DNA of 60,847 nucleotides from Promicromonospora soli (GTDB lineage: Bacteria; Actinomycetota; Actinomycetes; Actinomycetales; Cellulomonadaceae): the NCBI RefSeq assembly GCF_014653785.1, contig NZ_BNAS01000002.1, positions 347,926 through 408,772 on the forward strand, written 5' to 3'. The position numbers and the translations under genes are program-made. Every line of letters begins with the position of its first letter. Within the stretch, counting starts at the first letter, position 1. Positions 1 to 60,847 of this stretch are shown here, piece after piece. The notes under the pieces are model-generated. The model had not been told where the DNA came from and did not search any database. It saw only the letters and a program-made list of their open reading frames with translations.

Positions 1-269
1 GCACCACCGCACCCAGACCTGGCGGGCGGGACCTGTTGCACTACCGGCAGAACCGATGTCCGAGACGTGCCCCGCGCCAACGGATGACGGAGGATCAGGG
101 ACCCCGAGCTGGGAACATGACTGGGACACAAGCCCGCACAGGCAGCCGATCCGATGTGCGATGTTGTGTGCGACGTCCGCCCAAGACCACACAGAACGAC
201 CGGGAACACCACTGCGAGTCCAGGCCGCAGAACTCCTCACGAGCCGCACGTTCCACTTCTCCGCGGGTT
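1..269. other. Left-edge region without a supported gene
   Basis: No convincing coding region is visible here. Open frames cross it on both strands, but they lack ribosome binding sites and recognisable domains. The only structured element is the tRNA-like fragment that begins at 270. The region may be the end of an integrated or decayed segment whose rest lies left of the window. Confidence 0.4.
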
Positions 270-296
270 CCGGGTTCGATCCCCGGGGGGCCCACC
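270..296 (+). pseudogene. tRNA 3'-end fragment (T-arm plus acceptor strand)
   Basis: A canonical T-arm is present: stem CCGGG (270-274), loop TTCGATC (275-281), stem CCCGG (282-286). It is followed by a seven-base acceptor strand GGGGCCC (287-293), discriminator A and CC. The matching 5' acceptor strand GGGCCCC and any D- or anticodon arm are absent from the preceding 100 bases, so this is not a whole tRNA. tRNA 3' ends of this kind are the usual attachment-site remnants left by tyrosine-integrase elements. That reading is inference; chance resemblance remains possible. Confidence 0.4.
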
Positions 297-327
297 CACG
301 CCGCCGTCAGCGGTCAGACCCTTGCCA

Positions 328-372
328 ACACTTAGCCCTTGCGCTAAGTGTCTTCTCAGGTCGATACTTAGC
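328..372 (+). promoter_or_regulatory. Palindromic operator of the ArsR/AHSA1 operon
   Basis: A perfect 9-bp inverted repeat, ACACTTAGC (328-336) and GCTAAGTGT (343-351), is separated by six bases. A third half-site, ACTTAGC, lies at 366-372, only three bases before the ATG of the ArsR-type gene. ArsR dimers bind such palindromes next to their own promoter, so autorepression is the natural inference. The nearness of the third half-site to the start codon suggests a very short leader or leaderless transcript. Confidence 0.7.
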
Positions 373-375
373 CGC

Positions 376-705
376 ATGGCTCAGCATTCAGCCGTGCTCG
401 ACGGCGTCTTCGAGGCACTCGCCGACCCGACGAGGCGCGCAGTGGTCCGGCGGCTCGGTCGCGGGCCGGCGAGCGTCGGAGAGCTCGCCGGTGACGCCCC
501 CATGACCTTGCCCTCGTTCATGAAGCATGTGCGCGTGCTGGAGTCGAACGGCCTGATCCGCACAGCGAAGTCGGGCCGGGTCCGCACCTGCGAGCTCAAC
601 CGGGAGCGCTTCGCGCTCGTCGAGGACTGGCTCGCGGAGCAGCGGCGCATCTGGACCGACCGCACCGATCGCCTGGAGAAGTTCGTCACCGAGGAGGAGT
701 CATGA
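376..705 (+). CDS. ArsR-family winged-helix repressor
   Basis: A 109-residue protein beginning MAQHSAVLDGVFEALADPTR, the typical start of the ArsR subgroup that precedes SRPBCC (AHSA1) genes. The helix-turn-helix spans roughly residues 16-61, with recognition helix TLPSFMKHVRVLESNGLI, followed by a wing at 62-75. No cysteine cluster for metal binding is visible, so it is not an obvious metal sensor. The ATG at 376 was chosen because the homologous region starts there and the operator lies directly upstream. Its stop overlaps the next start (ATGA, 702-705), so the two genes are translationally coupled. It probably represses its own operon; the effector is unknown. Confidence 0.88.
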   Translation: MAQHSAVLDGVFEALADPTRRAVVRRLGRGPASVGELAGDAPMTLPSFMKHVRVLESNGLIRTAKSGRVRTCELNRERFALVEDWLAEQRRIWTDRTDRLEKFVTEEES

Positions 706-1166
706 ATCCCGAGCTCGATCTCGGCATCGACCGGATCATCCGCGCACCCCGCAAGCAGGTCTGGGACGCGTGGACCGATCCGGCCAAGCTCGCGCAGTGG
801 TGGGTGCCCGCCCCGACGCACTGCCGCGTCGAGCGCCTCGACGTCCGTCCTGGCGGCGGATTCGTCACGTCCATGAGCGACGACGGCGCGGCGTTCGTCC
901 CCCACCTGGACGCCTGCTTCCTCGTGGTGGACGAGTACGAGCGGATCGTGTTCACCAACGCGGTCGACGGCGGATGGCGCCCCGCGAGCCCCGCACCGGT
1001 CGCCATGACCGCCGAGGGCGTCCTGCGGGACCACCCGGACGGCACCGACTACCGGATCATCGTGCGCCACGGCGATCCCGCCGCCCGCGCCCGGCACGCC
1101 GAGCTGGGCTTCGCCGAGGGCTGGGGCACCACTACCGCACAGCTGGCCGGGCTGGTCGAGAGCTGA
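702..1166 (+). CDS. SRPBCC / AHSA1-domain protein
   Basis: A 154-residue protein of the Bet v1-like START fold. The N-terminal signature IRAPRKQVWDAWTDPAKLAQWW (in part, residues 13-34) is diagnostic of the AHSA1 (Activator of Hsp90 ATPase homolog 1-like) family. Such proteins have a hydrophobic ligand cavity. When coupled to an ArsR gene they are usually small-molecule-responsive stress proteins of unknown ligand. It overlaps the preceding gene by four bases and is followed by a 7-bp hairpin. Family is secure; substrate is not. Confidence 0.85.
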   Translation: MNPELDLGIDRIIRAPRKQVWDAWTDPAKLAQWWVPAPTHCRVERLDVRPGGGFVTSMSDDGAAFVPHLDACFLVVDEYERIVFTNAVDGGWRPASPAPVAMTAEGVLRDHPDGTDYRIIVRHGDPAARARHAELGFAEGWGTTTAQLAGLVES

Positions 1167-1187
1167 GCCGGACGATGAAGGTCCGGC
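1167..1187 (+). terminator. Hairpin after the AHSA1 gene
   Basis: GCCGGAC (1167-1173) and GTCCGGC (1181-1187) form a perfect 7-bp stem with a seven-base loop directly after the stop codon. There is no U-tract, which is common for actinobacterial terminators. Confidence 0.5.
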
Positions 1188-1362
1188 GTCACGAGCGTCC
1201 GGTGGTACACCCTCACCTGCGCGAAAGCACTGGTCCCGGCCATGCGCTTCGGTGTAGCGTCAGCGACGCCCGGCGAGTCGTTCGCCGATTTCGATGGACC
1301 GGTGCCGCCGCTGAAAGGCACCTACACATGTTCATTCTTCCTGGAGCCCCCTCCACGATCTG

Positions 1363-1881
1363 GTGAGCGGGGCCAAGTCGAAGCCCACCGAGCTCCGCCG
1401 ACGACGACGCTCTCGGCAGCACGGATGCTGGGGCCACCTCATCGTCGCTCCGCTCTGGGTGGCGTACGACGCGAACCTCGGGACGTTGCTGCGCACCTGC
1501 GACGCCGTCGGCGCATGTCTCGCCGTCCCCCGAACTCCCCACTACAAGGAAGCCCTGGCACGGGGAGACACCCTGCGACAGCGTCGACCGTGCATCCACT
1601 GGGTGGCGCCGTCGAAAGAGGGCTGGCTCGGCGAGCAGCGTGCCCGCGGCTTCCGGCTCGTCGCCGTCGAGCTGGCCGACGGCGCCACGCCGCTGCCTCG
1701 TCTCGAGCCCGCCCGGACCCCGACCGTCCTTCTGCTCGGGCACGAGCACCACGGCGTCCCCGACGAGGTACTCACGGACGTCGACGAGTGCGTCGAGATC
1801 CCCATGGCCGGATGGGGTGCGAGCCTGAACGTCGCGGTGGCCGGCAGCCTGGTGGTCTACCGCCTCGCAGGCCTCTCGTGA
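1363..1881 (+). CDS. SpoU/TrmH-family RNA methyltransferase (SPOUT fold)
   Basis: A 172-residue protein with the three SPOUT motifs in order: motif 1 around residues 36-50 (NLGTLLRTCDAVGA), motif 2 around 120-136 (LLLGHEHHGVPDEVL), and motif 3 around 145-167 (EIPMAGWGASLNVAVAGSL). These form the trefoil-knot SAM-binding site that 2'-O-methylates ribose in tRNA or rRNA. Length suits the minimal SpoU domain without an N-terminal substrate-binding domain. The start is GTG; an Arg-rich N-terminus follows. Which RNA position is modified cannot be read from sequence. It converges on the PIG-L gene, with a 7-base gap. Confidence 0.85.
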   Translation: MSGAKSKPTELRRRRRSRQHGCWGHLIVAPLWVAYDANLGTLLRTCDAVGACLAVPRTPHYKEALARGDTLRQRRPCIHWVAPSKEGWLGEQRARGFRLVAVELADGATPLPRLEPARTPTVLLLGHEHHGVPDEVLTDVDECVEIPMAGWGASLNVAVAGSLVVYRLAGLS

Positions 1882-1888
1882 CATCAGG

Positions 1889-2581
1889 TCATCGCAGGGG
1901 CGGCGGGTCAGGGAATGCGCGGTCATGCCTAGCGGCCAGCTCCCCCAGCGGCCCGAGCGCCGGGGCGTGCCCGACGCTCGACCGGACGGTCTCCAGCGGC
2001 TCCGCGAACCGGCCGACGCCGAACCGCGACCAGTACCGCGCTGCGGCGCGGACGACGTCCGCCTGCATGTAGTCGTGGAATCCCTGTGTGGTGAACGCCG
2101 CGAGCATGCGCAGCTTCGTATCGAGGTACTCCTCGACGTCGACGAACCGGTCGGGCCGGAAGTCGATGGTCGACGACGGGCTCTGGAAGCACGCGACGTT
2201 CGGCACCCCGCGCGCCGCGATCTCCACCGATTCGTGCGTGGCCCGGTGGTCGGGGTGCCGGTCATGGACGCTGTGCGTGTAGACCCGGTCCGGCCGCAGC
2301 TCGGCGATGGCCTGCTCGACAGCGGCGATCAACCCGGCGGCCACGTCGAGCCGGGTGTCCTCGAAGTCGAGGTGGATCAGCCGGGCGCCGACGACCCCGG
2401 CCGCGGCGCGCGCCTCCGCGTGGCGCTCCCGTGCCCCGCTACCGACGGAGCCGCCGCTCAGCGTGAGGATGGTGACCCGGTCCCCTGCGGCCTGGTGCGC
2501 GGCGAGCGTTCCCCCGGCACCGATCTCGACGTCACCTGGGTGGGCGCCGATGGCCAGCACTCGGTCGGGGGAGCCGTTCAT
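1889..2581 (-). CDS. PIG-L family deacetylase
   Basis: A 230-residue PIG-L/LmbE fold protein. The metal-binding motif at residues 12-18 reads AHPGDVE, where the family usually has AHPDDxE, so the second position of the zinc-binding Asp pair is Gly. The second motif HPDHRATHES is intact. Relatives deacetylate N-acetylglucosaminyl conjugates, for example MshB and Mca of mycothiol metabolism. Overall sequence and length fit a stand-alone member rather than a clear MshB. The altered motif leaves activity uncertain. ATG at 2581 begins MNGSPDRVLAIGAHPG, the usual family start. Confidence 0.82.
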   Translation of the reverse strand: MNGSPDRVLAIGAHPGDVEIGAGGTLAAHQAAGDRVTILTLSGGSVGSGARERHAEARAAAGVVGARLIHLDFEDTRLDVAAGLIAAVEQAIAELRPDRVYTHSVHDRHPDHRATHESVEIAARGVPNVACFQSPSSTIDFRPDRFVDVEEYLDTKLRMLAAFTTQGFHDYMQADVVRAAARYWSRFGVGRFAEPLETVRSSVGHAPALGPLGELAARHDRAFPDPPPLR

Positions 2582-2651
2582 CCCTCGACGGTAGGCGGGA
2601 AGCGGCGCCGATGCCGGGTGGGCGCCCGGCGGGCCGCGGGTCTGCGGCGCG

Positions 2652-3158
2652 TCAGCAGAGCTTCTCGTACTCCTTGAGGCCCTCGACCGTCGACGCGATG
2701 TCGAGCTCGACCTGTCCCGTCTCAGCCAGGTCGAGCGTCTCCTGCAGCTGGAGAAACGGCGCCCGGATCTTCTCGACCGGGCTCTGAAACTCCTCAGGCA
2801 CGCGCGGCTGGAGCCGCCCGAGCTCGATAGCCATCGCGTGCATCTGGTCGGCGGACGCGGCGTCGAGCCCGTCGCTCGCGCCGACGAGCGCGGTGCCGAT
2901 GCGCTCCTCGAGCGTCTTGTCGCCGTCGACGTACATGGCGGCGCACGCCTGGTCCGCGCTCAGGGGCGCGTCCCGGTCGGGACTCTTGGTCGGCGTCGCG
3001 CTCGCGCTGCCCGACGACGACGTGCTCGCCGCGGCGTCCGCCTCGCCGTCGGCTCCGCCCGTGGAGCAACCAGCGAGCAGGACGAGCGTCGCGGTGACAG
3101 CCGCGAGCGCTCCGCGGGCCCGGAGGCCGGGAGAAAGGTGCGTAACGGTTCGGACCAT
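2652..3158 (-). CDS. Secreted lipoprotein of unknown function
   Basis: A protein of about 168 residues. It has an N-terminal signal with hydrophobic stretch LAAVTATLVLLAGC, whose LLAG-C lipobox predicts cleavage and lipidation at Cys. A Ser/Thr/Ala/Gly-rich linker follows, then a helical domain of about 110 residues rich in Asp, Glu and Ala that ends in Cys. The start was placed at the ATG giving MVRTVTHLSPG, because the upstream in-frame ATGs add residues ahead of an already complete signal peptide. It likely sits on the outer face of the membrane. No family recognised. Confidence 0.72.
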   Translation of the reverse strand: MVRTVTHLSPGLRARGALAAVTATLVLLAGCSTGGADGEADAAASTSSSGSASATPTKSPDRDAPLSADQACAAMYVDGDKTLEERIGTALVGASDGLDAASADQMHAMAIELGRLQPRVPEEFQSPVEKIRAPFLQLQETLDLAETGQVELDIASTVEGLKEYEKLC

Positions 3159-3348
3159 GGCCCACATGAAACCACCCGGCGCTGGGAGTCTGCGCATCCG
3201 GCGGGTTTCGCCCGGGTGGCCGACGCGGCGTCATCGGGGCCGCCGGGTGAACTGCCCTGGAACTCTCCCCGAATTCGCACGGTGGTGCTGGGAAGGGCGT
3301 CCGTCGGAGGCTTAACGTGGCGACAGAACCGCCGAACCGGAGGCCAGC

Positions 3349-4200
3349 ATGACCGCTCGTCCCGCAGTCATCGCCCACCGCGGATACTCCGCGGTGGCCC
3401 CGCAGAACACGCTCGCCGCGGTCGAGGCCGCGTGCCGCGCGGGCGCGGACGCCGTCGAGATCGATCTCCAGCCCACGGCCGACGGCGTGGGCGCCGTGAT
3501 CCACGACGAGACCGTCGATGCCACCACCGACGGCACCGGCAAGGTCTCCGCCCTGACCGCGGACGAGGTGCTCGGGCTCGACGCCGGATCGTACTTCTCC
3601 CCCGCGTTCTCGGGGCAGCGTGTCCCCACGCTCGGTGACGTGCTCGGCGTGCTCGCCCGCCACCCGGACACCGACCTGCTGCTCGAGCTCAAGGGTTCGT
3701 GGGGCGCGGAGCAGGTCGAGCGGGTCGCCGGGACGATCAGCGGCGCCGGGTTCGACGGCCGGGTCCTGGTGCAGAGCTTCCGGCCGGGCACCGTTGCCAC
3801 CGTGCGCGACGTGGCGCCGCACCTGCCGGGCGGCCTGCTCGTCTCGTTCGACCCGCCGGGCCTGTTGCGCCTGTGCGAGCGCCTCCATGTCGTGGCCTGC
3901 AACCCGTCGGTCTCGACCGTCGCCGGCAGCCCGCGCCTCGTGTCCCGCCTGCACGCCGCGGGCCTGCGGGTCATGTCCTGGACGGCGAACGACCCCGCCG
4001 CATGGACGACACTCGTGACCGCCGACGCCGGCGCAGGCGTCGACGCGGTCATCACCGACCGCCCCGAGCGGCTCGCCGGCTGGCTCGCGGGGCGGACCGA
4101 CCGCGTCGCGCCCCTGCCGGTGCCGGGCCGGAGCGGGATTCGGATGCGGCGGACGCGGCACGCGCCGGTTCAGCAGCCGGTGGCCGCGGGCCGGGCCTGA
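3349..4200 (+). CDS. Glycerophosphodiester phosphodiesterase
   Basis: A 283-residue GDPD TIM-barrel enzyme. The catalytic and metal ligands are visible: HRG (residues 10-12), PQNT, the EID motif near residue 37 and the HDE near residue 52. The enzyme hydrolyses glycerophosphodiesters to glycerol-3-phosphate and an alcohol. No signal peptide is seen, so it should be cytoplasmic. A GGAGG ribosome binding site precedes the ATG. The last 35 residues are Arg- and Pro-rich and beyond the usual barrel. A terminator hairpin follows. Confidence 0.9.
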   Translation: MTARPAVIAHRGYSAVAPQNTLAAVEAACRAGADAVEIDLQPTADGVGAVIHDETVDATTDGTGKVSALTADEVLGLDAGSYFSPAFSGQRVPTLGDVLGVLARHPDTDLLLELKGSWGAEQVERVAGTISGAGFDGRVLVQSFRPGTVATVRDVAPHLPGGLLVSFDPPGLLRLCERLHVVACNPSVSTVAGSPRLVSRLHAAGLRVMSWTANDPAAWTTLVTADAGAGVDAVITDRPERLAGWLAGRTDRVAPLPVPGRSGIRMRRTRHAPVQQPVAAGRA

Positions 4201-4209
4201 CGCGAGTGT

Positions 4210-4246
4210 CGGACGTCCCAGGGCACCGTGTGACCTGGGCGTCCGG
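4210..4246. terminator. Bidirectional terminator hairpin
   Basis: CGGACG and CCCAGG pair with CCTGGG and CGTCCG across a ten-base loop, with one bulged base. It lies in the 57-base gap between two convergent genes, so it probably serves both. Confidence 0.55.
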
Positions 4247-4257
4247 CACGTCGGGCG

Positions 4258-4887
4258 CTACGTCCGGTGCAACCAGCCGTGCAGGCGCCGGGTCACCCAG
4301 GGCAGCACCCAGTACGCCATGATCGGCGTCAGGATCAGGGTCGAGATCAGCACCTTGAGCACGAGGGGCACGTCTCCCCACCCGGGCACCAGGTAGGTGA
4401 ACAGGGCCGTGAACAGCAGGTTCACCGGGAAGAACCCGAGCCAGATGCTGGTGGCCTGCTTCCACCGCGGCGGCACGACGGAGGCCGCGACGTCGGCCGG
4501 CTCGTCGGTGCGGGCCGGATCGTCGAACCAGCCCTCGATGCCGGTCCGCTGCTGGTAGCGCAGCTCCTCGACGAGCCCGGTGCCCCGTGCGAGCCAGTCG
4601 CCGCGCTCGGCGGACCGCTCCCAGGCGGCGAGCCGGTCGGCGTCGGCAAAGCGGTAGAGCATGTGCCAGTCGCGTGATCCCTCGGCGGCGCGGATCCAGC
4701 CCGAGCCGAGGAAGCCGTCCCAGCGGTTGGCGAGGTTGACACCCGACTGCACCCAGCGGGTGACCTCGGGAATGTGGTCGGGGTTGACTATGCGGTGGAT
4801 TGAGACGGTCACGGGTTGTCCGGCGGGGGTGGGCACGGATCCGTTCGCGGCCTGATCTTGGTGGGCCATGCTCGAAGTCTCGTGCAT
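4258..4887 (-). CDS. Antibiotic-biosynthesis-monooxygenase-like membrane protein
   Basis: A protein of about 209 residues. The N-terminal ~110 residues resemble an ABM-type ferredoxin-like domain (VSIHRIVNPDHIPEVTRW and a WHMLYRF strand). The C-terminal ~65 residues hold two hydrophobic helices (SIWLGFFPVNLLFTALFTYL and LVLKVLISTLILTPIMAYW). This matches the ABM-superfamily membrane proteins of COG3224, whose function is not established. The start is uncertain between ATGs at 4887 and 4869; the first has a G-rich site upstream. It converges on the phosphodiesterase gene. Confidence 0.72.
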   Translation of the reverse strand: MHETSSMAHQDQAANGSVPTPAGQPVTVSIHRIVNPDHIPEVTRWVQSGVNLANRWDGFLGSGWIRAAEGSRDWHMLYRFADADRLAAWERSAERGDWLARGTGLVEELRYQQRTGIEGWFDDPARTDEPADVAASVVPPRWKQATSIWLGFFPVNLLFTALFTYLVPGWGDVPLVLKVLISTLILTPIMAYWVLPWVTRRLHGWLHRT

Positions 4888-5088
4888 TGGCCCCCGCGCG
4901 CCTAAATGTGAGCGCTCACACCCGGGTTGTCCGCCCTTCACGCGTACGCCACTGTCTGCGCGCAGCTTTTGTGAGGCATGCCTCCACAGAGGGGGTTACA
5001 TAACAGTTGGACGGTCGTTCAACATGGGAGCGCTGCCATGAAGAGCTGACCCCCTGGGCCTTCGAGCCAAGCTCTTCGTGGCACCGCC

Positions 5089-6678
5089 ATGACACCGCGA
5101 CACGTCGCGCGCCGTGGCCTGACAGCAGCCGGAGCATGCGACGCCATCCGCCCGAGGGATTCGCCCCTCACGGTGTCGCCCGTGCCGAGCCGCAGAACGG
5201 AAGTCCAGCGTGCCCCAGACGCCGAACCCCGTCGCGCACCGCAGCGTGTGCCTTGTCCCTGCCCCCCAGTGTCTGGAGCGCCCTTGAGGCACACCGACCA
5301 CGTCCTCGTCCCCCGTCGTACGCGACGCCCGGGCGCTCAGGGCGCGCATGCAGCAGTCCCCGCTGCAGGACACTCCGCTCGATCCAGCCACGTGGTGCGC
5401 CGCTCGTCCTTCGCGCTCGCGGCCGCCCTCTCCACGGTCGCCCTGACCACCACTGCGGCGGTCAGCTTCACCGGGCACGACGGCGACGCCGCCTCCCCGG
5501 TCTCCGCTGAGCCGGCCGTGCAGCCCACCGCCGTCGCCATCACCAGCGCCGTCGTCACCGACCCAGAGGTGAGGTCCGCCTCTCAGAAGGCGGACGCCGT
5601 CCTGACCGACGCCGAGTATGTCGCCCGCGAGGGCGACCTCAGCGCCAAGGACCGCAAGCAGCTCCGAGCGGCCACCGACGACCTGCGAACCGTGCTGGCA
5701 CAGGCCCGCGCCGCCGGTACCGCCGTCGGGACCCGTCAGACCGGCGCCGCCTCCAGGAACAGCGACCGCGCGCCGCTCGCGGAGCGCGCGACGGACGTCG
5801 CGGCCACTGCCGAGGCCGACAACGCCGCAGCGCCCGCTGCTACCAGGCCGACGAACCTGGCCGGCGCGGCGACGGGCGTCACCCCGATCATCGAGCAGAC
5901 GGCCGTCGATCTTCCGATCTTCAGCACACCGCTCGCGGACCAGGTCGAGCTGAACCCCGAGGCCGAGGCCGCGGACGAGGAGACCTCGGACACGGTGGAC
6001 ACCGCGGAGGTGTCGGTGACCACGGCGGCGCCGTCGGCCGACCGGATCGCGAAGGCGACGACGTCGCTCCAGCGGCTCATCACCAGGACCGACGGTGACG
6101 CTGTCGTGTCCGTGAAGGCCGGCCCCACGCCCGAGGAGATCGCCGCCGCGCGAAAGGCCGTCCTTGAAGCGCGCGCCGCCCGTGCGGCTCGCTCCGCCGA
6201 GCGCGCGGCCCTTCGGGCCAGGAAAGAGGCCGCTGCCCGAGCCGCGGAGGCCAAGGCCATGGCGGAGGCCGCGAAGGGCTACGGCAACGGCCAGATCCCG
6301 TCGAGCGTGCTCTGCGATCTGAGCTGGGTGCCGGGCGAGCAGCTGCGGTGCGACGCCGCGGCCGCGCTCGAGGACCTGAACGGCGCCTTCCGTGCCGCGT
6401 TCGGCCGGAACCTGGGGGTGGCCGACGGCTACCGCTCCTACGCCGACCAGGTGGCGGTCGCCGCCTCCAGGGGTGCCCTGGCCGCCGTGCCAGGCACGTC
6501 GAACCACGGGCTGGGCCAGGCGGTCGACCTGTCGGGCGGCATCGAGTCGTTCGGCAGCGCCGAGTACAGCTGGATGGCCGCCAACGCCGGGAAGTACGGC
6601 TGGGAGCATCCGGCCTGGGCCGAGCCCGGCGGCAGCAAGCCGGAGCCCTGGCACTGGGAGTACGGCACCACGTACTGA
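5089..6678 (+). CDS. Secreted M15 (VanY-type) D-alanyl-D-alanine carboxypeptidase
   Basis: The C-terminal ~130 residues form a VanY/M15 zinc peptidase domain. Metal ligands are visible in the longest frame: His473 and Asp480 in SNHGLGQAVDL, and His522 in EPWHWEYG. The middle is an Ala/Glu/Arg-rich, probably coiled-coil stalk (residues about 330-400). A hydrophobic segment RRSSFALAAALSTVALTTTAAV is probably the signal or anchor. The N-terminal ~100 residues before it look non-coding in character, so the true start may be one of two GTG codons at 5392 and 5395. The enzyme would trim peptidoglycan stem peptides outside the membrane. Confidence 0.8.
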   Translation: MTPRHVARRGLTAAGACDAIRPRDSPLTVSPVPSRRTEVQRAPDAEPRRAPQRVPCPCPPVSGAPLRHTDHVLVPRRTRRPGAQGAHAAVPAAGHSARSSHVVRRSSFALAAALSTVALTTTAAVSFTGHDGDAASPVSAEPAVQPTAVAITSAVVTDPEVRSASQKADAVLTDAEYVAREGDLSAKDRKQLRAATDDLRTVLAQARAAGTAVGTRQTGAASRNSDRAPLAERATDVAATAEADNAAAPAATRPTNLAGAATGVTPIIEQTAVDLPIFSTPLADQVELNPEAEAADEETSDTVDTAEVSVTTAAPSADRIAKATTSLQRLITRTDGDAVVSVKAGPTPEEIAAARKAVLEARAARAARSAERAALRARKEAAARAAEAKAMAEAAKGYGNGQIPSSVLCDLSWVPGEQLRCDAAAALEDLNGAFRAAFGRNLGVADGYRSYADQVAVAASRGALAAVPGTSNHGLGQAVDLSGGIESFGSAEYSWMAANAGKYGWEHPAWAEPGGSKPEPWHWEYGTTY

Positions 6679-6700
6679 CCCGCGGCATCCCTGCCTACGC

Positions 6701-6741
6701 AGCAGAGCGCCCGTCCGGCACCGCCGGGCGGGCGCTCTGCT
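6701..6741. terminator. Bidirectional terminator hairpin
   Basis: A 13-base arm at 6701-6713 (AGCAGAGCGCCCG) pairs perfectly with 6729-6741, around a short GC-rich inner stem. It lies between the convergent M15 peptidase and zincin genes. Confidence 0.75.
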
Positions 6742-6758
6742 GTGCGCGGGGCGGGCGG

Positions 6759-7103
6759 TCAGGCCCAGCCGAGCTCGTGGAGGCGGTCGTCGTCGATCCC
6801 GAAGTGATGGGCGATCTCGTGCACCACGGTCACGGCCACCTCCTCGATGACGTCGTCGCGCGTCTCGCAGATCGCGAGCGTGGGGTTCCGGAAGATGGTG
6901 ATGCGGTCCGGCAGCGCACCGGCGGCCCACATGTGGTCGCGCTCGGTGAGCGGCACACCCTCGTAGAGCCCCAGGAGCTCGGGGTCGTCCGCGGGCGCGT
7001 CGTCCTCGACGAGCACCACCACGTTGTCCATCTGCGCCGCGAGGTCCGGCGGAACGAGGTCAAGACCCTCGCTCACGGCCGTCTCGAAGTCCTCCCGGGT
7101 CAT
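6759..7103 (-). CDS. Zincin-like metallopeptidase family protein
   Basis: A protein of about 114 residues with the HEIAH zinc motif at residues 95-99, followed by HFGIDDDRLHELG. This is the layout of the small metallopeptidase family Zincin_1 (DUF1025), found across actinobacteria. The start chosen gives MTREDFETAVSEGLDLVP, the usual family N-terminus. The longer frame runs back into the tRNA-Glu gene and cannot be right in full. The GGTGGAG immediately before this ATG is too close for normal spacing, so a GTG one or two codons upstream is possible. Physiological substrate unknown. Confidence 0.85.
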   Translation of the reverse strand: MTREDFETAVSEGLDLVPPDLAAQMDNVVVLVEDDAPADDPELLGLYEGVPLTERDHMWAAGALPDRITIFRNPTLAICETRDDVIEEVAVTVVHEIAHHFGIDDDRLHELGWA

Positions 7104-7203
7104 CTCCACCACACACCCATCATCCCCGACCAACGGCAGGTGGGGGCCCAGATCCGGACCGTGCAGCGGGGCCTCCGAGCGCCTGTAGACTTGCCAGGTC
7201 CCA

Positions 7204-7276
7204 GCCCCCATCGTCTAGCGGCCTAGGACCCCGCCCTTTCACGGCGGTAGCACGGGTTCGAATCCCGTTGGGGGTA
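7204..7276 (+). tRNA. tRNA-Glu (UUC)
   Basis: The 7-bp acceptor pairs GCCCCCA (7204-7210) with TGGGGGT (7269-7275). The anticodon stem CCGCC/GGCGG holds loop CTTTCAC with anticodon TTC. The T-loop is GGTTCGAATCC. Discriminator A; CCA is not encoded. Confidence 0.97.
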
Positions 7277-7334
7277 CGCAAGGGCTCGCAAGAGCCGAGT
7301 TTGGTTGCTGTGAGGCAGTTCATCCGAGCGGTGT

Positions 7335-7356
7335 CCGAATCTGATTTCAGATTCGG
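7335..7356. terminator. Perfect 22-base hairpin between tRNA genes
   Basis: CCGAATCTGA (7335-7344) pairs perfectly with TCAGATTCGG (7347-7356) across two bases. It sits in the 143-base gap between tRNA-Glu and tRNA-Asp. It could terminate the Glu transcript or act as a processing signal. A two-base loop would in practice open to four or more. Confidence 0.5.
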
Positions 7357-7419
7357 GCCCGCGGTGGGTTAGGATCCTCACGGTTCGAAACGAGCCCCCC
7401 GGTCGCGGGTAGCGACCAA

Positions 7420-7493
7420 GGCCCTGTAGCGCAGCTGGTTAGCGCGCCGCCCTGTCACGGCGGAGGTCGCGGGTTCAAGTCCCGTCAGGGTCG
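7420..7493 (+). tRNA. tRNA-Asp (GUC)
   Basis: The acceptor GGCCCTG (7420-7426) pairs with CAGGGTC (7486-7492) with one G-T pair. The anticodon stem CCGCC/GGCGG holds loop CTGTCAC with anticodon GTC. The T-arm is GCGGGTTCAAGTCCCGT; discriminator G. Confidence 0.97.
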
Positions 7494-7544
7494 CGCGAGA
7501 GGCGCCCGGATCGTCGGTCTCGACAATCCGGGCGTTCGCGCTAG

Positions 7545-7617
7545 GGCTCTGTAGCTCAGTTGGTAGAGCGTTCGACTGAAAATCGAAAGGTCACCGGATC
7601 GACGCCGGTCGGAGCCA
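7545..7617 (+). tRNA. tRNA-Phe (GAA)
   Basis: The acceptor GGCTCTG (7545-7551) pairs with CGGAGCC (7610-7616). The anticodon stem TTCGA/TCGAA holds loop CTGAAAA with anticodon GAA. Discriminator A, followed by C. Confidence 0.97.
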
Positions 7618-7651
7618 CATCAAAAACACCGCTTGACCTGCGGTAACGGGG

Positions 7652-7691
7652 CGGCCCGCACACTCCGAGAGTGTGCGGGCCGCTCCGTTTT
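7652..7691 (+). terminator. Rho-independent terminator of the tRNA cluster
   Basis: A perfect 15-bp stem (7652-7666 with 7670-7684, core GCGGCCCGCACACTC) closes a CGA loop and is followed by TCCGTTTT. It ends the tRNA-Phe transcript. Confidence 0.9.
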
Positions 7692-7775
7692 GATCTTGCA
7701 TGACAAACTGCATGACATTCGGTGCCCGCTCTACCGGGGAGCGTCGCTCAGGACTTCCCCCACTTGAGCATGGGG

Positions 7776-8219
7776 TCAGCCGACGCAGACCAGATCGAAG
7801 CGGTCGACCCTCACCGTATCGGTCGAGAGGTCGAGCACGAAGATGCCCTTCGCCTGGATGCGATCGCCCTCGTCGTTGGTCAGCATGTCGATGAAGTGGA
7901 ACCTCTCGACTTGGCTGTTGCCCGTGAACGAGGCCGTCCCCTGTCCAGAGAACCCTGTGCTCGTCGAGATGACTGAATCGCCGGTAAAGACCTCCGTGCC
8001 CTGGTGATCATGCACGGAGAAGGTTGTGGCGATGGTCACCGTGTGAATGAGACCCGTGCACGGGTTCACGTCGTCGAAAACATCCAGGGGCTGGACCTCT
8101 TCCGTGGGCGGATCTGCAGCCGCCGGAGCGACCCCCAAGAAGAGCAGCGGAACCGCCAGAAGACATCCAGCCACCAGTCGGTTCCTGGTCGGCCTAGCGT
8201 TGGTTTTTCTTGCGTCCAT
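7776..8219 (-). CDS. Small secreted protein of unknown function
   Basis: A 147-residue protein with a clear Sec signal: basic N-terminus, hydrophobic LVAGCLLAVPLLFLGVAP, and a likely AxA cleavage site (APAAA-D). The mature ~110 residues are Thr/Asp/Val-rich with alternating hydrophobic residues, suggesting a beta-rich extracellular domain. One Cys pair (NPCTG and the C-terminal LVCVG) could form a disulfide. GGAGG lies eight bases before the ATG. No family recognised. It lies in a small patch of accessory character next to an IS remnant. Confidence 0.72.
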   Translation of the reverse strand: MDARKTNARPTRNRLVAGCLLAVPLLFLGVAPAAADPPTEEVQPLDVFDDVNPCTGLIHTVTIATTFSVHDHQGTEVFTGDSVISTSTGFSGQGTASFTGNSQVERFHFIDMLTNDEGDRIQAKGIFVLDLSTDTVRVDRFDLVCVG

Positions 8220-8409
8220 GTGTGCCTCCTCCGTAGAAGACCAGTCTCATCGGAGCCGGCGCCGCTCACATCTTCTTCGAGACCTGGAGCCAGGAGACAG
8301 TGCGGTCAAGACGCCTCGGGAGGCCAACGGGCCTGCCAATGACCAAGCCGGTGGGTAGTCTCGGAACCGCGCTACACCGGCCGCCGAAGCCACTCGACGA
8401 GGAGAAGTT

Positions 8410-9168
8410 ATGGCTACCTTCACCAGGTCCGACGAGTTGCAGGGAGCGGAGTTCGTCAACGCGAACCTGCGGGGTGCCCGTTTCCGCGAGTCCGATCTGT
8501 CCGGCGTCGTCATGCGCGGGGTCGAGGTGCAAGGGGCGGACATCGACGCACCATGGCTCGTCGACGGCGGAGGCACCTTGCGCGTCAACGGTGTTGACGT
8601 GATCCCCTTCGTCGACGCCGAGCTCAACCGCCGCTTTCCCGGCCGCGCCGACCGGCACGCCGGAGATCCAGACGGCCTGCGCGCGGCCTGGGCCGCACTC
8701 GGGCGCACCTGGGCGGCCACGCTCGAGCGCGTCGCGGCGATGCCCGCCGGCACCATCGACGTGTCGGTGGACGGCGAGTGGTCGTTCGCGCAGACGTTGC
8801 GGCACCTGGTCCTTGCCACCGACATGTGGCTGGGCCGGGCAATCCTGGACCTGGAACAGCCATTTCACCCCATCGGTCAGGTCGACGCTGCCAGCGCCGG
8901 GGAGGACGGCTTGGACATGTCGATCTTCATGGCGGCTGCGCCGTCGTACGCCGAGGTGCTCGAAGTCCGGGCAGGGCGCGTCGCGATCGTGCGCGACTTC
9001 CTCGCCACGGTCACATCCGACACGCTGGCCGCGACGCGGCCGAATCCACACGACCCCCAGTACCAGGAAACCGTCCTCGCCTGCCTGCACACGATCCTCG
9101 AGGAGGAGTGGGAACACCACAGATACGCCGTACGCGACCTCGACACCATCGAGGCGACGTCCGCCTAA
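8410..9168 (+). CDS. Pentapeptide-repeat plus DinB-like domain protein
   Basis: A 252-residue protein. Residues 8-45 contain pentapeptide-type repeats (LQGAEFVNANLRGARF, ESDLSGVVMRG, GADI). Residues about 80-245 are a DinB-like four-helix domain with the histidine-bearing segment FAQTLRHLVLATDMW and a late EEEWEHHRYAVRDL motif, a plausible metal triad. DinB-fold proteins include thiol-dependent transferases. The pentapeptide segment may be a structural cap. GAGGAG lies just upstream of the ATG. Substrate unknown. Confidence 0.8.
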   Translation: MATFTRSDELQGAEFVNANLRGARFRESDLSGVVMRGVEVQGADIDAPWLVDGGGTLRVNGVDVIPFVDAELNRRFPGRADRHAGDPDGLRAAWAALGRTWAATLERVAAMPAGTIDVSVDGEWSFAQTLRHLVLATDMWLGRAILDLEQPFHPIGQVDAASAGEDGLDMSIFMAAAPSYAEVLEVRAGRVAIVRDFLATVTSDTLAATRPNPHDPQYQETVLACLHTILEEEWEHHRYAVRDLDTIEATSA

Positions 9169-9182
9169 CCCACATCCTGAAG

Positions 9183-9660
9183 AGGGCCTGTAGAGCTCGT
9201 TTGAGAATGACTGGCCGGGCAGTTTCCGCCAGCAGATGATGGCGCAGGCGAGGTGTATGAGGCCCAGGTGTAGGTCGGCGCAGCGCTCGTGGCGGGAGCG
9301 TAGGCGTTTGAACTGGTGCAGCCAAGCGAAGCCGCGTTCGACGACCCACCGCGTCTTGCCGAGTCCCGAGCCGTGGGCGGTGCCCCGGCGGGCGATCTTG
9401 GGGTGATGCCGCGGGCGCGCAGCTTGCGGCGGTAGATGTCGTAGTCGTAGCCGCGGTCGGCGTACGGCCGTCTGGGTTTGCGCCGGGGCCGGCCGACCAC
9501 GCCGCGGATCTGGGGCAGGGAGTCGACCAGCGGTAGCAGCTGGGTGACGTCGTGCCGGTTCTCGCCGGTCAGACTCACCTGCAGCGGGGTGCCGTTCGCG
9601 TCGGCGCCTTCAGCTGAGATCGGGCGGTTCAAGGCGCGCGGCGGTCGGCCGCTAGGCGCG
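9183..9660 (-). pseudogene. IS5-family transposase remnant, truncated and frameshifted
   Basis: Read on the minus strand, the frame from 9632 gives the DDE region GENRHDVTQLLPLVDSLP and PYADRGYDYDIYRRKL. After RARGIT the conserved sequence continues in another frame (IARRGTAHGSGLGKT, then RWVVERGFAWLHQFKRLRSR) to the typical end RKLPGQSF. One base appears lost in the ACCCCAAG stretch near 9397-9405. The N-terminal half of the transposase is absent: upstream sequence abruptly becomes the next gene. No complete pair of terminal repeats is visible, though the GAGCTCGTTTGAGA at 9193-9206 may be one end. It is inactive. Confidence 0.8.
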
Positions 9661-9661
9661 C

Positions 9662-9904
9662 TCAGTCGGAGTGGCGTTTCCGGCTCGCGGTGCCGACAAC
9701 TGCCATTGCCGTCGCGAGCACGGTCACGATCATGGCCGCGGTCAGGATCGCTGCGTCGTCCGGGAGCATCGGGCAGCCAGCGGACGCATCGTCGTCAGGG
9801 CAGGTTCGCCAGGGCTGCAGGAAGTAGATGAACGACACCACCGCTCCGATCACGGCGAGCGTTGAACCGCCGATGATCAGCGCCAACGATGTTCGTGTCC
9901 TCAT
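9662..9904 (-). CDS. Small membrane protein of unknown function
   Basis: An 80-residue protein with two hydrophobic helices (SLALIIGGSTLAVIGAVVSF and AAILTAAMIVTVLATAMAVV). They are joined by an acidic Cys-containing extracellular-type loop, TCPDDDASAGCPMLPDD, and the protein ends RKRHSD. The positive C-terminus suggests both ends face the cytoplasm. The longer open frame upstream is compositionally non-coding, so the ATG giving MRTRTSLAL was chosen. Its stop lies within two bases of the transposase remnant. Confidence 0.6.
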   Translation of the reverse strand: MRTRTSLALIIGGSTLAVIGAVVSFIYFLQPWRTCPDDDASAGCPMLPDDAAILTAAMIVTVLATAMAVVGTASRKRHSD

Positions 9905-10408
9905 CCGGCGAGGGTAGGGCATGGCGAGATATCCCGTCGGTAACCGGGAAGGACTCCACCCATGGCCGTCGGGGTCCGGGGGTTCTTCGTGTTCTCCCGT
10001 CGATGTGCCGACGCGAGCGGTGAGCGAATGAGCTCGCGAACCGTTCCTGAACATCGGGTGTCGACCGCTCCGAAGCAGTGCTCGTTCCACTGCCCGCGCG
10101 TTAGCGTGAGCCCGACGAGGGCCACGGAATCGTGCTGCTCTATCGCGGCGAGGCATTGCTCCGCGGCGGCGACGCCGGCAGCACCATCGCAGAGGCGATC
10201 CGCGCCGCGAACCCGCCCTACTGATCGACGGCCCCCGCCCCCTCAGTTCTTCTCCGGGGCAATTCCTTCCAGCATTTCCGAATTGACGCGCGGTTCGCTT
10301 CACATCTATTCCTCGAAGCCACGCCGCGCCAGGAATTGCCCCATGGGCTCTTGACCTGTTGAGTTGTCTTCAGCGGCACATGCCGGAACCGGTGGCACGG
10401 GAGGGCAG

Positions 10409-10861
10409 ATGATCGAGGAAGTGAAGGTCGACAGCCAGACGGGGACAGCAGGTAGCGCCCCGACAGGCACGCCAGGACCTGACCGGCAGGCCTCTTTGGG
10501 CAAGCTGGTCGAACAGATCTCCGAGCAGGCCTCCCGCCTCGTGCGCGCGGAGCTCGCCCTCGCCAAGGCCGAGCTCACCGAGAAGGCCAAGAAGTCCGGC
10601 ATTGGCGCCGGGCTGCTCATGACGGCGCTCCTGATCCTTGCCTACGCCGTCGGCGTGCTGCTCCTGGCGGCCGTGTACGGCCTGGGAACGGTATGGCCGC
10701 TCTGGCTGTCCGCGCTCGTCATCGGCGGCTTCATGCTGCTCATGACAACCGTCCTGGCGCTGGCAGGAGTCCAGCTGCTGAAGAAGGGCACCGCTACTCC
10801 CGATAGCGTCCAGCGCGTGAAGGACGACATCACGTCGATCAAGGAGGGGATGCACCGATGA
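10409..10861 (+). CDS. Actinobacterial holin-X / phage holin family membrane protein
   Basis: A 150-residue protein starting MIEEVKVDSQ with GAGGG upstream. An amphipathic segment (SLGKLVEQISEQASRLVRAE, residues about 30-60) precedes two transmembrane helices around residues 70-95 and 105-130. This is the pattern of Putative Actinobacterial Holin-X (PF07332), common in actinobacterial chromosomes without phage context. It overlaps the next gene by four bases (ATGA), and the pair is commonly conserved. A true holin role is unproven. Confidence 0.85.
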   Translation: MIEEVKVDSQTGTAGSAPTGTPGPDRQASLGKLVEQISEQASRLVRAELALAKAELTEKAKKSGIGAGLLMTALLILAYAVGVLLLAAVYGLGTVWPLWLSALVIGGFMLLMTTVLALAGVQLLKKGTATPDSVQRVKDDITSIKEGMHR

Positions 10862-11178
10862 GCGATCCGACCCCGCCGCCCAGCAGTCGCGAGCTCGAGG
10901 CCGAGGTGCTCCGCACCCGCGCAGACCTCGCAGCAGCCATCGACGAGCTGACCACCCGAGTCAGCCCTGGCTACCAGGCGTCCCGCATCGCACGCGAGAC
11001 AAAGCAGGCCGTGGCCGACGCCGGCGCGATGGCCGCCAGGCCTTTCGGCAACAAGAACGGCCCGGCGCAAGATCCGCGCCGGGCCCGCAACGCCAAAGCC
11101 CTGATAGGAGCCACGCTCGTAGTTGCACTTGGTTCCGTTGTCGTCGTCACCGCTGTGCTCAGGCGCGCGCGGGGCTGA
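10858..11178 (+). CDS. DUF3618 family protein
   Basis: A 106-residue protein with the DUF3618 signature at the N-terminus (ELEAEVLRTRADLAAAIDEL, residues about 12-31). A helical region follows, then a single C-terminal transmembrane helix (ALIGATLVVALGSVVVVTAV). It is translationally coupled to the holin-X gene. The pair probably forms a membrane-associated complex of unknown role. Confidence 0.87.
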   Translation: MSDPTPPPSSRELEAEVLRTRADLAAAIDELTTRVSPGYQASRIARETKQAVADAGAMAARPFGNKNGPAQDPRRARNAKALIGATLVVALGSVVVVTAVLRRARG

Positions 11179-11243
11179 GCTAGGGGGCAGCACCCGGCGC
11201 GCCTTCGTCCTGCCTGCCGACCAATCCGTCAAACGATGTCCGA

Positions 11244-11453
11244 CTAGTTGTCGGCCTCGCCCGAGCTGTCCGCCGCCGCGCCGAGCAGCGCCCGAACCTC
11301 GGACTCCTTGTAGCGGCGGTGGCCGCCAAGTGTCCGGATCGACGAGAGCTTTCCCGCTTTTGCCCAACGCGTTACTGTCTTTGGGTCAACACGGAACAAG
11401 CTCGCTACCTCGGCAGGCGTGAGCAGGACCTCGGATTCTCCGTGGATGGACAT
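11244..11453 (-). CDS. bldC: BldC-type MerR-like DNA-binding protein
   Basis: A 69-residue protein with the single winged-helix domain LLTPAEVASLFRVDPKTVTRWAKAG and GGHRRYKESEVRALL. It matches BldC, the small head-to-tail-binding MerR-like regulator that controls development in Streptomyces. It lacks any effector domain. Neighbourhood bldC-DUF3073-purM-purF is common in actinobacteria and supports the call. The upstream intergenic region is unusually long. Confidence 0.93.
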   Translation of the reverse strand: MSIHGESEVLLTPAEVASLFRVDPKTVTRWAKAGKLSSIRTLGGHRRYKESEVRALLGAAADSSGEADN

Positions 11454-12048
11454 CCCCGCACCTCCTCCGGAACGGTGCCGGCCTGGCCGTACCAGGCGGT
11501 TGACGACACCCGCTCTTGCACCATTGTTAGCAGCAAACGGGATTTAGGCGACTTGGGGACGCGGTTTATTTCCTCACTTTCTCCGCTGCTCGCCACGCGC
11601 GTCCGTTTCGGGCGAGTCTCGGACACGTGCGACACGGCGGCGACACCATCCGCCGATACTTCACCCCAGCACGCCGGTCCCGACGTCGCGGAGCGCGCCC
11701 GACTCGATCAGGTCGCCCAGGAGTCGGCAAAGCGTCCGCGCCGACTGACCGGACTCCGCACGTGCCATTGCCCGGACGGCAAGCACGGGCCGTGACCGGA
11801 TGCGCGGCCAGGACTGCCTCATGGCAAACGAATCGCCAAGACAGAACCAAGTCCGCGACGACGGTGGGGCACGCCGAGGGACCCCGTTCGACTCGAATGT
11901 CACATCGGAGGATGGGACGAATCACGTCCACGGACTGGAAGAAACGCCGTTCCAGCATGTAACGTTGGAACCTGGACAGACGAAACGCTACGGGGCCGCA
12001 CGTCCATGCACGGTGCCGCCCCGCTCCTACGTTGAGGGGGTCGGAGCC
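11454..12048. other. Long divergent intergenic region (bldC / DUF3073)
   Basis: These 595 bases lie between divergent genes. The bldC-proximal part is AT-richer than its surroundings (around 11530-11580). It holds promoter-like sequence such as CTAACAAT and TAAATC read on the minus strand. The DUF3073-proximal part has TTGGAAC at 11964 and a G-rich site before the ATG. Open frames here lack domains and ribosome binding sites, so no gene is called. Such length suggests regulatory sequence or an unannotated RNA. Confidence 0.4.
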
Positions 12049-12261
12049 ATGGGCCGCGGCCGTCAGAAGGCAAAGCAGACCAAGGTTGCTCGCGAGCTGA
12101 AGTACTACAGCCCGGACACCAATTATCGCGCCCTCGAGCAGGAGCTCAGCGGGGGTTCTCACACGGATGTGGCGACAGATTCGCGATGGGGAGCCCCGGA
12201 GGACGAGGAGTACGACAACAGGTACTCCGACTGGGCAGAGCAGGACGGCAACACGCGCTGA
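12049..12261 (+). CDS. DUF3073 family protein
   Basis: A 70-residue protein beginning MGRGRQKAKQTKVARELKYY, the signature of DUF3073, an actinobacteria-specific family. The N-terminus is strongly basic and the C-terminal half acidic (PEDEEYDNRYSDWAEQD), which suggests a nucleic-acid- or ribosome-associated protein. It is found beside bldC and purM in many actinobacteria. Function unknown. Confidence 0.92.
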   Translation: MGRGRQKAKQTKVARELKYYSPDTNYRALEQELSGGSHTDVATDSRWGAPEDEEYDNRYSDWAEQDGNTR

Positions 12262-12265
12262 GGGT

Positions 12266-12310
12266 GCCGGCGCGTTTGCGCCGGCCCCGCGCCCGGCTCT
12301 CGGCCGGGCA
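12266..12310. terminator. Double terminator between DUF3073 and purM
   Basis: The hairpin GCCGGCGC-GTTT-GCGCCGGC (12266-12285) is followed by a second, GCCCGG with CCGGGC (12291-12310). The genes converge, so both strands may use them. Confidence 0.7.
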
Positions 12311-12320
12311 TGTCAGTGCG

Positions 12321-13430
12321 CTACAGGCGGTAGTCGTTCACCAGCCTGACGGCGCCGCCGGACACACCCTTCGTCCCCGTGACCAGGTCTTCCTGTGCCG
12401 TGGAGGCGTCCAGCGTCTCGACGGTTCCTAGCGTCCATGCGGGCACGCCCAGAGCGGACAGCCGCGTCAGTGCTGCCTCCGCACCATCAGCGCCCACGAC
12501 GGCCACCATGCCGACGCCCAGGTTCAGCGTGTTCTCGATGTCCCGGCGCGGCACGCCGCCGAGGTCGCGCACCATGCGGAACACGGCGGGCACGTCCCAG
12601 GATGCACGGTCGACCGTGGCCACGAGCCCATCCGGGAGCACCCGCGCCAGGTTGGCGGCAAGGCCGCCTCCGGTCACGTGCGTGAACGCGTGGACCTGTG
12701 CCGCTTCGTCGGCGGCCAGCGCCAGGCAGTCCGAGGCGTAGACGCGCGTGGGCTCGAGCAGCTCCTCGCCCAGTGCGCGCCCCAGGTCGTCCACGTGCCG
12801 GTCCAGTGACCAGCCGGCGTGCTTGATCACGGCACGCACCAGGGAGTACCCGTTGGAGTGCAGGCCGCTGGAAGCCATAGCGATCAGCACGTCGCCGTGC
12901 TGCACCCGGTCCGGGCCCAGCACCTTGTCGGCCTCCACGATGCCCGTGGCGGCGCCGGCGACGTCGTACTCGTCCGGTTCCAGCAGGCCCGGGTGCTCAG
13001 CCGTCTCGCCGCCGACCAGGGCGGTGTCCGCCACCTCGCAGGCCTGCGCGATGCCGCGCACGATGTCGGCGATCCGCTCCGGCACGACCTTGCCGGTGGC
13101 GATGTAGTCGGTCATGAAGAGCGGCTTGGCTCCCATCACGACGATGTCGTCCACGACCATGCCCACCAGGTCGAACCCGATGGTGTCGTGCTTGTCCATC
13201 GCCTGCGCGATCGCGACCTTGGTGCCGACACCGTCCGTGGACGTCGCAAGGAGGGGCGCGCGGTAGCCCTTGAATGCCGACAGGTCGTACAGGCCGGCAA
13301 ACCCGCCCACGCCGCCGAGCACGGCCGGACCCTGCGTGCGCCGCACGGCGTCCTTCATGAGCTCGACGGCCTTGTCGCCCGCCTCGGTGTCCACGCCGGC
13401 GGCGGCGTACGTCAGGCCTTCGGAAGTCAC
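12321..13430 (-). CDS. purM: Phosphoribosylformylglycinamidine cyclo-ligase
   Basis: A 369-residue AIR synthetase that closes FGAM to aminoimidazole ribotide using ATP. Family hallmarks are seen: GVGGFAGLYDLSAFK near residue 40, ATSTDGVGTKVAIA near 63-76, LVGGETAEHPGLL near 140 and HVTGGGLAANLARVL near 237. The start is GTG, giving MTSEGLTYAAAGVDTEAG. Length is typical. It follows purF by 28 bases, so the two form an operon transcribed leftward. Confidence 0.97.
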   Translation of the reverse strand: MTSEGLTYAAAGVDTEAGDKAVELMKDAVRRTQGPAVLGGVGGFAGLYDLSAFKGYRAPLLATSTDGVGTKVAIAQAMDKHDTIGFDLVGMVVDDIVVMGAKPLFMTDYIATGKVVPERIADIVRGIAQACEVADTALVGGETAEHPGLLEPDEYDVAGAATGIVEADKVLGPDRVQHGDVLIAMASSGLHSNGYSLVRAVIKHAGWSLDRHVDDLGRALGEELLEPTRVYASDCLALAADEAAQVHAFTHVTGGGLAANLARVLPDGLVATVDRASWDVPAVFRMVRDLGGVPRRDIENTLNLGVGMVAVVGADGAEAALTRLSALGVPAWTLGTVETLDASTAQEDLVTGTKGVSGGAVRLVNDYRL

Positions 13431-13458
13431 TGGTGCTCCATAAAGTGGTGGTGGCGGG

Positions 13459-15006
13459 TCACGGATGGTCGAGCGCGGTCGAACCGCCGGTGCTCACGGC
13501 GAGCTGCTTGAGTCCGTCCTCGGGCTGGCCGAGCGGCAGCTCCGCCTGCTCGAGGAGGTGCTTGCCCAGCTGGTCGTCCGGGGGCAGCTCGATCGGGTAC
13601 TTGCCGGTGAAGCACGCCGCACACAGCTGCGAGCTCGGCTGCTCGGTCGCGGCGATCATGCCCTCGGTGGTGATGTAGCCGAGGCTGTCGGCGCCGAGCG
13701 ACTGCCCGATCTCGTCGACCGCAAGGCCGTTGGCGATGAGCTCCGCGCGCGACGCGAAGTCGATGCCGTAGAAGCAGGGCCACTTCACCGGCGGTGACGA
13801 GATGCGCACGTGCACCTCGGCGGCGCCCGCCTCTCGGAGCATGCGGATCAGGGCGCGCTGGGTGTTGCCACGGACGATCGAGTCGTCCACGACCACCAGG
13901 CGCTTGCCCTTGATGACCTCGCGCAGCGGGTTGAGCTTCAGGCGGATGCCGAGCTGCCGCAGCGTGTCGGAAGGCTGGATGAACGTGCGGCCCACGTAGG
14001 CGTTCTTCGTGAGGCCCTGCCCGAACGGGATGCCGGACTCCGCTGCGTAGCCGACGGCGGCCGGCGTGCCGGATTCCGGCGTCGGGATCACCAGATCGGC
14101 CTCCACCGGGTGCTCGCGCGCCAGGATGCGGCCCATCTCGACGCGCGCCGAGTGCACCGAGCGGCCGTTGATGGTGTTGTCCGGGCGGGCCAGGTAGACG
14201 TACTCGAAGACGCAGGCGGCGCGCTCGGCCTGGGCGAAGCGCACCGAGCGCATGCCGTCGGCGTCGATGCAGATGAGCTCGCCGGGCTCGACGTCGCGCA
14301 CATAGGAGGCACCGACGATGTCGAGGGCCGGGGTCTCGCTCGCGACCACCCAGCCGCGCTCGAGGCGACCGAGCACGAGCGGACGCACGCCCTGCGGGTC
14401 ACGCGCCGCGTAGAGCGTGCTCTCGTCCATGAAGACCAGGGAGAACGCGCCGCGGAGGCGCGGCAGGACCTCCAGGACGGTGGCCTCCAGCGTGCGGTCC
14501 GCGTCGCCCGCGAACAGCGCCGTGATCAGGGCGGTGTCGGTGGTGTTGCCGCGGGCGAGCTCGCCCCGGCGCTGTGCGCCGTAACGCTCGGCCACGAGGT
14601 TGACGAGCTCAGCCGAGTTGGTCAGGTTGCCGTTGTGGCCCAGGGCCACCGTGCCCGACGCCGTCGCCCCGAGCGTGGGCTGGGCGTTCTCCCAGGTCAC
14701 ACCGCCCGTGGTGGAGTACCGGCAGTGTCCGACGGCGATGTGACCGGTCAGTGCGTTCAGGGCCGTCTCATCGAAGACCTGGGAGACGAGTCCCATGTCC
14801 TTGTAGACGAGGATCTGCTCGCCGTTGCTGGTGGCGATGCCCGCGGACTCCTGCCCGCGGTGCTGCAGTGCGTACAGGCCGAAGTACGCAAGCTTGGCGA
14901 CCTCCTCGCCGGGTGCCCAGACTCCGAAGACGCCACATGCGTCCTGGGGGCCCTTCTCGCCGGGCATGAGGTCGTGGTTGAGGCGGCCATCTCCGCGCAG
15001 AGGCAT
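13459..15006 (-). CDS. purF: Amidophosphoribosyltransferase
   Basis: A 515-residue enzyme that catalyses the first committed step of purine synthesis, PRPP to phosphoribosylamine. Cys24 of QDACGVFGVW is the N-terminal glutaminase nucleophile exposed after propeptide removal. The PRPP-binding motif VVVDDSIVRGNT lies near residue 370. Downstream cysteines (WPCFYGIDF and LCAACFTGKYP) fit the Fe-S cluster type. The ATG used gives a 23-residue propeptide; a second ATG at codon 14 would give ten. It leads the purF-purM operon. Confidence 0.97.
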   Translation of the reverse strand: MPLRGDGRLNHDLMPGEKGPQDACGVFGVWAPGEEVAKLAYFGLYALQHRGQESAGIATSNGEQILVYKDMGLVSQVFDETALNALTGHIAVGHCRYSTTGGVTWENAQPTLGATASGTVALGHNGNLTNSAELVNLVAERYGAQRRGELARGNTTDTALITALFAGDADRTLEATVLEVLPRLRGAFSLVFMDESTLYAARDPQGVRPLVLGRLERGWVVASETPALDIVGASYVRDVEPGELICIDADGMRSVRFAQAERAACVFEYVYLARPDNTINGRSVHSARVEMGRILAREHPVEADLVIPTPESGTPAAVGYAAESGIPFGQGLTKNAYVGRTFIQPSDTLRQLGIRLKLNPLREVIKGKRLVVVDDSIVRGNTQRALIRMLREAGAAEVHVRISSPPVKWPCFYGIDFASRAELIANGLAVDEIGQSLGADSLGYITTEGMIAATEQPSSQLCAACFTGKYPIELPPDDQLGKHLLEQAELPLGQPEDGLKQLAVSTGGSTALDHP

Positions 15007-15064
15007 GTTCCGAGTATCCCATGCGGCTGGATCGAAGTCGCCAGCCCCGGCTGTGACCTCTGTG

Positions 15065-15364
15065 TCAGGGCCGGCGCAGGCTCCGGCGGTCCGCGATCAC
15101 CGCGAACAGGCCGGCCAGGAGCGTCGTCACCATCGTGACGAACGCGGTCAGCACCGTGACGTAGACGCCCGGCTTCATCATGGCGGCGCCCGAGGGCGAG
15201 CTCACCAGGTAGAGCGAAAGGGCCAGCCCGAGGACGATCCCGACCAGGGCGCCCGTCCAGAAGAAGGCCTTGTACCGCGGCGCACGGCGCACGGTCGCCG
15301 GGTCGATGACATCGCGCACCTCCACGTCGTCGGAGGTATCGAGTGGTGTCTGGGCTTCATCCAC
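15065..15364 (-). CDS. Small membrane protein of unknown function
   Basis: A protein of about 99 residues from a GTG start (DEAQTPLDTSDDVEVRDVID). The N-terminus is acidic. Two or three hydrophobic helices follow (AFFWTGALVGIVLGLALSLY and VYVTVLTAFVTMVTTLLAGLF), then a basic tail ADRRSLRRP. Small proteins of this type sit downstream of purF in related actinobacteria. The open frame extends further back into the repeat array at 15392, but the GTG is the likelier start. Function unknown. Confidence 0.7.
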   Translation of the reverse strand: MDEAQTPLDTSDDVEVRDVIDPATVRRAPRYKAFFWTGALVGIVLGLALSLYLVSSPSGAAMMKPGVYVTVLTAFVTMVTTLLAGLFAVIADRRSLRRP

Positions 15365-15391
15365 GAAGCCAGGGTACGCGCCGCCTGTCGC

Positions 15392-15506
15392 CGAAGTAGA
15401 ACCAGGGCGAAGTAGAACTGCAGCACACACGTGCTGTGTGTGCTGCAGTTCTATCTCGCTGTAGTTCTATCTCGATGCAGTTCTACTTCGCCCTGGTTCT
15501 ACTTCG
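15392..15506. repeat. 16-bp-phased inverted repeat array, copy A
   Basis: Six 11-bp units lie on an exact 16-bp grid within each arm. Forward CGAAGTAGAAC starts at 15392 and 15408. Reverse GTTCTATCTCG starts at 15448 and 15464, and reverse GTTCTACTTCG at 15480 and 15496. The centre is a hairpin, CTGCAGCACACAC paired with its complement around GTGCT (15418-15448). The outer 32 bp of each arm are perfect inverted copies, so inner and outer reverse units compete for the same left arm. The array begins 12 bases after the stop of the large nuclease gene and ends 28 bases before the start of the next same-strand gene. Confidence 0.93.
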
Positions 15507-15518
15507 GCGTGAGGGGGG

Positions 15519-18500
15519 TTACCCCACGAGCTTCCAGGGGCTGCGCTTACCTACGCCCGGGATCTGGAGGATCGTCGGGCGGGTCGCCTCGTAGATCGCA
15601 CCCTTGTAGGACACGGTGTCGCCCCACCAGTAGAGCTTCCACGGCTGCCACGCCGGAGCCTCCGGCTCCGCCGCCTCGACGGTCAGCGCCAGCCGGGCAG
15701 TGGTGCCCGACGGCGACGCCGTCACCAGGAGCTGGTACGCGCCCGGCGCCGTGCCGGCCGGGATGGTGACCGAGGACGACGTCGCGCCGTCGGCCACCGT
15801 GGCAGTGCCCAGCGAGACGCCCTCCGCGGCCTCGCCGCCGGACGGGACCAGGAACGTCTCCACGGCGGTGTTCTGCGGCGAGCCGAGCGAGGTCAGGTCC
15901 AGGCCCGACAGGCTCACATCGGTCGAGGCGCCCGCCTCGACCGTGCCCGGCAGGCTCGCGGCGACCGTGCGGGTGCGGGCGAAGCTCGGCGTGACCGGCG
16001 AGGACTCCTTCAGGTACGAGATCCACGCCTCGCGGTCCACCAGGCCCGAGTCGCGGCCGTTCGTGCCCTGAGTGAAGACCCGGAAGTTGTCACCACCCGA
16101 GATCAGGAACGAGAACGTCGCGACCCGGTACTCCGCGGCGGGGTCCACCGGCACACCGTTGATCGTGATCGACGAGACGTTGTCGCCAGGCGTCGCGTTC
16201 GGGTCGGCCGTGGACACCGTGTAGGACACGTTGTCCGACAGGCCCAGCGCCAGGTACGGGCGCGACGGACGGTTGCCGTTCGCATCCGTCTGCCACTGCT
16301 GCTCGAGCAGGGTGTCGAGCTGTGCGCCCGTGAGCGTGGTTGTCCACAGGTTGTTGACGAACGGCAGCACGGCGTTGGCCTCGGCGTAGGTGATCACACC
16401 GTCCTCGCCACCGGAAGCACCAGCAAAGTACAGCTCGTTGCGCAGGCCACCCGGGTTCACGACGCCGATGTCGGCGCCGCCCCGCTCCTCGGCGGCGAGC
16501 GAGTCACGCAGCGAGTTCGCCACGAGGTTGCCGAGCGCCGACTCCGACGCACGGTTGTCACGGTTGCCGCCGGTGTAGACGCCGTTCGTGTAGGTACCGC
16601 CCGAGAATGCGGTGGTGATGTCGGCGGTCACCTTGCCGATCGGCTCGGCGCCGATCTCCTGGGCCTCGGCCAGCGCGGCGTCCACGATCGTGTCCACCTC
16701 GGCGACCACCGGGTAAGTCGCGATCAGCTCGGCGGCCGGGGTGGCGGTACGTGCCACGTTCTCGACGGTGTAGTCGGTGACCTCGAAGGTCTCCGTGTCC
16801 ACCGTGAGGGAGACGTGGCCCAGGAACTCGCCGTAGTTGCCGGTCTGGATGATCGGACGGGTCTCCCCCTCCGCACCCGGGACCGGGGCGTCCCACGCGT
16901 ACTGCTTGTGGGTGTGACCAGTGAAGATGGCCTTGATCCGCGGGTCGGTGTCCTGCACCAGCGCGGCGAACGGACCGCCGGCGGCGATCTCCTCCTCCAG
17001 CGTGGCGCCGTCGGGCGTGCCCCCGCTGGCGCCGTCGTGCGCGAGCGCGACGACCAGGTCGGCCTCACCGTTCGCGGCGTCGCCGTCGAGCAGCTCGTCC
17101 GTGACCCGGTTCAGCGCCTCGACGGGGTCGCCGAACTCGAGGCCCTCGATGCCGGCCGGCGTGACCAGCGTGGGCGTCTCCTGCGTGACGACGCCGACGA
17201 AACCGACGTCGACCCCGTTGACCGGCACCACCTCGTACTCGGGCAGCGCGGGCTCGCCCGTGGCCGCGTCGTAGACGTTGGCACCCAGGTGGTCCCAGTC
17301 GGCGTTCTCCGTGACGCGGCCGGTGAGGTCCGCCATGCCCTGGTCGAACTCGTGGTTGCCGACCGCCGAGGTCTTCAGGCCCAGCGCGTTCAGCACGTCG
17401 AGGGTGGGCTGGTCCTGCTGCAGCGCGGACGCGAACAGCGAGGCGCCGATGTTGTCGCCCGCCGAGACGAACGCGGTGCCCTCGGGGTTCTGCGCCCGCA
17501 GCTGCTCGACGGTGCCCGCGAAGTTGACGGTGTTCCCGTCGATGCGGCCGTGGAAGTCGTTGATGGCCACGAGGTCCAGGTCGACGGAACCGGGGGTCGC
17601 GCCCGCGAGGTCCAGGCCGACCAGGACCGGGTCGTGGTCGGACGACCGGAACGGCGTCTCGTCGTAGAGGATCGACGCGTTGTAGTTGTACCGGCTGTAC
17701 TCGTTCGCCACCGGCTCGTACGCGTTGATGTTCCAGATGTCCGTGCCGGTCACGAGCCCAGCCGCCGCCGGGGAGGCCAGCACGTGGTCGAGCGAGCCGA
17801 CCATGCCGTCGAAGTTGTACGAGTACTCGCCGGTCGTGGGGCCGAGGTCGACGTAGCCGGCGTCGGTGAGGACCTTGATCGGGTCCTCTTGCTCGTAGGC
17901 ATTGAAGTCGCCCACCAGCAGGACCTTGTCGGTCTGGGCCACACTGGCCTGGGCCTCGGCGAAGGCCGCGAGAGCGGTCGCCTGCCGTGTGCGGGACTCG
18001 TTCGAGGCCCCCTGGCCGTCACCCTTGTCCGGGTCGCCGGGCCATGGGCCGGCCGAGCCCTTCGACTTGAAGTGGTTGGCGATCACCACGACGTCGTCGT
18101 CGGCGTCGGCGGTGCCGCCCGCGGGCTGGAAAGTCTGCGCCAGCGGCTGACGGGCATTCTGGAACGCCTCGTCACCGACCAGGATCGTCGACTCACCGAC
18201 CGGCTCCGCGGTGGCGGTCCGGTAGATGAAGGCGTTGCGGATGACGTCCTCGGCGTCGGGCACCTCGGCCGGGGAGGCCGCGTAGGCCCACGTGCCGGCA
18301 CCCTCCGCGGCGTTCAGCGCGTCCACCAGGTTGGCCAGGGCCTGGTCCCGTGGCCCGCCCAGCGCCGAGGTGTTCTCGATCTCGAGCAGTGCGACGACGT
18401 CCGCGCCGAGCGCGGAGATCGCCGCGACGATCTTGGCCTGCTGGCGCTGCAGGTCCTCCTCCTCGGCCGCGCCGCGAGCGTCGCAGCCGCCTGAGACGGT

Positions 18501-19541
18501 CACCGGGTCGCCCGCGCGGTCAGTGAAGTAGGTGCAGCCCGTGAGCTCGTCACCCGTGGTGCTGAAGTAGTTGAGCACGTTGAACGTCGCGACCTGCAGG
18601 TCGCCGCCGACGTCGGCGGGCGCGTCCTCGCGCGTGTTCTCGAACGTGGCCGGCTGGACCGTCGACGCGACGTCGGGCGTCAGCTGCTTCAGCGGCTGGA
18701 AGCCCCATGCGCCGAAGCGGTAGTCGAGGACCACCGGGGTGGTGAACGTGACCCCGGCGCCCACCCGCAGCGGTGCGCCGCCGGTCAGGTAGGGCAGCGG
18801 CTTCGACTTGTTCGCCGTCGAGTTGTAGTTCAGCGTCGACCCGTCGTCGAGCAGCACCGCGCGTGCGGCGTTGTCCGCGATCTGCGCGTCGTACTCCGCC
18901 GACAGCGGGCGGCCCACGGTCGTGGGCTGCACCAGCGGGCTGTCGCCCGCGGCCAGTCCGACCGTGCCGTAGTAGTTGGTGTCGTAGTTGTCCGTCACCG
19001 TGAACTCGCCCTGCGGCGCGAGGAGCATGCCCTCGAGCGCCTCGCGGCCGGCGGCGCCCGCAGGCCACGCCGTCGGCGTCGGCTGCACGGTGGCGGCCGT
19101 GTCGAGGACGGTCCAGCCGCCCGAAGCGGGCGTCAGCTCCGTCAGGCCGTTGTACTCGGACACGACGCCGGTGACCTCGACGTGGTCGCCGACGGCCACG
19201 CCGGCGGCCGCGGCCGTCGAGAAGACGAAGACTGCGTCCGACGCGCCGGGCGTGGCGTCGGTGTCGCCGCCCGTTCCGGCGGTCTGCAGATAGAAGCCGT
19301 TGAAACCGCCGGTCGGGTAGGCGGCGGTGACGACGCCCTGCGTGGTGACGGTGCTGCCCACCAGCGGGCTGGCGTCACCGGTGCCCTGGATGTCGGCGAT
19401 CGGCGTGACGTCCAGCGCCATTGCAGGCGCCATGCCGGCGAGTGTGGTCGGGACCGCGAGGGTCGCGGTCAGCGCTGCGGCGACGGCGGTGCGGGCCGTC
19501 CTCGCAGACAGTGGTGAGGATCGGAGCGTGCTGGGTGCCAC
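15519..19541 (-). CDS. Secreted ExeM/NucH-type nuclease fused to 5'-nucleotidase and CBM
   Basis: A multidomain secreted protein of about 1340 residues. In order: Sec signal (AVAAALTATLAVPTTLAGMAPAMA); an OB-like/LTD region; an endonuclease/exonuclease/phosphatase domain (VATFNVLNYF, LLEIENTS, VGDFNAYE, SSDHDPVLVGLDL); a metallophosphoesterase of 5'-nucleotidase type (AINDFHGRIDGN, GNHEFDQG, GHTHKQYAW); the 5'-nucleotidase C-terminal domain; and a final CBM5/12-like module (AWQPWKLYWWGDTVSYKG). It should degrade extracellular DNA to nucleosides and phosphate. GTG at 19541 is preferred because GAAGGAG lies correctly upstream; ATG at 19583 is the alternative. Confidence 0.9.
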   Translation of the reverse strand: MAPSTLRSSPLSARTARTAVAAALTATLAVPTTLAGMAPAMALDVTPIADIQGTGDASPLVGSTVTTQGVVTAAYPTGGFNGFYLQTAGTGGDTDATPGASDAVFVFSTAAAAGVAVGDHVEVTGVVSEYNGLTELTPASGGWTVLDTAATVQPTPTAWPAGAAGREALEGMLLAPQGEFTVTDNYDTNYYGTVGLAAGDSPLVQPTTVGRPLSAEYDAQIADNAARAVLLDDGSTLNYNSTANKSKPLPYLTGGAPLRVGAGVTFTTPVVLDYRFGAWGFQPLKQLTPDVASTVQPATFENTREDAPADVGGDLQVATFNVLNYFSTTGDELTGCTYFTDRAGDPVTVSGGCDARGAAEEEDLQRQQAKIVAAISALGADVVALLEIENTSALGGPRDQALANLVDALNAAEGAGTWAYAASPAEVPDAEDVIRNAFIYRTATAEPVGESTILVGDEAFQNARQPLAQTFQPAGGTADADDDVVVIANHFKSKGSAGPWPGDPDKGDGQGASNESRTRQATALAAFAEAQASVAQTDKVLLVGDFNAYEQEDPIKVLTDAGYVDLGPTTGEYSYNFDGMVGSLDHVLASPAAAGLVTGTDIWNINAYEPVANEYSRYNYNASILYDETPFRSSDHDPVLVGLDLAGATPGSVDLDLVAINDFHGRIDGNTVNFAGTVEQLRAQNPEGTAFVSAGDNIGASLFASALQQDQPTLDVLNALGLKTSAVGNHEFDQGMADLTGRVTENADWDHLGANVYDAATGEPALPEYEVVPVNGVDVGFVGVVTQETPTLVTPAGIEGLEFGDPVEALNRVTDELLDGDAANGEADLVVALAHDGASGGTPDGATLEEEIAAGGPFAALVQDTDPRIKAIFTGHTHKQYAWDAPVPGAEGETRPIIQTGNYGEFLGHVSLTVDTETFEVTDYTVENVARTATPAAELIATYPVVAEVDTIVDAALAEAQEIGAEPIGKVTADITTAFSGGTYTNGVYTGGNRDNRASESALGNLVANSLRDSLAAEERGGADIGVVNPGGLRNELYFAGASGGEDGVITYAEANAVLPFVNNLWTTTLTGAQLDTLLEQQWQTDANGNRPSRPYLALGLSDNVSYTVSTADPNATPGDNVSSITINGVPVDPAAEYRVATFSFLISGGDNFRVFTQGTNGRDSGLVDREAWISYLKESSPVTPSFARTRTVAASLPGTVEAGASTDVSLSGLDLTSLGSPQNTAVETFLVPSGGEAAEGVSLGTATVADGATSSSVTIPAGTAPGAYQLLVTASPSGTTARLALTVEAAEPEAPAWQPWKLYWWGDTVSYKGAIYEATRPTILQIPGVGKRSPWKLVG

Positions 19542-19769
19542 GCTGACTCCTTCTGCAGTTGAAGAGGGGGGTGCTCGGTTCATGCCACGAGCGCACCCAA
19601 CCAACCACGGCACGATGAATGCACGGTTACAAACGGGGACCAAGCGGAAAAACTCCGCGAGGTCCCCGAGTCAACGCACTGATCGTTGTGCTCGCCGCGG
19701 CTCGTCGAGGAGCGCGCGCGGCCGAGATTAGCGCGAGCCACCGACACGAGCCGCCAGACACGCTGGCCG

Positions 19770-20129
19770 TTACTGACTCAACGGCAGCAGGTGGGAGATG
19801 TCCGAGCGTTCGCCCGAGGCGTGCACCCGCCCGTCCGCGACGGCGTCCGCCCAAGTGACGGTGCCCGTGGCCAGACCCAGCCAGGTGTCGGGGTCGGTCT
19901 CGACCACGTTCGGAGGCGTCCCGCGCGTGTGCCGCGGCCCGGCCACGGCCTGCACCGCACCTGCCGGCGGCACTCGCACCTCCACGGAGTTGCCAGGGGC
20001 GACGTCGGCCAGCTCCTCCAGCGTGAACCGCACGGCGGTGGTCACGTCGCGGCGCTCCGCCTCCCCCTGCGCCCAGGCAGCGACGGCGGTGCGCCCTGCG
20101 GCCGGATCCGTCCGGCGCCGCGGGGGCAC
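19770..20129 (-). CDS. SCP_3-type sterol-carrier family protein
   Basis: A 119-residue protein matching the actinobacterial sterol carrier protein-like family (SCP_3): MPPRRRTDPAAGRTAVAAW, RFTLEELADVAPGNSVEVRVP and DPDTWLGLATG. The fold makes a lipid-binding cavity, but no ligand is known for bacterial members. The GTG start overlaps the stop of a 30-codon frame (TAGTG), which may couple translation. It follows the RNB ribonuclease gene on the same strand. Confidence 0.82.
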   Translation of the reverse strand: MPPRRRTDPAAGRTAVAAWAQGEAERRDVTTAVRFTLEELADVAPGNSVEVRVPPAGAVQAVAGPRHTRGTPPNVVETDPDTWLGLATGTVTWADAVADGRVHASGERSDISHLLPLSQ

Positions 20130-20222
20130 TACCGCACCGCCAGGGAGTCGCCGAACCGCGTCCAGCCGGACCGCTCGAGGCTGGTGAAGTCGGTGGCGGC
20201 ACCGGGCACAGCGTTGGTCATG
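20130..20222 (-). CDS. Possible 30-residue leader or small ORF
   Basis: ATG at 20222 opens a 30-codon frame (MTNAVPGAATDFTSLERSGW...) that ends TAG, with the GTG of the SCP-like gene overlapping at TAGTG. It begins 24 bases after the ribonuclease stop. No strong ribosome binding site is seen. The exact overlap suggests it is translated and couples to the next gene, or that it is the displaced N-terminus of that protein. Weak evidence. Confidence 0.3.
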
Positions 20223-20246
20223 GCGTCAGTATCGCGGACCGCGGCG

Positions 20247-22361
20247 TCAGTACCGGTACGCGCGCGACGCCGGGCCCTCCACCGCCAGCATGTCCGCGGG
20301 CGCGACCACCGGCAGCTCGAGCGACGACACGGCCGGGTACCTGGGGACCTGTACGACGTCAGGAAGCGCTCCCGCCTCGACCGCGGGCACGGGCTGCGAC
20401 TGCGACCCCGTGCCCGGCGCAGGCCGCGGCCAGGGTTCGGACAGTGGTATCTCGTCCTTGACCTGGGGACGCACGGGCCGGCTCACCGGCAGATTGCTCG
20501 CGCCGTGCGCGGGGCGCGTCAGGTCGCCCAGCGCCGCCTCGGCACCCGGCCGCCGTTGCGGCCCTGGAAGCGGGCTCGGCTGCGGCTGCGGCTGGGGTCC
20601 GGGCTGGGGCTGGGGGGTAGGCCGGGGTCTGGGAGTCGGGCGCGGCCCCGGGCTCGGGCTCGGCTGCGGCTGGGGTGCGGGCTCCGGCGGCTCGGCCGAC
20701 TCGGGACCGGGCGCCTGCCTGGGCAGCACGACCGTCCCGTGCGCGTGGGCCACCCCATCTGCCGGGACGGCGAATGGCCCGGGCGCCGCGGCGCCCGCTC
20801 CGGCGTCCGCTGTCGAGCGATGTGCCGCCGACGAGCGCGGTCCCGCGAGCTCGGGAGTGTCGGGCCGGCCGGCCGCCGGGTCGACCGTATGGCCCCCGAG
20901 CAGCTTGAACATGACCCGGCGCTCGGACACGTCGGCCTCGGTGAGCTTGACCCGCACCTCGTCGCCCAGCGGAAGCCGGGGACCCACCACACGCGCCCGT
21001 ACCGCGGGCTCGCGCAGCACGATCTGGCCGCGCTGCACCTCCTTGGCCGGCTCGTCGACGTCGACCACCACGCCGTCGAACTCCTCGCCCAGGCTGTCGG
21101 CGAGCAGCGACGCCTCGACGATGTCGACGCACTCGCGCTGGAACGACGAGGCACGCCGGCCCGTCTCGACCATCACGGCGGGCAGGGCGAGCATGGCCTG
21201 CAGCACCCAGGCAGGCACGGCGGTGCCCGCCTGGATCGCGAGGCAGATCTCGGTCGCGTAGCGGTCCGCCAGGCGACGCAGCGGTGCGGTGACGTGCGCG
21301 TAGTCGGCGGCGATGGCGGCGTGCCGCGTGTTCTCAGGCTGCGGCACGACGACGCCGTCGGGCCCCGGCATGCCGAACGCGACGTACCCGGCGCCGCGGA
21401 ACAGCGTCGTCGCCTCGTTGAGGAACGCCGCGTGCTCCGGGATGCGTGACTCGAGGGTTGGGACCAGGCGCGCGTACGGAAGGTCGTCGGGCCATTCGAT
21501 CCGGAGCGCGCGGGCCGTACGGCGCAGGCGCGCCAGGTCGCGCGGGTCCGCCTCAGGGAGGGTGCGCAGGATGCCCACGCCTCCCTGACGCATGATGGTG
21601 GCGGCCACGATGCCCGTGAGCAGCGAGATCTGGGCGTTCCACCCCTCCACCGGCAGGTTGCGGCGGAACGACAGCGCGAACGTGCCGTCCTCGCGCTGCT
21701 CCACCTCCTGCTCAGGCACCTCCAGCGAAACCCCGCCGCGCTCTGCCTCCAGAGACTGGCGCAGCCTTCCGACGTCGGCCAGCAGCTGCAGCGACTCGCT
21801 CGCCGTGCCGGCGTCGAGGCCGGACTGCGCCTCGGCGTAGGTGAGCCGCTCACGGCTGTGCACGAGCGCACGCTCCACCGCGGCGTCGGTGATGACGCCG
21901 CGCGCGTCCAGGGTGACCGTCCACAGCACGGCCGGGCGGTCCTCCTCGGGCAGGAGGCTCGCCGCGCCCTCGGACAGGGCCTTCGGGTGGAGCGGGGTAG
22001 GCGCGTCCGGCCCGTAGACGGTCATGCCGCGCCGGCGCACCTCCTCGTCGAGGGCGCCGCCCGGTGTGACAAAGGCGCCGAGGTCCGCGATGGCGTAGTG
22101 CACCACGTACCCCTCGCCCGACGGTTCCACGTGAACCGCCTGGTCCAGATCCTTGGAACCGGGCGGGTCGATGGTGACGAACTCGATGTCGCGGCGGTCG
22201 GTCCGACCTGCGGAGACGTCCTTCTCGGCGGCTGCTCGGGCCTCCTCGAGCACGTCCTGCGGGAACATCGCGGGCAGGCCGACCTCGGCGCGGAGTGCTG
22301 CGAGCGCACCGCTCACGTCGTCGGGGGCAGCGGGCGCGAGGCGCATCTGACGGGTTGGCAC
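20247..22361 (-). CDS. RNB-domain exoribonuclease (RNase II/R family) with Pro-rich tail
   Basis: A 704-residue protein. Residues about 55-380 carry the RNB catalytic domain, with acidic motif IDPPGSKDLDQAVHVE supplying Mg ligands and HYAIADLGAFV following. Substrate-contact segment HAAIAADYAHVTAPLRRLADRY lies near residue 350. A poorly defined beta domain follows to about 490. The last ~200 residues are extraordinary: low-complexity Pro/Gln/Ser/Arg sequence (PQPQPSPSPGPRPTPRPRP and more), probably disordered. It degrades RNA 3' to 5'. No cold-shock domains are evident at the N-terminus. Confidence 0.9.
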   Translation of the reverse strand: MPTRQMRLAPAAPDDVSGALAALRAEVGLPAMFPQDVLEEARAAAEKDVSAGRTDRRDIEFVTIDPPGSKDLDQAVHVEPSGEGYVVHYAIADLGAFVTPGGALDEEVRRRGMTVYGPDAPTPLHPKALSEGAASLLPEEDRPAVLWTVTLDARGVITDAAVERALVHSRERLTYAEAQSGLDAGTASESLQLLADVGRLRQSLEAERGGVSLEVPEQEVEQREDGTFALSFRRNLPVEGWNAQISLLTGIVAATIMRQGGVGILRTLPEADPRDLARLRRTARALRIEWPDDLPYARLVPTLESRIPEHAAFLNEATTLFRGAGYVAFGMPGPDGVVVPQPENTRHAAIAADYAHVTAPLRRLADRYATEICLAIQAGTAVPAWVLQAMLALPAVMVETGRRASSFQRECVDIVEASLLADSLGEEFDGVVVDVDEPAKEVQRGQIVLREPAVRARVVGPRLPLGDEVRVKLTEADVSERRVMFKLLGGHTVDPAAGRPDTPELAGPRSSAAHRSTADAGAGAAAPGPFAVPADGVAHAHGTVVLPRQAPGPESAEPPEPAPQPQPSPSPGPRPTPRPRPTPQPQPGPQPQPQPSPLPGPQRRPGAEAALGDLTRPAHGASNLPVSRPVRPQVKDEIPLSEPWPRPAPGTGSQSQPVPAVEAGALPDVVQVPRYPAVSSLELPVVAPADMLAVEGPASRAYRY

Positions 22362-22409
22362 AACTGCGAAGATAAGCCGGTTTCGCGCTCCCCGCGCGGC
22401 GTCGCTGTG

Positions 22410-23372
22410 CTATTCGACGACGACGGTGGCCACCAGCGCCCGATGGTCCGTGCCGGGAACCTGCATGGAGACGACGTCGGAGACCGGCATGTCGTTCTCC
22501 ACCACCACGTGGTCCAGCGCGAAGAGCGCCGGCACCGGGCTGCCCTCCGGCCAGGTCACGGCAGGTCCCGCGCCCCATTCCCGGGTGGCGTCGGAGAACC
22601 GCGAGCCGAGCAGATCGCGGAAGCTCGCGTGGTCGTAGGTGGCGTTGAAGTCGCCGGCCATGATCTGGGGCGTCTCGTCCGAGTGGACCTGCTCCGTGAG
22701 CTCGACGAGATCGGTGCGCCACGTGGCGATCTCGGTCGGCATCGGCGGGTGCGGATGCACCACGGTGACGCGGACGGAGGTGCCGCCCACGGCGACGAGG
22801 GCGGACGGCATCGCGAAGCTCGTGCCGCTCAGCTGGTCCTCCTCGGTCAACGGCGTGGACGACCAGAGCCCGCTGCCCGCCGGGCTGTCCTCGGCGGGGA
22901 CGGTGAAGCTGTGCCCCAGCAGGTCGCCGAGGCCGGCATCGGCGAGCGCCTCCTCGAAGGCGGGGGTCAGCTCCTGGACCGCGAGCACCTCGACATGCTG
23001 CGACTCCACCAGGTCGACCACGATCTCGGCGTCGGCCTGCCCGTACAGGGCGTTGACCGTCATGACCCGCAGCGTGCCGGCGTCGGCCGGGTCGGCCGCC
23101 GTGGACGTCTCCGGCGGCACGAAGAAGGGCGCCGTCCAGTACACGAAGCCCGCCAGCGCGGCCGCGAGCAGCAGCGTCAGCACCCAGCGCCGTGAGAACA
23201 GCGCGACGATCAGCAGCGGCAGCGTCGCGAGCGTGGCCCACGGCGTGAACGCCACGAGCTGCGGCAGGGAGAGCAGGTTGTCGAACGGGAGCGCCCTGGC
23301 CAGCCCCACGAGGAGCAGGGGGATCGCGATGATCCAGAGCACGAACGAGATGAAGCCATGGACAAATCGCAC
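22410..23372 (-). CDS. Membrane-anchored endonuclease/exonuclease/phosphatase family protein
   Basis: A 320-residue protein. The first ~90 residues contain three hydrophobic helices (FISFVLWIIAIPLLLVGLA, WATLATLPLLIVALF, LTLLLAAALAGFVYW). An EEP-fold catalytic domain facing outward follows: LRVMTVNALYG, LAVQELTPAF, MAGDFNATYDH and the final TDHRALVATVV, which supply the metal and His residues. This is the architecture of the actinobacterial membrane EEP proteins of unknown substrate. GTG start. It follows purL on the same strand, with a 44-bp palindrome between. Confidence 0.85.
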   Translation of the reverse strand: MRFVHGFISFVLWIIAIPLLLVGLARALPFDNLLSLPQLVAFTPWATLATLPLLIVALFSRRWVLTLLLAAALAGFVYWTAPFFVPPETSTAADPADAGTLRVMTVNALYGQADAEIVVDLVESQHVEVLAVQELTPAFEEALADAGLGDLLGHSFTVPAEDSPAGSGLWSSTPLTEEDQLSGTSFAMPSALVAVGGTSVRVTVVHPHPPMPTEIATWRTDLVELTEQVHSDETPQIMAGDFNATYDHASFRDLLGSRFSDATREWGAGPAVTWPEGSPVPALFALDHVVVENDMPVSDVVSMQVPGTDHRALVATVVVE

Positions 23373-23414
23373 CCCCGGACCCTACCGGCAAACACCGGAG
23401 TAGAGCGCCTGCCC

Positions 23415-23458
23415 GGTCTCGACAGGCTCGACCACCGGTGGTCGAGCCTGTCGAGACC
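23415..23458. repeat. Perfect 44-bp palindrome
   Basis: Two 22-base arms abut without a spacer. The left arm begins GGTCTCGACAGGCTCGACC and the centre is CCACC-GGTGG. It lies just downstream of purL and upstream of the EEP gene. A half-copy occurs inside the tandem GNAT gene (51282-51300) and a degenerate half-copy upstream of the thiolase (34013-34033). It resembles dispersed palindromes I recall from high-GC Micrococcales genomes. Confidence 0.9.
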
Positions 23459-23478
23459 CGTGCGCTCGGGTCAGAGGG

Positions 23479-25818
23479 TCAGCCGAAGATGCGCGGGAGC
23501 GTGCCCTCGTGAGCCTCGCGGGCCTCGGCCAGCGGGATCTCGAACTGGCCCTCGATCACCACGGCGTCGCCACCGGTGGTGCCGAGGCGAAGCACCGGCA
23601 CGCCGGCGTCCTCGGCGAGGTGGGTCAGCTCGCCCTCGTGCTCGGGATCGACGGCGACGACGACCCGGCCCGTCGACTCCGAGAACAGAGCGACGAACGG
23701 GTCCACCTTGTCGCGACCGGTCACGCCCTCGAGCGCCACCGACGCGCCGACACCGAAGCGCAGCGACGCCTCGAGCAGCGTCTGGATCAGGCCGCCCTCG
23801 GACAGGTCGTGCGCGGCGGCGGCGAGGCCGGTCTTCCGCGCCTCCACGAGAGCCGAGGCCAGCGCCTTCTCGGCGGCCAGGTCCACCCGCGGCGGCAGAC
23901 CACCGAGGTGCGAGTGGACGGCGTCGGCCCAGGCCGAGCCGTCGAGCTCGTCCCGCGTCGTGCCGAGCAGGAGGAGCGACAGCCCCTCGGTCCGCCAGCC
24001 GGACGGGAGGGCGGTGCTGACGTCGTCGAGCACGCCGAGCACGCCCACCACCGGGGTGGGGTGGATCGACGAGTCGATCTGGCCGGGCTCGCCCGTGCCG
24101 TTGTAGAGCGAGACGTTGCCGCCGGTGACCGGCACGCCGAGCTCCTGGCAGGCGTCGGCAAGGCCCTCGATCGCCTCGACGAGCTGCCACATCGAGTCGG
24201 GGTGCTCCGGCGAGCCGAAGTTGAGGCAGTCGGTCACGGCGAGCGGCTTGGCGCCGGACGTGGCGACGTTTCGGTACGCCTCCGCGAGGGCCAGCGCGGC
24301 GCCCGTACGCGGGTCGAGCTTGCCGTAGCGGCCGTTCGCGTCGGTGGCGAGCGCGACGCCGAGCCCGGTGGACTCGTCGACGCGGATGACGCCGCCGTCG
24401 TCGGGCTGGGCGAGCGCCGTGTTGCCCTGGACGAAGCGGTCGTACTGGTCGGTCACCCACGCCTTGGACGCGAGGTTGGGCGAGGCCAGCAGCGTCAGCG
24501 CGGTCTTCCGCAGCTCGGGCCCGGACGCCGGGCGGGCGAGGCCTGCAGCGATCGTCGTGTCGGCCTGCAGGCCGTCCTGCCAGACCGGACGGGCGAAGGG
24601 CCGGTGGTACACGGGCCCCTCGTGCGCCACCGTCTTGGGGTCCACGTCCACGATCCGCTGGCCGTGGTGGTCGATGGTGAGGCGGCCGGAACCGTTGACC
24701 TCGCCGATCACGGCGGTCTCGACCTCCCACTTCCGGGTGATCGCGAGGAACGCGTCGAGCTGGTCGGGCCGCACCACGGCCATCATTCGTTCCTGCGACT
24801 CCGACATGAGGATCTCGCCGGCGTTCAGCGTGGGGTCACGCAGCAGCACGTCGTCGAGGTCGACGTGCATGCCACCGTCCCCGTTGGAGGCGAGCTCCGA
24901 GGTGGCGCAGGAGATGCCGGCGGCACCGAGGTCCTGGATGCCCTCCACGACCTTGGCCGAGAACAGCTCGAGGCAGCACTCGATGAGGACCTTCTCCATG
25001 AAGGGGTCGCCCACCTGGACGCTCGGGCGCTTGGCGGGTACGCCGTCCTCGAACGTCTCGGACGCGAGGATCGAGGCGCCGCCGATGCCGTCGCCGCCCG
25101 TACGTGCGCCGAACAGCACCACCTTGTTGCCGAGGCCGGTGGCGTTGGCGAGGTGGATGTCCTCGTGTCGCAGCACGCCGAGGCAGAGCGCGTTGACCAG
25201 CGGGTTGCCCTGGTAGGAGCCGTCGAAGACGAGCTCGCCCCCTATGTTCGGCAGGCCGAGGGAGTTGCCGTACCCACCGACGCCGGAGACGACGCCGTGC
25301 ACGACGCGCGCCGTATCGGGGTGGTCGACGGCGCCGAAGCGCAGCTGGTCCATGACCGCCACGGGGCGCGCGCCCATCGAGATGATGTCGCGGACGATGC
25401 CGCCCACACCTGTCGCGGCGCCCTGATAGGGCTCGACGAACGACGGGTGGTTGTGCGACTCGACCTTGAAGGTGACGGCCCAGCCGTCGCCGATGTCCAC
25501 GACGCCGGCGTTCTCACCGATGCCGACGAGGAGGTGCTCCTTCATCTCGTCGGTCACCTTCTCGCCAAACTTGCTCAGGTGCACCTTCGACGACTTGTAG
25601 GAGCAGTGTTCGCTCCACATCACGGAGTACATCGCGAGCTCGGCCGCGGTGGGGCGGCGGCCCAGGATGTCCTTGATGCGCTGGTACTCGTCCTCCTTGA
25701 GTCCGAGCTCTCCGTACGGCTGCACCTCATCGGGGGTGGCCGCGGCGGTCTCTACCGTGTCCAGTTTCGGAACGGCGACAGTCGGGCTGGAGGGTGCCTG
25801 GGACGCGGGCGCGGTCAT
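23479..25818 (-). CDS. purL: Phosphoribosylformylglycinamidine synthase subunit PurL
   Basis: A 779-residue small-type PurL, the ATP-dependent synthetase subunit of the PurLQS complex, which converts FGAR to FGAM. Hallmarks are [11 protein letters not shown] near residue 71, [27 protein letters not shown] near 113-139, [21 protein letters not shown] near 300 and [14 protein letters not shown] near 670. Its partners purQ and purS are 26 kb away in this window, not adjacent. Divergent from the EamA gene across a palindromic site. Confidence 0.97.
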
Positions 25819-25940
25819 GTAGTTCCTCGCGGTGCGGGGTAGGTTTCTGGGCGCTGAAGCGCCCCGCCAGTCTACGACGCGCGACGCGGCAGGGCGGTCC
25901 TCCTGTCCATCGACGGCCGTCCTGCCTCCGGACGACGGCT

Positions 25941-25967
25941 GGGCTGAACGTCAGGACCGTTCAGCCC
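25941..25967. promoter_or_regulatory. Inverted repeat in the purL / EamA divergent promoter region
   Basis: A perfect 10-bp inverted repeat, GGGCTGAACG (25941-25950) and CGTTCAGCCC (25958-25967), has a seven-base spacer. Because the flanking genes diverge, it cannot be a terminator for either, so an operator is the likelier role. It lies 64 bases upstream of the EamA start. Confidence 0.55.
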
Positions 25968-26030
25968 CGCTGAAGAGTCAGGCAGTGATACGCGATGGAC
26001 GTGCAGGGTCGGCCCGGTCACGATGGCCGC

Positions 26031-26951
26031 ATGCCCCTGCGCCACTCGCTTCTCGCCGTGCTCGTCATGATCATCTGGGGCACCAACTTCCTCGCTATCG
26101 ACGTCGGCGTCGACGACGTGCCGCCCGTGCTCTTCGTCGCGATCCGGTTCGTCGTGGTGCTGATCCCGGCGATCTTCCTGGTCCCCCGCCCCGCGGCCGC
26201 CATGAAGGACGTCCTGGTGGTGGGCCTGTTCCTCAGCCTCGGCCAGTTCGCCCTCATGTACACGGCGATCTGGCTCGACATGCCGCCCGGCCTGGCCTCG
26301 CTCGTGCTCCAGGCGCAGGTCGTCCTGACCGTCCTGTTCGCGAGCGTCGCGCTCCGCGAGCGCCCGACGCCGCCGCAGCTCGTGGGTGTCCTGCTCGGCG
26401 CGGTCGGTCTGGTGATCGTGGGCCTCGGCCGGTCGGCGGCGACGCCGGGACTCGCGTTCCTGCTCACGCTCGCGGCCGCGGCGTCGTGGGCGACCGGCAA
26501 CGTGATCGTGCGGCGGCTCGGGTCGGCGACACAGGCGGCCGGAACGCGCCAGAGCCCCCTGGCCGGCCTGTCCATGACGGTGTGGTCGGCGCTCGTGGTA
26601 CCGGTGCCGATGTTCGCCCTGGCGCTGGTGCTGGACGGGCCTGCCGCCGTGGGGTACTCGCTCACCCATCCCACCTGGGCCGCCGTGCTGTCCACCCTCT
26701 ACACGGCGTGGCTCGCGAGCCTGGTGGGCTACGGCATCTGGAACACGCTGCTGGACCGCTACCGGGCGAGCGCGGTCGTACCGTTCACGATGCTGGTGCC
26801 CGTGGTCGGCATGACTGTCGCCTGGCTCGTGCAGGGTGAGGTGCCGAACGCGGCTGAAGCCGGCGGCGGGCTGCTGCTCCTGCTGGGTGTGGCGATCACC
26901 TCAGGGCTGCTGCGGTGGCCGGGGGCGTCGCGCTACGGCTCGAGCACGTAG
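26031..26951 (+). CDS. EamA-family (DMT) metabolite exporter
   Basis: A 306-residue membrane protein with ten hydrophobic helices arranged as two EamA repeats. Typical signatures: LLAVLVMIIWGTNFLAIDVG at the N-terminus and LERYR-like LLDRYRASAVVPFTMLVPV near the end of the second repeat. Relatives export amino acids or other metabolites. Substrate unknown; the shared regulatory region with purL makes a purine or cofactor substrate conceivable but unproven. ATG at 26031 starts MPLRHSLLAVL. Its last 19 bases overlap the convergent GNAT gene. Confidence 0.87.
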   Translation: MPLRHSLLAVLVMIIWGTNFLAIDVGVDDVPPVLFVAIRFVVVLIPAIFLVPRPAAAMKDVLVVGLFLSLGQFALMYTAIWLDMPPGLASLVLQAQVVLTVLFASVALRERPTPPQLVGVLLGAVGLVIVGLGRSAATPGLAFLLTLAAAASWATGNVIVRRLGSATQAAGTRQSPLAGLSMTVWSALVVPVPMFALALVLDGPAAVGYSLTHPTWAAVLSTLYTAWLASLVGYGIWNTLLDRYRASAVVPFTMLVPVVGMTVAWLVQGEVPNAAEAGGGLLLLLGVAITSGLLRWPGASRYGSST

Positions 26952-27436
26952 CAGAGCAGGTCCACGCCGGGCACGGGCGCCCAGTCCCGGGCGGGCTCGC
27001 GGACGAAGCCGAGCCGCTCGTAGAGCCGGTGCGATCCCACGGCCACGGTCTGGGTGGAGAGCACAATCCGCCGCGCGTCGGCGGACCGCTTGATGCACTC
27101 CCGCATCAGCGCCGTCCCGGCGCCTCGCCCTTGCGCGTCGGGCGCGACGCCGAGCATGCGGATCTCCGCCTCGCCGTCCCGGGCGATGTCGGCCATGGGG
27201 CCGCCGCGCGGCACGAATGTCACGCCACCAACCACCGCGCCGTCGTCCAGGGCGACGATGATCTCCGCGGCGGCGGCGCGGCCGGCGACGTCCCGCAGGA
27301 CGTCGGCGTAGAAGGCCGAGTCGGGCGCTTCGAGCTGCCCGTCCGCGTAGAACGCCTCGGCGACGATCTTTCCGACCGCCTCGTACTCCGCGGGCCGTGC
27401 GTCCCGCACCTCGATGACCCGTTCCTCGATGCTCAT
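26933..27436 (-). CDS. GNAT-family N-acetyltransferase
   Basis: A 167-residue GNAT starting MSIEERVIEVRDARPAEYEA. The acetyl-CoA motif A is clear: IRMLGVAPDAQGRGAGTALM (residues about 100-120). The motif B end LYERLGFVREP is also present. It acetylates an unknown amine. The frame is open further upstream, but homology begins at this ATG. It overlaps the 3' end of the convergent transporter gene. Confidence 0.88.
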   Translation of the reverse strand: MSIEERVIEVRDARPAEYEAVGKIVAEAFYADGQLEAPDSAFYADVLRDVAGRAAAAEIIVALDDGAVVGGVTFVPRGGPMADIARDGEAEIRMLGVAPDAQGRGAGTALMRECIKRSADARRIVLSTQTVAVGSHRLYERLGFVREPARDWAPVPGVDLLCYVLEP

Positions 27437-27592
27437 GCAACAACGGTAGGCCGCGCCCCTGACAGCGACCGAGGCGCTCAGGGACGCGACTCGGCGAGCA
27501 CTGGCACACTCAGCCAGGCTATTGAGAGATCGCGTAACAAAGATGTCATCGGGGGGTTCCCGGCGTTTACCCGATAGTGGTTTCATTCGGGC

Positions 27593-28717
27593 ATGAAGAT
27601 GCTCCGGACTTTTCCGAAGGTTGCCTTCGAGTTCGGGCTGGCCTCGTGGAAATGGCTGGGGATACGCGAGCAGACGCCGCGCTTCGCCACCTGCTTCGGC
27701 GACATCTTCCTCGAGTCGCTGGACGGATGGTGGTTCCTGGACACCGTCGAAGGCACGCTCGACCTCCGTTGGAACTCCGCCGTCACGATGTACGAGGAGC
27801 TGGAGTCACCCGAGGGCCGCGCCACCTACCTCATGGACGACCTGGTCCGCGATGCGCGGAGCCGCGGCATCCGCCTCGGTGAGGAGGACGTCTTCACCTT
27901 CAACCCGCACCCTGCTCTCGGTGGTGAGCTGAGCGTGAACGGCCTCGGGACCATGCGCTTCGAGCTCGCGCTCAACTGGGTGGGGCAGATGCACGACCAG
28001 GTGCTGCACAGCTCGGGCGAGATCAGGCTGCCCCCGATGCCCGACGGCGGCCGCCGAGCCGCGGCTTCACCCGTCGCCGAGCCCTGGGACCCGGCATGGT
28101 CGGACGACGAGACCTTCGACGTCCCGTTCGAGCAGTACCTGGCTACCACCACCTTCGCTGCGGTCGCCGCCCCGCAGCGGAACGACGACGGCTTCCCGTC
28201 GCTCCCGCCGTCGCGGAGCCGCGACCAGGACGGATCCGGTAAGGCGCCGTACGCCGCGCAGAGCTATGGCGCCCACAGCTACGAGACGCCCGGCAACCCG
28301 GCGCAGCCGTGGTCGGGACAGAACCTGTCCGCACCGCTCTGGTCCGGGCAGACCGAGTCGGCGCAGCCCTGGCTCGAGCCGTACCAGGCGGCCCAGCCCG
28401 CGCCACCGGCCGAGGGGTACGACGCTCCGAACGACCCTGCATACCCGGCCGCCCCCGAGCAGTACGAGACCGGCGCGACCGATCAGCAGCCCGGCGGACA
28501 GTACGCCGAGCAGAGCTGGGCCCCGTACAGCGCCAACCCGAGCAGCGCCGTCCAGGGCACCGGCGGCCAGGACCTGCACGGTCAAGCGGTGCCGACCTGG
28601 GATATCCCGTCCTGGGGTGGTCAGACGCCGACGGCCGCCGCGGGCGGTCGCCAGCAGCCCAACCCACCCACCGAGGACCCGTTCACCGCGTGGGACGACC
28701 TGTGGGGGAAGCGCTGA
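27593..28717 (+). CDS. DUF1851 (Tdi1-like) protein with long low-complexity tail
   Basis: A 374-residue protein. Residues about 1-130 match the DUF1851 / T6SS-immunity Tdi1 C-terminal fold: FGDIFLESLDGWWFLDTVEG near residue 37 is characteristic. Residues 150-374 are low-complexity and rich in Gln, Pro, Tyr, Trp, Ser and Gly (AQPWSGQNLSAPLWSGQTES, AQPWLEPYQAAQ). They look disordered with repeated QPW/PxW motifs. No T6SS genes are near; in actinobacteria such proteins occur alone. The tail resembles condensate- or wall-interacting sequences, but its role is unknown. Confidence 0.65.
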   Translation: MKMLRTFPKVAFEFGLASWKWLGIREQTPRFATCFGDIFLESLDGWWFLDTVEGTLDLRWNSAVTMYEELESPEGRATYLMDDLVRDARSRGIRLGEEDVFTFNPHPALGGELSVNGLGTMRFELALNWVGQMHDQVLHSSGEIRLPPMPDGGRRAAASPVAEPWDPAWSDDETFDVPFEQYLATTTFAAVAAPQRNDDGFPSLPPSRSRDQDGSGKAPYAAQSYGAHSYETPGNPAQPWSGQNLSAPLWSGQTESAQPWLEPYQAAQPAPPAEGYDAPNDPAYPAAPEQYETGATDQQPGGQYAEQSWAPYSANPSSAVQGTGGQDLHGQAVPTWDIPSWGGQTPTAAAGGRQQPNPPTEDPFTAWDDLWGKR

Positions 28718-29339
28718 TCCGCTGACGCCCCGACCTGCCCTTCCGGGGTCCGATCCGCGGTTCCGTGCTGCGTTCCGGGCGCAGCCGGCGCTCGCGCTCC
28801 GTACGCGCGACGAGGCTCAGCTCTCCGGGTGTCGTGGTCCGTGCATGCTTGAGCAGGCGGGTCTCCAGCGCCACCCGGTTCGCCCGGCGCAGCCCGTCCG
28901 TGTAGCCGAGGATCGTCTGTGCGTGCGCGTGCGTGATGTGCCCGCCCCGCAGCGCGGCGAGCGTACGCGGATGCTCGTGCACCAGCGCCCGGGACTCCTC
29001 GATGAGCGCGACGGCCGACCCCTCGGGCATCCGAAGCGCCTTCGCCAGCTGCTCGACGAGCTCGGGCGCCAGCCCCGCGACGTCGTCCGCCTCTACCTCG
29101 GGGGCGCCGAACCGCTCCGGCTGGTCGGCCGCCCACTCCCGGACCGTCTCCATGAGGACGGCACGTGAAGCCGCGAGCGAGGCAAGGAGGGAGTCGACCG
29201 CTGCCACAGCATCGACCGCCTCCGTGAGGTTCGCGAAACCGCCCGCGAATCCCGACCCGCGCGGCGCAGCTGCACCACGCGGAGACTGGTCCGGCACGTT
29301 GGCCGGACCGCGAGTCACCAGCACCTTGTTCGAACGCAT
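28683..29339 (-). pseudogene. DUF222 (13E12) protein, truncated N-terminal fragment
   Basis: A 218-residue frame. Residues about 35-170 match DUF222: LTEAVDAVAAVDSLLASLAA, SRALVHEHPRTLAALRGGHI and THAHAQTILGYTDGLR, ending near ARTERERRLRPE. Full members are 400-500 residues with a C-terminal HNH nuclease; here both the second half and the HNH motif are missing. The last ~45 residues are basic out-of-family sequence, and the frame runs 35 bases into the convergent DUF1851 gene. Truncation by a chromosomal junction is likely. Confidence 0.7.
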
Positions 29340-29424
29340 GTTCTAAACATAGAGGGTGACACCGACGCGCGCCACCCGGCACGCCGACCTGTGATCGGCG
29401 ACCAGCTACCCGCACAATGGGCCT

Positions 29425-30279
29425 GTGCCGATCCGACCAGCCGTTGCGTCGCCCCTGGCCGCGTGCGCGGCCGTGGCCACACTCCTCGCCCTGAGCGGCT
29501 GCAACCTGGCCGAGCCGGCGGAGGGCTGGGACGGAGCCTCAGGAGAGGAGACCCCCACAGCCTCCGACTCGCCACTGACACCCGTGAAACCGCAGGCCGG
29601 CGCCGGGCCGAAAGCGCACACCAGCACGGTCACCGTCGACGGCATCACCCTGCACATCAGCTCGCGAAAGGCCGCCGACGTACAGGCCGACGACAGTGGG
29701 CCGGGCACGCGGACGGTCACCCTCAGCCTCGCGCCCGGCAGATCAGCACGCCTGGAGCTCGCCTCCCCCGGCGAGCTCGACGTCGACTCCGACGGCAGCA
29801 TCAGCGTGCTCGACGGCAACGGCGCGCCCATCGCGGCGGTCAGCCCGCCGGCCCTGCCGTCCGACGCCGGTAAGGACGCACCGCGCATCGAGGTCACGGA
29901 CACCGACGCGACCCACGCACTGGTGGAGGTCGACGCCCGGACAGAGTTCGGCGCCGAGCAGGTCCCCGCCGAGCCGCTACGCGTCACGTTCGTGGTCGGC
30001 ACGCAGGCCATCGAGGGCGCAAGCTGGGGGGAGAACGAGGGCGGTCGCTCGCTCGCCGTCGACCCGACGGACTGGGCCAGGCACGCGGGCGAGGCGGGGC
30101 TCGAGCTGATCCGCACCCAGCTAGTGGCCGCCGAGCCGGACGCTGACACCCGGACCATGGAGCATCAGCTCGTGTGCCACGCGGTGGGCGCGCCCGACAA
30201 GGCCACGTGGAACCTCGAACCCTGGCGGCCCGACGTCGGACTGATCCTCACCGCCACCGCGCACTGCAACCCCACGTGA
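29425..30279 (+). CDS. Secreted lipoprotein of unknown function
   Basis: A 284-residue protein starting at GTG. The signal ends in a lipobox (VATLLALSGC), so it should be anchored outside the membrane. A Ser/Thr/Pro/Glu linker precedes a beta-rich domain with regular VTVDGITLHIS-like strands. The C-terminal part contains DPTDWARHAGEAGLELIRTQ and a conserved Cys pair (LVCHAVG and TAHCNPT). The phrase DWARHAGEAG suggests a structural domain seen in DUF2599-type proteins, but I cannot confirm it. Function unknown. Confidence 0.75.
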   Translation: MPIRPAVASPLAACAAVATLLALSGCNLAEPAEGWDGASGEETPTASDSPLTPVKPQAGAGPKAHTSTVTVDGITLHISSRKAADVQADDSGPGTRTVTLSLAPGRSARLELASPGELDVDSDGSISVLDGNGAPIAAVSPPALPSDAGKDAPRIEVTDTDATHALVEVDARTEFGAEQVPAEPLRVTFVVGTQAIEGASWGENEGGRSLAVDPTDWARHAGEAGLELIRTQLVAAEPDADTRTMEHQLVCHAVGAPDKATWNLEPWRPDVGLILTATAHCNPT

Positions 30280-30361
30280 GCGCGCCGCGCCCGAAACCCG
30301 GGTCGTGACCCAGTCGTGACCAGCGCCCGGGCGATTCGACGTGCGGACTCGCGCGGCTTGG

Positions 30362-30397
30362 GGTTTCCTGGAAACCGACGGCGAGGCAGGCTCGCCG
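30362..30397 (+). terminator. Two small hairpins after the lipoprotein gene
   Basis: GGTTTCC-T-GGAAACC (30362-30376) is followed by CGGCGAG-GCAGG-CTCGCCG (30379-30397). They lie in the 273-base gap before the next gene. No other feature is seen in that gap. Confidence 0.4.
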
Positions 30398-30552
30398 ACA
30401 ATCTATTGAGCCCCAGCTCAGCCGGACTCCGGTGTATGTCGTCGTGCGCTCCCAGACGCCCGGCCGTCATCTGCAAGAGCTCGGCATGCACGGAGTTCCC
30501 CCTGGGGTCAGGCACTTTGCTCCTCGGCGACACCTCGGCAGGGAGGCTCCTG

Positions 30553-30858
30553 ATGACCCGTGTCATTGTCCTTGGATCGATAGTCGCAATAGGTGGCGGC
30601 GCGTTGCTCGGATTGACGCTCGCTTACCAGCACATACCGCTCACGGTGCTCGCCGTCCTCCTCGGACTGGCGGGCACTTTCGCTGTCATACGAACAACAC
30701 CCGAGCCGGCGCCCGTACTGCGGGATCCGGTCACTCTCGGCGGCCCGCTCGCGCGCCCCGCCGACAACGAGGACGAGGAGTCCGCAACCGAGCCCGTCCC
30801 GGCTCCGGTGCAACACTTCCCCGTCCCGGTCGTCGCCGCAGTACCCGACGCCGCGTGA
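30553..30858 (+). CDS. Small two-helix membrane protein
   Basis: A 101-residue protein starting MTRVIVLGSIVAIGGGALLG after GGGAGG. Two transmembrane helices occupy residues about 2-22 and 27-47. The remainder is an acidic, Pro/Val-rich tail (ADNEDEESATEPVPAPVQHF). The frame is open upstream, but the ribosome site fixes this start. It ends nine bases before repeat array B. Function unknown. Confidence 0.65.
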   Translation: MTRVIVLGSIVAIGGGALLGLTLAYQHIPLTVLAVLLGLAGTFAVIRTTPEPAPVLRDPVTLGGPLARPADNEDEESATEPVPAPVQHFPVPVVAAVPDAA

Positions 30859-30867
30859 CCGTCTCGC

Positions 30868-30964
30868 CGAGATAGAACCGTAGCGAGATAGAACTGCAGC
30901 GCGACGTCTCCCGGGATACGGGACGCGTCGCGCTGCAGTTCTATCTCGCTGCGGTTCTATCTCG
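30868..30964. repeat. 16-bp-phased inverted repeat array, copy B
   Basis: Four units lie on the same 16-bp grid. Forward CGAGATAGAAC starts at 30868 and 30884; reverse GTTCTATCTCG starts at 30938 and 30954. The centre is CTGCAGCGCGACG with its complement around a small inner stem. The two arms are nearly perfect inverted copies over about 42 bp, with one mismatch. Only the GAGATAG variant occurs here. The last unit contains the TAG stop codon (30957-30959) of the convergent acyl-CoA dehydrogenase; the other convergent gene stops nine bases before the first unit. Confidence 0.95.
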
Positions 30965-33074
30965 GCGTGCTGGCCTCCTGCTTGCGCAGCTCCTTCTCGC
31001 TGATCGGCGCCGTGCCGCTCGCGCGCAGCTCCCGGTAGTACGCGCGCGCCTCGTCCTGGCGCACCTTCTCCGAGCCGTTGGCGATCGGGGCGCGCAGGTG
31101 CTCCTGCGTGAAGCCCCAGGCGTCGATGACGTCGAGCACGTGCGGGCGGAGCTCCTTGAGCAGGCGGTCGATCGTCGACGTCACGGCCTTGGCACGCCCC
31201 GCCGAGAGGCGGCCGTTGGCCAGGTGCCAGTCGAGGTGGCGCTCGATGATGGTCAGTCCGTAGATGTCGCGGAGCAGGGTCAGCACCTTGCGGGTACCGG
31301 CGTCGGACACCTTGCCGATGGCCTTCGTGAAAGCGTCCCAGCGCACGAGCTCGGCCCATGCCTCCGCGGACGCGAGGAGGCGCACCTGGTGGTCGTCGAA
31401 GATCTCCTGCGCCCTGACCGAGTCGGCCTTGAGCGCGGGCCGCATGCCCATCGCGACCTCCGCGACCATGCCCTCGTAGCGGCCCGCGATCAGCGCCCGC
31501 TGCAGGTCGGCGTCCAGCAGGCGGTCCGCCGAGCGCGCGCCGCCGCCGTCGGCCATCGACTGGCCGAGCCTCTTCAGCGGGACCTTGTGCAGCAGCGCGT
31601 CCTTCGCCTGACCGGCCACGATGCCCGCCATACCGGCCGGGGACTTGGCCGCCCTCGCCATCTTCTTGCCGTAGTCGCCCACGAGGCGCTTGGCCGCGAG
31701 CTGCAGCAGCACGTGGTTGTCGCCCTCGAAGGTGGCGTAGATGTCGAGGTCCGCGCGCAGGCTGGTGAAGCGGTTCTCGGAGAGGAAGCCGGCGCCGCCG
31801 CAGGCCTCTCGGCACTCCTGCAGGGTGTCGAGCGAGTACCAGGTGGAGGTCGCCTTGAGCGCCGCCGCCGTCGTCTCGAGGTCCTCGCGCATCGCGGTGG
31901 TGTCCTCGCGGCCCGAGAACACCGCGTCGAACAGGTCGAGCAGCTCATCGTGCGCGAAATGCATCGCGTACGCCTCGGCGATGCGCGGGAAGAGGCGACG
32001 GCGGTGCGTCGCGTAGTCGAGCAGTGTCAGCTCGTCGGCACCGGCCGACGGCGAGAACTGGCGACGCTGGTCGGCGTACTTCGTGGCGATCGCGAGACCG
32101 AGCTTCGCCGCGGTGATCGCCGCGCCGTCGAGGGACACGCGGCCCTGCACCAGGGCGCCGAGCATCGTGAAGAAGCGGCGGCCGGGGCTGTCGATCGAGG
32201 AGGTGTAGGTGCCGTCCGCGGCCACCTGGCCGTAGCGGGCGAGCAGGTCCCGACGGGCCACGCGCACGTTCGTGAAGTGCAGCTTGCCGTTGTCGATGCC
32301 GTTGAGGCCGCCCTTCTGGTCGTCGTCCTCGCCACCGACGCCGGGCAGGAACTCCATGGTCTGCGGGTCGCGGATCGGCACGTAGAAGCAGTGCACACCG
32401 TGGTCGACGCCGTTCGTGATGAGCTGTGCGAACACGGTCGCCGCTACGCCGTGCGCGGCCGCGTTGCCGAGGTACTGCTTCCACGCGCCGCGGAACGGAG
32501 TGTTGAGCAGGAACTCCTCGGTCTCCGGGTCGTACGTCGCCGTGGTGCCGATGGAGGCGACGTCGGAGCCGTGACCCGTCTCGGTCATCGCGAAGGCGCC
32601 GGGGACCGACAGGTCCATCGCGCCGGGGAGCAGGCGGTCCTGCTGCTCTTCCGTGCCGAGGTGGAGGATCGCCGAGGCGAAGAGGCCCCACTGCACGCCG
32701 GACTTGATCTGCAGCGACGGGTCGGCGACGACGAGCTCCTCGAAGCCCACCAGGTTGGCACCCGCCTCGCCGCGGCCACCGAGGCGCTCCGGAAAGGCCC
32801 TCAGGACGTGGCCGTAGGGCACCATCTGCTTCATCTGGGCGAGGGTGATCTCCCGGTGCTCCTCCTTGGTGATCCCCTCCTTCTTCCAGAGCTCGGGGTG
32901 CTCGGCCACCATGCGACGGGCCTCGGAACGCGCCTCGGGCCAGCGGCCGAGCAGCATCTGCCGCAGGGCGGGCACGTCCACCCGGGTGCCCGACGCCGGA
33001 CTGGTCGCCTCGGGCGTGGGTGCTACGGCCTCGGGCGCGATGCCGGTGGTCACGGGCTCGGAGGTGGTCGTCAT
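30957..33074 (-). CDS. Acyl-CoA dehydrogenase, FadE5-like
   Basis: A 705-residue flavoprotein of the long acyl-CoA dehydrogenase/oxidase type. Conserved segments include AMTETGHGSDVASIGTTATY near residue 180, PGRRFFTMLGALVQGRVSL near 300 and ECREACGGAGFLSENRF near 430. It oxidises acyl-CoA thioesters with FAD. Its neighbours match the mycobacterial fadE5-fadA2-fabG4-htdX locus, although here it lies opposite the other three genes. It ends ...STPR followed by TAG, a stop supplied by repeat array B. A TetR gene lies directly upstream on the same strand. Confidence 0.9.
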   Translation of the reverse strand: MTTTSEPVTTGIAPEAVAPTPEATSPASGTRVDVPALRQMLLGRWPEARSEARRMVAEHPELWKKEGITKEEHREITLAQMKQMVPYGHVLRAFPERLGGRGEAGANLVGFEELVVADPSLQIKSGVQWGLFASAILHLGTEEQQDRLLPGAMDLSVPGAFAMTETGHGSDVASIGTTATYDPETEEFLLNTPFRGAWKQYLGNAAAHGVAATVFAQLITNGVDHGVHCFYVPIRDPQTMEFLPGVGGEDDDQKGGLNGIDNGKLHFTNVRVARRDLLARYGQVAADGTYTSSIDSPGRRFFTMLGALVQGRVSLDGAAITAAKLGLAIATKYADQRRQFSPSAGADELTLLDYATHRRRLFPRIAEAYAMHFAHDELLDLFDAVFSGREDTTAMREDLETTAAALKATSTWYSLDTLQECREACGGAGFLSENRFTSLRADLDIYATFEGDNHVLLQLAAKRLVGDYGKKMARAAKSPAGMAGIVAGQAKDALLHKVPLKRLGQSMADGGGARSADRLLDADLQRALIAGRYEGMVAEVAMGMRPALKADSVRAQEIFDDHQVRLLASAEAWAELVRWDAFTKAIGKVSDAGTRKVLTLLRDIYGLTIIERHLDWHLANGRLSAGRAKAVTSTIDRLLKELRPHVLDVIDAWGFTQEHLRAPIANGSEKVRQDEARAYYRELRASGTAPISEKELRKQEASTPR

Positions 33075-33158
33075 CGGTTCTCCTCGGTGTTCGGCCGGTG
33101 GGCCAGGTACAGGGTTTCGGAGGGTAGGTCGAAGAGTGGTCGGGAGGACGGGTCGGGG

Positions 33159-33893
33159 TCAGGCGGTCGCGGGTGCGGCGCCGGGGCGGTCGTGGTGCAG
33201 CACGCCCACGGGGCCGGTCCAGAGCCAGAGCGTCACGCGTTCGGTCAGCTCTTCGCGGGTCAGCGGCTTCGTGTCGATGTTGCGGTGGCCGAGCCACCAC
33301 TCGCCGGAGCCCCGCACGAAGCCGACGGCGCCGGCGGCCCAGGCTGCGGCGTCGGCGTGCGGGACATCTGTGGCCCGAGCGAACGGCTCGGCGACGAGCT
33401 CGATCACCGAGTCGAGGTAGGCACCCAGGGGGTGCAGGTCGCCGGGCGAGGTGGGCGCCACGGCGTCGTCGGCCGGGACCGCGGGGCGACGGCCGCGCCG
33501 TCCGCTCTCGACGGGTGCCGGCTCGTTGCCGCCGATCGCGGTCCGGGTGACGAACCAGTAGACGTTGGGCGACTGCTCGATCATCTCGAGGTAGACCCGC
33601 ACCATCTCGCGCAGTGCCATCTCCGGGCTGTCCGCGCGCTGCGCCGCGGCGCGCAGCGCGTCGTGCATCTGCATCACGACGGTCTCGGCGACGGCGAGCC
33701 GCAGGCCCGCCTTGTCGTCGAAGTACCGGTAGACGATGGACTTCGACGTGCCCGCTGCGGCGGCGATCTCGTCCATCGAGACCGCAGGTCCGAGGCGATG
33801 CACCGCCTTGCGCGCCGCGCGGACGAGCTCGGCCCGACGGGCCGTGCGGTGGTCGTCCCAGCGCGTCGAACGACCGTCGACTCCGATGCTCAT
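33159..33893 (-). CDS. TetR-family regulator of the fatty-acid locus
   Basis: A 244-residue TetR protein. The N-terminal HTH is plain: SMDEIAAAAGTSKSIVYRYFDDKAGL (residues about 40-65). A ligand-binding helical domain follows, with a long Pro-rich insertion near 145-165. It lies between the fadE5-like gene (same strand) and the divergent fadA2-fabG4-htdX genes, and probably represses both units in response to an acyl-CoA. ATG at 33893 starts MSIGVDGRSTRWDDHRTARR. Confidence 0.9.
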   Translation of the reverse strand: MSIGVDGRSTRWDDHRTARRAELVRAARKAVHRLGPAVSMDEIAAAAGTSKSIVYRYFDDKAGLRLAVAETVVMQMHDALRAAAQRADSPEMALREMVRVYLEMIEQSPNVYWFVTRTAIGGNEPAPVESGRRGRRPAVPADDAVAPTSPGDLHPLGAYLDSVIELVAEPFARATDVPHADAAAWAAGAVGFVRGSGEWWLGHRNIDTKPLTREELTERVTLWLWTGPVGVLHHDRPGAAPATA

Positions 33894-33936
33894 CGGTCCG
33901 CCTCCCCGCCTTGGCACGCTAGAGATCTTGTGATTC

Positions 33937-33948
33937 GTCTCACGAGAC
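33937..33948. promoter_or_regulatory. Candidate TetR operator
   Basis: GTCTC (33937-33941) and GAGAC (33944-33948) form a short palindrome with a two-base spacer. It lies 44 bases upstream of the TetR start, within the divergent promoter region before fadA2. The role is inferred from position. Confidence 0.4.
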
Positions 33949-34012
33949 TGAGAGTATCAGGTACTGTGAGTCCTGGGCACCATCCCGGGCGAACCGGGTC
34001 GCGGCCCGCCCC

Positions 34013-34033
34013 GGTCTCGACGAGGCTCGAACC
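34013..34033. repeat. Degenerate half-copy of the 44-bp palindrome
   Basis: GGTCTCGACGAGGCTCGAACC matches one arm of the palindrome at 23415-23458 with two inserted bases. It lies 42 bases before the thiolase start codon. Confidence 0.6.
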
Positions 34034-34074
34034 AAGAAGCCCCTGCCCGACGATGAGTGAGAAGGAACAGCGAC

Positions 34075-35403
34075 GTGTCCACTACCCCCTCCCCCGTCCC
34101 GTCCACGCGCGAAGCCGTGATCATCGGCGGCAACCGCATCCCGTTCTCCCGCGCCGGCAAGAAGTACGTCCGGACCAGCAACCAGGACATGTTCACCGCG
34201 GCGCTGGAGGGCCTCGTCGCCCGTTTCGGCCTGCAGGGCGAGCGCCTGGGCGAGGTCGCCGGCGGCGCCGTGCTCAAGCACAGCAAGAACTTCAACCTGA
34301 TCCGCGAGAGCGTGCTCGGCTCCTCCCTGTCGCCCGCCACCCCCGCCTACGACGTGCAGCAGGCCTGCGCCACCGGGCTCGAGGCCGCCATCGCGGTGAC
34401 CAACAAGATCAAGCTGGGCCAGATCGAGTCCGCGATCGCAGGCGGCACCGACACCGTGTCCGACGCGCCGATCGTCGTCAGCGACCGCCTGCGCGCCGCG
34501 CTCCTGGACGCGAACCACGCCAAGACGACCGGCGCGAAGATCAAGGCGCTGCTTCCCGTGCTGAGCCACCCGAAGTGGCTGGCGCCGGTCTCCCCGAGCA
34601 CGGGCGAGCCGCGCACCCACCTCTCGATGGGCGAGCACCAGGCAATCACCACGGCGAAGTGGGGCATCACCCGCGAGGACCAGGACGAGGTCGCGTACAG
34701 CTCGCACCAGAACCTCGCCCGCGCCTGGGAGTCCGGCTTCTTCGACGACCTGGTCACCCCGTACAAGGGCCTGACCCGCGACGACAACCTGCGCCCCGAC
34801 ACCTCGCTCGAGAAGCTCGCGAAGCTCAAGCCGGTGTTCGGCACTTCGCTCGAAGGCGCGGCGACGATGACCGCCGGCAACTCCACGCCGCTGACCGACG
34901 GCGCCTCCACCGTCCTCTTCTCGTCGCGCGAGTGGGCCGAGGAGCGCGACCTGCCGATCCTGGCGAAGTTCGTGGACGCCGAGACCGCGGCCGTCGACTT
35001 CGTGCACGGCCACGAAGGGCTCCTCATGGCACCCGCCGCTGCGGTGCCGCGCCTGCTGGCCCGGAACGGGCTCACGCTGGAGGACATCGACTTCTTCGAG
35101 ATCCACGAGGCCTTCGCCTCCACCGTGCTGACCACGTTGGCCGCGTGGGAGGACGAGGAGTACTGCCGCACCGAGCTCGGCCTCGACGGCGCCTTCGGCA
35201 AGATCGACCGCAGCAAGCTCAACGTCAACGGCTCCTCGCTCGCCGCGGGCCACCCGTTCGCCGCGACCGGCGGCCGCATCATCGCCACCGCCGCGAAGCT
35301 CGTGGCCGCGAAGGCGGCCGAGACCGGCCGTCCGGCGCGGGCGCTGATCTCGGTCTGCGCCGCCGGTGGCCTGGGTGCGGTCGCGATCGTCGAGTCCGCC
35401 TGA
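34075..35403 (+). CDS. Acetyl-CoA C-acyltransferase (thiolase), FadA2-like
   Basis: A 442-residue thiolase. The nucleophilic Cys lies in VQQACATGLEAA near residue 98. The C-terminal catalytic His and Cys motifs are NVNGSSLAAGHPFAATGGR and ISVCAAGGLGA. It cleaves 3-ketoacyl-CoA or condenses acetyl-CoA units. GTG at 34075 is preferred, with GAAGGA ten bases upstream. Synteny with mycobacterial fadA2 (next to fabG4 and htdX) supports the subtype. Confidence 0.93.
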   Translation: MSTTPSPVPSTREAVIIGGNRIPFSRAGKKYVRTSNQDMFTAALEGLVARFGLQGERLGEVAGGAVLKHSKNFNLIRESVLGSSLSPATPAYDVQQACATGLEAAIAVTNKIKLGQIESAIAGGTDTVSDAPIVVSDRLRAALLDANHAKTTGAKIKALLPVLSHPKWLAPVSPSTGEPRTHLSMGEHQAITTAKWGITREDQDEVAYSSHQNLARAWESGFFDDLVTPYKGLTRDDNLRPDTSLEKLAKLKPVFGTSLEGAATMTAGNSTPLTDGASTVLFSSREWAEERDLPILAKFVDAETAAVDFVHGHEGLLMAPAAAVPRLLARNGLTLEDIDFFEIHEAFASTVLTTLAAWEDEEYCRTELGLDGAFGKIDRSKLNVNGSSLAAGHPFAATGGRIIATAAKLVAAKAAETGRPARALISVCAAGGLGAVAIVESA

Positions 35404-35465
35404 GCCCAGCGCGCAGCGGAGAGTGAGGGCCGAGGAACGAGGCACTCGCCCGCAGCGAAGCAACG

Positions 35466-35496
35466 GGCTCAGGCGGCAGACAACACGGCCTGAGCC
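35466..35496 (+). promoter_or_regulatory. Intercistronic hairpin between thiolase and FabG4-like genes
   Basis: GGCTCAGG (35466-35473) pairs with CCTGAGCC (35489-35496) within a 118-base gap of one probable operon. It may adjust downstream expression by attenuation or mRNA stability. Confidence 0.45.
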
Positions 35497-35521
35497 TCTC
35501 TCCAAGAACCGGAAGGAAATC

Positions 35522-36889
35522 GTGGCTGACAAGTCCGCTCCCACAGACAAGTACACGGTGGCCGTGAACCGCGGTCTCACCAAGACGATCGCGAAGAAGC
35601 TGGGCCTCCCGCGCCCGGCGATCCTGCGCCGCTACGCCCCCGACGCCCCGCTCACCGTGGGCCCGGTGCTCGTGGTCTCCGACGACGCCTCGGCCGCCGA
35701 CGCCGACGCGATCGCCAAGGCCCTCGTGTCCTGGGATGTCGACGTACGCCGCTCGGCCGACGGCGGCGACGATCTCCGCTGGGGCGGCGTCGTGCTCGTG
35801 GGCACGGCAGCCGAGTCCCCGGAGGCCGTCTCTGAGGCGGTACTCGCCCTGGGCGGCACGCTGCGCAAGCTCGCCGGCAACGGCCGCGTCGTCGTCGTGT
35901 CCCGTGCGCCCGAGGCCGGCGACTCGCCGACGCTCGCCGCGACCCGGGCCGGCTTCGAGGGCTTCACGCGCTCGGTCGGCAAGGAGCTGCGGGGCGGCGC
36001 GACGGCGAACGGCGTGCAGCTGACCGGCGGGGCGGCCGTCGACTCGACCTCCGCCCTCGGCGCGCTGCGATTCTTCCTGTCCGCCAAGTCGGCGTACGTC
36101 GACGGCCAGGTGCTGCCCGTCGGCCCGTCGGACGCGCAGGCCGACGTCGACTGGAAGCAGCCGCTGGCCGGCAAGGTCGCCGTCGTCACCGGTGCCGCGC
36201 GCGGTATCGGCGCGGCGATCGCACGCACGCTGGCCCGCGACGGCGCCAAGGTGATCGTCGTGGACGTGCCCGCAGCAGGCGAGTCGCTGGCCGCCGTCGC
36301 GAACGAGATCAGGGGCACCGCCCTGCAGCTCGACGTGACCGCCGCCGACGCCGGCACCAAGATCCTGGAAGCCACCAAGCACCTCGGCGGGATCGACATC
36401 CTGGTGCACAACGCGGGCATCCTGCGCGACAAGCTGCTCGCGAACATGAAGCCCGCGCAGTGGGACGCCGTCATCGCGGTGAACCTCGCCTCGCAGCTGC
36501 GCATCAACGAGCAGCTGCTGGCCGCCGGGGTCGACGGGTTGCGCATCGTGTCGCTCGCCTCGACGTCGGGCATCGCGGGCAACAAGGGCCAGACCAACTA
36601 CGCGTACTCGAAGTCCGGCGTGATCGGCCACACGGCCGCCACCGCGCCGCTCGTGGCGCAGCGCGGCGGCACCGCGAACGCGGTCGCGCCGGGCTTCATC
36701 GAGACCGAGATGACCCGGTCGATCCCGTTCGCCACGCGGGAGGTGGGGCGCCGCATCATCCCGTCGCTCCAGCAGGGCGGCCTTCCGCTCGACGTCGCCG
36801 AGGCCATCGCGTTCCTCGCGTCGCCGGTGGCCGTCGGCGTGAACGGTCAGGTGCTGCGGGTGTGCGGCCAGTCGATGTTGGGCAAGTGA
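35522..36889 (+). CDS. High-molecular-weight 3-oxoacyl-ACP/CoA reductase, FabG4-like
   Basis: A 455-residue protein. Residues about 1-205 form a degenerate N-terminal Rossmann-like domain. Residues about 215-455 are a complete SDR: VAVVTGAARGIGAAIARTLA, LVHNAGIL, SLASTSG and the catalytic YAYSK. This two-domain form is the HMwFabG type of mycobacterial FabG4 (Rv0242c), which reduces 3-oxoacyl thioesters, typically with NADH. AAGGAAAT precedes the GTG start. It overlaps the next gene by four bases (GTGA). Confidence 0.93.
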   Translation: MADKSAPTDKYTVAVNRGLTKTIAKKLGLPRPAILRRYAPDAPLTVGPVLVVSDDASAADADAIAKALVSWDVDVRRSADGGDDLRWGGVVLVGTAAESPEAVSEAVLALGGTLRKLAGNGRVVVVSRAPEAGDSPTLAATRAGFEGFTRSVGKELRGGATANGVQLTGGAAVDSTSALGALRFFLSAKSAYVDGQVLPVGPSDAQADVDWKQPLAGKVAVVTGAARGIGAAIARTLARDGAKVIVVDVPAAGESLAAVANEIRGTALQLDVTAADAGTKILEATKHLGGIDILVHNAGILRDKLLANMKPAQWDAVIAVNLASQLRINEQLLAAGVDGLRIVSLASTSGIAGNKGQTNYAYSKSGVIGHTAATAPLVAQRGGTANAVAPGFIETEMTRSIPFATREVGRRIIPSLQQGGLPLDVAEAIAFLASPVAVGVNGQVLRVCGQSMLGK

Positions 36890-37839
36890 CAGTGGGACGA
36901 ACGGGCGCGCCGGCGTCGTACGGCGTGAGCGAGCTGGCCCGGCTGCCGAAGCTGGGCGGGCTGTTTGCAAAGGGCGTGGCCGGGTCCGTCGGCAAGCGTC
37001 CGAAGGACGCGGTCCGGCTGCCCGAGGTGACCTACCGCGTCGTAGGCGTGGACACCACGGCCGAGGCGGCGCACCTGGCGGCGTACCTGCGCCTGGTGGG
37101 TGAGCCGTCGTCCGACGTGCTGCCCGCCGGGTTCCTGCACGTGCTGGCGTTTCCGCTGGCCACGGCCGTGATGGTGCGTGGCGACTTCCCGCTGCCGCTG
37201 CTCGGCCTCGTGCACCTGAGGAACGTGGCGCGCGTGCTCCGGCCGGTGCGGCTGGGCGAGACGCTCGAGGTCCGGGCCTGGGCACAGGACGCCCGCGCGC
37301 ACCGGCGGGGCGTCCAGGTGGACCTGGTCGCGGAGGTCCTCGTGGACGGCGACCTCGCCTACCGGGGCGTCTCGACGTACCTCGCCAAGGGCTTCACGGC
37401 GCCGGACGGCGCGGCTTCGGCCGACGAGTCCCCGCGCGAGGAGTGGGCGCCGCCGCTGCCGACCGCGCGCTGGAAGCTCGGCGGCGGAACCGGGCGGGCA
37501 TACGGCGCGGTGTCGGGTGACCAGAACCCGATCCACACCTCGAAGCTGGGCGCCAGGGCGTTCGGATTCCCGCGGGCGATCGCGCACGGGATGTACGTCG
37601 CGGCGCGTGCGCTGGCCGAGGTCGGTCCGGCGCGGCGCGGCGAGACGTACGAGTGGACCGTCGAGTTCTTCAAGCCGGTGCTGCTGCCGGGGACCGTGGA
37701 CGTCTCGATCCGAAACGTGGCTGATGTGGACCCGACGGGCTCGGCAGGCGGGTCCGGCCCGGCCTCCGGGTACGTGTACGACGGCTGGAGGTCCGGCAAG
37801 AACACCCGCCACTTCGGCGGCACCGTCCGACCCGTCTGA
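36886..37839 (+). CDS. MaoC-like hydratase, HtdX-like
   Basis: A 317-residue double-hotdog protein. The C-terminal hotdog carries the hydratase-2 motif GDQNPIHTSKLGARAFGF (residues about 207-224) and AHGMYVAARAL. The N-terminal hotdog is degenerate. It hydrates 2-enoyl-CoA or -ACP to the (R)-3-hydroxy form. Overlap with the FabG4-like gene and synteny with mycobacterial htdX (Rv0241c) support a coupled reductase/dehydratase step. The start GTG is set by the GTGA overlap. Confidence 0.9.
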   Translation: MTVGRTGAPASYGVSELARLPKLGGLFAKGVAGSVGKRPKDAVRLPEVTYRVVGVDTTAEAAHLAAYLRLVGEPSSDVLPAGFLHVLAFPLATAVMVRGDFPLPLLGLVHLRNVARVLRPVRLGETLEVRAWAQDARAHRRGVQVDLVAEVLVDGDLAYRGVSTYLAKGFTAPDGAASADESPREEWAPPLPTARWKLGGGTGRAYGAVSGDQNPIHTSKLGARAFGFPRAIAHGMYVAARALAEVGPARRGETYEWTVEFFKPVLLPGTVDVSIRNVADVDPTGSAGGSGPASGYVYDGWRSGKNTRHFGGTVRPV

Positions 37840-37845
37840 CGGGAT

Positions 37846-37920
37846 GCGCGTGGTTGTGGGCGCGATCGTTGCGACTACACGTCCGCTTTAGGCGCAACGA
37901 TCGCGCCCACAACCAAGCGC
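37846..37920. repeat. Long inverted repeat with 28-bp arms
   Basis: Arms 37846-37873 and 37893-37920 are inverted copies with one mismatch (core TGGTTGTGGGCGCGATCG). The 19-base loop is ACTACACGTCCGCTTTAGG. It fills the gap between convergent genes and could terminate both. It has no similarity to the 16-bp-phased arrays. Size and symmetry also fit a miniature mobile palindrome. Confidence 0.88.
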
Positions 37921-37928
37921 GTCGGGGG

Positions 37929-38777
37929 TCAGCGGGCTAGGCGGGGGAGGAGGAGCCTCTCCCAGAGGATCGCGCGCTTCGGACGGAAGAAGCCTGAGTG
38001 GCCGATGCGGCTCAGCCCGTGGTCGGCGGCCCGCATCTCGACGAGCTCGAACTCCGTTCCCGGAAACTCCCGGCTCCAGTACCGGATCGAATCGGGGGTG
38101 ATGAGCTCGTCGTCAGCGGTCCAGAGGGCGGAGACCGGCGTCTCGACCTTCGCGAAGCGGTCCCGCAGCTCGGGGAGCTCGCTGAACAGGTAGTCCGGGT
38201 GCAGGCACCAGCGGCCCCACTGGCGCATGACTCCGCCGGGCAGGTCGTCCAGGATCCGGAGCCAGCGGCCGGGGTAGTAGCCCAGCACCGCGACCGCGGC
38301 CGGCGCGATGACTCGCCACAGCAGCGGCGACCAGGTCTTGATCATCGGCGCGGCCTTGCCGCGCCAGCCGGTCCCCGAGGCCACCATGACGCACCGGTCC
38401 ACGCCGACGTCGGACAGGAAGCCCAGGCTCTGGCCGCCGAACGAGTGGCCGAGCCAGGTGAGCGGGGCGCCGACGGCGTCGGCCCGATCGCGGGCGTGGA
38501 CCGCGGCCGCCTCGGCGTCGTGGTACCAGTCCAGGGCGGTCGCGGCGGAGTCCCGCATGGGGCCGTAGAGCTCAGGCTCCGATCCGCGGTACGAGAACGT
38601 GAGCACCGCGAACCCCCGCTCCGCGAGCCAGGCCGCGGTGTGCCGGTAGAACCGCATGGGCATCGCCATCGCGGGCGCGATCGCCACGACGCCGACGACG
38701 TCGCCGTCCGGCAGGAACCAGAGGCCGGCGACCGGCTCGCCGTCCTCGGCGGGGAACCTCGTGTCCTCGGTGATCAC
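37929..38777 (-). CDS. Alpha/beta hydrolase
   Basis: A 282-residue alpha/beta-hydrolase. The nucleophile elbow is GHSFGG near residue 131. Asp in LWTADDELI and His in MRAADHGLSRIGH complete a plausible triad. The N-terminal AIAPAMAMPMRFYRHTAAWL resembles the YheT/BchO-like serine hydrolases acting on small esters. GTG at 38777 was chosen; the much longer open frame upstream is an antisense shadow. Substrate unknown. Confidence 0.85.
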   Translation of the reverse strand: MITEDTRFPAEDGEPVAGLWFLPDGDVVGVVAIAPAMAMPMRFYRHTAAWLAERGFAVLTFSYRGSEPELYGPMRDSAATALDWYHDAEAAAVHARDRADAVGAPLTWLGHSFGGQSLGFLSDVGVDRCVMVASGTGWRGKAAPMIKTWSPLLWRVIAPAAVAVLGYYPGRWLRILDDLPGGVMRQWGRWCLHPDYLFSELPELRDRFAKVETPVSALWTADDELITPDSIRYWSREFPGTEFELVEMRAADHGLSRIGHSGFFRPKRAILWERLLLPRLAR

Positions 38778-38919
38778 GTGCGGGAGGCTACCAATCGAAC
38801 CCTGTCCAGCGCGGGTCGCGACAACCGCGAACCGGCGAAGCGTGACGTAGCTCCAGCTGGGCCGGCACGCCGCACGTAAGGGCTGGATCTGACAAGTCGC
38901 TCCATGACAGCGTGTGGCC

Positions 38920-39819
38920 ATGACCACACTGGCGTGCATCATCCGACCGTCCACCCCGCCGTCCCGTCTCATCCCGCTCGCCCGCGCCGTCGAGGCCGCC
39001 GGCATCGAAGAGATCTGGCTCTGGGAGGACTGCTTCCAGTCGGGCGGGATCTCCGCCGCGAGCGCGATCCTTGCCGCCACGGAGCGTGCACGCGTGGGGA
39101 TCGGCGTCATGCCGACGCCGCTGCGGAACGTGGCGCTCACCGCCATGGAGGTGGCGACGGTCGACGGGATGTTCCCGGGCCGGCTGATCCCCGGGATCGG
39201 GCACGGCGTCCAGTCGTGGATGTCGCAGGTGGGGGCCAAGGCGGCGTCGCCGCTGACCCTCATGCGCGAGTACGCGACAGCACTGAGCGCGCTGCTCGCC
39301 GGGGAGCGAGTGACGACGTCGGGCAAGTACGTGTCCCTGGACGACGTCGCACTGGACTGGCCGCCCGCCCGGCCCGTGCCGGTGCCGGTCGCCGCGACCG
39401 GGCCGAAGTCGCTGCGCGTCGCAGGGGAGGTGGGCGCCGGCGTTGTGCTCGAGGGGTCCGTGGGCCTGCCCGGGCTGCCGGCAACGCTCGAGCGGATCGC
39501 CGAGGGCCGGGCAGCGGCCGGCAAGGATGGGCTCGACGGCTTCCCGGTGATCCAGTTCGTGTCCGGTGGGACCGGGCCCGGCGCCACCGAGCGCCTGCGC
39601 GCGGAGGTCAACGGAGCGGGCTCGGACGTGGCCGACGACGAGCAGCTGGCCGGCTACGCGGTGTGGGGCGACGCCCAGGCGCTGGCCGACGGCGTGCGGC
39701 GGTTCGGGGCGGCCGGCGCGGACACGGTGGCGGTCTACGCGACGGACGACGACCCGGACTTCGAGCGGCTCGTCGCGGTGCTGGGCGAGGCCAACGAGCT
39801 GCTGGGCAAGGACTCGTAG
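38920..39819 (+). CDS. LLM-class flavin-dependent oxidoreductase
   Basis: A 299-residue luciferase-like monooxygenase family protein. It has the F420/FMN barrel pattern: AAGIEEIWLWEDCF near residue 28, GIGVMPTPLRN near 62, LIPGIGHG near 90 and PVPVAATGPKSLRVAGEVGAG near 155-175. Many actinobacterial members use F420. Two in-frame starts are close (GTG at 38914, ATG at 38920). Substrate unknown. Confidence 0.87.
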   Translation: MTTLACIIRPSTPPSRLIPLARAVEAAGIEEIWLWEDCFQSGGISAASAILAATERARVGIGVMPTPLRNVALTAMEVATVDGMFPGRLIPGIGHGVQSWMSQVGAKAASPLTLMREYATALSALLAGERVTTSGKYVSLDDVALDWPPARPVPVPVAATGPKSLRVAGEVGAGVVLEGSVGLPGLPATLERIAEGRAAAGKDGLDGFPVIQFVSGGTGPGATERLRAEVNGAGSDVADDEQLAGYAVWGDAQALADGVRRFGAAGADTVAVYATDDDPDFERLVAVLGEANELLGKDS

Positions 39820-39856
39820 CGCCCGCCGCCTGCGGCCGAACGCATAGCCTGTCCGG

Positions 39857-41368
39857 ATGGATGCCCTCCACGAGCGGACCGCCGTTGAGCTCCGCGACCT
39901 CCTCGCCGCCGGGGAGCTCACGCCCGCCGAGGTCACCGAACACTTCCTCGCCCGGGTGGAACGGCTGAACCCGACGGTCGGGGCCTTCGCCACCGTTACC
40001 CCCGAGCTCGCCCGGAAACGGGCGGCGGCGCTCCAGGAGTCCGGCGGCCACGGCCCGGGCGAGGACACGCCGCCCGGCAGCCTGTGGGGCATGCCTACCG
40101 GGGACAAGGACCTGTGGAACCGCGCGGGCGTGCCGACGGGCTTCGGTTCGCGCGCCTTCACGGGACTGCCGCCGGCCGAGGTGAGCGATGAGATCGTGGA
40201 GGTGCTCGACGCCGCAGGCATCGTCAGCCTCGGCAAGACCGCCGCGCCCGAGCTGGGCTTCCCCGCCTACACCGAGCCGGTGGGCGCCCCGCCCGCGCGC
40301 ACCCCGTGGGACCTGACCCGCGGCGCGGGCGGGTCCAGCGGCGGGGCCGCCGCGGCGGTGGCGGCGGGCATGCTGCCGTTCGCCCCTGGGTCCGACGGCG
40401 GCGGCTCGATCCGTATCCCCGCGGCCGCCTGCGGCGTCGTCGGCCTCAAGCCGACGCGCGGCCTGCTGCCGGCGGGCAGCGGCATCGACTCGCTGGGCGG
40501 GCTGGTCGTGAACGGGCCGATCGCGCGCACCGTTGCCGACGCCGCCCTCCTGCTCGAAGGGATGCTCCCGAGGCGGGCCGGGGGCGGCGTCGCGCACCCG
40601 TACACGCTGCGCGCGCCGTCGCACCCGGCGGGGGCATATCTCGCGGCCGCGCAACATGCCACGTTACCCACCTCCACCACCGGAACGGGAGCCGGGCTCA
40701 GCGGCGGCGGCGCTCGGATCGGGGTGACCACCTCGTCCGCGTGGGACGGGTTCTACGACATCACCGTGTCGCGTGAGGCCCGGGCCGGGTTGGACGCCGG
40801 CATGCGCGCACTGGCCGGTTTCGGGCACGAGTTGGACGAGATGGCCCTGGACTTGGCCCCTGAGTACGCCCCCGCGTTCCGGACCCTGTGGATGGGCGGC
40901 GCGTCGGCGGTGCCGATCGACGATCCGCTGACGCTCGCGAAGCTGGAGCCGCTGACGCAGTGGCTGATCCGGGCAGGCCGCGAGGTGCCCGCGCGCCGGC
41001 TCGCCGAGGCCGTGCGCACGCTCACCGGGTACGAGCGGTCGCTGGTCGCGCAGGTCAGTGCATACGACGCCGTCGTGACGCCCGCCCTCGCGCTGACGCC
41101 CCGGCCCATCGGCTGGTACGACGCAGAGAACCCGGAGCGGAACTTCGAGCAGCAGTGTCAGTACACGCCGTTCACGTCGATGCTCAACGTCTCCGGGCTG
41201 CCCGCGATCACCGTGCCGACGCACTGGACCGCCCCGACTTCCGAGGCGCCCGCCGGGCTGCCTATGGGAGTGCAGATCATCGGCCGCCCGGGCGGTGAGC
41301 TCACGCTGCTGGCTCTGGCCGCCCAGCTTGAGGCGACCCTGCCCCGCCCGCGCGCGTTCCCTCTCTGA
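39857..41368 (+). CDS. Amidase (amidase-signature family)
   Basis: A 503-residue amidase-signature enzyme with the Ser-cisSer-Lys triad: Lys in [12 protein letters not shown] near residue 121, and the Ser pair in the Gly-rich segment [16 protein letters not shown] near residues 155-170. [14 protein letters not shown] near the C-terminus is typical. It hydrolyses an amide; whether it works as GatA is unlikely because no gatB or gatC is near. It stops six bases before the convergent aminotransferase gene. Confidence 0.9.
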
Positions 41369-41374
41369 CGCGCG

Positions 41375-42793
41375 TCAGACCTCGTCCGGGAGGCAGCCGA
41401 AGTCCTCGTCGAAGCCCAGGGCCGCGGTCGACAGGAGACCCGCGAGGCCGGAGCCCTCGGGAACGGGACGCGGGTCGTCGGTCACCACCCAGAGCCCGTC
41501 GACGACGTCGTACCCGGCCTGGGGGCCTTCCGCCACCAGGCGGCCGACGGCGGCGATCAGGCGCTCGACCTCTTCGCCCGCAGTGCCGACGCCGACCGAG
41601 GCGCGCACCGCCCCGGCGTCGAAACCGAGGCGGCCGAGCAGCGGGTGGGCGCAGAAGCGGCCGTCCCGCACGCCGATGCCGTGCTCGGCGGACAGGTAGG
41701 CGGCCACGAGGCCGGGGTCGTAGCCGGTCACGGTGAAGGTCACGACGCCAACGGGGTCGACGGCGTCGGCCCACACGCGCACGACCTCGACGCGGTCGAT
41801 CGCCTCGAGCCCCGACACGAGCCGACGGCGGAGCGCATTCTCGTGGGCCACGACGTCGGCCGGGTCGAGCGCCGCCAGCTCCTCGCACGCCGCCGCCAGC
41901 GCCACGGCGCCGATCACGTTCGGCGAGCCGGCCTCGTGCCGGGCGGGGCCCTCGTGCCAGTCGGTGCCGGCCACCCGCACGCGCCGCACCGCGCCGCCGC
42001 CGGCGAGGTAGGGCGTGCCGGCGTCGAGCCAGTCGCGGCGGCCCACCAGGGCGCCCGCGCCGAACGGAGCGTAGGTCTTGTGCCCGGAGAAGGCGAGGTA
42101 GTCCACGCCGGTCGACTCCAGCGAGATCCGGCGGTGCGGGACGAGCTGGGCGCCGTCGAGCAACACCCGCGCGCCGAACTCGTGGGCGATCGCGACGATC
42201 TCCCCGACCGGGAGCGACTCCCCGGTCACGTTGGAGGCGCCGGTGAGGGCGAGGAGGGCGAACGGCCGGCCCGCGGCGGCGTCGGCCAGCTCCTCGCGGA
42301 TCTGGGCGAGCGTCTCGGCCACGGTGGAGCCGCCGGTCAGCACGGTCGCGTCGGTGCCGCGCTGCCAGGGCAGCAGGTTCGCGTGGTGCTCGACGTCGAG
42401 CACGAGCACGCGGCCCGGCTCGCCGTCGGGCTGCGCGGGTACGCACCCGGCGAGCAGGTTCAGCGAGTCGGTGGTGTTCCGCGTGATGAGCGTGAGGTCG
42501 TCCTCGCGGGCGCCGACGAATGCGCCGATGGTGCGGCGGGCGGTCTCGTAGAGCGCCGTGCTCACCTGGGAGAGGTAGCCCGCGCCGCGGTGCACGCTGG
42601 CGTACAGGGGGAGCACCTGGGTGACGCGGTCGGCGACGGCCTGCAGGGCCGGGGCCGACGCCGCGACGTCGAGGTTCGCGTACGAGACCCGGGTGCCGTC
42701 CACGAGCGGGACGAGCGTCCCGCCGCCGACCACAGGGCGGAGCGGTGCGACGTCGGTCACCGCGGCGTCACGGGTGAGGGTGGTTGCAGACAT
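41375..42793 (-). CDS. Class V aminotransferase, cysteine-desulfurase-like
   Basis: A 472-residue PLP enzyme of fold type I. Features are ANLDVAASAPALQAV near residue 43, VLDVEHHANLLPW near 128, LLDGAQLVPHRRI near 212 and the PLP Lys in AFSGHKTYAPFGAGALVG near 240. ARHEAGSPNVIGAVAL follows. The last ~50 residues (DPRPVPEGSGLAGLL...) extend beyond the usual domain. The ATG at 42793 has GGAGG eight bases upstream. A SAM-IV riboswitch lies just upstream, so expression should fall when SAM is plentiful; the enzyme likely handles sulfur from cysteine, though this is inference. Confidence 0.88.
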   Translation of the reverse strand: MSATTLTRDAAVTDVAPLRPVVGGGTLVPLVDGTRVSYANLDVAASAPALQAVADRVTQVLPLYASVHRGAGYLSQVSTALYETARRTIGAFVGAREDDLTLITRNTTDSLNLLAGCVPAQPDGEPGRVLVLDVEHHANLLPWQRGTDATVLTGGSTVAETLAQIREELADAAAGRPFALLALTGASNVTGESLPVGEIVAIAHEFGARVLLDGAQLVPHRRISLESTGVDYLAFSGHKTYAPFGAGALVGRRDWLDAGTPYLAGGGAVRRVRVAGTDWHEGPARHEAGSPNVIGAVALAAACEELAALDPADVVAHENALRRRLVSGLEAIDRVEVVRVWADAVDPVGVVTFTVTGYDPGLVAAYLSAEHGIGVRDGRFCAHPLLGRLGFDAGAVRASVGVGTAGEEVERLIAAVGRLVAEGPQAGYDVVDGLWVVTDDPRPVPEGSGLAGLLSTAALGFDEDFGCLPDEV

Positions 42794-42858
42794 GGCGTCC
42801 TCCAGCAAAGTCCTGGGGGAGGTTCCCCCGCGCTTGCCGCGCGCGGGCTGCGCGCGGC

Positions 42859-42941
42859 CAGGTCGTCACCCGGGGCACCCCACCGCGGAGGGAGGGTTGC
42901 CGGCCAGCGAGCCGGGGCTTGGCGCTGGCGCTCATGACCTG
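42859..42941 (-). promoter_or_regulatory. SAM-IV riboswitch aptamer
   Basis: Read on the minus strand from 42941, P1 pairs CAGGTC with GACCTG. Between them are the conserved blocks GGTCATGAGCGCCAGC, AAGCCCCGGCTCGCTGG, CCGGCAACCCTCC and CGCGGTGGGGTGCCCCGGG, followed by GTGACGACC. This matches the actinobacterial SAM-IV class. Downstream, GCCGCGCGC pairs with GCGCGCGGC (expression platform), and GGGGG/CCCCC sits near the ribosome site of the class V aminotransferase gene. Confidence 0.92.
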
Positions 42942-42983
42942 ACGTCATCCTGTGGTGCGGCAAAAGCTCTGTCAACGCGTGTC

Positions 42984-43772
42984 TCAGATATTGGTCTCAC
43001 GATCCGGTCGTTGTGCGGGCGTCATGAGGCCATCGATGCGGGCGGCGTCCGCGCGGTACATGGCGGCATGCTCCCGCAGCTCGGCCGGGCCGCCGCTGTC
43101 GGCCCGGGCCGCGGACCAGGCGGCCAGGTCGCGCAGCTTGTCCACCATCGCGCCGAACACGTCCGTACGTGAGAACGACAGCCCGTACGCCCTGGTCAGG
43201 GTGTCGAGCCGTGCCATGGGATCCAGGCGCCCGACGCCGTACGACGCCCCCGCGAACGCGTCGCCCGACAGCGGCGCGATCCGGTAGGCGAGATACGCGA
43301 GGTCAAGGATCCGAGGGCCCGGCGAGGCGGTGTCGACGTCGATGAGGCCGACGAGCCGGCCGTCGCGGAACACCATGTTGTAGGGCGCCGCGTCGTTGTG
43401 GCAGATCACCTCGACGGGTTCGGTCGCCGGGAGACGCCATTCGGCGTCGGACAGGTCGAATCCGGCCGTGGCGTCGTGGAAGCGCCGCAGCAGGCGGCCG
43501 GCGTCGGCAAGGACGCGCTCCGACCAGAGCCACTCCGGGGCGGGCCAACCGGGCACGTCGCCGGGCAAGAACGAGACGACCTCCCGGCCCTGGCTGTCGA
43601 GGCCGAGCGGCTCGGGCACCTCCGTCATGCCGGCGGACCGGACATGGGCGAGAAGCCGCTGGATCGTGGGTGTCCATGGGCCCGCCTCGCGGTGCACGGT
43701 GTTGCCGACCCGCACGACGGCGGTGGTGTTTCCGCCGGTCAGCTCCTGCTCCACGTCCGCAGCCTCATCCAC
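42984..43772 (-). CDS. Aminoglycoside-phosphotransferase-like kinase
   Basis: A 262-residue APH-family kinase. The catalytic loop is ICHNDAAPYNMVF near residue 124 and the metal-binding motif is GLIDVDTASPGPRILDLAYL near 143-162. Members phosphorylate small alcohols; the substrate here is unknown and resistance cannot be assumed. It lies between the two SAM riboswitches but upstream of the SAM-IV aptamer, so it is not controlled by it. It is divergent from the rhodanese gene. Confidence 0.85.
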   Translation of the reverse strand: MDEAADVEQELTGGNTTAVVRVGNTVHREAGPWTPTIQRLLAHVRSAGMTEVPEPLGLDSQGREVVSFLPGDVPGWPAPEWLWSERVLADAGRLLRRFHDATAGFDLSDAEWRLPATEPVEVICHNDAAPYNMVFRDGRLVGLIDVDTASPGPRILDLAYLAYRIAPLSGDAFAGASYGVGRLDPMARLDTLTRAYGLSFSRTDVFGAMVDKLRDLAAWSAARADSGGPAELREHAAMYRADAARIDGLMTPAQRPDRETNI

Positions 43773-43847
43773 ACCGGGACCCTAACGTGCCCGGCCTGCG
43801 AGACAGCATCCCACCCACCGGACGGGGTGTCGTACGATCGCAAACGA

Positions 43848-43950
43848 CCATCCCGAGCGGCCGAGTGACGTGGCACGACGACGCCGCAGCAACCCAGCGT
43901 TCCCACCTTACGGTGAGAACGGACGAGGGTGCTACCGCCACGACCGATGG
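43848..43950 (+). promoter_or_regulatory. SAM-I (S-box) riboswitch
   Basis: P1 pairs CCATC (43848-43852) with GATGG (43946-43950). Between them are S-box blocks: GAGCGGCCGAGTGAC, GTGGCACGACGACGCC, GCAGCAACCC, a P3/P4 region with CCCACCTTACGGTGAGAA, and GGGTGCTACCGCC. The 3' strand of P1 runs directly into the ribosome binding site (GATGGAGG) of the rhodanese gene. SAM binding should therefore close P1 and hide the site, giving translational repression of rhodanese-metZ. Confidence 0.9.
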
Positions 43951-43958
43951 AGGAACAC

Positions 43959-44408
43959 ATGAGCGTCCCCGCGCACATCGAAGCCCGCCCCGCCGACGGC
44001 TACGCCGGCGACATCACGCCCCAGCAGGCCTGGGACCTGCTCGCCGCTGACCCGGCCGCCACCCTCGTGGACGTCCGGACCGAGGGCGAGTGGCGCGCGA
44101 TCGGCGTCCCCGACACGACGTCGCTCGAGAAGGAGCCCGTATTCAGCGAGTGGGTGCAGGCCGGCGGCCGCCCCAACACGCAGTTCCTGGAGGAGCTCAA
44201 GGCGGCCGGTGTCACCGGCGGCCCCGTCGTGTTCCTGTGCCGTTCGGGCCAGCGCTCGATCGGCGCGGCGCGCCTCGCCACGGCGGCGGGAATCGCGCCG
44301 TCGTACAACGTGCTTGAGGGCTTCGAGGGCGCGCCCGGCGCCGACGGCGTCCGCGACCAGAAGGGCTGGAAGGTCGCCGGGCTGCCCTGGACGGAGGACG
44401 CCAAGTGA
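43959..44408 (+). CDS. Rhodanese-like sulfurtransferase
   Basis: A 149-residue single-domain rhodanese. The active-site loop is FLCRSGQRSIGAA with Cys near residue 95. It starts at ATG 43959 after GGAGG in the SAM-I leader. The longer frame includes riboswitch sequence and is rejected. It overlaps metZ by four bases (GTGA), so it probably supplies or carries sulfane sulfur for the neighbouring sulfhydrylation step. Confidence 0.92.
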   Translation: MSVPAHIEARPADGYAGDITPQQAWDLLAADPAATLVDVRTEGEWRAIGVPDTTSLEKEPVFSEWVQAGGRPNTQFLEELKAAGVTGGPVVFLCRSGQRSIGAARLATAAGIAPSYNVLEGFEGAPGADGVRDQKGWKVAGLPWTEDAK

Positions 44409-45670
44409 CCGTCACCGGCGCGTTCCCGCCCGATGCCAACCCAGGCGGATCAGGTCGCAAGCCGCTCCCCCGCAGCGTCCGGCCCGCGACGCTCGCCTTG
44501 CGCGGCGGCCACCAGCGTACGGAGTTCCAGGAGACGAGCGAGGCGCTGTTCCTCACCCAGGGCTACGTCTACGACACGGCGGCCGAGGCAGAGGCCGCGT
44601 TCTCGGGCGACGTCGACCGGTTCGTCTACTCGCGCTACGGCAACCCGACGGTGCACACCTTCGAGGAGCGGCTGCGCCTGCTGGAGGGAGCCGAGGCCTG
44701 CTACGCGACCGCGACCGGGATGTCGGCGATCTTCACCGCGCTGGCCGCGCTCGTGAAGTCGGGGTCACGGATCGTGGCAGCCAGGGCCCTCTTCGGGTCC
44801 AGCGTCGTGATCTTCGAGGAGATCTTCAAGAAGTGGGGAGTGCGCACCGACTACGTGGACGGGCACGTGCTGTCCCAGTGGGAGGAAGCGCTCTCGACGC
44901 CGGCCGACGTGGTGTTCTTCGAGACACCGTCGAACCCGATGCAGGACATCGTGGACGTGCGCGGCGTCGTGGACCTCGCGCACGCCGCCGGGGCGACGGT
45001 GGTGCTCGACAACGTGTTCGCCACCCCGCTGCTCCAGAAGCCGCTGGAGCTGGGCGCGGACGTCGTCGTCTACTCGGCGACCAAGCACATCGACGGGCAG
45101 GGGCGCGTGCTGGGCGGCGCGATCCTCGGTACCGCCGAGTACGTGACCGGACCCGTGCAGACGTTCATCCGCAACACCGGGCCGTCGCTGTCGCCGTTCA
45201 ACGCGTGGACCCTGATCAAGGGGCTGGAGACGCTGCCGGTGCGCCTCGCGGCACAGGGCGCCAACGCGCTCGCCGTGGCGAACGCCCTGGAGGCGCTCCC
45301 CGCGGTGGGCGCCGTGCGGTATCCGTTCCTCGACTCCCACCCGCAGGTCGACCTGGCAAAGGCCCAGATGAGCGGCGGCGGCACCATCGTGACCTTCGAC
45401 CTGGCGGTCCCCGAGGGGGCCGACACAGAGACTGCGAAGAAGCAGACGTTCGCGTTCCTCGACGCCCTGCAGGTGATCGACATCTCGAACAACCTCGGCG
45501 ACGCGAAGTCCCTCATCACGCACCCCGCGACGACGACGCACCGCAAGCTCGGTGCCGCCGGCCGGACCGCCGTCGGCATCACGGAGACGACGGTCCGCCT
45601 CTCGGTGGGCCTCGAGGACACCCGGGACATCATCGAGGACGTCGAACAGGCCCTCGCCTCCACGCAGTAG
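44405..45670 (+). CDS. metZ: O-succinylhomoserine sulfhydrylase
   Basis: A 421-residue PLP enzyme of the Cys/Met metabolism family. Key segments are YSRYGNPTVHTFEERL near residue 77, ATATGMSAIFTALAAL near 100, and the PLP Lys in VVYSATKHIDGQGRVLGG near 222. It makes homocysteine from an activated homoserine and sulfide. MetZ is favoured over MetY by length and by coupling to a rhodanese gene. Expression should be governed by the upstream SAM-I riboswitch. Three bases separate it from the convergent GH3 gene. Confidence 0.92.
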   Translation: MTVTGAFPPDANPGGSGRKPLPRSVRPATLALRGGHQRTEFQETSEALFLTQGYVYDTAAEAEAAFSGDVDRFVYSRYGNPTVHTFEERLRLLEGAEACYATATGMSAIFTALAALVKSGSRIVAARALFGSSVVIFEEIFKKWGVRTDYVDGHVLSQWEEALSTPADVVFFETPSNPMQDIVDVRGVVDLAHAAGATVVLDNVFATPLLQKPLELGADVVVYSATKHIDGQGRVLGGAILGTAEYVTGPVQTFIRNTGPSLSPFNAWTLIKGLETLPVRLAAQGANALAVANALEALPAVGAVRYPFLDSHPQVDLAKAQMSGGGTIVTFDLAVPEGADTETAKKQTFAFLDALQVIDISNNLGDAKSLITHPATTTHRKLGAAGRTAVGITETTVRLSVGLEDTRDIIEDVEQALASTQ

Positions 45671-45673
45671 AGC

Positions 45674-48169
45674 TCACTCCAGGCCCGACCTCGCGTCGAC
45701 CAGCAGGCGGTGCGCCAGACCCTTGCGCCCCTCCAGCAGCGCGACGTCCGACGTCGCTATCGCCTCCGACGCCGCCGGCGGCACGCCGTTCACCGGGTCG
45801 AGCACCGCGTCCTGCAGCTGGGTGCGGTGCTCGTCGAGGTGCGGCGTGCGGCCGCCCGTCGTCAGGCCCCACCCGAACGGGAACAGCGGGTCGTAGTCCT
45901 GGTCGCCGACGTTCACGACCGGGTCGTCCGCGGACCGCGGCCACGAGACCGGCAGCCGGCCCGTGAACCGCCGCTCGCCGAACAGCACGTCCGCGACGCC
46001 GGCGCCCTCGGTGCCCGGGAGCCACGACGCGACGAGCGCGTCGATCGACCCGAGCTGCTCGGTGAGCACCTGGGGTCGCCCGGAAACGACCAGGACAACG
46101 CAGGTCTCGATCTCGGCGCAGACCTTCTCCACGACCTCGACGTCGCCGGGCTGCAGCGACATCGACTTCTCCTCGCGGGAGACCCCGCCGTCGGCCGGGT
46201 CCCAGGCCCATTCGGGCCCGCCGACGTCGCCGAATCCCTCGGCGTACGGGGTCTCGCCCACGACGACGACGCCGACGTCGGCCCCGCCGGTCGGCGCGGA
46301 GGCGTCCTCGCTGAACGTGACGTCGTCGGCTGCCGCCCGGATGCCCTCGAGGATCGTGGTGCCCTCGGTGACCTCGCCCGAGAAGCCCTGCCAGGTGCCT
46401 GTCCAGCCGCCGGCCTGGTTGCCCAGGTCGTCGGCGTTGCGGCCCGCGACGTACACGCTCTCGCCCGAGTCCAGCGGCAGCGCGCCGCCGTCGTTCTTCA
46501 GCAGCACCTGCGACTTGGCGACGGCCTTGCGGGCGATCGCCCGGTGCTCGGCGGAGCCGATCTGATCGGCGTGCGACCGGTCGGCGAACGGCTCCTCGAA
46601 CAGCCCCAGCTCGAACTTGGCTGCGAGGATCCGCGACACGGCGTCGTTGATGCGCTTCTCGGAGACCTCGCCGTCCTGCACCGCCGCGACCAGCCTCGTG
46701 TGGAACCGCTCGAACTGCGACGGCTCCATGAACATGTCGATGCCCGCGTTCACGCCGGTCCCGATCTGCTCGGTGGTGGGCGAGTCCCCGGCGAACGGCG
46801 GGATCTGGTGGATGCCCTGCCAGTCGCTGATCACGAAGCCGTCGAACCCCTGGTCGTCCTTGAGCCAGCCCGTCAGCAGCGCCTTGTTGGCGTGCATCTT
46901 CACGGGGTTGCCGAGGCCGTCGTCGGTCCAGTCGATGCTGGAGAAGCTCGGCATGACCGAGCCGACGCCGGCCGCGACCGCGGCCATGTAGGGCGGTAGG
47001 TCCACGGCCTCGACGTGGTCGCGGCTCTGCTCTGTGATGCCCTGGTCGATCGTGTACTCGCCCTCACCCGTGCCGTAGGCGGTGTCGCCGTCGGCCACGA
47101 AGTGCTTGGCCGTCGCCAGGACGGACCTGCTGCTGTCCAGGCGCTTGCCCTGGAACCCGAGGACGGCGGACGTGCCGAGCACGGTTGCCAGCGCGGGGTG
47201 CTCGCCGAAGGACTCGTAGGTGCGGCCCCAGCGGTCGTCGCGCACCACGCACACGCAGGGGGCGAACGTCCACGGGATGCCGGTAGCCCGCGTCTCGGTG
47301 GCGACCATGCGCTCCGCCCTGGCCACGAGCAGCGGGTCACGCGTCGCCCCGAGGCCGATGTTGTGCGGCAGGATCGTGGCGCCGTCCAGGTTGCCGTGCC
47401 CGTGCACGGAGTCGACGCCGTAGATCAGCGGGATCTGCAGCCGGGTCGCGAGCGCCTGCGTCTGGAAGCCGTCGATCGCGTCGGCCCAGCCCCCGGGCGT
47501 GTTCTCGGCGGGCGTGGAGCCGCCGCCGCTGAGGACGGAGCCGAGCCCGAGCTCGGTGATGACCGCCGGGTCGCCGGTGACGCTGCCGCGCTCCGCCTGG
47601 GTCATCTGCCCGACCTTCTCCGCGAGCGTCATGCGGCTCACGAGGTCGGCGACTCGCTTGTCGGTGGACAGGCGCGCATCGAGGTACGGCAGGTCGTGCG
47701 CCCGCACGACGACGGTGGGCTTGCCGGAGACCTGGGCGTCTCGCGACTCCAGACTCAGGGGGACGGTCTCTGCCGTCTCGCCGGCGTCCGACTCCCGGGT
47801 CGGGATCTTGAGGGAGCGCTCGGCTCCGGACGGTGTTCCCGCCGCGAACGCGAGCGTGCCGGAGGATGCCGCGTAGTCCGCGTCGGCCGTGGCCGTGCCG
47901 GAACCCGTCCTCCAGTCGACCTTGACGGGCTCGGCGAGCGCGGTGTCGTCAGCCGTCTGGACGGTGAGGGTGACGGTTGCTGTGTCGCCGTCGTCCACGA
48001 AGACGACGGGACCTGCGCTGACGACGATCTCGGCGGCGGCCGCGGCGGCGGCTGTGGGCACAGTGGCTGTGGGCGCGAGCAGAGCGGGCGCGGCGAGTGC
48101 TGCCGCGGCGACGAGTGCAGGGATCCTGCGGGCACGGGGGTGCTGCGCAGCGCCTGAGGTGGCGGACAT
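45674..48169 (-). CDS. Secreted GH3 glycoside hydrolase with Calx-beta domain
   Basis: An 831-residue secreted enzyme. A Sec signal (ALVAAAALAAPALLAPTATV) is followed by a Calx-beta-like module (residues about 45-155). The GH3 (alpha/beta)8 domain then begins with LVSRMTLAEKVGQMTQ. The nucleophile Asp lies in GFVISDWQGI near residue 455; the KHFVADG motif near 355 binds substrate. The GH3 C-terminal sandwich domain completes it (ALPLDSGESVYVAGR onward). It likely hydrolyses beta-glucosides or related oligosaccharides outside the cell. Exact specificity cannot be told. Confidence 0.92.
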   Translation of the reverse strand: MSATSGAAQHPRARRIPALVAAAALAAPALLAPTATVPTAAAAAAAEIVVSAGPVVFVDDGDTATVTLTVQTADDTALAEPVKVDWRTGSGTATADADYAASSGTLAFAAGTPSGAERSLKIPTRESDAGETAETVPLSLESRDAQVSGKPTVVVRAHDLPYLDARLSTDKRVADLVSRMTLAEKVGQMTQAERGSVTGDPAVITELGLGSVLSGGGSTPAENTPGGWADAIDGFQTQALATRLQIPLIYGVDSVHGHGNLDGATILPHNIGLGATRDPLLVARAERMVATETRATGIPWTFAPCVCVVRDDRWGRTYESFGEHPALATVLGTSAVLGFQGKRLDSSRSVLATAKHFVADGDTAYGTGEGEYTIDQGITEQSRDHVEAVDLPPYMAAVAAGVGSVMPSFSSIDWTDDGLGNPVKMHANKALLTGWLKDDQGFDGFVISDWQGIHQIPPFAGDSPTTEQIGTGVNAGIDMFMEPSQFERFHTRLVAAVQDGEVSEKRINDAVSRILAAKFELGLFEEPFADRSHADQIGSAEHRAIARKAVAKSQVLLKNDGGALPLDSGESVYVAGRNADDLGNQAGGWTGTWQGFSGEVTEGTTILEGIRAAADDVTFSEDASAPTGGADVGVVVVGETPYAEGFGDVGGPEWAWDPADGGVSREEKSMSLQPGDVEVVEKVCAEIETCVVLVVSGRPQVLTEQLGSIDALVASWLPGTEGAGVADVLFGERRFTGRLPVSWPRSADDPVVNVGDQDYDPLFPFGWGLTTGGRTPHLDEHRTQLQDAVLDPVNGVPPAASEAIATSDVALLEGRKGLAHRLLVDARSGLE

Positions 48170-48266
48170 CCGGGCGTCCTCTCTCGTCGTCGGGAGGTGA
48201 TTTACCGATCACACACCGGAGTTAGCCCGGGCACAACCCGTGGTGACCACTGGCTAGGGTGATCAT

Positions 48267-49094
48267 GTGGACCTCATCGCCCCCTTTGCGAGGATGCTGC
48301 GAGCTGACAACCCGGGCCCGATGACGCTCGACGGAACCCGGTCGTACGTGCTGCGCGCCCCCGGTTCGCCGAACTGCGTGGTGGTGGATCCAGGGCCCGA
48401 GCTGGAACCGCACCTGGCCGCGCTGGCCTGGGCGGGTCCGGTGGACCTCGTGCTCGTGACCCACCGGCACGGTGACCACACCGGCGGGCTGGCGCGGTTC
48501 CGGGAGCTGACGGGAGCCCCGTCGCGGGGCGCGCTGCCGGAGTTCTGCGTTGGCGGCGTGATCGGCGCGGGCGGCGCGATCGGCGCCGGCCCCGGCGTCG
48601 GGCCGCTGGTCGACGGCGAGGTCCTGGACGTCGCGGGCCTCCGCATCGAGGTGCTGGCCACGCCGGGGCACACCGCGGACTCGGTGTGCTTCGCGGTGTC
48701 GGACGGCTTGTCGTCCGCGGTCCTCACCGGCGACACCGTGCTCGGTCGCGGGACCACCGTGCTGGCGGAGCCGGACGGCTCGCTGCGCGACTACCTGGGC
48801 TCGCTGGACCGGCTCGCATCGCTGGACGTGCAGGGACTGCCCGGGCACGGGCCTGTCATCCCCGACCTCGGCGCCGTGGCGCGCGCGTACCGCGAGCACC
48901 GCCTCGAGCGGCTCGACCAGGTGCGCTCTGCGCTCGCAAACCTCGGGGCGGAGCTGCCCGACGCCGGAGTCCCGCTCCCTGGCTCACTCCTGGACGCGGT
49001 GACCGGCACGGTGTACACCGACGTCGACCCGTCCGTGCTGGTCGCGGCGCGCTCGTCGGTGCGGGCGCAGCTGGAGTACCTGCGGTACGAGTAG
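48267..49094 (+). CDS. MBL-fold metallo-hydrolase
   Basis: A 275-residue metallo-beta-lactamase-fold hydrolase, GTG start. Metal motifs are THRHGDHTGG near residue 70, ATPGHTADSVCF near 132 and LTGDTVLGRG near 154. The C-terminal GLPGHGPVIPDLGAVARAYREHR matches the LACTB2-like subgroup, which acts on RNA or thioesters in relatives. A ~40-residue Gly/Ala insertion follows the first motif. Divergent from the GH3 gene. Confidence 0.9.
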   Translation: MDLIAPFARMLRADNPGPMTLDGTRSYVLRAPGSPNCVVVDPGPELEPHLAALAWAGPVDLVLVTHRHGDHTGGLARFRELTGAPSRGALPEFCVGGVIGAGGAIGAGPGVGPLVDGEVLDVAGLRIEVLATPGHTADSVCFAVSDGLSSAVLTGDTVLGRGTTVLAEPDGSLRDYLGSLDRLASLDVQGLPGHGPVIPDLGAVARAYREHRLERLDQVRSALANLGAELPDAGVPLPGSLLDAVTGTVYTDVDPSVLVAARSSVRAQLEYLRYE

Positions 49095-49205
49095 TCAGCC
49101 ATGCCGGGCTCCGAGCGAGAGCGCGCCATGCGTGGCAGGATGAATTTTCGGCCGATCAACTCGTTGGCCTTCATTTCAGCCAGCTACCTGGGCCGGGGAA
49201 CCGTC

Positions 49206-49496
49206 ATGACCGAAGAACGCATAGCGGCTCTCTGGGAGAGGTTCCGTGGCACCACGACACGGAGAGTGCAGACTCTCGAGGCCTGGTACGCCGGCGAGCT
49301 CGACCACCAAGCCGCGCTCACCGACGCCCACAAGCTCGCCGGAGTTTTCGGCACCTACGGACGCCCGGACGGCTCCCTGGCCGCGGCCCAGCTCGAACAG
49401 ATGCTCAGATCACACCTCGAGGACGCACAGGGCGACCCTCGAGGCGACCCGAACGTCCCCCAGCTGCTGGACAGGATTCGCGCCTGCCTCGCATGA
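49206..49496 (+). CDS. Hpt-domain phosphotransfer protein
   Basis: A 96-residue helical protein. DAHKLAGVFGTYGRPDGSLA carries the phosphorylatable His42 in the Hpt context (AHxLxG). Start MTEERIAALWERF follows a short gap; the frame upstream is non-coding. It ends six bases before the convergent response-regulator/GGDEF gene, so the two may be partners in one phosphorelay feeding c-di-GMP synthesis. Confidence 0.82.
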   Translation: MTEERIAALWERFRGTTTRRVQTLEAWYAGELDHQAALTDAHKLAGVFGTYGRPDGSLAAAQLEQMLRSHLEDAQGDPRGDPNVPQLLDRIRACLA

Positions 49497-49502
49497 CGGT
49501 CC

Positions 49503-50423
49503 CTAGCCGGTCGGGGGCGTGCCGGCGGGGGCGATCTGGTTCCGGCCGGCCAGCTTCGCCTGGTAGAGACGGGCGTCGGCGAGCTTGACCATGGCCTCAT
49601 AGGATCCGAAGGGGCCGAGCGCGCAGCCGCCGCTGACGGTGACGGTGATGCTCTGCCCGTCCGCACGCACTGGCTCCGCGGCCGTAGCCGAGCGGATCCG
49701 CTCCGCGACCGCGAAAGCGCCCTCCAGATCGGTGCGCGGCAGGATGAGAAGGAACTCCTCCCCGCCCCAGCGCCCGCCGACGTCCCCCGCACGCAGCTCC
49801 CGGTGCAAGCGGCCCGCGAAGGCACGCAGCACCTCGTCACCCGCCGAGTGCCCGTACGTGTCGTTGACCAGCTTGAAGTGGTCGACGTCGAGCAGCACCA
49901 CCGACAGCGGATACCCGTGCCGGAGCGAGTCGCTGTGCCGGCGAGCCAGCTCCTGGTCGAGATACCGCCGGTTGTACAGACCGGTCAGCGAGTCGATACG
50001 GCTGAGCTCCTCCAGTGCGGCATTGCGCTCCTGGAGCTCGTCCTGCAGCTCCTTGACGTGCGACGCCGCAGCGACACGGGCCAGCAGCTCCGCTCCCTCG
50101 AACGGCTTCTTGAGATAGTCGTGCGCACCGCCGCGCAGCCCCGACACCACATCGTCCATCGTGCTCCGGGAGGTCAGGAACACGACCGGGATGTCCCGCA
50201 GCTCGCTGTCGCCCTTCAGCTCGGTCAACACCTGATACCCGTTCAGCCCAGGCATCTCCACATCGAGCAGCACCAGGTCGGGCGGGTCCGCACGACACTG
50301 CTCGACCGCGTCCAGCCCGTCCACAGCCTCCACCACGCGGTAGCCCTCGGTCTCCAGGCCGTCGCGGACCACGGCGCGGATCATCTCGTCGTCGTCCACG
50401 ATCAGGACCGTCCGGGCACTCAT
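49503..50423 (-). CDS. Response regulator with GGDEF domain (diguanylate cyclase)
   Basis: A 306-residue PleD-like protein. REC domain: acidic DDDE at residues 10-13, phosphoacceptor Asp54 in LVLLDVEMPG, and Thr/Lys in FLTSRS and LKKPF. A coiled linker (ELQDELQERNAALEEL) joins a GGDEF domain whose signature reads GGEEF, an active variant. An RxxD inhibitory site (RAGD) sits five residues upstream. It should make c-di-GMP from GTP when phosphorylated. The ATG at 50423 starts MSARTVLIVDDDE. Confidence 0.94.
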   Translation of the reverse strand: MSARTVLIVDDDEMIRAVVRDGLETEGYRVVEAVDGLDAVEQCRADPPDLVLLDVEMPGLNGYQVLTELKGDSELRDIPVVFLTSRSTMDDVVSGLRGGAHDYLKKPFEGAELLARVAAASHVKELQDELQERNAALEELSRIDSLTGLYNRRYLDQELARRHSDSLRHGYPLSVVLLDVDHFKLVNDTYGHSAGDEVLRAFAGRLHRELRAGDVGGRWGGEEFLLILPRTDLEGAFAVAERIRSATAAEPVRADGQSITVTVSGGCALGPFGSYEAMVKLADARLYQAKLAGRNQIAPAGTPPTG

Positions 50424-50703
50424 CGTGGTCCTGCCAGTGCAACCATCGTCGTCATCGAGTGACCCTTCACGCTCTGGGAGTCGAGCAGCTCGAGGGCCTC
50501 GGCCGCCCAGTAAGGCACGCCGCGCCGAACCTTCGCCTGCCGCGCAGGTCCACGCAACCACGGCGACCAGAGAAGAGCCAACTGATGTCACCTCATTCGA
50601 GCTCAGCAGCTCTCACGCCACAGCGTTTCCGTCTGGCGAACCGGGATCACAGAGAGCGCCGCGCCTGGTGATGTGAAGGCCGCCATCCAGACACAGCCGG
50701 GGT
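50424..50703. other. Intergenic region upstream of the diguanylate cyclase
   Basis: These 280 bases hold the promoter side of the cyclase gene and the 3' flank of the tandem GNAT gene. Open frames here lack starts with ribosome sites and lack domains. Nothing else is identifiable. Confidence 0.4.
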
Positions 50704-51870
50704 TCAGAGCGCCTTGCCCAGGAGCAGGAGCACCGCGTTCTCGGGATCGTCGTGCGGCGGGAACGGGAGCACCGGCCGGTAGCCGAGCCCCACGTAGAGC
50801 CGCAGCGCCTCCGGCTGCCGGACGCCGGTCGCGAGGTACAGCGCGAGCCCGCTCCGGCGTCGGGCAGCGTCCTCGACCTGCCGCACCAGGGCCGTCGCCA
50901 CGCCCGCTCGCCGGGCAGTCGGGTCGACGAAGACGCTCCGGACCTCGAAGCCGCCGGGGTCTTCGGCGCTGAGGTCGCCGCCCAGAGGGGGGAGGCCGGT
51001 GATGCCGTCCAGCGGGTTCGTCGTGAGGTGCGCAGGCCCGACCTGGGCCGCCGCGAGCGTCGCACAGCCCACCGGCCGCCCGTCGAGCGTCGCCAGGAAG
51101 GTCACGAGCGCGGCACGCCCGTTCTCGGCGTCGACGACGTCGTGGCCGCCACGCGCCGCGACGTCGCGCGCCAGACCGGGGTAAAGCTCCCGCAGGAACG
51201 CCCACATGTCGCGCCGCAGCGTTGCCGCGTCGGGGTCGTCCCAGGGCACCTCGCGGACCTCGGGGCCGGGCGCCGGGGTACCGACAGGCTCGACCACCGG
51301 AGCCTGCTCCGGGTGGCGCCCGGAGTGCGGCGGCAGCCACTTGCCGAAGCACCGCGACCCGGGATCGTCCGCGAACACGCCGAACGGTTCGACCGGGTCG
51401 TAGCCCAGCCGCAGGTACAGCCCGAGCGACTCGGGCTGCATGAGCCCGCTCTCCAGGATCAGGTGTCGCACGCCAGCGGCGCGGGCCGCGTCCTCGGCCG
51501 CGTTCATCAGGGTGCGGGACAGGCCACGGCCACGGAAGGCAGGAGCCACGTACACACGCTTGACCTCGGCCGTGCCCTCGGGGTGCAGGCCGCCCTGGTG
51601 GTCGTCGCGGCCCGACAGGTCGCGAATCGCGGCGTGCCCGCCAGGCTCGCCGTCGACACGCAGCAGCAGGGTCGCGAACACGTTCGAGGGATCCACGCGA
51701 TCGCGCGGGTCCGCCCCCGGGGCGGCGTCCGATCCGGCCGCCGAGGGCATCCCCGGCTCCGAGTACCGCAGGTCGATCTCGCGCTGCTGCTCGTCGCGGA
51801 GGCGGACGGCGTCGGTATGGTCCCAGCGGACCGTCTCGATGCTTGTCCCCGCGAGAACCTCAGCGGCCAT
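50704..51870 (-). CDS. Tandem GNAT N-acetyltransferase
   Basis: A 388-residue protein with two complete GNAT domains. The first (residues about 1-175) has motif A KRVYVAPAFRGRGLSRTLM and LYLRLGYDPVEPFG. The second (about 205-388) has RSVFVDPTARRAGVATALV and LYVGLGYRPVLPF. The interdomain linker (residues about 190-197) is encoded by a half-copy of the 44-bp palindrome. Substrates unknown. It follows purQ by 27 bases on the same strand. Confidence 0.88.
   Translation of the reverse strand: MAAEVLAGTSIETVRWDHTDAVRLRDEQQREIDLRYSEPGMPSAAGSDAAPGADPRDRVDPSNVFATLLLRVDGEPGGHAAIRDLSGRDDHQGGLHPEGTAEVKRVYVAPAFRGRGLSRTLMNAAEDAARAAGVRHLILESGLMQPESLGLYLRLGYDPVEPFGVFADDPGSRCFGKWLPPHSGRHPEQAPVVEPVGTPAPGPEVREVPWDDPDAATLRRDMWAFLRELYPGLARDVAARGGHDVVDAENGRAALVTFLATLDGRPVGCATLAAAQVGPAHLTTNPLDGITGLPPLGGDLSAEDPGGFEVRSVFVDPTARRAGVATALVRQVEDAARRRSGLALYLATGVRQPEALRLYVGLGYRPVLPFPPHDDPENAVLLLLGKAL
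51282..51300. repeat. Half-copy of the 44-bp palindrome inside a coding sequence
   Basis: CGACAGGCTCGACCACCGG is identical over 19 bases to one arm of the palindrome at 23415-23458. It lies in frame inside the tandem GNAT gene and encodes part of the linker PVVEPVG between the two domains. Confidence 0.8.
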
Positions 51871-51897
51871 GCACGCCTGCCTCGACCGAACCGAGGG

Positions 51898-52647
51898 TCA
51901 CGCGTGGACCAGCGACGACAGGACGGACGTGAAGAACGTCAGCCCGTCGACACCGGAGCGCGGCCCCTCGGCGGACGCCGGGCCGAAGCCGGCCTCCACC
52001 GCGTGCTCCGGGTGCGGCATGAGCCCCACCACGTTGCCGCGGTCGTTGCTGATGCCCGCGATGTCGCGACGCGACCCGTTCGGGTTCCAGCCGTCGTAGC
52101 GGAAGACGACGCGGCCCTCGCCCTCGAGCTCGTCGAGGGTGCGCTCGTCGGCGACGAACTGGCCGTCCTGGTTCTTCAGCGGGATCGTGATCTGCTGCCC
52201 GCGGCGGAACTCGTTGGTCCACGCCGTGCGCGCGTTCTCGACGATCAGCGACTGCTCCCGGCACACGAAGTGCAGGTGGTCGTTCTTGACCATCGAGCCG
52301 GGCAGCAGGTGCGCCTCGGTGAGGACCTGGAAGCCGTTGCAGATGCCGAGCACCGGCATGCCGCCCTTGGCGGCGTCGACCACGGCGGCCATGGCCGGCG
52401 CGAACCGGCTGATGGCACCCGCGCGCAGGTAGTCACCGTAGGAGAATCCGCCGGGCAGCACCACGGCGTCGACGTCGTGGAGCGACGCGTCCGCGTGCCA
52501 GAGCGACACCGCCTCGCCGCCGGCCAGACGCACGGCACGCGCCGCGTCCCGGTCGTCGAGCGTGCCGGGGAACGTGATGACACCGATCCGGGCGCCGCCG
52601 ATCCCGGGCGCGGTCGTCGTGCCGGACGTCGGCTCGATCGCCGACAT
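51898..52647 (-). CDS. purQ: Phosphoribosylformylglycinamidine synthase subunit PurQ
   Basis: A 249-residue class I glutamine amidotransferase that delivers ammonia to PurL. The nucleophile Cys lies in [19 protein letters not shown] near residue 99, and the His-Glu pair is in MPHPEHAVE near residue 223. Its start overlaps the purS stop by one base (TGATG), so the two are coupled. The N-terminus carries a ~17-residue extension before [13 protein letters not shown]. Confidence 0.96.
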
Positions 52648-52934
52648 CAGGCGCTCACCGGCGCGCCGCTCGCCTCGCCGGAGACCTCGGCGGCGTCGGC
52701 GACGGAGACCACGTCCTCGATCACCGGGTTGGACAGCAGCGTTGCCGCTGCCTCCCGAGCGGCGGCGAGGATCTCAGGCGTCACCTCACCGTCCACCTCG
52801 AGCTCGAACCGCTTGCCCTGACGCACACCGGAGAACTGGGTGAAGCCGAGGCGCGGCAGCGCTCCGACCACAGCCTTGCCCTGGGGGTCCAGGATCTCGG
52901 GCTTGGGCATGACCTCGACGACGACGCGTCCCAC
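52647..52934 (-). CDS. purS: Phosphoribosylformylglycinamidine synthase subunit PurS
   Basis: A 95-residue bridging subunit of the PurLQS complex. The family pattern is [20 protein letters not shown] followed by [12 protein letters not shown]. The GTG start has AAGGAG upstream. It is co-transcribed with purQ; purL is elsewhere in the window. Confidence 0.95.
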
Positions 52935-53028
52935 GAAGGCTCCTTGAAGGTGAGGGAATTCCGGGGAAAGTCTACTTGCGCTGCGGGGTGCCTCGCCGAC
53001 CAGGAGGAGTGACCTACGCCGCGTCGCC

Positions 53029-53787
53029 TCAGGCGGTCAAGTACTGGTCCGCCCAGGCGCTGATGATGCGGGCCGCCCGCTTGGCCTGACCGGGCGCGGT
53101 GAGCAGGTGGTCGGCGCCCTCCAGGGACACGAACGACCGCGGGTGCCTGGCCTCCCGGAAGATCTCCCCGGCGTTCGAGATGTCCACGGTGCTGTCCGTG
53201 GGCGAGTGCATCACCAGCAGCGGCGACCTCAGCTCCCGGATCTTCGACCGCAGGTCAGCCCGCCGGACGTCCTCCACGAAGTGCCGCTTCAGCGTCAGCG
53301 CACGCCCGCCCACCATCCACTGGGCGTGGCCGTCGTCGAACACGCGGCCCAGGACGGCGTCGTAGTTGTGCTCCGCGTGTCGCGGCTGGATGGGGGCGCC
53401 GATCGTCGCGACGGCCTGCACGCCAGGGACGTCCCCGGCGGCCGCGATCACTGCCGCACCGCCGAACGAGTGCCCCACCAGGAGGTGCACCGGCCGCCCC
53501 TGGTCGGCCATGAACTTGGCGGCCTGCACGGTGTCCGCGACCTTGTGCGTGAACGAGCCGTCGCCCCAGTCGCCTTCGGAGTCGCCCAGGCCCAGGTTGT
53601 CGAAGCGGAGCATGCCGATGCCCTCGGTCGCGAGCTGCTTGCAGATCCGCGCCGCGGCCGGCGAGTCCTTGCCGAGCGTGAACCCGTGGGAGAACACGCC
53701 CCAGCCGCGCACCTCGCCGTCGGGCCGATCGATGATGCCCGCGAGGCGCGGCCCCGTAGTGCTCTCGAACGTGACGCGCTCAGCCAC
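53029..53787 (-). CDS. Alpha/beta hydrolase of the dienelactone-hydrolase-like type
   Basis: A 252-residue serine hydrolase. The nucleophile elbow is LVGHSFGGAA near residue 100. Asp in VMHSPTDSTV and His in LEGADHLLT complete the triad. The GTG start at 53787 is preferred over the ATG 13 codons upstream because GGGGAG precedes it at proper spacing. The sequence resembles the hydrolase domain often fused to OsmC, here stand-alone. Substrate unknown. Confidence 0.87.
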   Translation of the reverse strand: MAERVTFESTTGPRLAGIIDRPDGEVRGWGVFSHGFTLGKDSPAAARICKQLATEGIGMLRFDNLGLGDSEGDWGDGSFTHKVADTVQAAKFMADQGRPVHLLVGHSFGGAAVIAAAGDVPGVQAVATIGAPIQPRHAEHNYDAVLGRVFDDGHAQWMVGGRALTLKRHFVEDVRRADLRSKIRELRSPLLVMHSPTDSTVDISNAGEIFREARHPRSFVSLEGADHLLTAPGQAKRAARIISAWADQYLTA

Positions 53788-53922
53788 CGCTACTCCCCTG
53801 TCGACAGGCGGCGATATTAGCGCCACGCGAGTTTCCCGGGGATGAACCCGACGCGCAGCGAGACGGACCGCGCGCGGACCGCCGCCGGCGGGGCCCCGGC
53901 GACGGCACGCGAGCCGAGGGTC

Positions 53923-55212
53923 CTACGAGACGGCGACCTCGCCGCGCTCCGCCTTCAGCGCGATGTCCGTGCGGTGGTGCGAGCCCTTGAGGTCGATCTT
54001 CGCGACGCCCTCGTAGGCCCGACGCCGGGCGTCCGCCAGGTCGCGGCCCAGCGCCACAACCGACAGCACGCGGCCGCCCGCGCTGACCAGCTCGCCAGTC
54101 TCGGAGAGGCCGGTGCCGGCGTGCAGCACGTGCACGCCGGCGAGCGACTCCGCATCCTCGATGCCGGTGATCGGGTCGCCCGACCGTGCCGACGCCGGGT
54201 AGCCCTCGGACGCGACGACCACCGTCACCGACGCCTCCGGGCGCCAGCGCAGCGGCTCCAGCTCGGCGAGCGTGCCGCGGGCCGCCGCGAGCATGACCTC
54301 GGACAGCGGCGTCGCGAGCCGGGCCAGCACGGACTGGGTCTCCGGGTCGCCGAAGCGCGCGTTGAACTCCACCACGCGGGTGCCACGGGAGGTGAGCGCG
54401 AGGCCGACGTACAGGACCCCGGAGAACGGCGTGCCGCGGCGGGCCATCTCGTCGACGGTCGGCTGGGCGATGCGGGCCACCACCTCGTCCACCAGGCCCG
54501 ACGGCGCCCAGTCCAGCGGGGTGTAGGCGCCCATGCCGCCCGTGTTCGGCCCCTCGTCGTCATTTCCCACGCGCTTGAAGTCCTGGGCGGGGACCAGGGG
54601 GACCACCGTCGCGCCGTCGCACACGCAGAACAGGGAGACCTCGGGGCCGTCAAGGTACTCCTCGACCACCACCCGGCCGTTCTCGTTGGCCAGGCACGCC
54701 TCGCCGTGAGCGAGCGCCGCCTCGCGGTCGTCCGTGACGACGACGCCCTTGCCGGCCGCGAGGCCGTCGTCCTTGACCACGTACGGCGCGCCGAACGCGT
54801 CGAGCGCTGCCGCCACCTCGGTGGCGTCGGTGCACACGTGCGCCATCGCGGTCGGCACGCCCGCGGCGGCCATGACCTCCTTGGCGAACGACTTGGAGCC
54901 CTCGAGCCGGGCGGCCTCGCCGGACGGGCCGAACACCGGGATGCCCGCCGCCCGGACGGAGTCCGCGACACCCGCCACCAGCGGCGCCTCCGGGCCGACG
55001 ACGACGAGCTCGGCGCCCAGCCGCTCGGCGAGGGCCGCCACGGCCGCTCCGTCGAGGGGGTCGACCTCGTGCAGCGTTGCGGCCGCGGCGATACCCGGGT
55101 TGCCGGGTGCGGCGTGCAGCTCATGGACGGCGACGCCGGTCACGTTCTCCCGGTCCAGGGAGTGGACTATGGCGTGCTCGCGGGCACCGGTCCCGATGGC
55201 GAGGATCTTCAC
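53923..55212 (-). CDS. purD: Phosphoribosylamine-glycine ligase
   Basis: A 429-residue ATP-grasp enzyme that joins phosphoribosylamine to glycine. Visible landmarks are ILAIGTGAREHAIVHSL at the start, VVGPEAPLVAGVADSV near residue 73, VVKDDGLAAGKGVVV near 142 and FNARFGDPETQ near 293. GTG at 55212 follows purA by 17 bases, so purA-purD are an operon. The longer frame that extends through purA is an artefact. Confidence 0.97.
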   Translation of the reverse strand: MKILAIGTGAREHAIVHSLDRENVTGVAVHELHAAPGNPGIAAAATLHEVDPLDGAAVAALAERLGAELVVVGPEAPLVAGVADSVRAAGIPVFGPSGEAARLEGSKSFAKEVMAAAGVPTAMAHVCTDATEVAAALDAFGAPYVVKDDGLAAGKGVVVTDDREAALAHGEACLANENGRVVVEEYLDGPEVSLFCVCDGATVVPLVPAQDFKRVGNDDEGPNTGGMGAYTPLDWAPSGLVDEVVARIAQPTVDEMARRGTPFSGVLYVGLALTSRGTRVVEFNARFGDPETQSVLARLATPLSEVMLAAARGTLAELEPLRWRPEASVTVVVASEGYPASARSGDPITGIEDAESLAGVHVLHAGTGLSETGELVSAGGRVLSVVALGRDLADARRRAYEGVAKIDLKGSHHRTDIALKAERGEVAVS

Positions 55213-55229
55213 TGTGGTGGAGGTCTTTC

Positions 55230-56522
55230 TCAGCGCGCGTGGATGAGGTCGTGAATGGGAATGATCTCGTCGCGCTTCGGCCCCACGCCGATCGCGGAGA
55301 TCCGGGTGCCCGACATCTCCTCGAGCGCCCGCACGTACGCCTGTGCCTTCGGCGGCAGGTCCTCGAAGGCGCGGGCCTTGGAGATGTCCTCCCACCAGCC
55401 GTCGAGCTCCTCGTAGATCGGCTTCGCGTGGTGGAACGCCGTCTGGTCGGTGGGCATCTCGTCGTAGCGGACGCCGTCGACGTCGTACGCCACGCAGACC
55501 GGGACCTTCTCCATGCCGGTGAGGATGTCGAGCTTGGTGAGCACGATGTCGGTGAGCCCGTTGATGCGGGTCGCGTAGCGCGCGATCACCGCGTCGTACC
55601 AGCCGGTGCGGCGCGCGCGGCCCGTCGTGACGCCGTACTCGCCGCCGGTCTTGCGGAGGAACTCGCCCTTGTCGTCGAACAGCTCCGTGGGGAAGGGACC
55701 CTCGCCCACACGCGTCGTGTAGGCCTTGATGACGCCGATCACGGAGTCGATCCGGGTGGGGCCGACGCCGGACCCGGTCACCGCGCCGCCCGCCGTCGCG
55801 CTGGAGGACGTCACGAACGGGTAGGTGCCGTGATCGATGTCGAGCATCGTCGCCTGGCCGGCCTCGAACAGCACGTTCTTGCCGGTGTCGAGCGCCTTGT
55901 TCAGCTCGACGGCGGTGTCCGTGACCATGGGCCGCAGCCGGTCGGCGTACTGGAGCAGCTCGTCGAGCGTCTCGTCCACCGTGATGGCGCGCCGGTTGTA
56001 GACCTTCACGAGCAGGTGGTTCTTCTGGTCGAGCGAGCCCTCGATCTTGGCGCGCAGGATCTTCTCGTCGAACAGGTCCCACATGCGGATGCCGACGCGG
56101 TTGATCTTGTCGGCGTACGCCGGGCCGATGCCCCGGCCCGTGGTGCCGATGCGGCGCTTGCCGAGGAAGCGCTCGGTCACCTTGTCGATGGTGCGGTGGT
56201 ACGGGGCGATGATGTGCGCGCTGCCCGAGACGAGCAGGCGGGACACGTCGACGCCGCGCGCGATCAGCGCGTCGAGCTCCTCGAACAGGACCTCGATGTC
56301 GACCACCACGCCGTTGGCGATGACCGGCACCACGCCGGGCGACAGGATTCCCGACGGCAGCAGGTGCAGGGCGTACTTCTCGTCGTCGATGACGACCGTG
56401 TGCCCCGCGTTGTTCCCACCGTTGAACTTCACCACGTAATCGACGCGGGAGCCCAGGAGGTCCGTCGCCTTTCCCTTGCCCTCATCGCCCCACTGGGCCC
56501 CGACGAGCACGACGCCTGGCAT
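55230..56522 (-). CDS. purA: Adenylosuccinate synthetase
   Basis: A 430-residue GTP-dependent enzyme of the AMP branch. The P-loop-like signature [15 protein letters not shown] (residues about 9-23) and NNAGHTV near 38 are intact, as are [14 protein letters not shown] near 130 and TTTRRTGW-like [15 protein letters not shown]. Length is standard. It heads purA-purD, transcribed leftward. Confidence 0.98.
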
Positions 56523-56596
56523 GGATCTCCACCTTCTCGGATTGCTTGACTGCTCCGCCGAGTGCGCTCGAGAGCGCCCGCGGGCCGCGCCCGAGT

Positions 56597-57040
56597 CTAC
56601 TTCGTGGTGGGCACCAAGGCGCCAACCTCGTCCACAGACGCGCCCGAGTCCATGAGGAACTTCGCACAGCGCTCGGCCTCGTCCTCCTCGCCGATGAGGT
56701 CCGCTGCCCGGGAGAGCGCGAGCAGCGCCCGGAGAAAGCCCTGGTTCGGCACGTGGCTCGCCGGGATCGGCCCCTGCCCGCGCCAGCCGGCCCGGCGCAG
56801 CGCGTCCAGCCCGCGGTGGTAGCCCGTGCGCGCATAGGCGTAGGCCTCGACGTTCCCCGCAGCGCTACCCGCGTCGAGCGCGCCCTCCGCGAGGACCGCC
56901 CACACGAGGGACGACGCCGGCGCCGACGCCGCGACCTCGACCGGGTCGTCGCCGCTGGTCAGGCGCTCACGAGCCGCCGGGTAGTCGTCGGGCAGCAGCG
57001 TCGGGGCAGGTCCCTGCAGCAGGTTCTCGTGGGTGCTCAT
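56597..57040 (-). CDS. DUF3151 family protein
   Basis: A 147-residue protein matching actinobacterial DUF3151: [42 protein letters not shown] and GWRGQGPIP. All-helical, cytoplasmic, function unknown; commonly placed upstream of purA. Its stop codon context ACGAAGTAGAC resembles one unit of the 16-bp-phased element, but a single degenerate unit proves nothing. Confidence 0.93.
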
Positions 57041-57171
57041 GCTCGAATTCTGACACTACCGGGACAGCGCGTGACAAAGGGGATCGCACAGGTTTGCCCA
57101 TTTGGCCAGCCCGGACGGTGAATTTTGCCTTTCATCCGGTGCGATCGGGCAACAGTCGTTACGCTCGACAC

Positions 57172-57576
57172 ATGATCGAGATCGCGACGTCTCCCACGAC
57201 GACGACGCTCGTGATCGCCGGCGACCTCGACCTCGCCGAACGAGACCAGTTCCCGGAGATCGCAGCGCGCGTCGTCGGCCTGCGCCGGCAGCTGCTCGTC
57301 ATCGACATGTGCCGGGTCACGTTCATGGACTCCACCGGGGCCGCGTTCCTCATCTCGCTGGCCGACGCCGGCCGCAAGCGCGGCGGTGCGACCGTCATCC
57401 GCGGGGCGGACGAGCGCGACCTCTTCGTGCTCGAGGTCTGCGGCGCCATGGAGCTTTTCCGCGTGGACGACGAGCACTCGTGCGAACCCGCCGCGCCCGA
57501 CTCCGGTTTCGCGGTGATGACCCCGCGGGACGAAGACGTATCGCCGTTGTCCCGCCGTGACGCGTCCACTGCGTAG
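57172..57576 (+). CDS. STAS-domain anti-sigma-factor antagonist (first copy)
   Basis: A 134-residue STAS protein. The phosphorylatable Ser54 is in FMDSTGAAFLISL, the RsbV/SpoIIAA signature. The ~35-residue C-terminal tail is disordered. It would bind a kinase/anti-sigma factor when unphosphorylated and be reactivated by a PP2C phosphatase. The convergent neighbour is such a phosphatase with a HATPase domain, so the genes probably form one switch. Divergent from DUF3151. Array C begins 21 bases after its stop. Confidence 0.9.
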   Translation: MIEIATSPTTTTLVIAGDLDLAERDQFPEIAARVVGLRRQLLVIDMCRVTFMDSTGAAFLISLADAGRKRGGATVIRGADERDLFVLEVCGAMELFRVDDEHSCEPAAPDSGFAVMTPRDEDVSPLSRRDASTA

Positions 57577-57597
57577 AGCGTTATCAGCTCCCGGTGG

Positions 57598-57722
57598 CGA
57601 GTAGAACTCTGGCGAAGTAGAACCTCAGCGAAGTAGAACCGCAACCGCCGCATGGCGCGCTGCGTTCTATCTCGCCAGAGTTTTATCTCGCCAGAGTTCT
57701 ACTTCGCCACGGTTCTACTTCG
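57598..57722. repeat. 16-bp-phased inverted repeat array, copy C
   Basis: Seven units. Forward units start at 57598 (a 10-base variant CGAGTAGAAC), 57613 and 57629. Reverse units start at 57664, 57680, 57696 and 57712, an exact 16-bp period. The unit at 57680 reads GTTTTATCTCG, which turns the TAG of that unit into TAA. The central loop (57640-57663) is only weakly palindromic. The outermost reverse unit contains the TAG stop codon (57715-57717) of the phosphatase gene. The array fills the gap between convergent STAS and phosphatase genes. Confidence 0.95.
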
Positions 57723-60183
57723 GCGGGGTCGGCTGGCGGCGCAGCTTCGCCCAGACCAGCTTCCCGGAGCCGGACGGACGCCAGCCCCACTCGGCCAGCC
57801 GGTCCACGATCTGCATGCCGAACCCGCCCAGGCGGTTGGGGTGCCCGTCGGTCGCGACCGGCGGCGCCGGGTTGTTGTCCTCGACCTCGATGCGCAGGCC
57901 GTCGCCCGTGTCGTACAGGCGCAGCGCGATGTGCCCCCAGCCGTGCAGCACGCCGTTCGCCACCAGCTCCGACACCACGAGCTCGGCCTGCGCCGACTCC
58001 TCGATGCCCCACGCCTGGCAGGTGCGCAGCACGGCGTGCCGGGCCCGGCCGATCGACGACGGCTCGCTCGGCAGCATCCAGCGCCGCCAGCGAGGCGACA
58101 GGGCGGTCTCCCCGGCGTCACCGGTCGGGTCGGGGATCCGCACCACGACGATCGCTACATCGTCCTCGGGCGCGTCGGCCAGGCGGGAGAGCAGCTCCTC
58201 GCCGACGCCGGCGGCGTCGCGCGCCGTGATGGCCGACGCGGTCTCCTGCAGGGCCTCCAGGCCCAGCCGCAGGGACCGGTCGCGCCGCTCGATGAGACCG
58301 TCCGTGTAGAAGAGCAGCGTGTCGCCGGGCTGGAGCCGGGCCTCGCCCGTGGTCCGGTCCCGCGACCCGAAGCCGACGAGCGCGCCCCCGCCCTCGTCCA
58401 GCTTGATCACCTCGCCACCGCGCAGCAGGAGCGGCGGCAGGTGGCCGGCGCGTGAGTAGCCGATGGTCCAGACGTCCGGCTCCTCCTCGCGCTTCAGGGA
58501 GGCGTACACCATGCTTGCCGAGCGCGGGATGCCCATGCCCGCCACGAGCTGGTCCACGCGTTCGAGCACGCGGCTCGGCGTCGACAGCTCGAACGCGTAC
58601 GAGCGCACCACCGAGCGCAGCTGGCCCATGGTGGCGGCCGCCTCCACGTCGTGGCCGACGACGTCGCCGATCACCAGGCCCACGAGCTCCGGCGAGATCT
58701 GCAGCACGTCGTACCAGTCGCCGCCCACCTGGGCGTGCTCCGCGTTCGGGGCGTAGTAGGTCCACACGTCGAGGCCCGCGACGTCGGCCTGTTCGGGGAG
58801 CATGGCGCGCTGCAGGGTCTCGGCGAGGCGGTGCTCCCGCGCGTACATGCGCGCGTTGTCGATGGCGCTGCCCGCCCGGCGGGCCACCACCTCGACCACG
58901 GTGCGCAGCGTGTCGGGCTCGTCCGCCTCGACGTAGTCGCCCGACTCGTCCTCGTCCGGCACGATCACGACCAGGCCGAGCACGTCCCGCCGTCCGGCAA
59001 CGGGGTGCACCACCACCGAGTCCGGCGCCTTGCCGAGCTCGTCCGCGAGGCGCAGCGTGAGGTCGCGCTGCAGCCAGCCCGAAGCCGAGTGCGGCGCGTG
59101 CGGGATGTCGAGGTGCAGCGTGACAGGACCGTCGAGCACGCCGTCGAGCACGTCCTGCACCGAGTCCACGACCTCGAGGATGGGCATGGGTCCGGTGGTC
59201 ACGGAGTCGCCGAGGGCATCGGTCTGCGGACGGCGCCGCAGGGACTTGTCCGCGATGTTGTCGCCCTCGATGTAGCGCGCGTGCCGCCGGCCGCGGCCGC
59301 TCGGCGGTGCCGCGACGTCGATGCCGGCGGCGTGCTTGAGGCCGTCGTCGTTCACGTAGAAGCCCGCCCAGCGCACCATCGACTGCAGCAGCTCCGCGAT
59401 GTCGCGCAGGGCGTACGGGTACTCGAGGTCCGTCAGGATCTCGGTGGTCTGCGCGATGAGGTCGAGGTCCTCGCGCTGCTGCCGCTCGACCTCCAGGCTC
59501 GCGAGCTGGGCGGCGTGCCGCTCCATGTGGTCGGAGACGTCCACGCTGAACCCGACCCAGTGGGTGATGCGGTCGCCCAGGCCGGCGCGGGCCGGCGTGA
59601 GCGTGAGCTGGGCCCAGCCGTGCGTCCCGCCGCGCAGGTGGGACCGCACCGTCGCGTGCACCTCCTGGCCGGCGTTCACCAGGTCGGTCATGCGCTGCAG
59701 GTCCTGCGGCTCCACGAGCATCTCGCCGAGCCGGCGCACCGTGTACCCCGCGAAGTCGCTGAACCGCACGCCCGCGTAGTGCTCGAACGCCGCGTTGGCC
59801 CACAGCATGGGCATGCCGTCCTCGGTGGGTCCGGTCAGGAACACGGGGAGACCCACCGTCACGGCGGCACGCAGCACGACGTCGCCGACCGACGGCGGCA
59901 GGGTGCGCGGGATGCCCGTCCCCGACACGTACGGCCGCGGCTCGGTACCCGGCACGCGGTACGTGCCACCCGGGGGCGTGGTCGGCGTGATGCTCGGCGG
60001 GACGCTCGCAGTGTGCTGGGCCGGCCGGCCTGTGCCGAAGCTGTTCCCGTTCGACGGTCCGCCGCGTGCTCCGTTCATCGTCCCGTTCGGCATTCCGTCC
60101 TTGTTCGGACCGAGGCCGAAATTGGAGAGGCCGGGGTGCCGCGGCGGCGGAGAGGACGGAGTCAGACCGGATGAATCGGTCAA
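57715..60183 (-). CDS. PAS-GAF-SpoIIE phosphatase-HATPase regulator
   Basis: A protein of about 822 residues. A disordered Gly/Asn/Pro-rich N-terminus (about 1-75) precedes a PAS domain (about 95-205, MLWANAAFEHYAGVRFSDFA), a GAF-like region (about 240-430), and a PP2C/SpoIIE phosphatase (about 450-670, VGGDWYDVL, LVIGDVVGHDVEAAATM, LLFYTDGLIERRD). A C-terminal RsbW-like HATPase follows (about 690-815, VVSELVANGVLHGWG and NRLGGFGMQIVDRLAEWG). TTG at 60183 is preferred, with GGGAGGG just upstream. It would sense a signal and reset STAS antagonists. It ends ...TPPK then the repeat-supplied TAG. Confidence 0.92.
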   Translation of the reverse strand: MTDSSGLTPSSPPPRHPGLSNFGLGPNKDGMPNGTMNGARGGPSNGNSFGTGRPAQHTASVPPSITPTTPPGGTYRVPGTEPRPYVSGTGIPRTLPPSVGDVVLRAAVTVGLPVFLTGPTEDGMPMLWANAAFEHYAGVRFSDFAGYTVRRLGEMLVEPQDLQRMTDLVNAGQEVHATVRSHLRGGTHGWAQLTLTPARAGLGDRITHWVGFSVDVSDHMERHAAQLASLEVERQQREDLDLIAQTTEILTDLEYPYALRDIAELLQSMVRWAGFYVNDDGLKHAAGIDVAAPPSGRGRRHARYIEGDNIADKSLRRRPQTDALGDSVTTGPMPILEVVDSVQDVLDGVLDGPVTLHLDIPHAPHSASGWLQRDLTLRLADELGKAPDSVVVHPVAGRRDVLGLVVIVPDEDESGDYVEADEPDTLRTVVEVVARRAGSAIDNARMYAREHRLAETLQRAMLPEQADVAGLDVWTYYAPNAEHAQVGGDWYDVLQISPELVGLVIGDVVGHDVEAAATMGQLRSVVRSYAFELSTPSRVLERVDQLVAGMGIPRSASMVYASLKREEEPDVWTIGYSRAGHLPPLLLRGGEVIKLDEGGGALVGFGSRDRTTGEARLQPGDTLLFYTDGLIERRDRSLRLGLEALQETASAITARDAAGVGEELLSRLADAPEDDVAIVVVRIPDPTGDAGETALSPRWRRWMLPSEPSSIGRARHAVLRTCQAWGIEESAQAELVVSELVANGVLHGWGHIALRLYDTGDGLRIEVEDNNPAPPVATDGHPNRLGGFGMQIVDRLAEWGWRPSGSGKLVWAKLRRQPTPPK

Positions 60184-60251
60184 AATGCCCTCCCTACGGT
60201 ATCTATTGCTCGAGGTGCTGTTCCAGCAGGACATTCAACCGTAGATTGGAA

Positions 60252-60290
60252 CGGTCCGAGATCTGAACCTCAACCTCTATCATCGGACCG
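60252..60290. promoter_or_regulatory. Inverted repeat in the phosphatase / STAS divergent promoter region
   Basis: CGGTCCGA (60252-60259) and TCGGACCG (60283-60290) form an 8-bp inverted repeat 23 bases apart between two divergent genes. A shared operator or overlapping sigma-factor sites are possible. Confidence 0.4.
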
Positions 60291-60327
60291 ATACAAAGCA
60301 ACGACCACTGCTCCCGGAAGGAGAACC

Positions 60328-60807
60328 GTGCAGGACGGAACTTACGACCCCCCGCGCGGTCCGCAGGGCGGGAGCCCCCAGGACCCCGGCCATCAGAACC
60401 CTGAGATCGGCGATCCTGCGAGCATCCACGTCATCGTGGGCCGCTCCCGTGCCCGGATCGTGCTCTCCGGCGAGATCGACGCCGACATCGGCGGTGACCT
60501 GCACGAGGCCACTGCCGCAGCCGAGGAGTCCCGTCTCCCGGTCGAGATCGATGCGCACCACGTGACCTTCATGGACTCGTCCGGCGTGGCGTTCCTCGCG
60601 CGCCTCGCGAGCCGCAGCCCGCACCGCGTGCGCGTCCTGCGCGCGCCGCCGACGGTGCGCTTCCTGCTCGAGGTGACGCGGATCGGCGACCTCCTCGACA
60701 TCGTCGACGAGGACCCCGGCTTCGAGCTGGACGACGACGGCCCGTCCGGCCCGCCGTCGGGCGGTGCGGCGGCCCCCGCTGGTGTGGGCGGCCCTCCGGC
60801 CTCGTGA
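60328..60807 (+). CDS. STAS-domain anti-sigma-factor antagonist (second copy)
   Basis: A 159-residue STAS protein, GTG start after GGAAGGAG. A ~30-residue disordered Gly/Pro N-terminus precedes the domain. The phospho-site is FMDSSGVAFLARLA (Ser84/Ser85). A Gly/Pro/Ala tail follows. It is divergent from the phosphatase gene, which therefore lies between two STAS genes. Copy D of the repeat starts three bases after its stop. Confidence 0.9.
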   Translation: MQDGTYDPPRGPQGGSPQDPGHQNPEIGDPASIHVIVGRSRARIVLSGEIDADIGGDLHEATAAAEESRLPVEIDAHHVTFMDSSGVAFLARLASRSPHRVRVLRAPPTVRFLLEVTRIGDLLDIVDEDPGFELDDDGPSGPPSGGAAAPAGVGGPPAS

Positions 60808-60810
60808 TGC

Positions 60811-60847
60811 CGAAGTAGAACTGTGGCGAGATAGAACTGGGGCTGAG
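60811..60847. repeat. 16-bp-phased repeat array, copy D (cut by the window edge)
   Basis: Forward units CGAAGTAGAAC at 60811 and CGAGATAGAAC at 60827 are again 16 bases apart, mixing both variants in one arm. They begin three bases after the STAS stop. The reverse arm must lie beyond the window. Confidence 0.85.

What the first reader, a model, noticed from the sequence alone, without database searches (positions are those of the whole stretch)
15392..60847. A dispersed element made of 11-bp units on an exact 16-bp grid, in inverted arrays at gene ends
Seen directly: nineteen copies of CGAAGTAGAAC, CGAGATAGAAC or a near variant at four loci. Within each arm the start-to-start distance is 16 bp, except one 15-bp step next to a shortened unit. 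The three complete loci are forward arm, palindrome or loop, reverse arm (2+4, 2+2 and 3+4 units). The units are AT-rich in a very GC-rich genome, so the pattern is maintained. The five-base spacers vary between loci but match between arms of one locus, which means each arm was copied or is co-evolving with its partner. I recognise no named family. Possible roles: bidirectional transcription ends, RNase III substrates, mobile REP-like elements, or protein-binding arrays.
Basis: seen in the sequence. Interest (0 to 1): 0.92.

Follow-up and report, generated by a model that had tools for sequence, protein, structure and literature searches.

The report
Gene-end hairpins built from 16-bp modules
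Soil bacteria of the genus Promicromonospora can carry dozens to hundreds of long hairpins built from a repeated 16-base module right where genes end, probably to stop or protect RNA from both directions, and the module's spelling differs between species like a dialect.

Summary
The window (Promicromonospora) holds 4 of at least 44 arrays; among the first 100 exact 11-mers listed, 47 of 49 close same-strand steps are 16 bp. Each array is an inverted pair of tandem CGARRTAGAAC-YNNRG arms, a long hairpin on either strand. Of 125 arrays from six genomes, 86 lie between convergent genes, 37 between tandem genes, none divergent, 2 unclassified; 195 of 211 gene 3' ends facing an array have their stop within -12..+25 nt of its edge, and in 45 the stop is the outermost unit's own TAG. 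In two relatives without intact arrays, 19 of 20 tested slots hold other hairpins. Core spelling (AAC or TCA type) differs by genome and is switched at six shared slots between sister species. No Y1/RAYT gene in 13 genomes; no Rfam match at the arrays. Best reading: a REP-like, RAYT-less family of two-way transcript-end hairpins with a stem of sequence-specific 16-bp modules; termination or 3'-end protection is inferred, not shown. New variant of a known kind; the dialect switch hints at an unknown reader or homogenising process.

The parts
15390..15508 (.). Array 1: + units 15392, 15408; palindromic centre 15419-15447; - units 15448, 15464, 15480, 15496; closed by GC...GC. Between a nuclease/5'-nucleotidase gene (-, stop at 15519) and a short unnamed ORF (-)
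   Evidence: orthologous slot compared in 13 genomes
30866..30966 (.). Array 2: + units 30868, 30884; centre 30895-30937; - units 30938, 30954. Between a + ORF ending at 30858 (no Pfam match; its end is conserved in relatives) and an acyl-CoA dehydrogenase/oxidase gene (-) whose TAG stop (30957-30959) lies inside the outermost unit
   Evidence: empty slot (stops 9-10 nt apart) in G001, G005, G011, G012 and a half-unit remnant in G008
57598..57724 (.). Array 3: short unit 57598-57607, + units 57613, 57629; centre; - units 57664, 57680, 57696, 57712. Between a STAS-domain gene (+, ends 57576) and a PAS/SpoIIE-phosphatase gene (-) whose TAG stop (57715-57717) lies inside the outermost unit
60809..60847 (.). 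Array 4 (cut by the window end): + units 60811, 60827; the rest (centre partly N in the assembly, and the mirror arm) lies beyond the window in L132
15519..19421 (-). Gene ending at array 1: endonuclease/exonuclease/phosphatase, metallophosphatase and 5'-nucleotidase C-terminal domains
30957..33074 (-). Gene ending inside array 2: acyl-CoA dehydrogenase/oxidase domains
57715..60093 (-). Gene ending inside array 3: PAS, SpoIIE-type phosphatase and HATPase domains

Best explanation
The arrays are DNA-encoded gene-end hairpins, a RAYT-less REP-like family of Promicromonospora. Transcribed from either side, the two inverted arms fold into one long stem-loop that starts at, or a few bases after, the stop codon. 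I think it ends or trims the transcripts of both flanking genes and shields their 3' ends (the U-less, 'I-shaped' type of GC-rich bacteria). The stem is made of 16-bp modules (CGARRTAG + dialect triplet + YNNRG) that are gained and lost over evolution, tend to be kept complementary between arms, and are homogenised in sequence across the genome. Shown: geometry, location, arm co-variation, turnover of hairpin type at fixed slots, dialects. Inferred: transcription of the arrays, termination or 3'-end protection, and a sequence-specific reader or copying process behind the core conservation.
For: 125 arrays: 86 convergent, 37 tandem, 0 divergent, 2 unclassified; array-free gene pairs 75/391/140; P(0 divergent of 123) about 9e-15. 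Stops at -12..+25 nt on 195 of 211 sides; 45 at exactly -8 (the unit's own TAG), 3 at -24, 0 at -40. Arms co-vary: 190 both-side-changed cells against a shuffle mean of 98.9, maximum 126; 93.7% of cells paired against a shuffled maximum of 91.2% and 34-44% when slid (107 arrays). Mean MFE -72.8 kcal/mol over the 42 of 44 G000 arrays without N. The same slots in genomes without intact arrays hold other hairpins: stem score at least 15 in 19 of 20 G008/G012 slots, coding control maximum 11 over 60 segments of 300 nt; four window slots in 13 genomes: 44 of 52 score 12 or more, in stretches of 351-751 nt, longer than the control. U-less hairpin ends and bidirectional ends are reported in Streptomyces clavuligerus (PMC8269248, passages).
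Against: No transcript data. No U-tract: A is about 12% at the eight flank positions that would be read as U, and the terminator scan finds nothing at array 3 or the visible half of array 4 (its loop limit of 8 nt may miss them). The core is nearly invariant (at least 97% in 16 of 18 fixed core columns), more than pairing alone needs, although my detection rule (exact seed, neighbours with at most 2 mismatches) inflates this. Slot 2 is empty in 4 of 13 genomes and a remnant in a fifth, so the hairpin is dispensable there; slot 3 scores below 12 in 3 of 13. The three variable spacer positions differ between arms in 32-39% of arrays. Arm lengths are only weakly correlated (rho 0.29; equal in 44 of 118, shuffle mean 33.6, maximum 51). 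The slots were chosen because they hold arrays in G000 or G011, so the frequency of hairpins at other gene ends is not measured.
Confidence: 0.68

Rival explanations
1. Purely selfish mobile repeats (MITE/REP-like): they insert widely and survive only at gene ends because insertions elsewhere harm the cell; the hairpin serves their own copying.
For: Copy number is very uneven within one genus (0 in G008 to 462 pairs in G005 in the loose search); empty slots in some species where others have an array; near-identical TGATCA-centred copies at several G000 loci, with 89-98% identity over 45-62 bp to copies in G011; GTAG-REPs show the same placement and TAG donation (PMC3733652, section 15).
Against: No Y1 transposase in 13 of 13 genomes, though other transposase families were not tested; no autonomous copy seen in the loci read; genomes without intact arrays hold other hairpins in the same slots; slots are shared between species with changed unit numbers, so part of the pattern is old and retained.
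Confidence: 0.3
2. Double-stranded DNA binding arrays: a protein binds the 11-bp core every 16 bp (about 1.5 DNA turns), for example a nucleoid, topology or roadblock factor; the hairpin is incidental.
For: Core nearly invariant while spacers vary; 16-bp step in 47 of 49 close steps; core dialects per genome, as expected if a binding protein changes specificity.
Against: Inverted arms with co-varying spacers; replacement by unrelated hairpins at the same slots; both arms present in 118 of 125.
Confidence: 0.25
3. RNase III-type processing or mRNA-stabilising stems rather than terminators: transcripts read through and are cut or trimmed back to the hairpin.
For: Long near-perfect stems, no U-tract, placement right after stop codons.
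Against: Cannot be separated from termination by sequence; the strong preference for convergent pairs fits termination on both strands as well.
Confidence: 0.3
4. Uptake-sequence system like Neisseria DUS: an 11-mer tag for DNA uptake that in inverted pairs also forms terminators.
For: Dialects per genome and inverted pairs at gene ends resemble DUS (PMC3630211, passages).
Against: 218 exact 11-mers in the genome; of the first 100 listed only 6 stand alone (flags 7, the last because the list stops inside an array), whereas DUS number thousands and are common within genes.
Confidence: 0.04

Closest known systems
GTAG- and CGTC-tagged REPs / BIMEs (Di Nocera 2013, PMC3733652: abstract and other passages, and section 15 in full)
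   Same: High-copy extragenic palindromes, mostly between convergent and tandem genes, most convergent ones under 20 bp from both 3' ends in the species shown there; GTAG-REP ends often supply the TAG stop codon; [quoted passage not shown]
   Different: No unpaired tag; TAG lies inside the stem; the stem is a tandem array of 16-bp modules with conserved core; no Y1/RAYT gene found in the genus; core dialects per genome
Neisseriaceae DNA uptake sequences and their inverted pairs (PMC3630211: passages seen)
   Same: Short core, species dialects, inverted pairs tied to terminators
   Different: Here single copies are rare and arrays the rule; no uptake role known or tested
U-less ('I-shaped') and bidirectional 3'-end hairpins of GC-rich bacteria (S. 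clavuligerus, PMC8269248: passages seen)
   Same: Stable stem-loops without U-tract at transcript ends, some ends bidirectional
   Different: Not described as a repeat family with a fixed module in the passages I saw
MITEs and IS-end repeats (recalled, no call)
   Same: Dispersed inverted repeats, uneven copy number
   Different: No parent transposase found, no target duplication established, modular 16-bp grid

Membership tests
RAYT-associated REP (GTAG type) | 20-40 nt palindrome with an unpaired GTAG tag at one end | tested here: not met
   TAG sits inside the paired stem (mostly GCCGARRTAG...CTAYYTCGGC) and the stem is a tandem array
RAYT-associated REP (GTAG type) | Y1/HUH transposase (RAYT) in the genome or clade | tested here: not met
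   PF01797: 0 of 13 genus genomes (one only 83% complete); control positive in 5 of 14 named genomes including E. coli
RAYT-associated REP (GTAG type) | Extragenic, convergent/tandem, close to ORF 3' ends; end may supply TAG stop | tested here: met
   86 convergent, 37 tandem, 0 divergent, 2 unclassified; 195 of 211 sides within -12..+25 nt; 45 sides use the unit's TAG
REP in the broad sense (high-copy extragenic palindrome) | Many dispersed palindromic copies per genome | tested here: met
   At least 44 loci in G000; up to 462 unit pairs in G005
Canonical intrinsic terminator | Stem-loop followed by U-tract | tested here: not met
   Flank composition of the 44 G000 arrays and scan of 55000-60847
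U-less (I-shaped) transcript-end hairpin | Stable stem without U-tract at mapped RNA 3' ends | not testable with these tools
   Structure fits; no RNA data
DNA uptake sequence | Hundreds to thousands of single copies, many within genes | tested here: not met
   218 exact 11-mers; 94 of the first 100 listed belong to an array or close pair (see rival)
MITE | Target-site duplication and a parent transposon | tested here: inconclusive
Any Rfam family | Covariance-model match at gathering score | tested here: not met
   Window only: five matches, none at the four arrays

The most novel reading that the evidence does not exclude
Each array-bearing Promicromonospora genome has a trans-acting reader (a protein or RNA-processing/termination factor) that recognises the 16-bp module in the stem, as DNA or as double-stranded RNA. 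When its specificity shifts, the whole set of gene-end arrays is rewritten in place from one core dialect to another (AAC to TCA type or back), while the slots stay where they are: a sequence-specific, genome-wide transcript-end code.
Probability: 0.3. Interest if true: 0.88.

Novelty: new variant of a known kind. Interest (0 to 1): 0.62.

Why it matters
It shows that gene-end hairpins can be treated as fixed slots whose contents turn over: arrays, other repeat hairpins, or sometimes nothing. It offers a natural experiment (13 genomes, two core dialects, relatives without intact arrays) on how transcript ends evolve in a GC-rich actinobacterium; in S. clavuligerus, for comparison, hairpin ends with a U-tract were 182 of 1,427 mapped ends (PMC8269248, passages). 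If a module-specific factor exists, it would be a new kind of sequence-specific termination or RNA-end system. The elements might also serve as compact two-way insulators in actinobacterial engineering (speculation).

Tried and rejected
RAYT/Y1 partner: none in 13 genomes. Rfam: nothing at the four window arrays. Papers: the 11-mer gave 20 papers that look unrelated by title and abstract start; the rival hairpin GGTCGAGC gave none; Promicromonospora plus repeat terms gave one, on carotenoid regulation; one five-term search gave none; four broader searches gave 14, 18, 45 and 17 papers, of which I looked into three (PMC3733652, PMC8269248, PMC3630211) and saw only the listing for others. Viral contigs: one contig (L183) with CGAAGTAGAAC at 16 and 21 bp, by eye a different repeat, taken as coincidence; none for the TCA core. 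DUS-like single tags rejected. Of seven apparently one-armed arrays, five show a decayed second arm by eye, two (L097, L134) do not. Coordinated growth of both arms is only weakly supported. An 'all-frame stop' role (16 is not a multiple of 3) was considered: the -8/-24/-40 counts 45/3/0 show the second and third TAG are hardly used, so I do not claim it.
Full report
OBSERVATION. The 11-mer CGARRTAGAAC stands at the four loci described, 19 units in all. The pair pattern with N5 between units matches 93 times in the genome and 0 times when reversed; an inverted-pair pattern adds loci. I parsed 44 distinct loci with 219 units, 130 of 132 steps exactly 16 bp and 2 of 15 bp; the 130 spacers follow YNNRG: first base T or C in 127, fourth A or G in 130, fifth G in 127. 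That step count is partly circular, since most loci were found with a 16-bp pattern and imperfect units were admitted only at 15, 16, 17 or 32 bp. The unbiased figure comes from the exact 11-mers (218, reversed control 3): among the first 100 listed, 47 of 49 same-strand steps under 30 bp are 16 and 2 are 15; 6 units are isolated, and one further pair at 15 bp (C1:602899/602914) is not among my 44.

ANATOMY. Arms are inverted and enclose a variable, usually palindromic centre; outer ends are mostly GCCGARRTAG...CTAYYTCGGC. RNA folding of the 42 N-free arrays gives a mean of -72.8 kcal/mol. In G000, outermost spacers agree between arms in 22 of 38 (shuffle mean 5.7, maximum 15) and the variable RR pair in 56 of 76 (shuffle mean 29.7, maximum 43). 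Over 107 arrays from G000, P. panici, P. thailandica, P. sukumoe and strain AC04 (18 of 125 set aside: too short, other step, or not closed by both arms), 93.7% of cells pair, with 190 both-side changes against at most 126 in 500 shuffles. Caveats: core columns are nearly invariant (at least 97% in 16 of 18 fixed core columns), so they pair regardless, and the detection rule inflates that invariance; the three variable spacer positions agree in 73, 65 and 70 of 107. The core thus seems conserved beyond what pairing needs.

LOCATION. With my own codon-usage gene caller, 125 arrays (44 from G000, 81 from named loci of five other genomes) fall as 86 convergent, 37 tandem, 0 divergent, 2 unclassified, against 75/391/140 for array-free gene pairs of the same stretches. 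Of 211 sides that face a gene's 3' end, 195 have the stop at -12..+25 nt. At 45 sides the stop is the TAG of the outermost unit (distance -8), at 3 that of the second unit, at none that of the third. Two arrays have no called stop within 30 nt. One (L089) follows a tRNA-Arg gene by 24 nt, so the elements may also follow RNA genes. The other (L039) has a TGA 13 nt upstream (by eye, frame not tested) that the caller may have missed. The caller also skipped an ORF ending at 30858, at array 2, whose end is conserved in relatives. Genes ending at the window arrays carry nuclease/5'-nucleotidase, acyl-CoA dehydrogenase/oxidase, SpoIIE-phosphatase and STAS domains; I see no common function.

DISTRIBUTION. 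Strict AAC-type pairs in 13 genus genomes: G000 93, G001 0, G002 7, G003 1, G004 1, G005 238, G006 10, G007 0, G008 0, G009 72, G010 39, G011 191, G012 0. TC-type pairs: G000 2, G001 246, G002 61, G003 9, G005 3, G006 1, others 0. The loose search finds more in some (G005 462, G001 284, G002 94, G003 25, G006 26; G004 and G012 not drawn), that is, further variants such as CGAGGTAGGAC in G005. Outside the genus, 0 of 110 genomes of the family match the strict pattern; the loose pattern gives 26 matches in 22 of the 110, against 10 in the reversed control.

DIALECTS. Counting exact pairs of the two types, array-rich genomes are nearly pure: G000 93:2, G001 0:246, G005 238:3, G009 72:0, G010 39:0, G011 191:0; G002 is 7:61. 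In a tree from conserved flank columns of the four window slots (1,516 columns, midpoint root), G001 (TCA) and G011 (AAC) are sisters with support 1.000, and G002/G003 (TCA) form another clade, so the type changed at least twice or was once mixed. Of the 14 slots compared, six carry arrays in both G001 and G011, all TCA units in the one and all AAC in the other (slots 3 and 4; L106, L061, L056, L045). At slot 4 the two even share the TGATCA centre, so there the units seem rewritten around a retained centre. Against this, at slot 1 both carry short TCA-like hairpins, perhaps relics; at the other seven slots G001 has no array.

TURNOVER AT FIXED SLOTS. Slot 2 (array 2) is empty in G001, G005, G011 and G012, with the convergent stops 9-10 nt apart; G008 keeps a half unit whose TAG is the stop; others carry diverged arrays or unrelated hairpins. 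Slot 4 holds arrays in G000, G001, G005 and G011 and a wholly different hairpin in the other nine. Over four slots and 13 genomes (G000 included), 44 of 52 have a stem score of 12 or more, the misses being five at slot 2 and three at slot 3; the coding control had mean 8.3 and maximum 11 over 60 segments of 300 nt, shorter than the 351-751 nt stretches. For ten further slots chosen from P. thailandica arrays (query, fetched), G008 and G012, which have no exact pairs, score at least 15 in 19 of 20; at 12 or more stand 10 of 10 in G002 and 7 of 10 in G001. Some keep the centre of the G000 array with decayed or few units (L061 and L032 slots), so the units look like a stem extension on a persisting hairpin. 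Slots are shared among G000, P. panici, P. thailandica and P. sukumoe with different unit numbers (that output was cut, and its loci were fetched because they hold arrays, so the rate of sharing is not measured).

MECHANISM. Gene-end placement, no divergent case, co-varying arms and replacement by unrelated hairpins argue that the hairpin itself is what is kept at most slots. The scarcity of stops at the second or third TAG (3 and 0 against 45) fits a stem that ribosomes should not enter. Two-way transcript ending or 3'-end protection is the simplest role; U-less hairpin ends and bidirectional ends are known in S. clavuligerus (PMC8269248, passages). This step is inferred: there is no RNA evidence here, no U-tract, and slot 2 can be empty. 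What plain hairpins do not explain is the conserved core, the 16-bp step and the dialects. Either a sequence-specific reader or a homogenising copying process is needed; I cannot tell which. That 16 bp is about 1.5 helical turns, and about the reach of a double-stranded-RNA-binding domain, is recalled, not tested.

COMPARISON. GTAG-REPs share placement (most convergent ones under 20 bp from both 3' ends in the species shown) and even donate TAG stops (PMC3733652, section 15), so those two features are not new. The missing Y1/RAYT gene, missing unpaired tag, 16-bp modular stem and dialects set this family apart. CGTC-REPs also apparently lack a dedicated transposase (abstract). DUS dialects (PMC3630211, passages) are a parallel for genome-wide concerted spelling, not a family membership. 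I found no description of this repeat in the searches.

VERDICT. Real, found only in Promicromonospora so far, abundant in some species, at gene ends, hairpin-forming; most likely a REP-like, RAYT-less family of two-way transcript-end elements. New variant of a known kind, with an open and testable question about what reads or homogenises the module.

Noticed in passing
window 23395-23473; G000 genome-wide: Another palindromic repeat, GGTCGAGCNTGTCGAGACC: 97 exact matches in G000, and matches in only 3 of the 58 other genomes drawn from the order; no paper in the library holds the strings searched.
   Followed up: partly
window 37840-37928; L124:871-949, L129:1859-1929, L150:3956-4037; also slot 3 of G006, G008, G012: A third repeated gene-end hairpin, GTTGTGGGCGCGATCGTTGCG and variants, between convergent genes.
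   Followed up: partly
L197-L199, L201-L205, L207 (slot 4 in nine genomes): Conserved hairpin of the type GATCGGTAAAAGGTCAGGTGRTCGGYAG occupying the slot that holds an array in G000.
   Followed up: no
L132:3321-3471 and L157:11056-11206: Runs of N lie in the centre of two G000 arrays, so the assembly probably failed at the hairpin; their centres are uncertain.
   Followed up: no
L089:958-1188: An array in P. panici starts 24 nt after a tRNA-Arg gene, so the elements may also end RNA genes.
   Followed up: partly
window 42825-42939 (-) and 43845-43953 (+): Two SAM riboswitches about 0.9 kb apart on opposite strands: SAM-IV (100.6 bits) and SAM/S-box (45.9 bits, just over its gathering score of 44.4).
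   Followed up: no
L183 (IMG/VR contig), 506-564, 1782-1808, 6349-6401: An unrelated-looking contig of the viral collection has tandem CCGAAGTAGAACTT repeats at 16 and 21 bp; likely a different repeat.
   Followed up: partly
G000 convergent gene pairs without array (23 pairs): Gaps between convergent stops are either under 20 nt or overlapping, or 37-92 nt and mostly with a strong hairpin, as if hairpins were inserted into near-empty junctions.
   Followed up: partly
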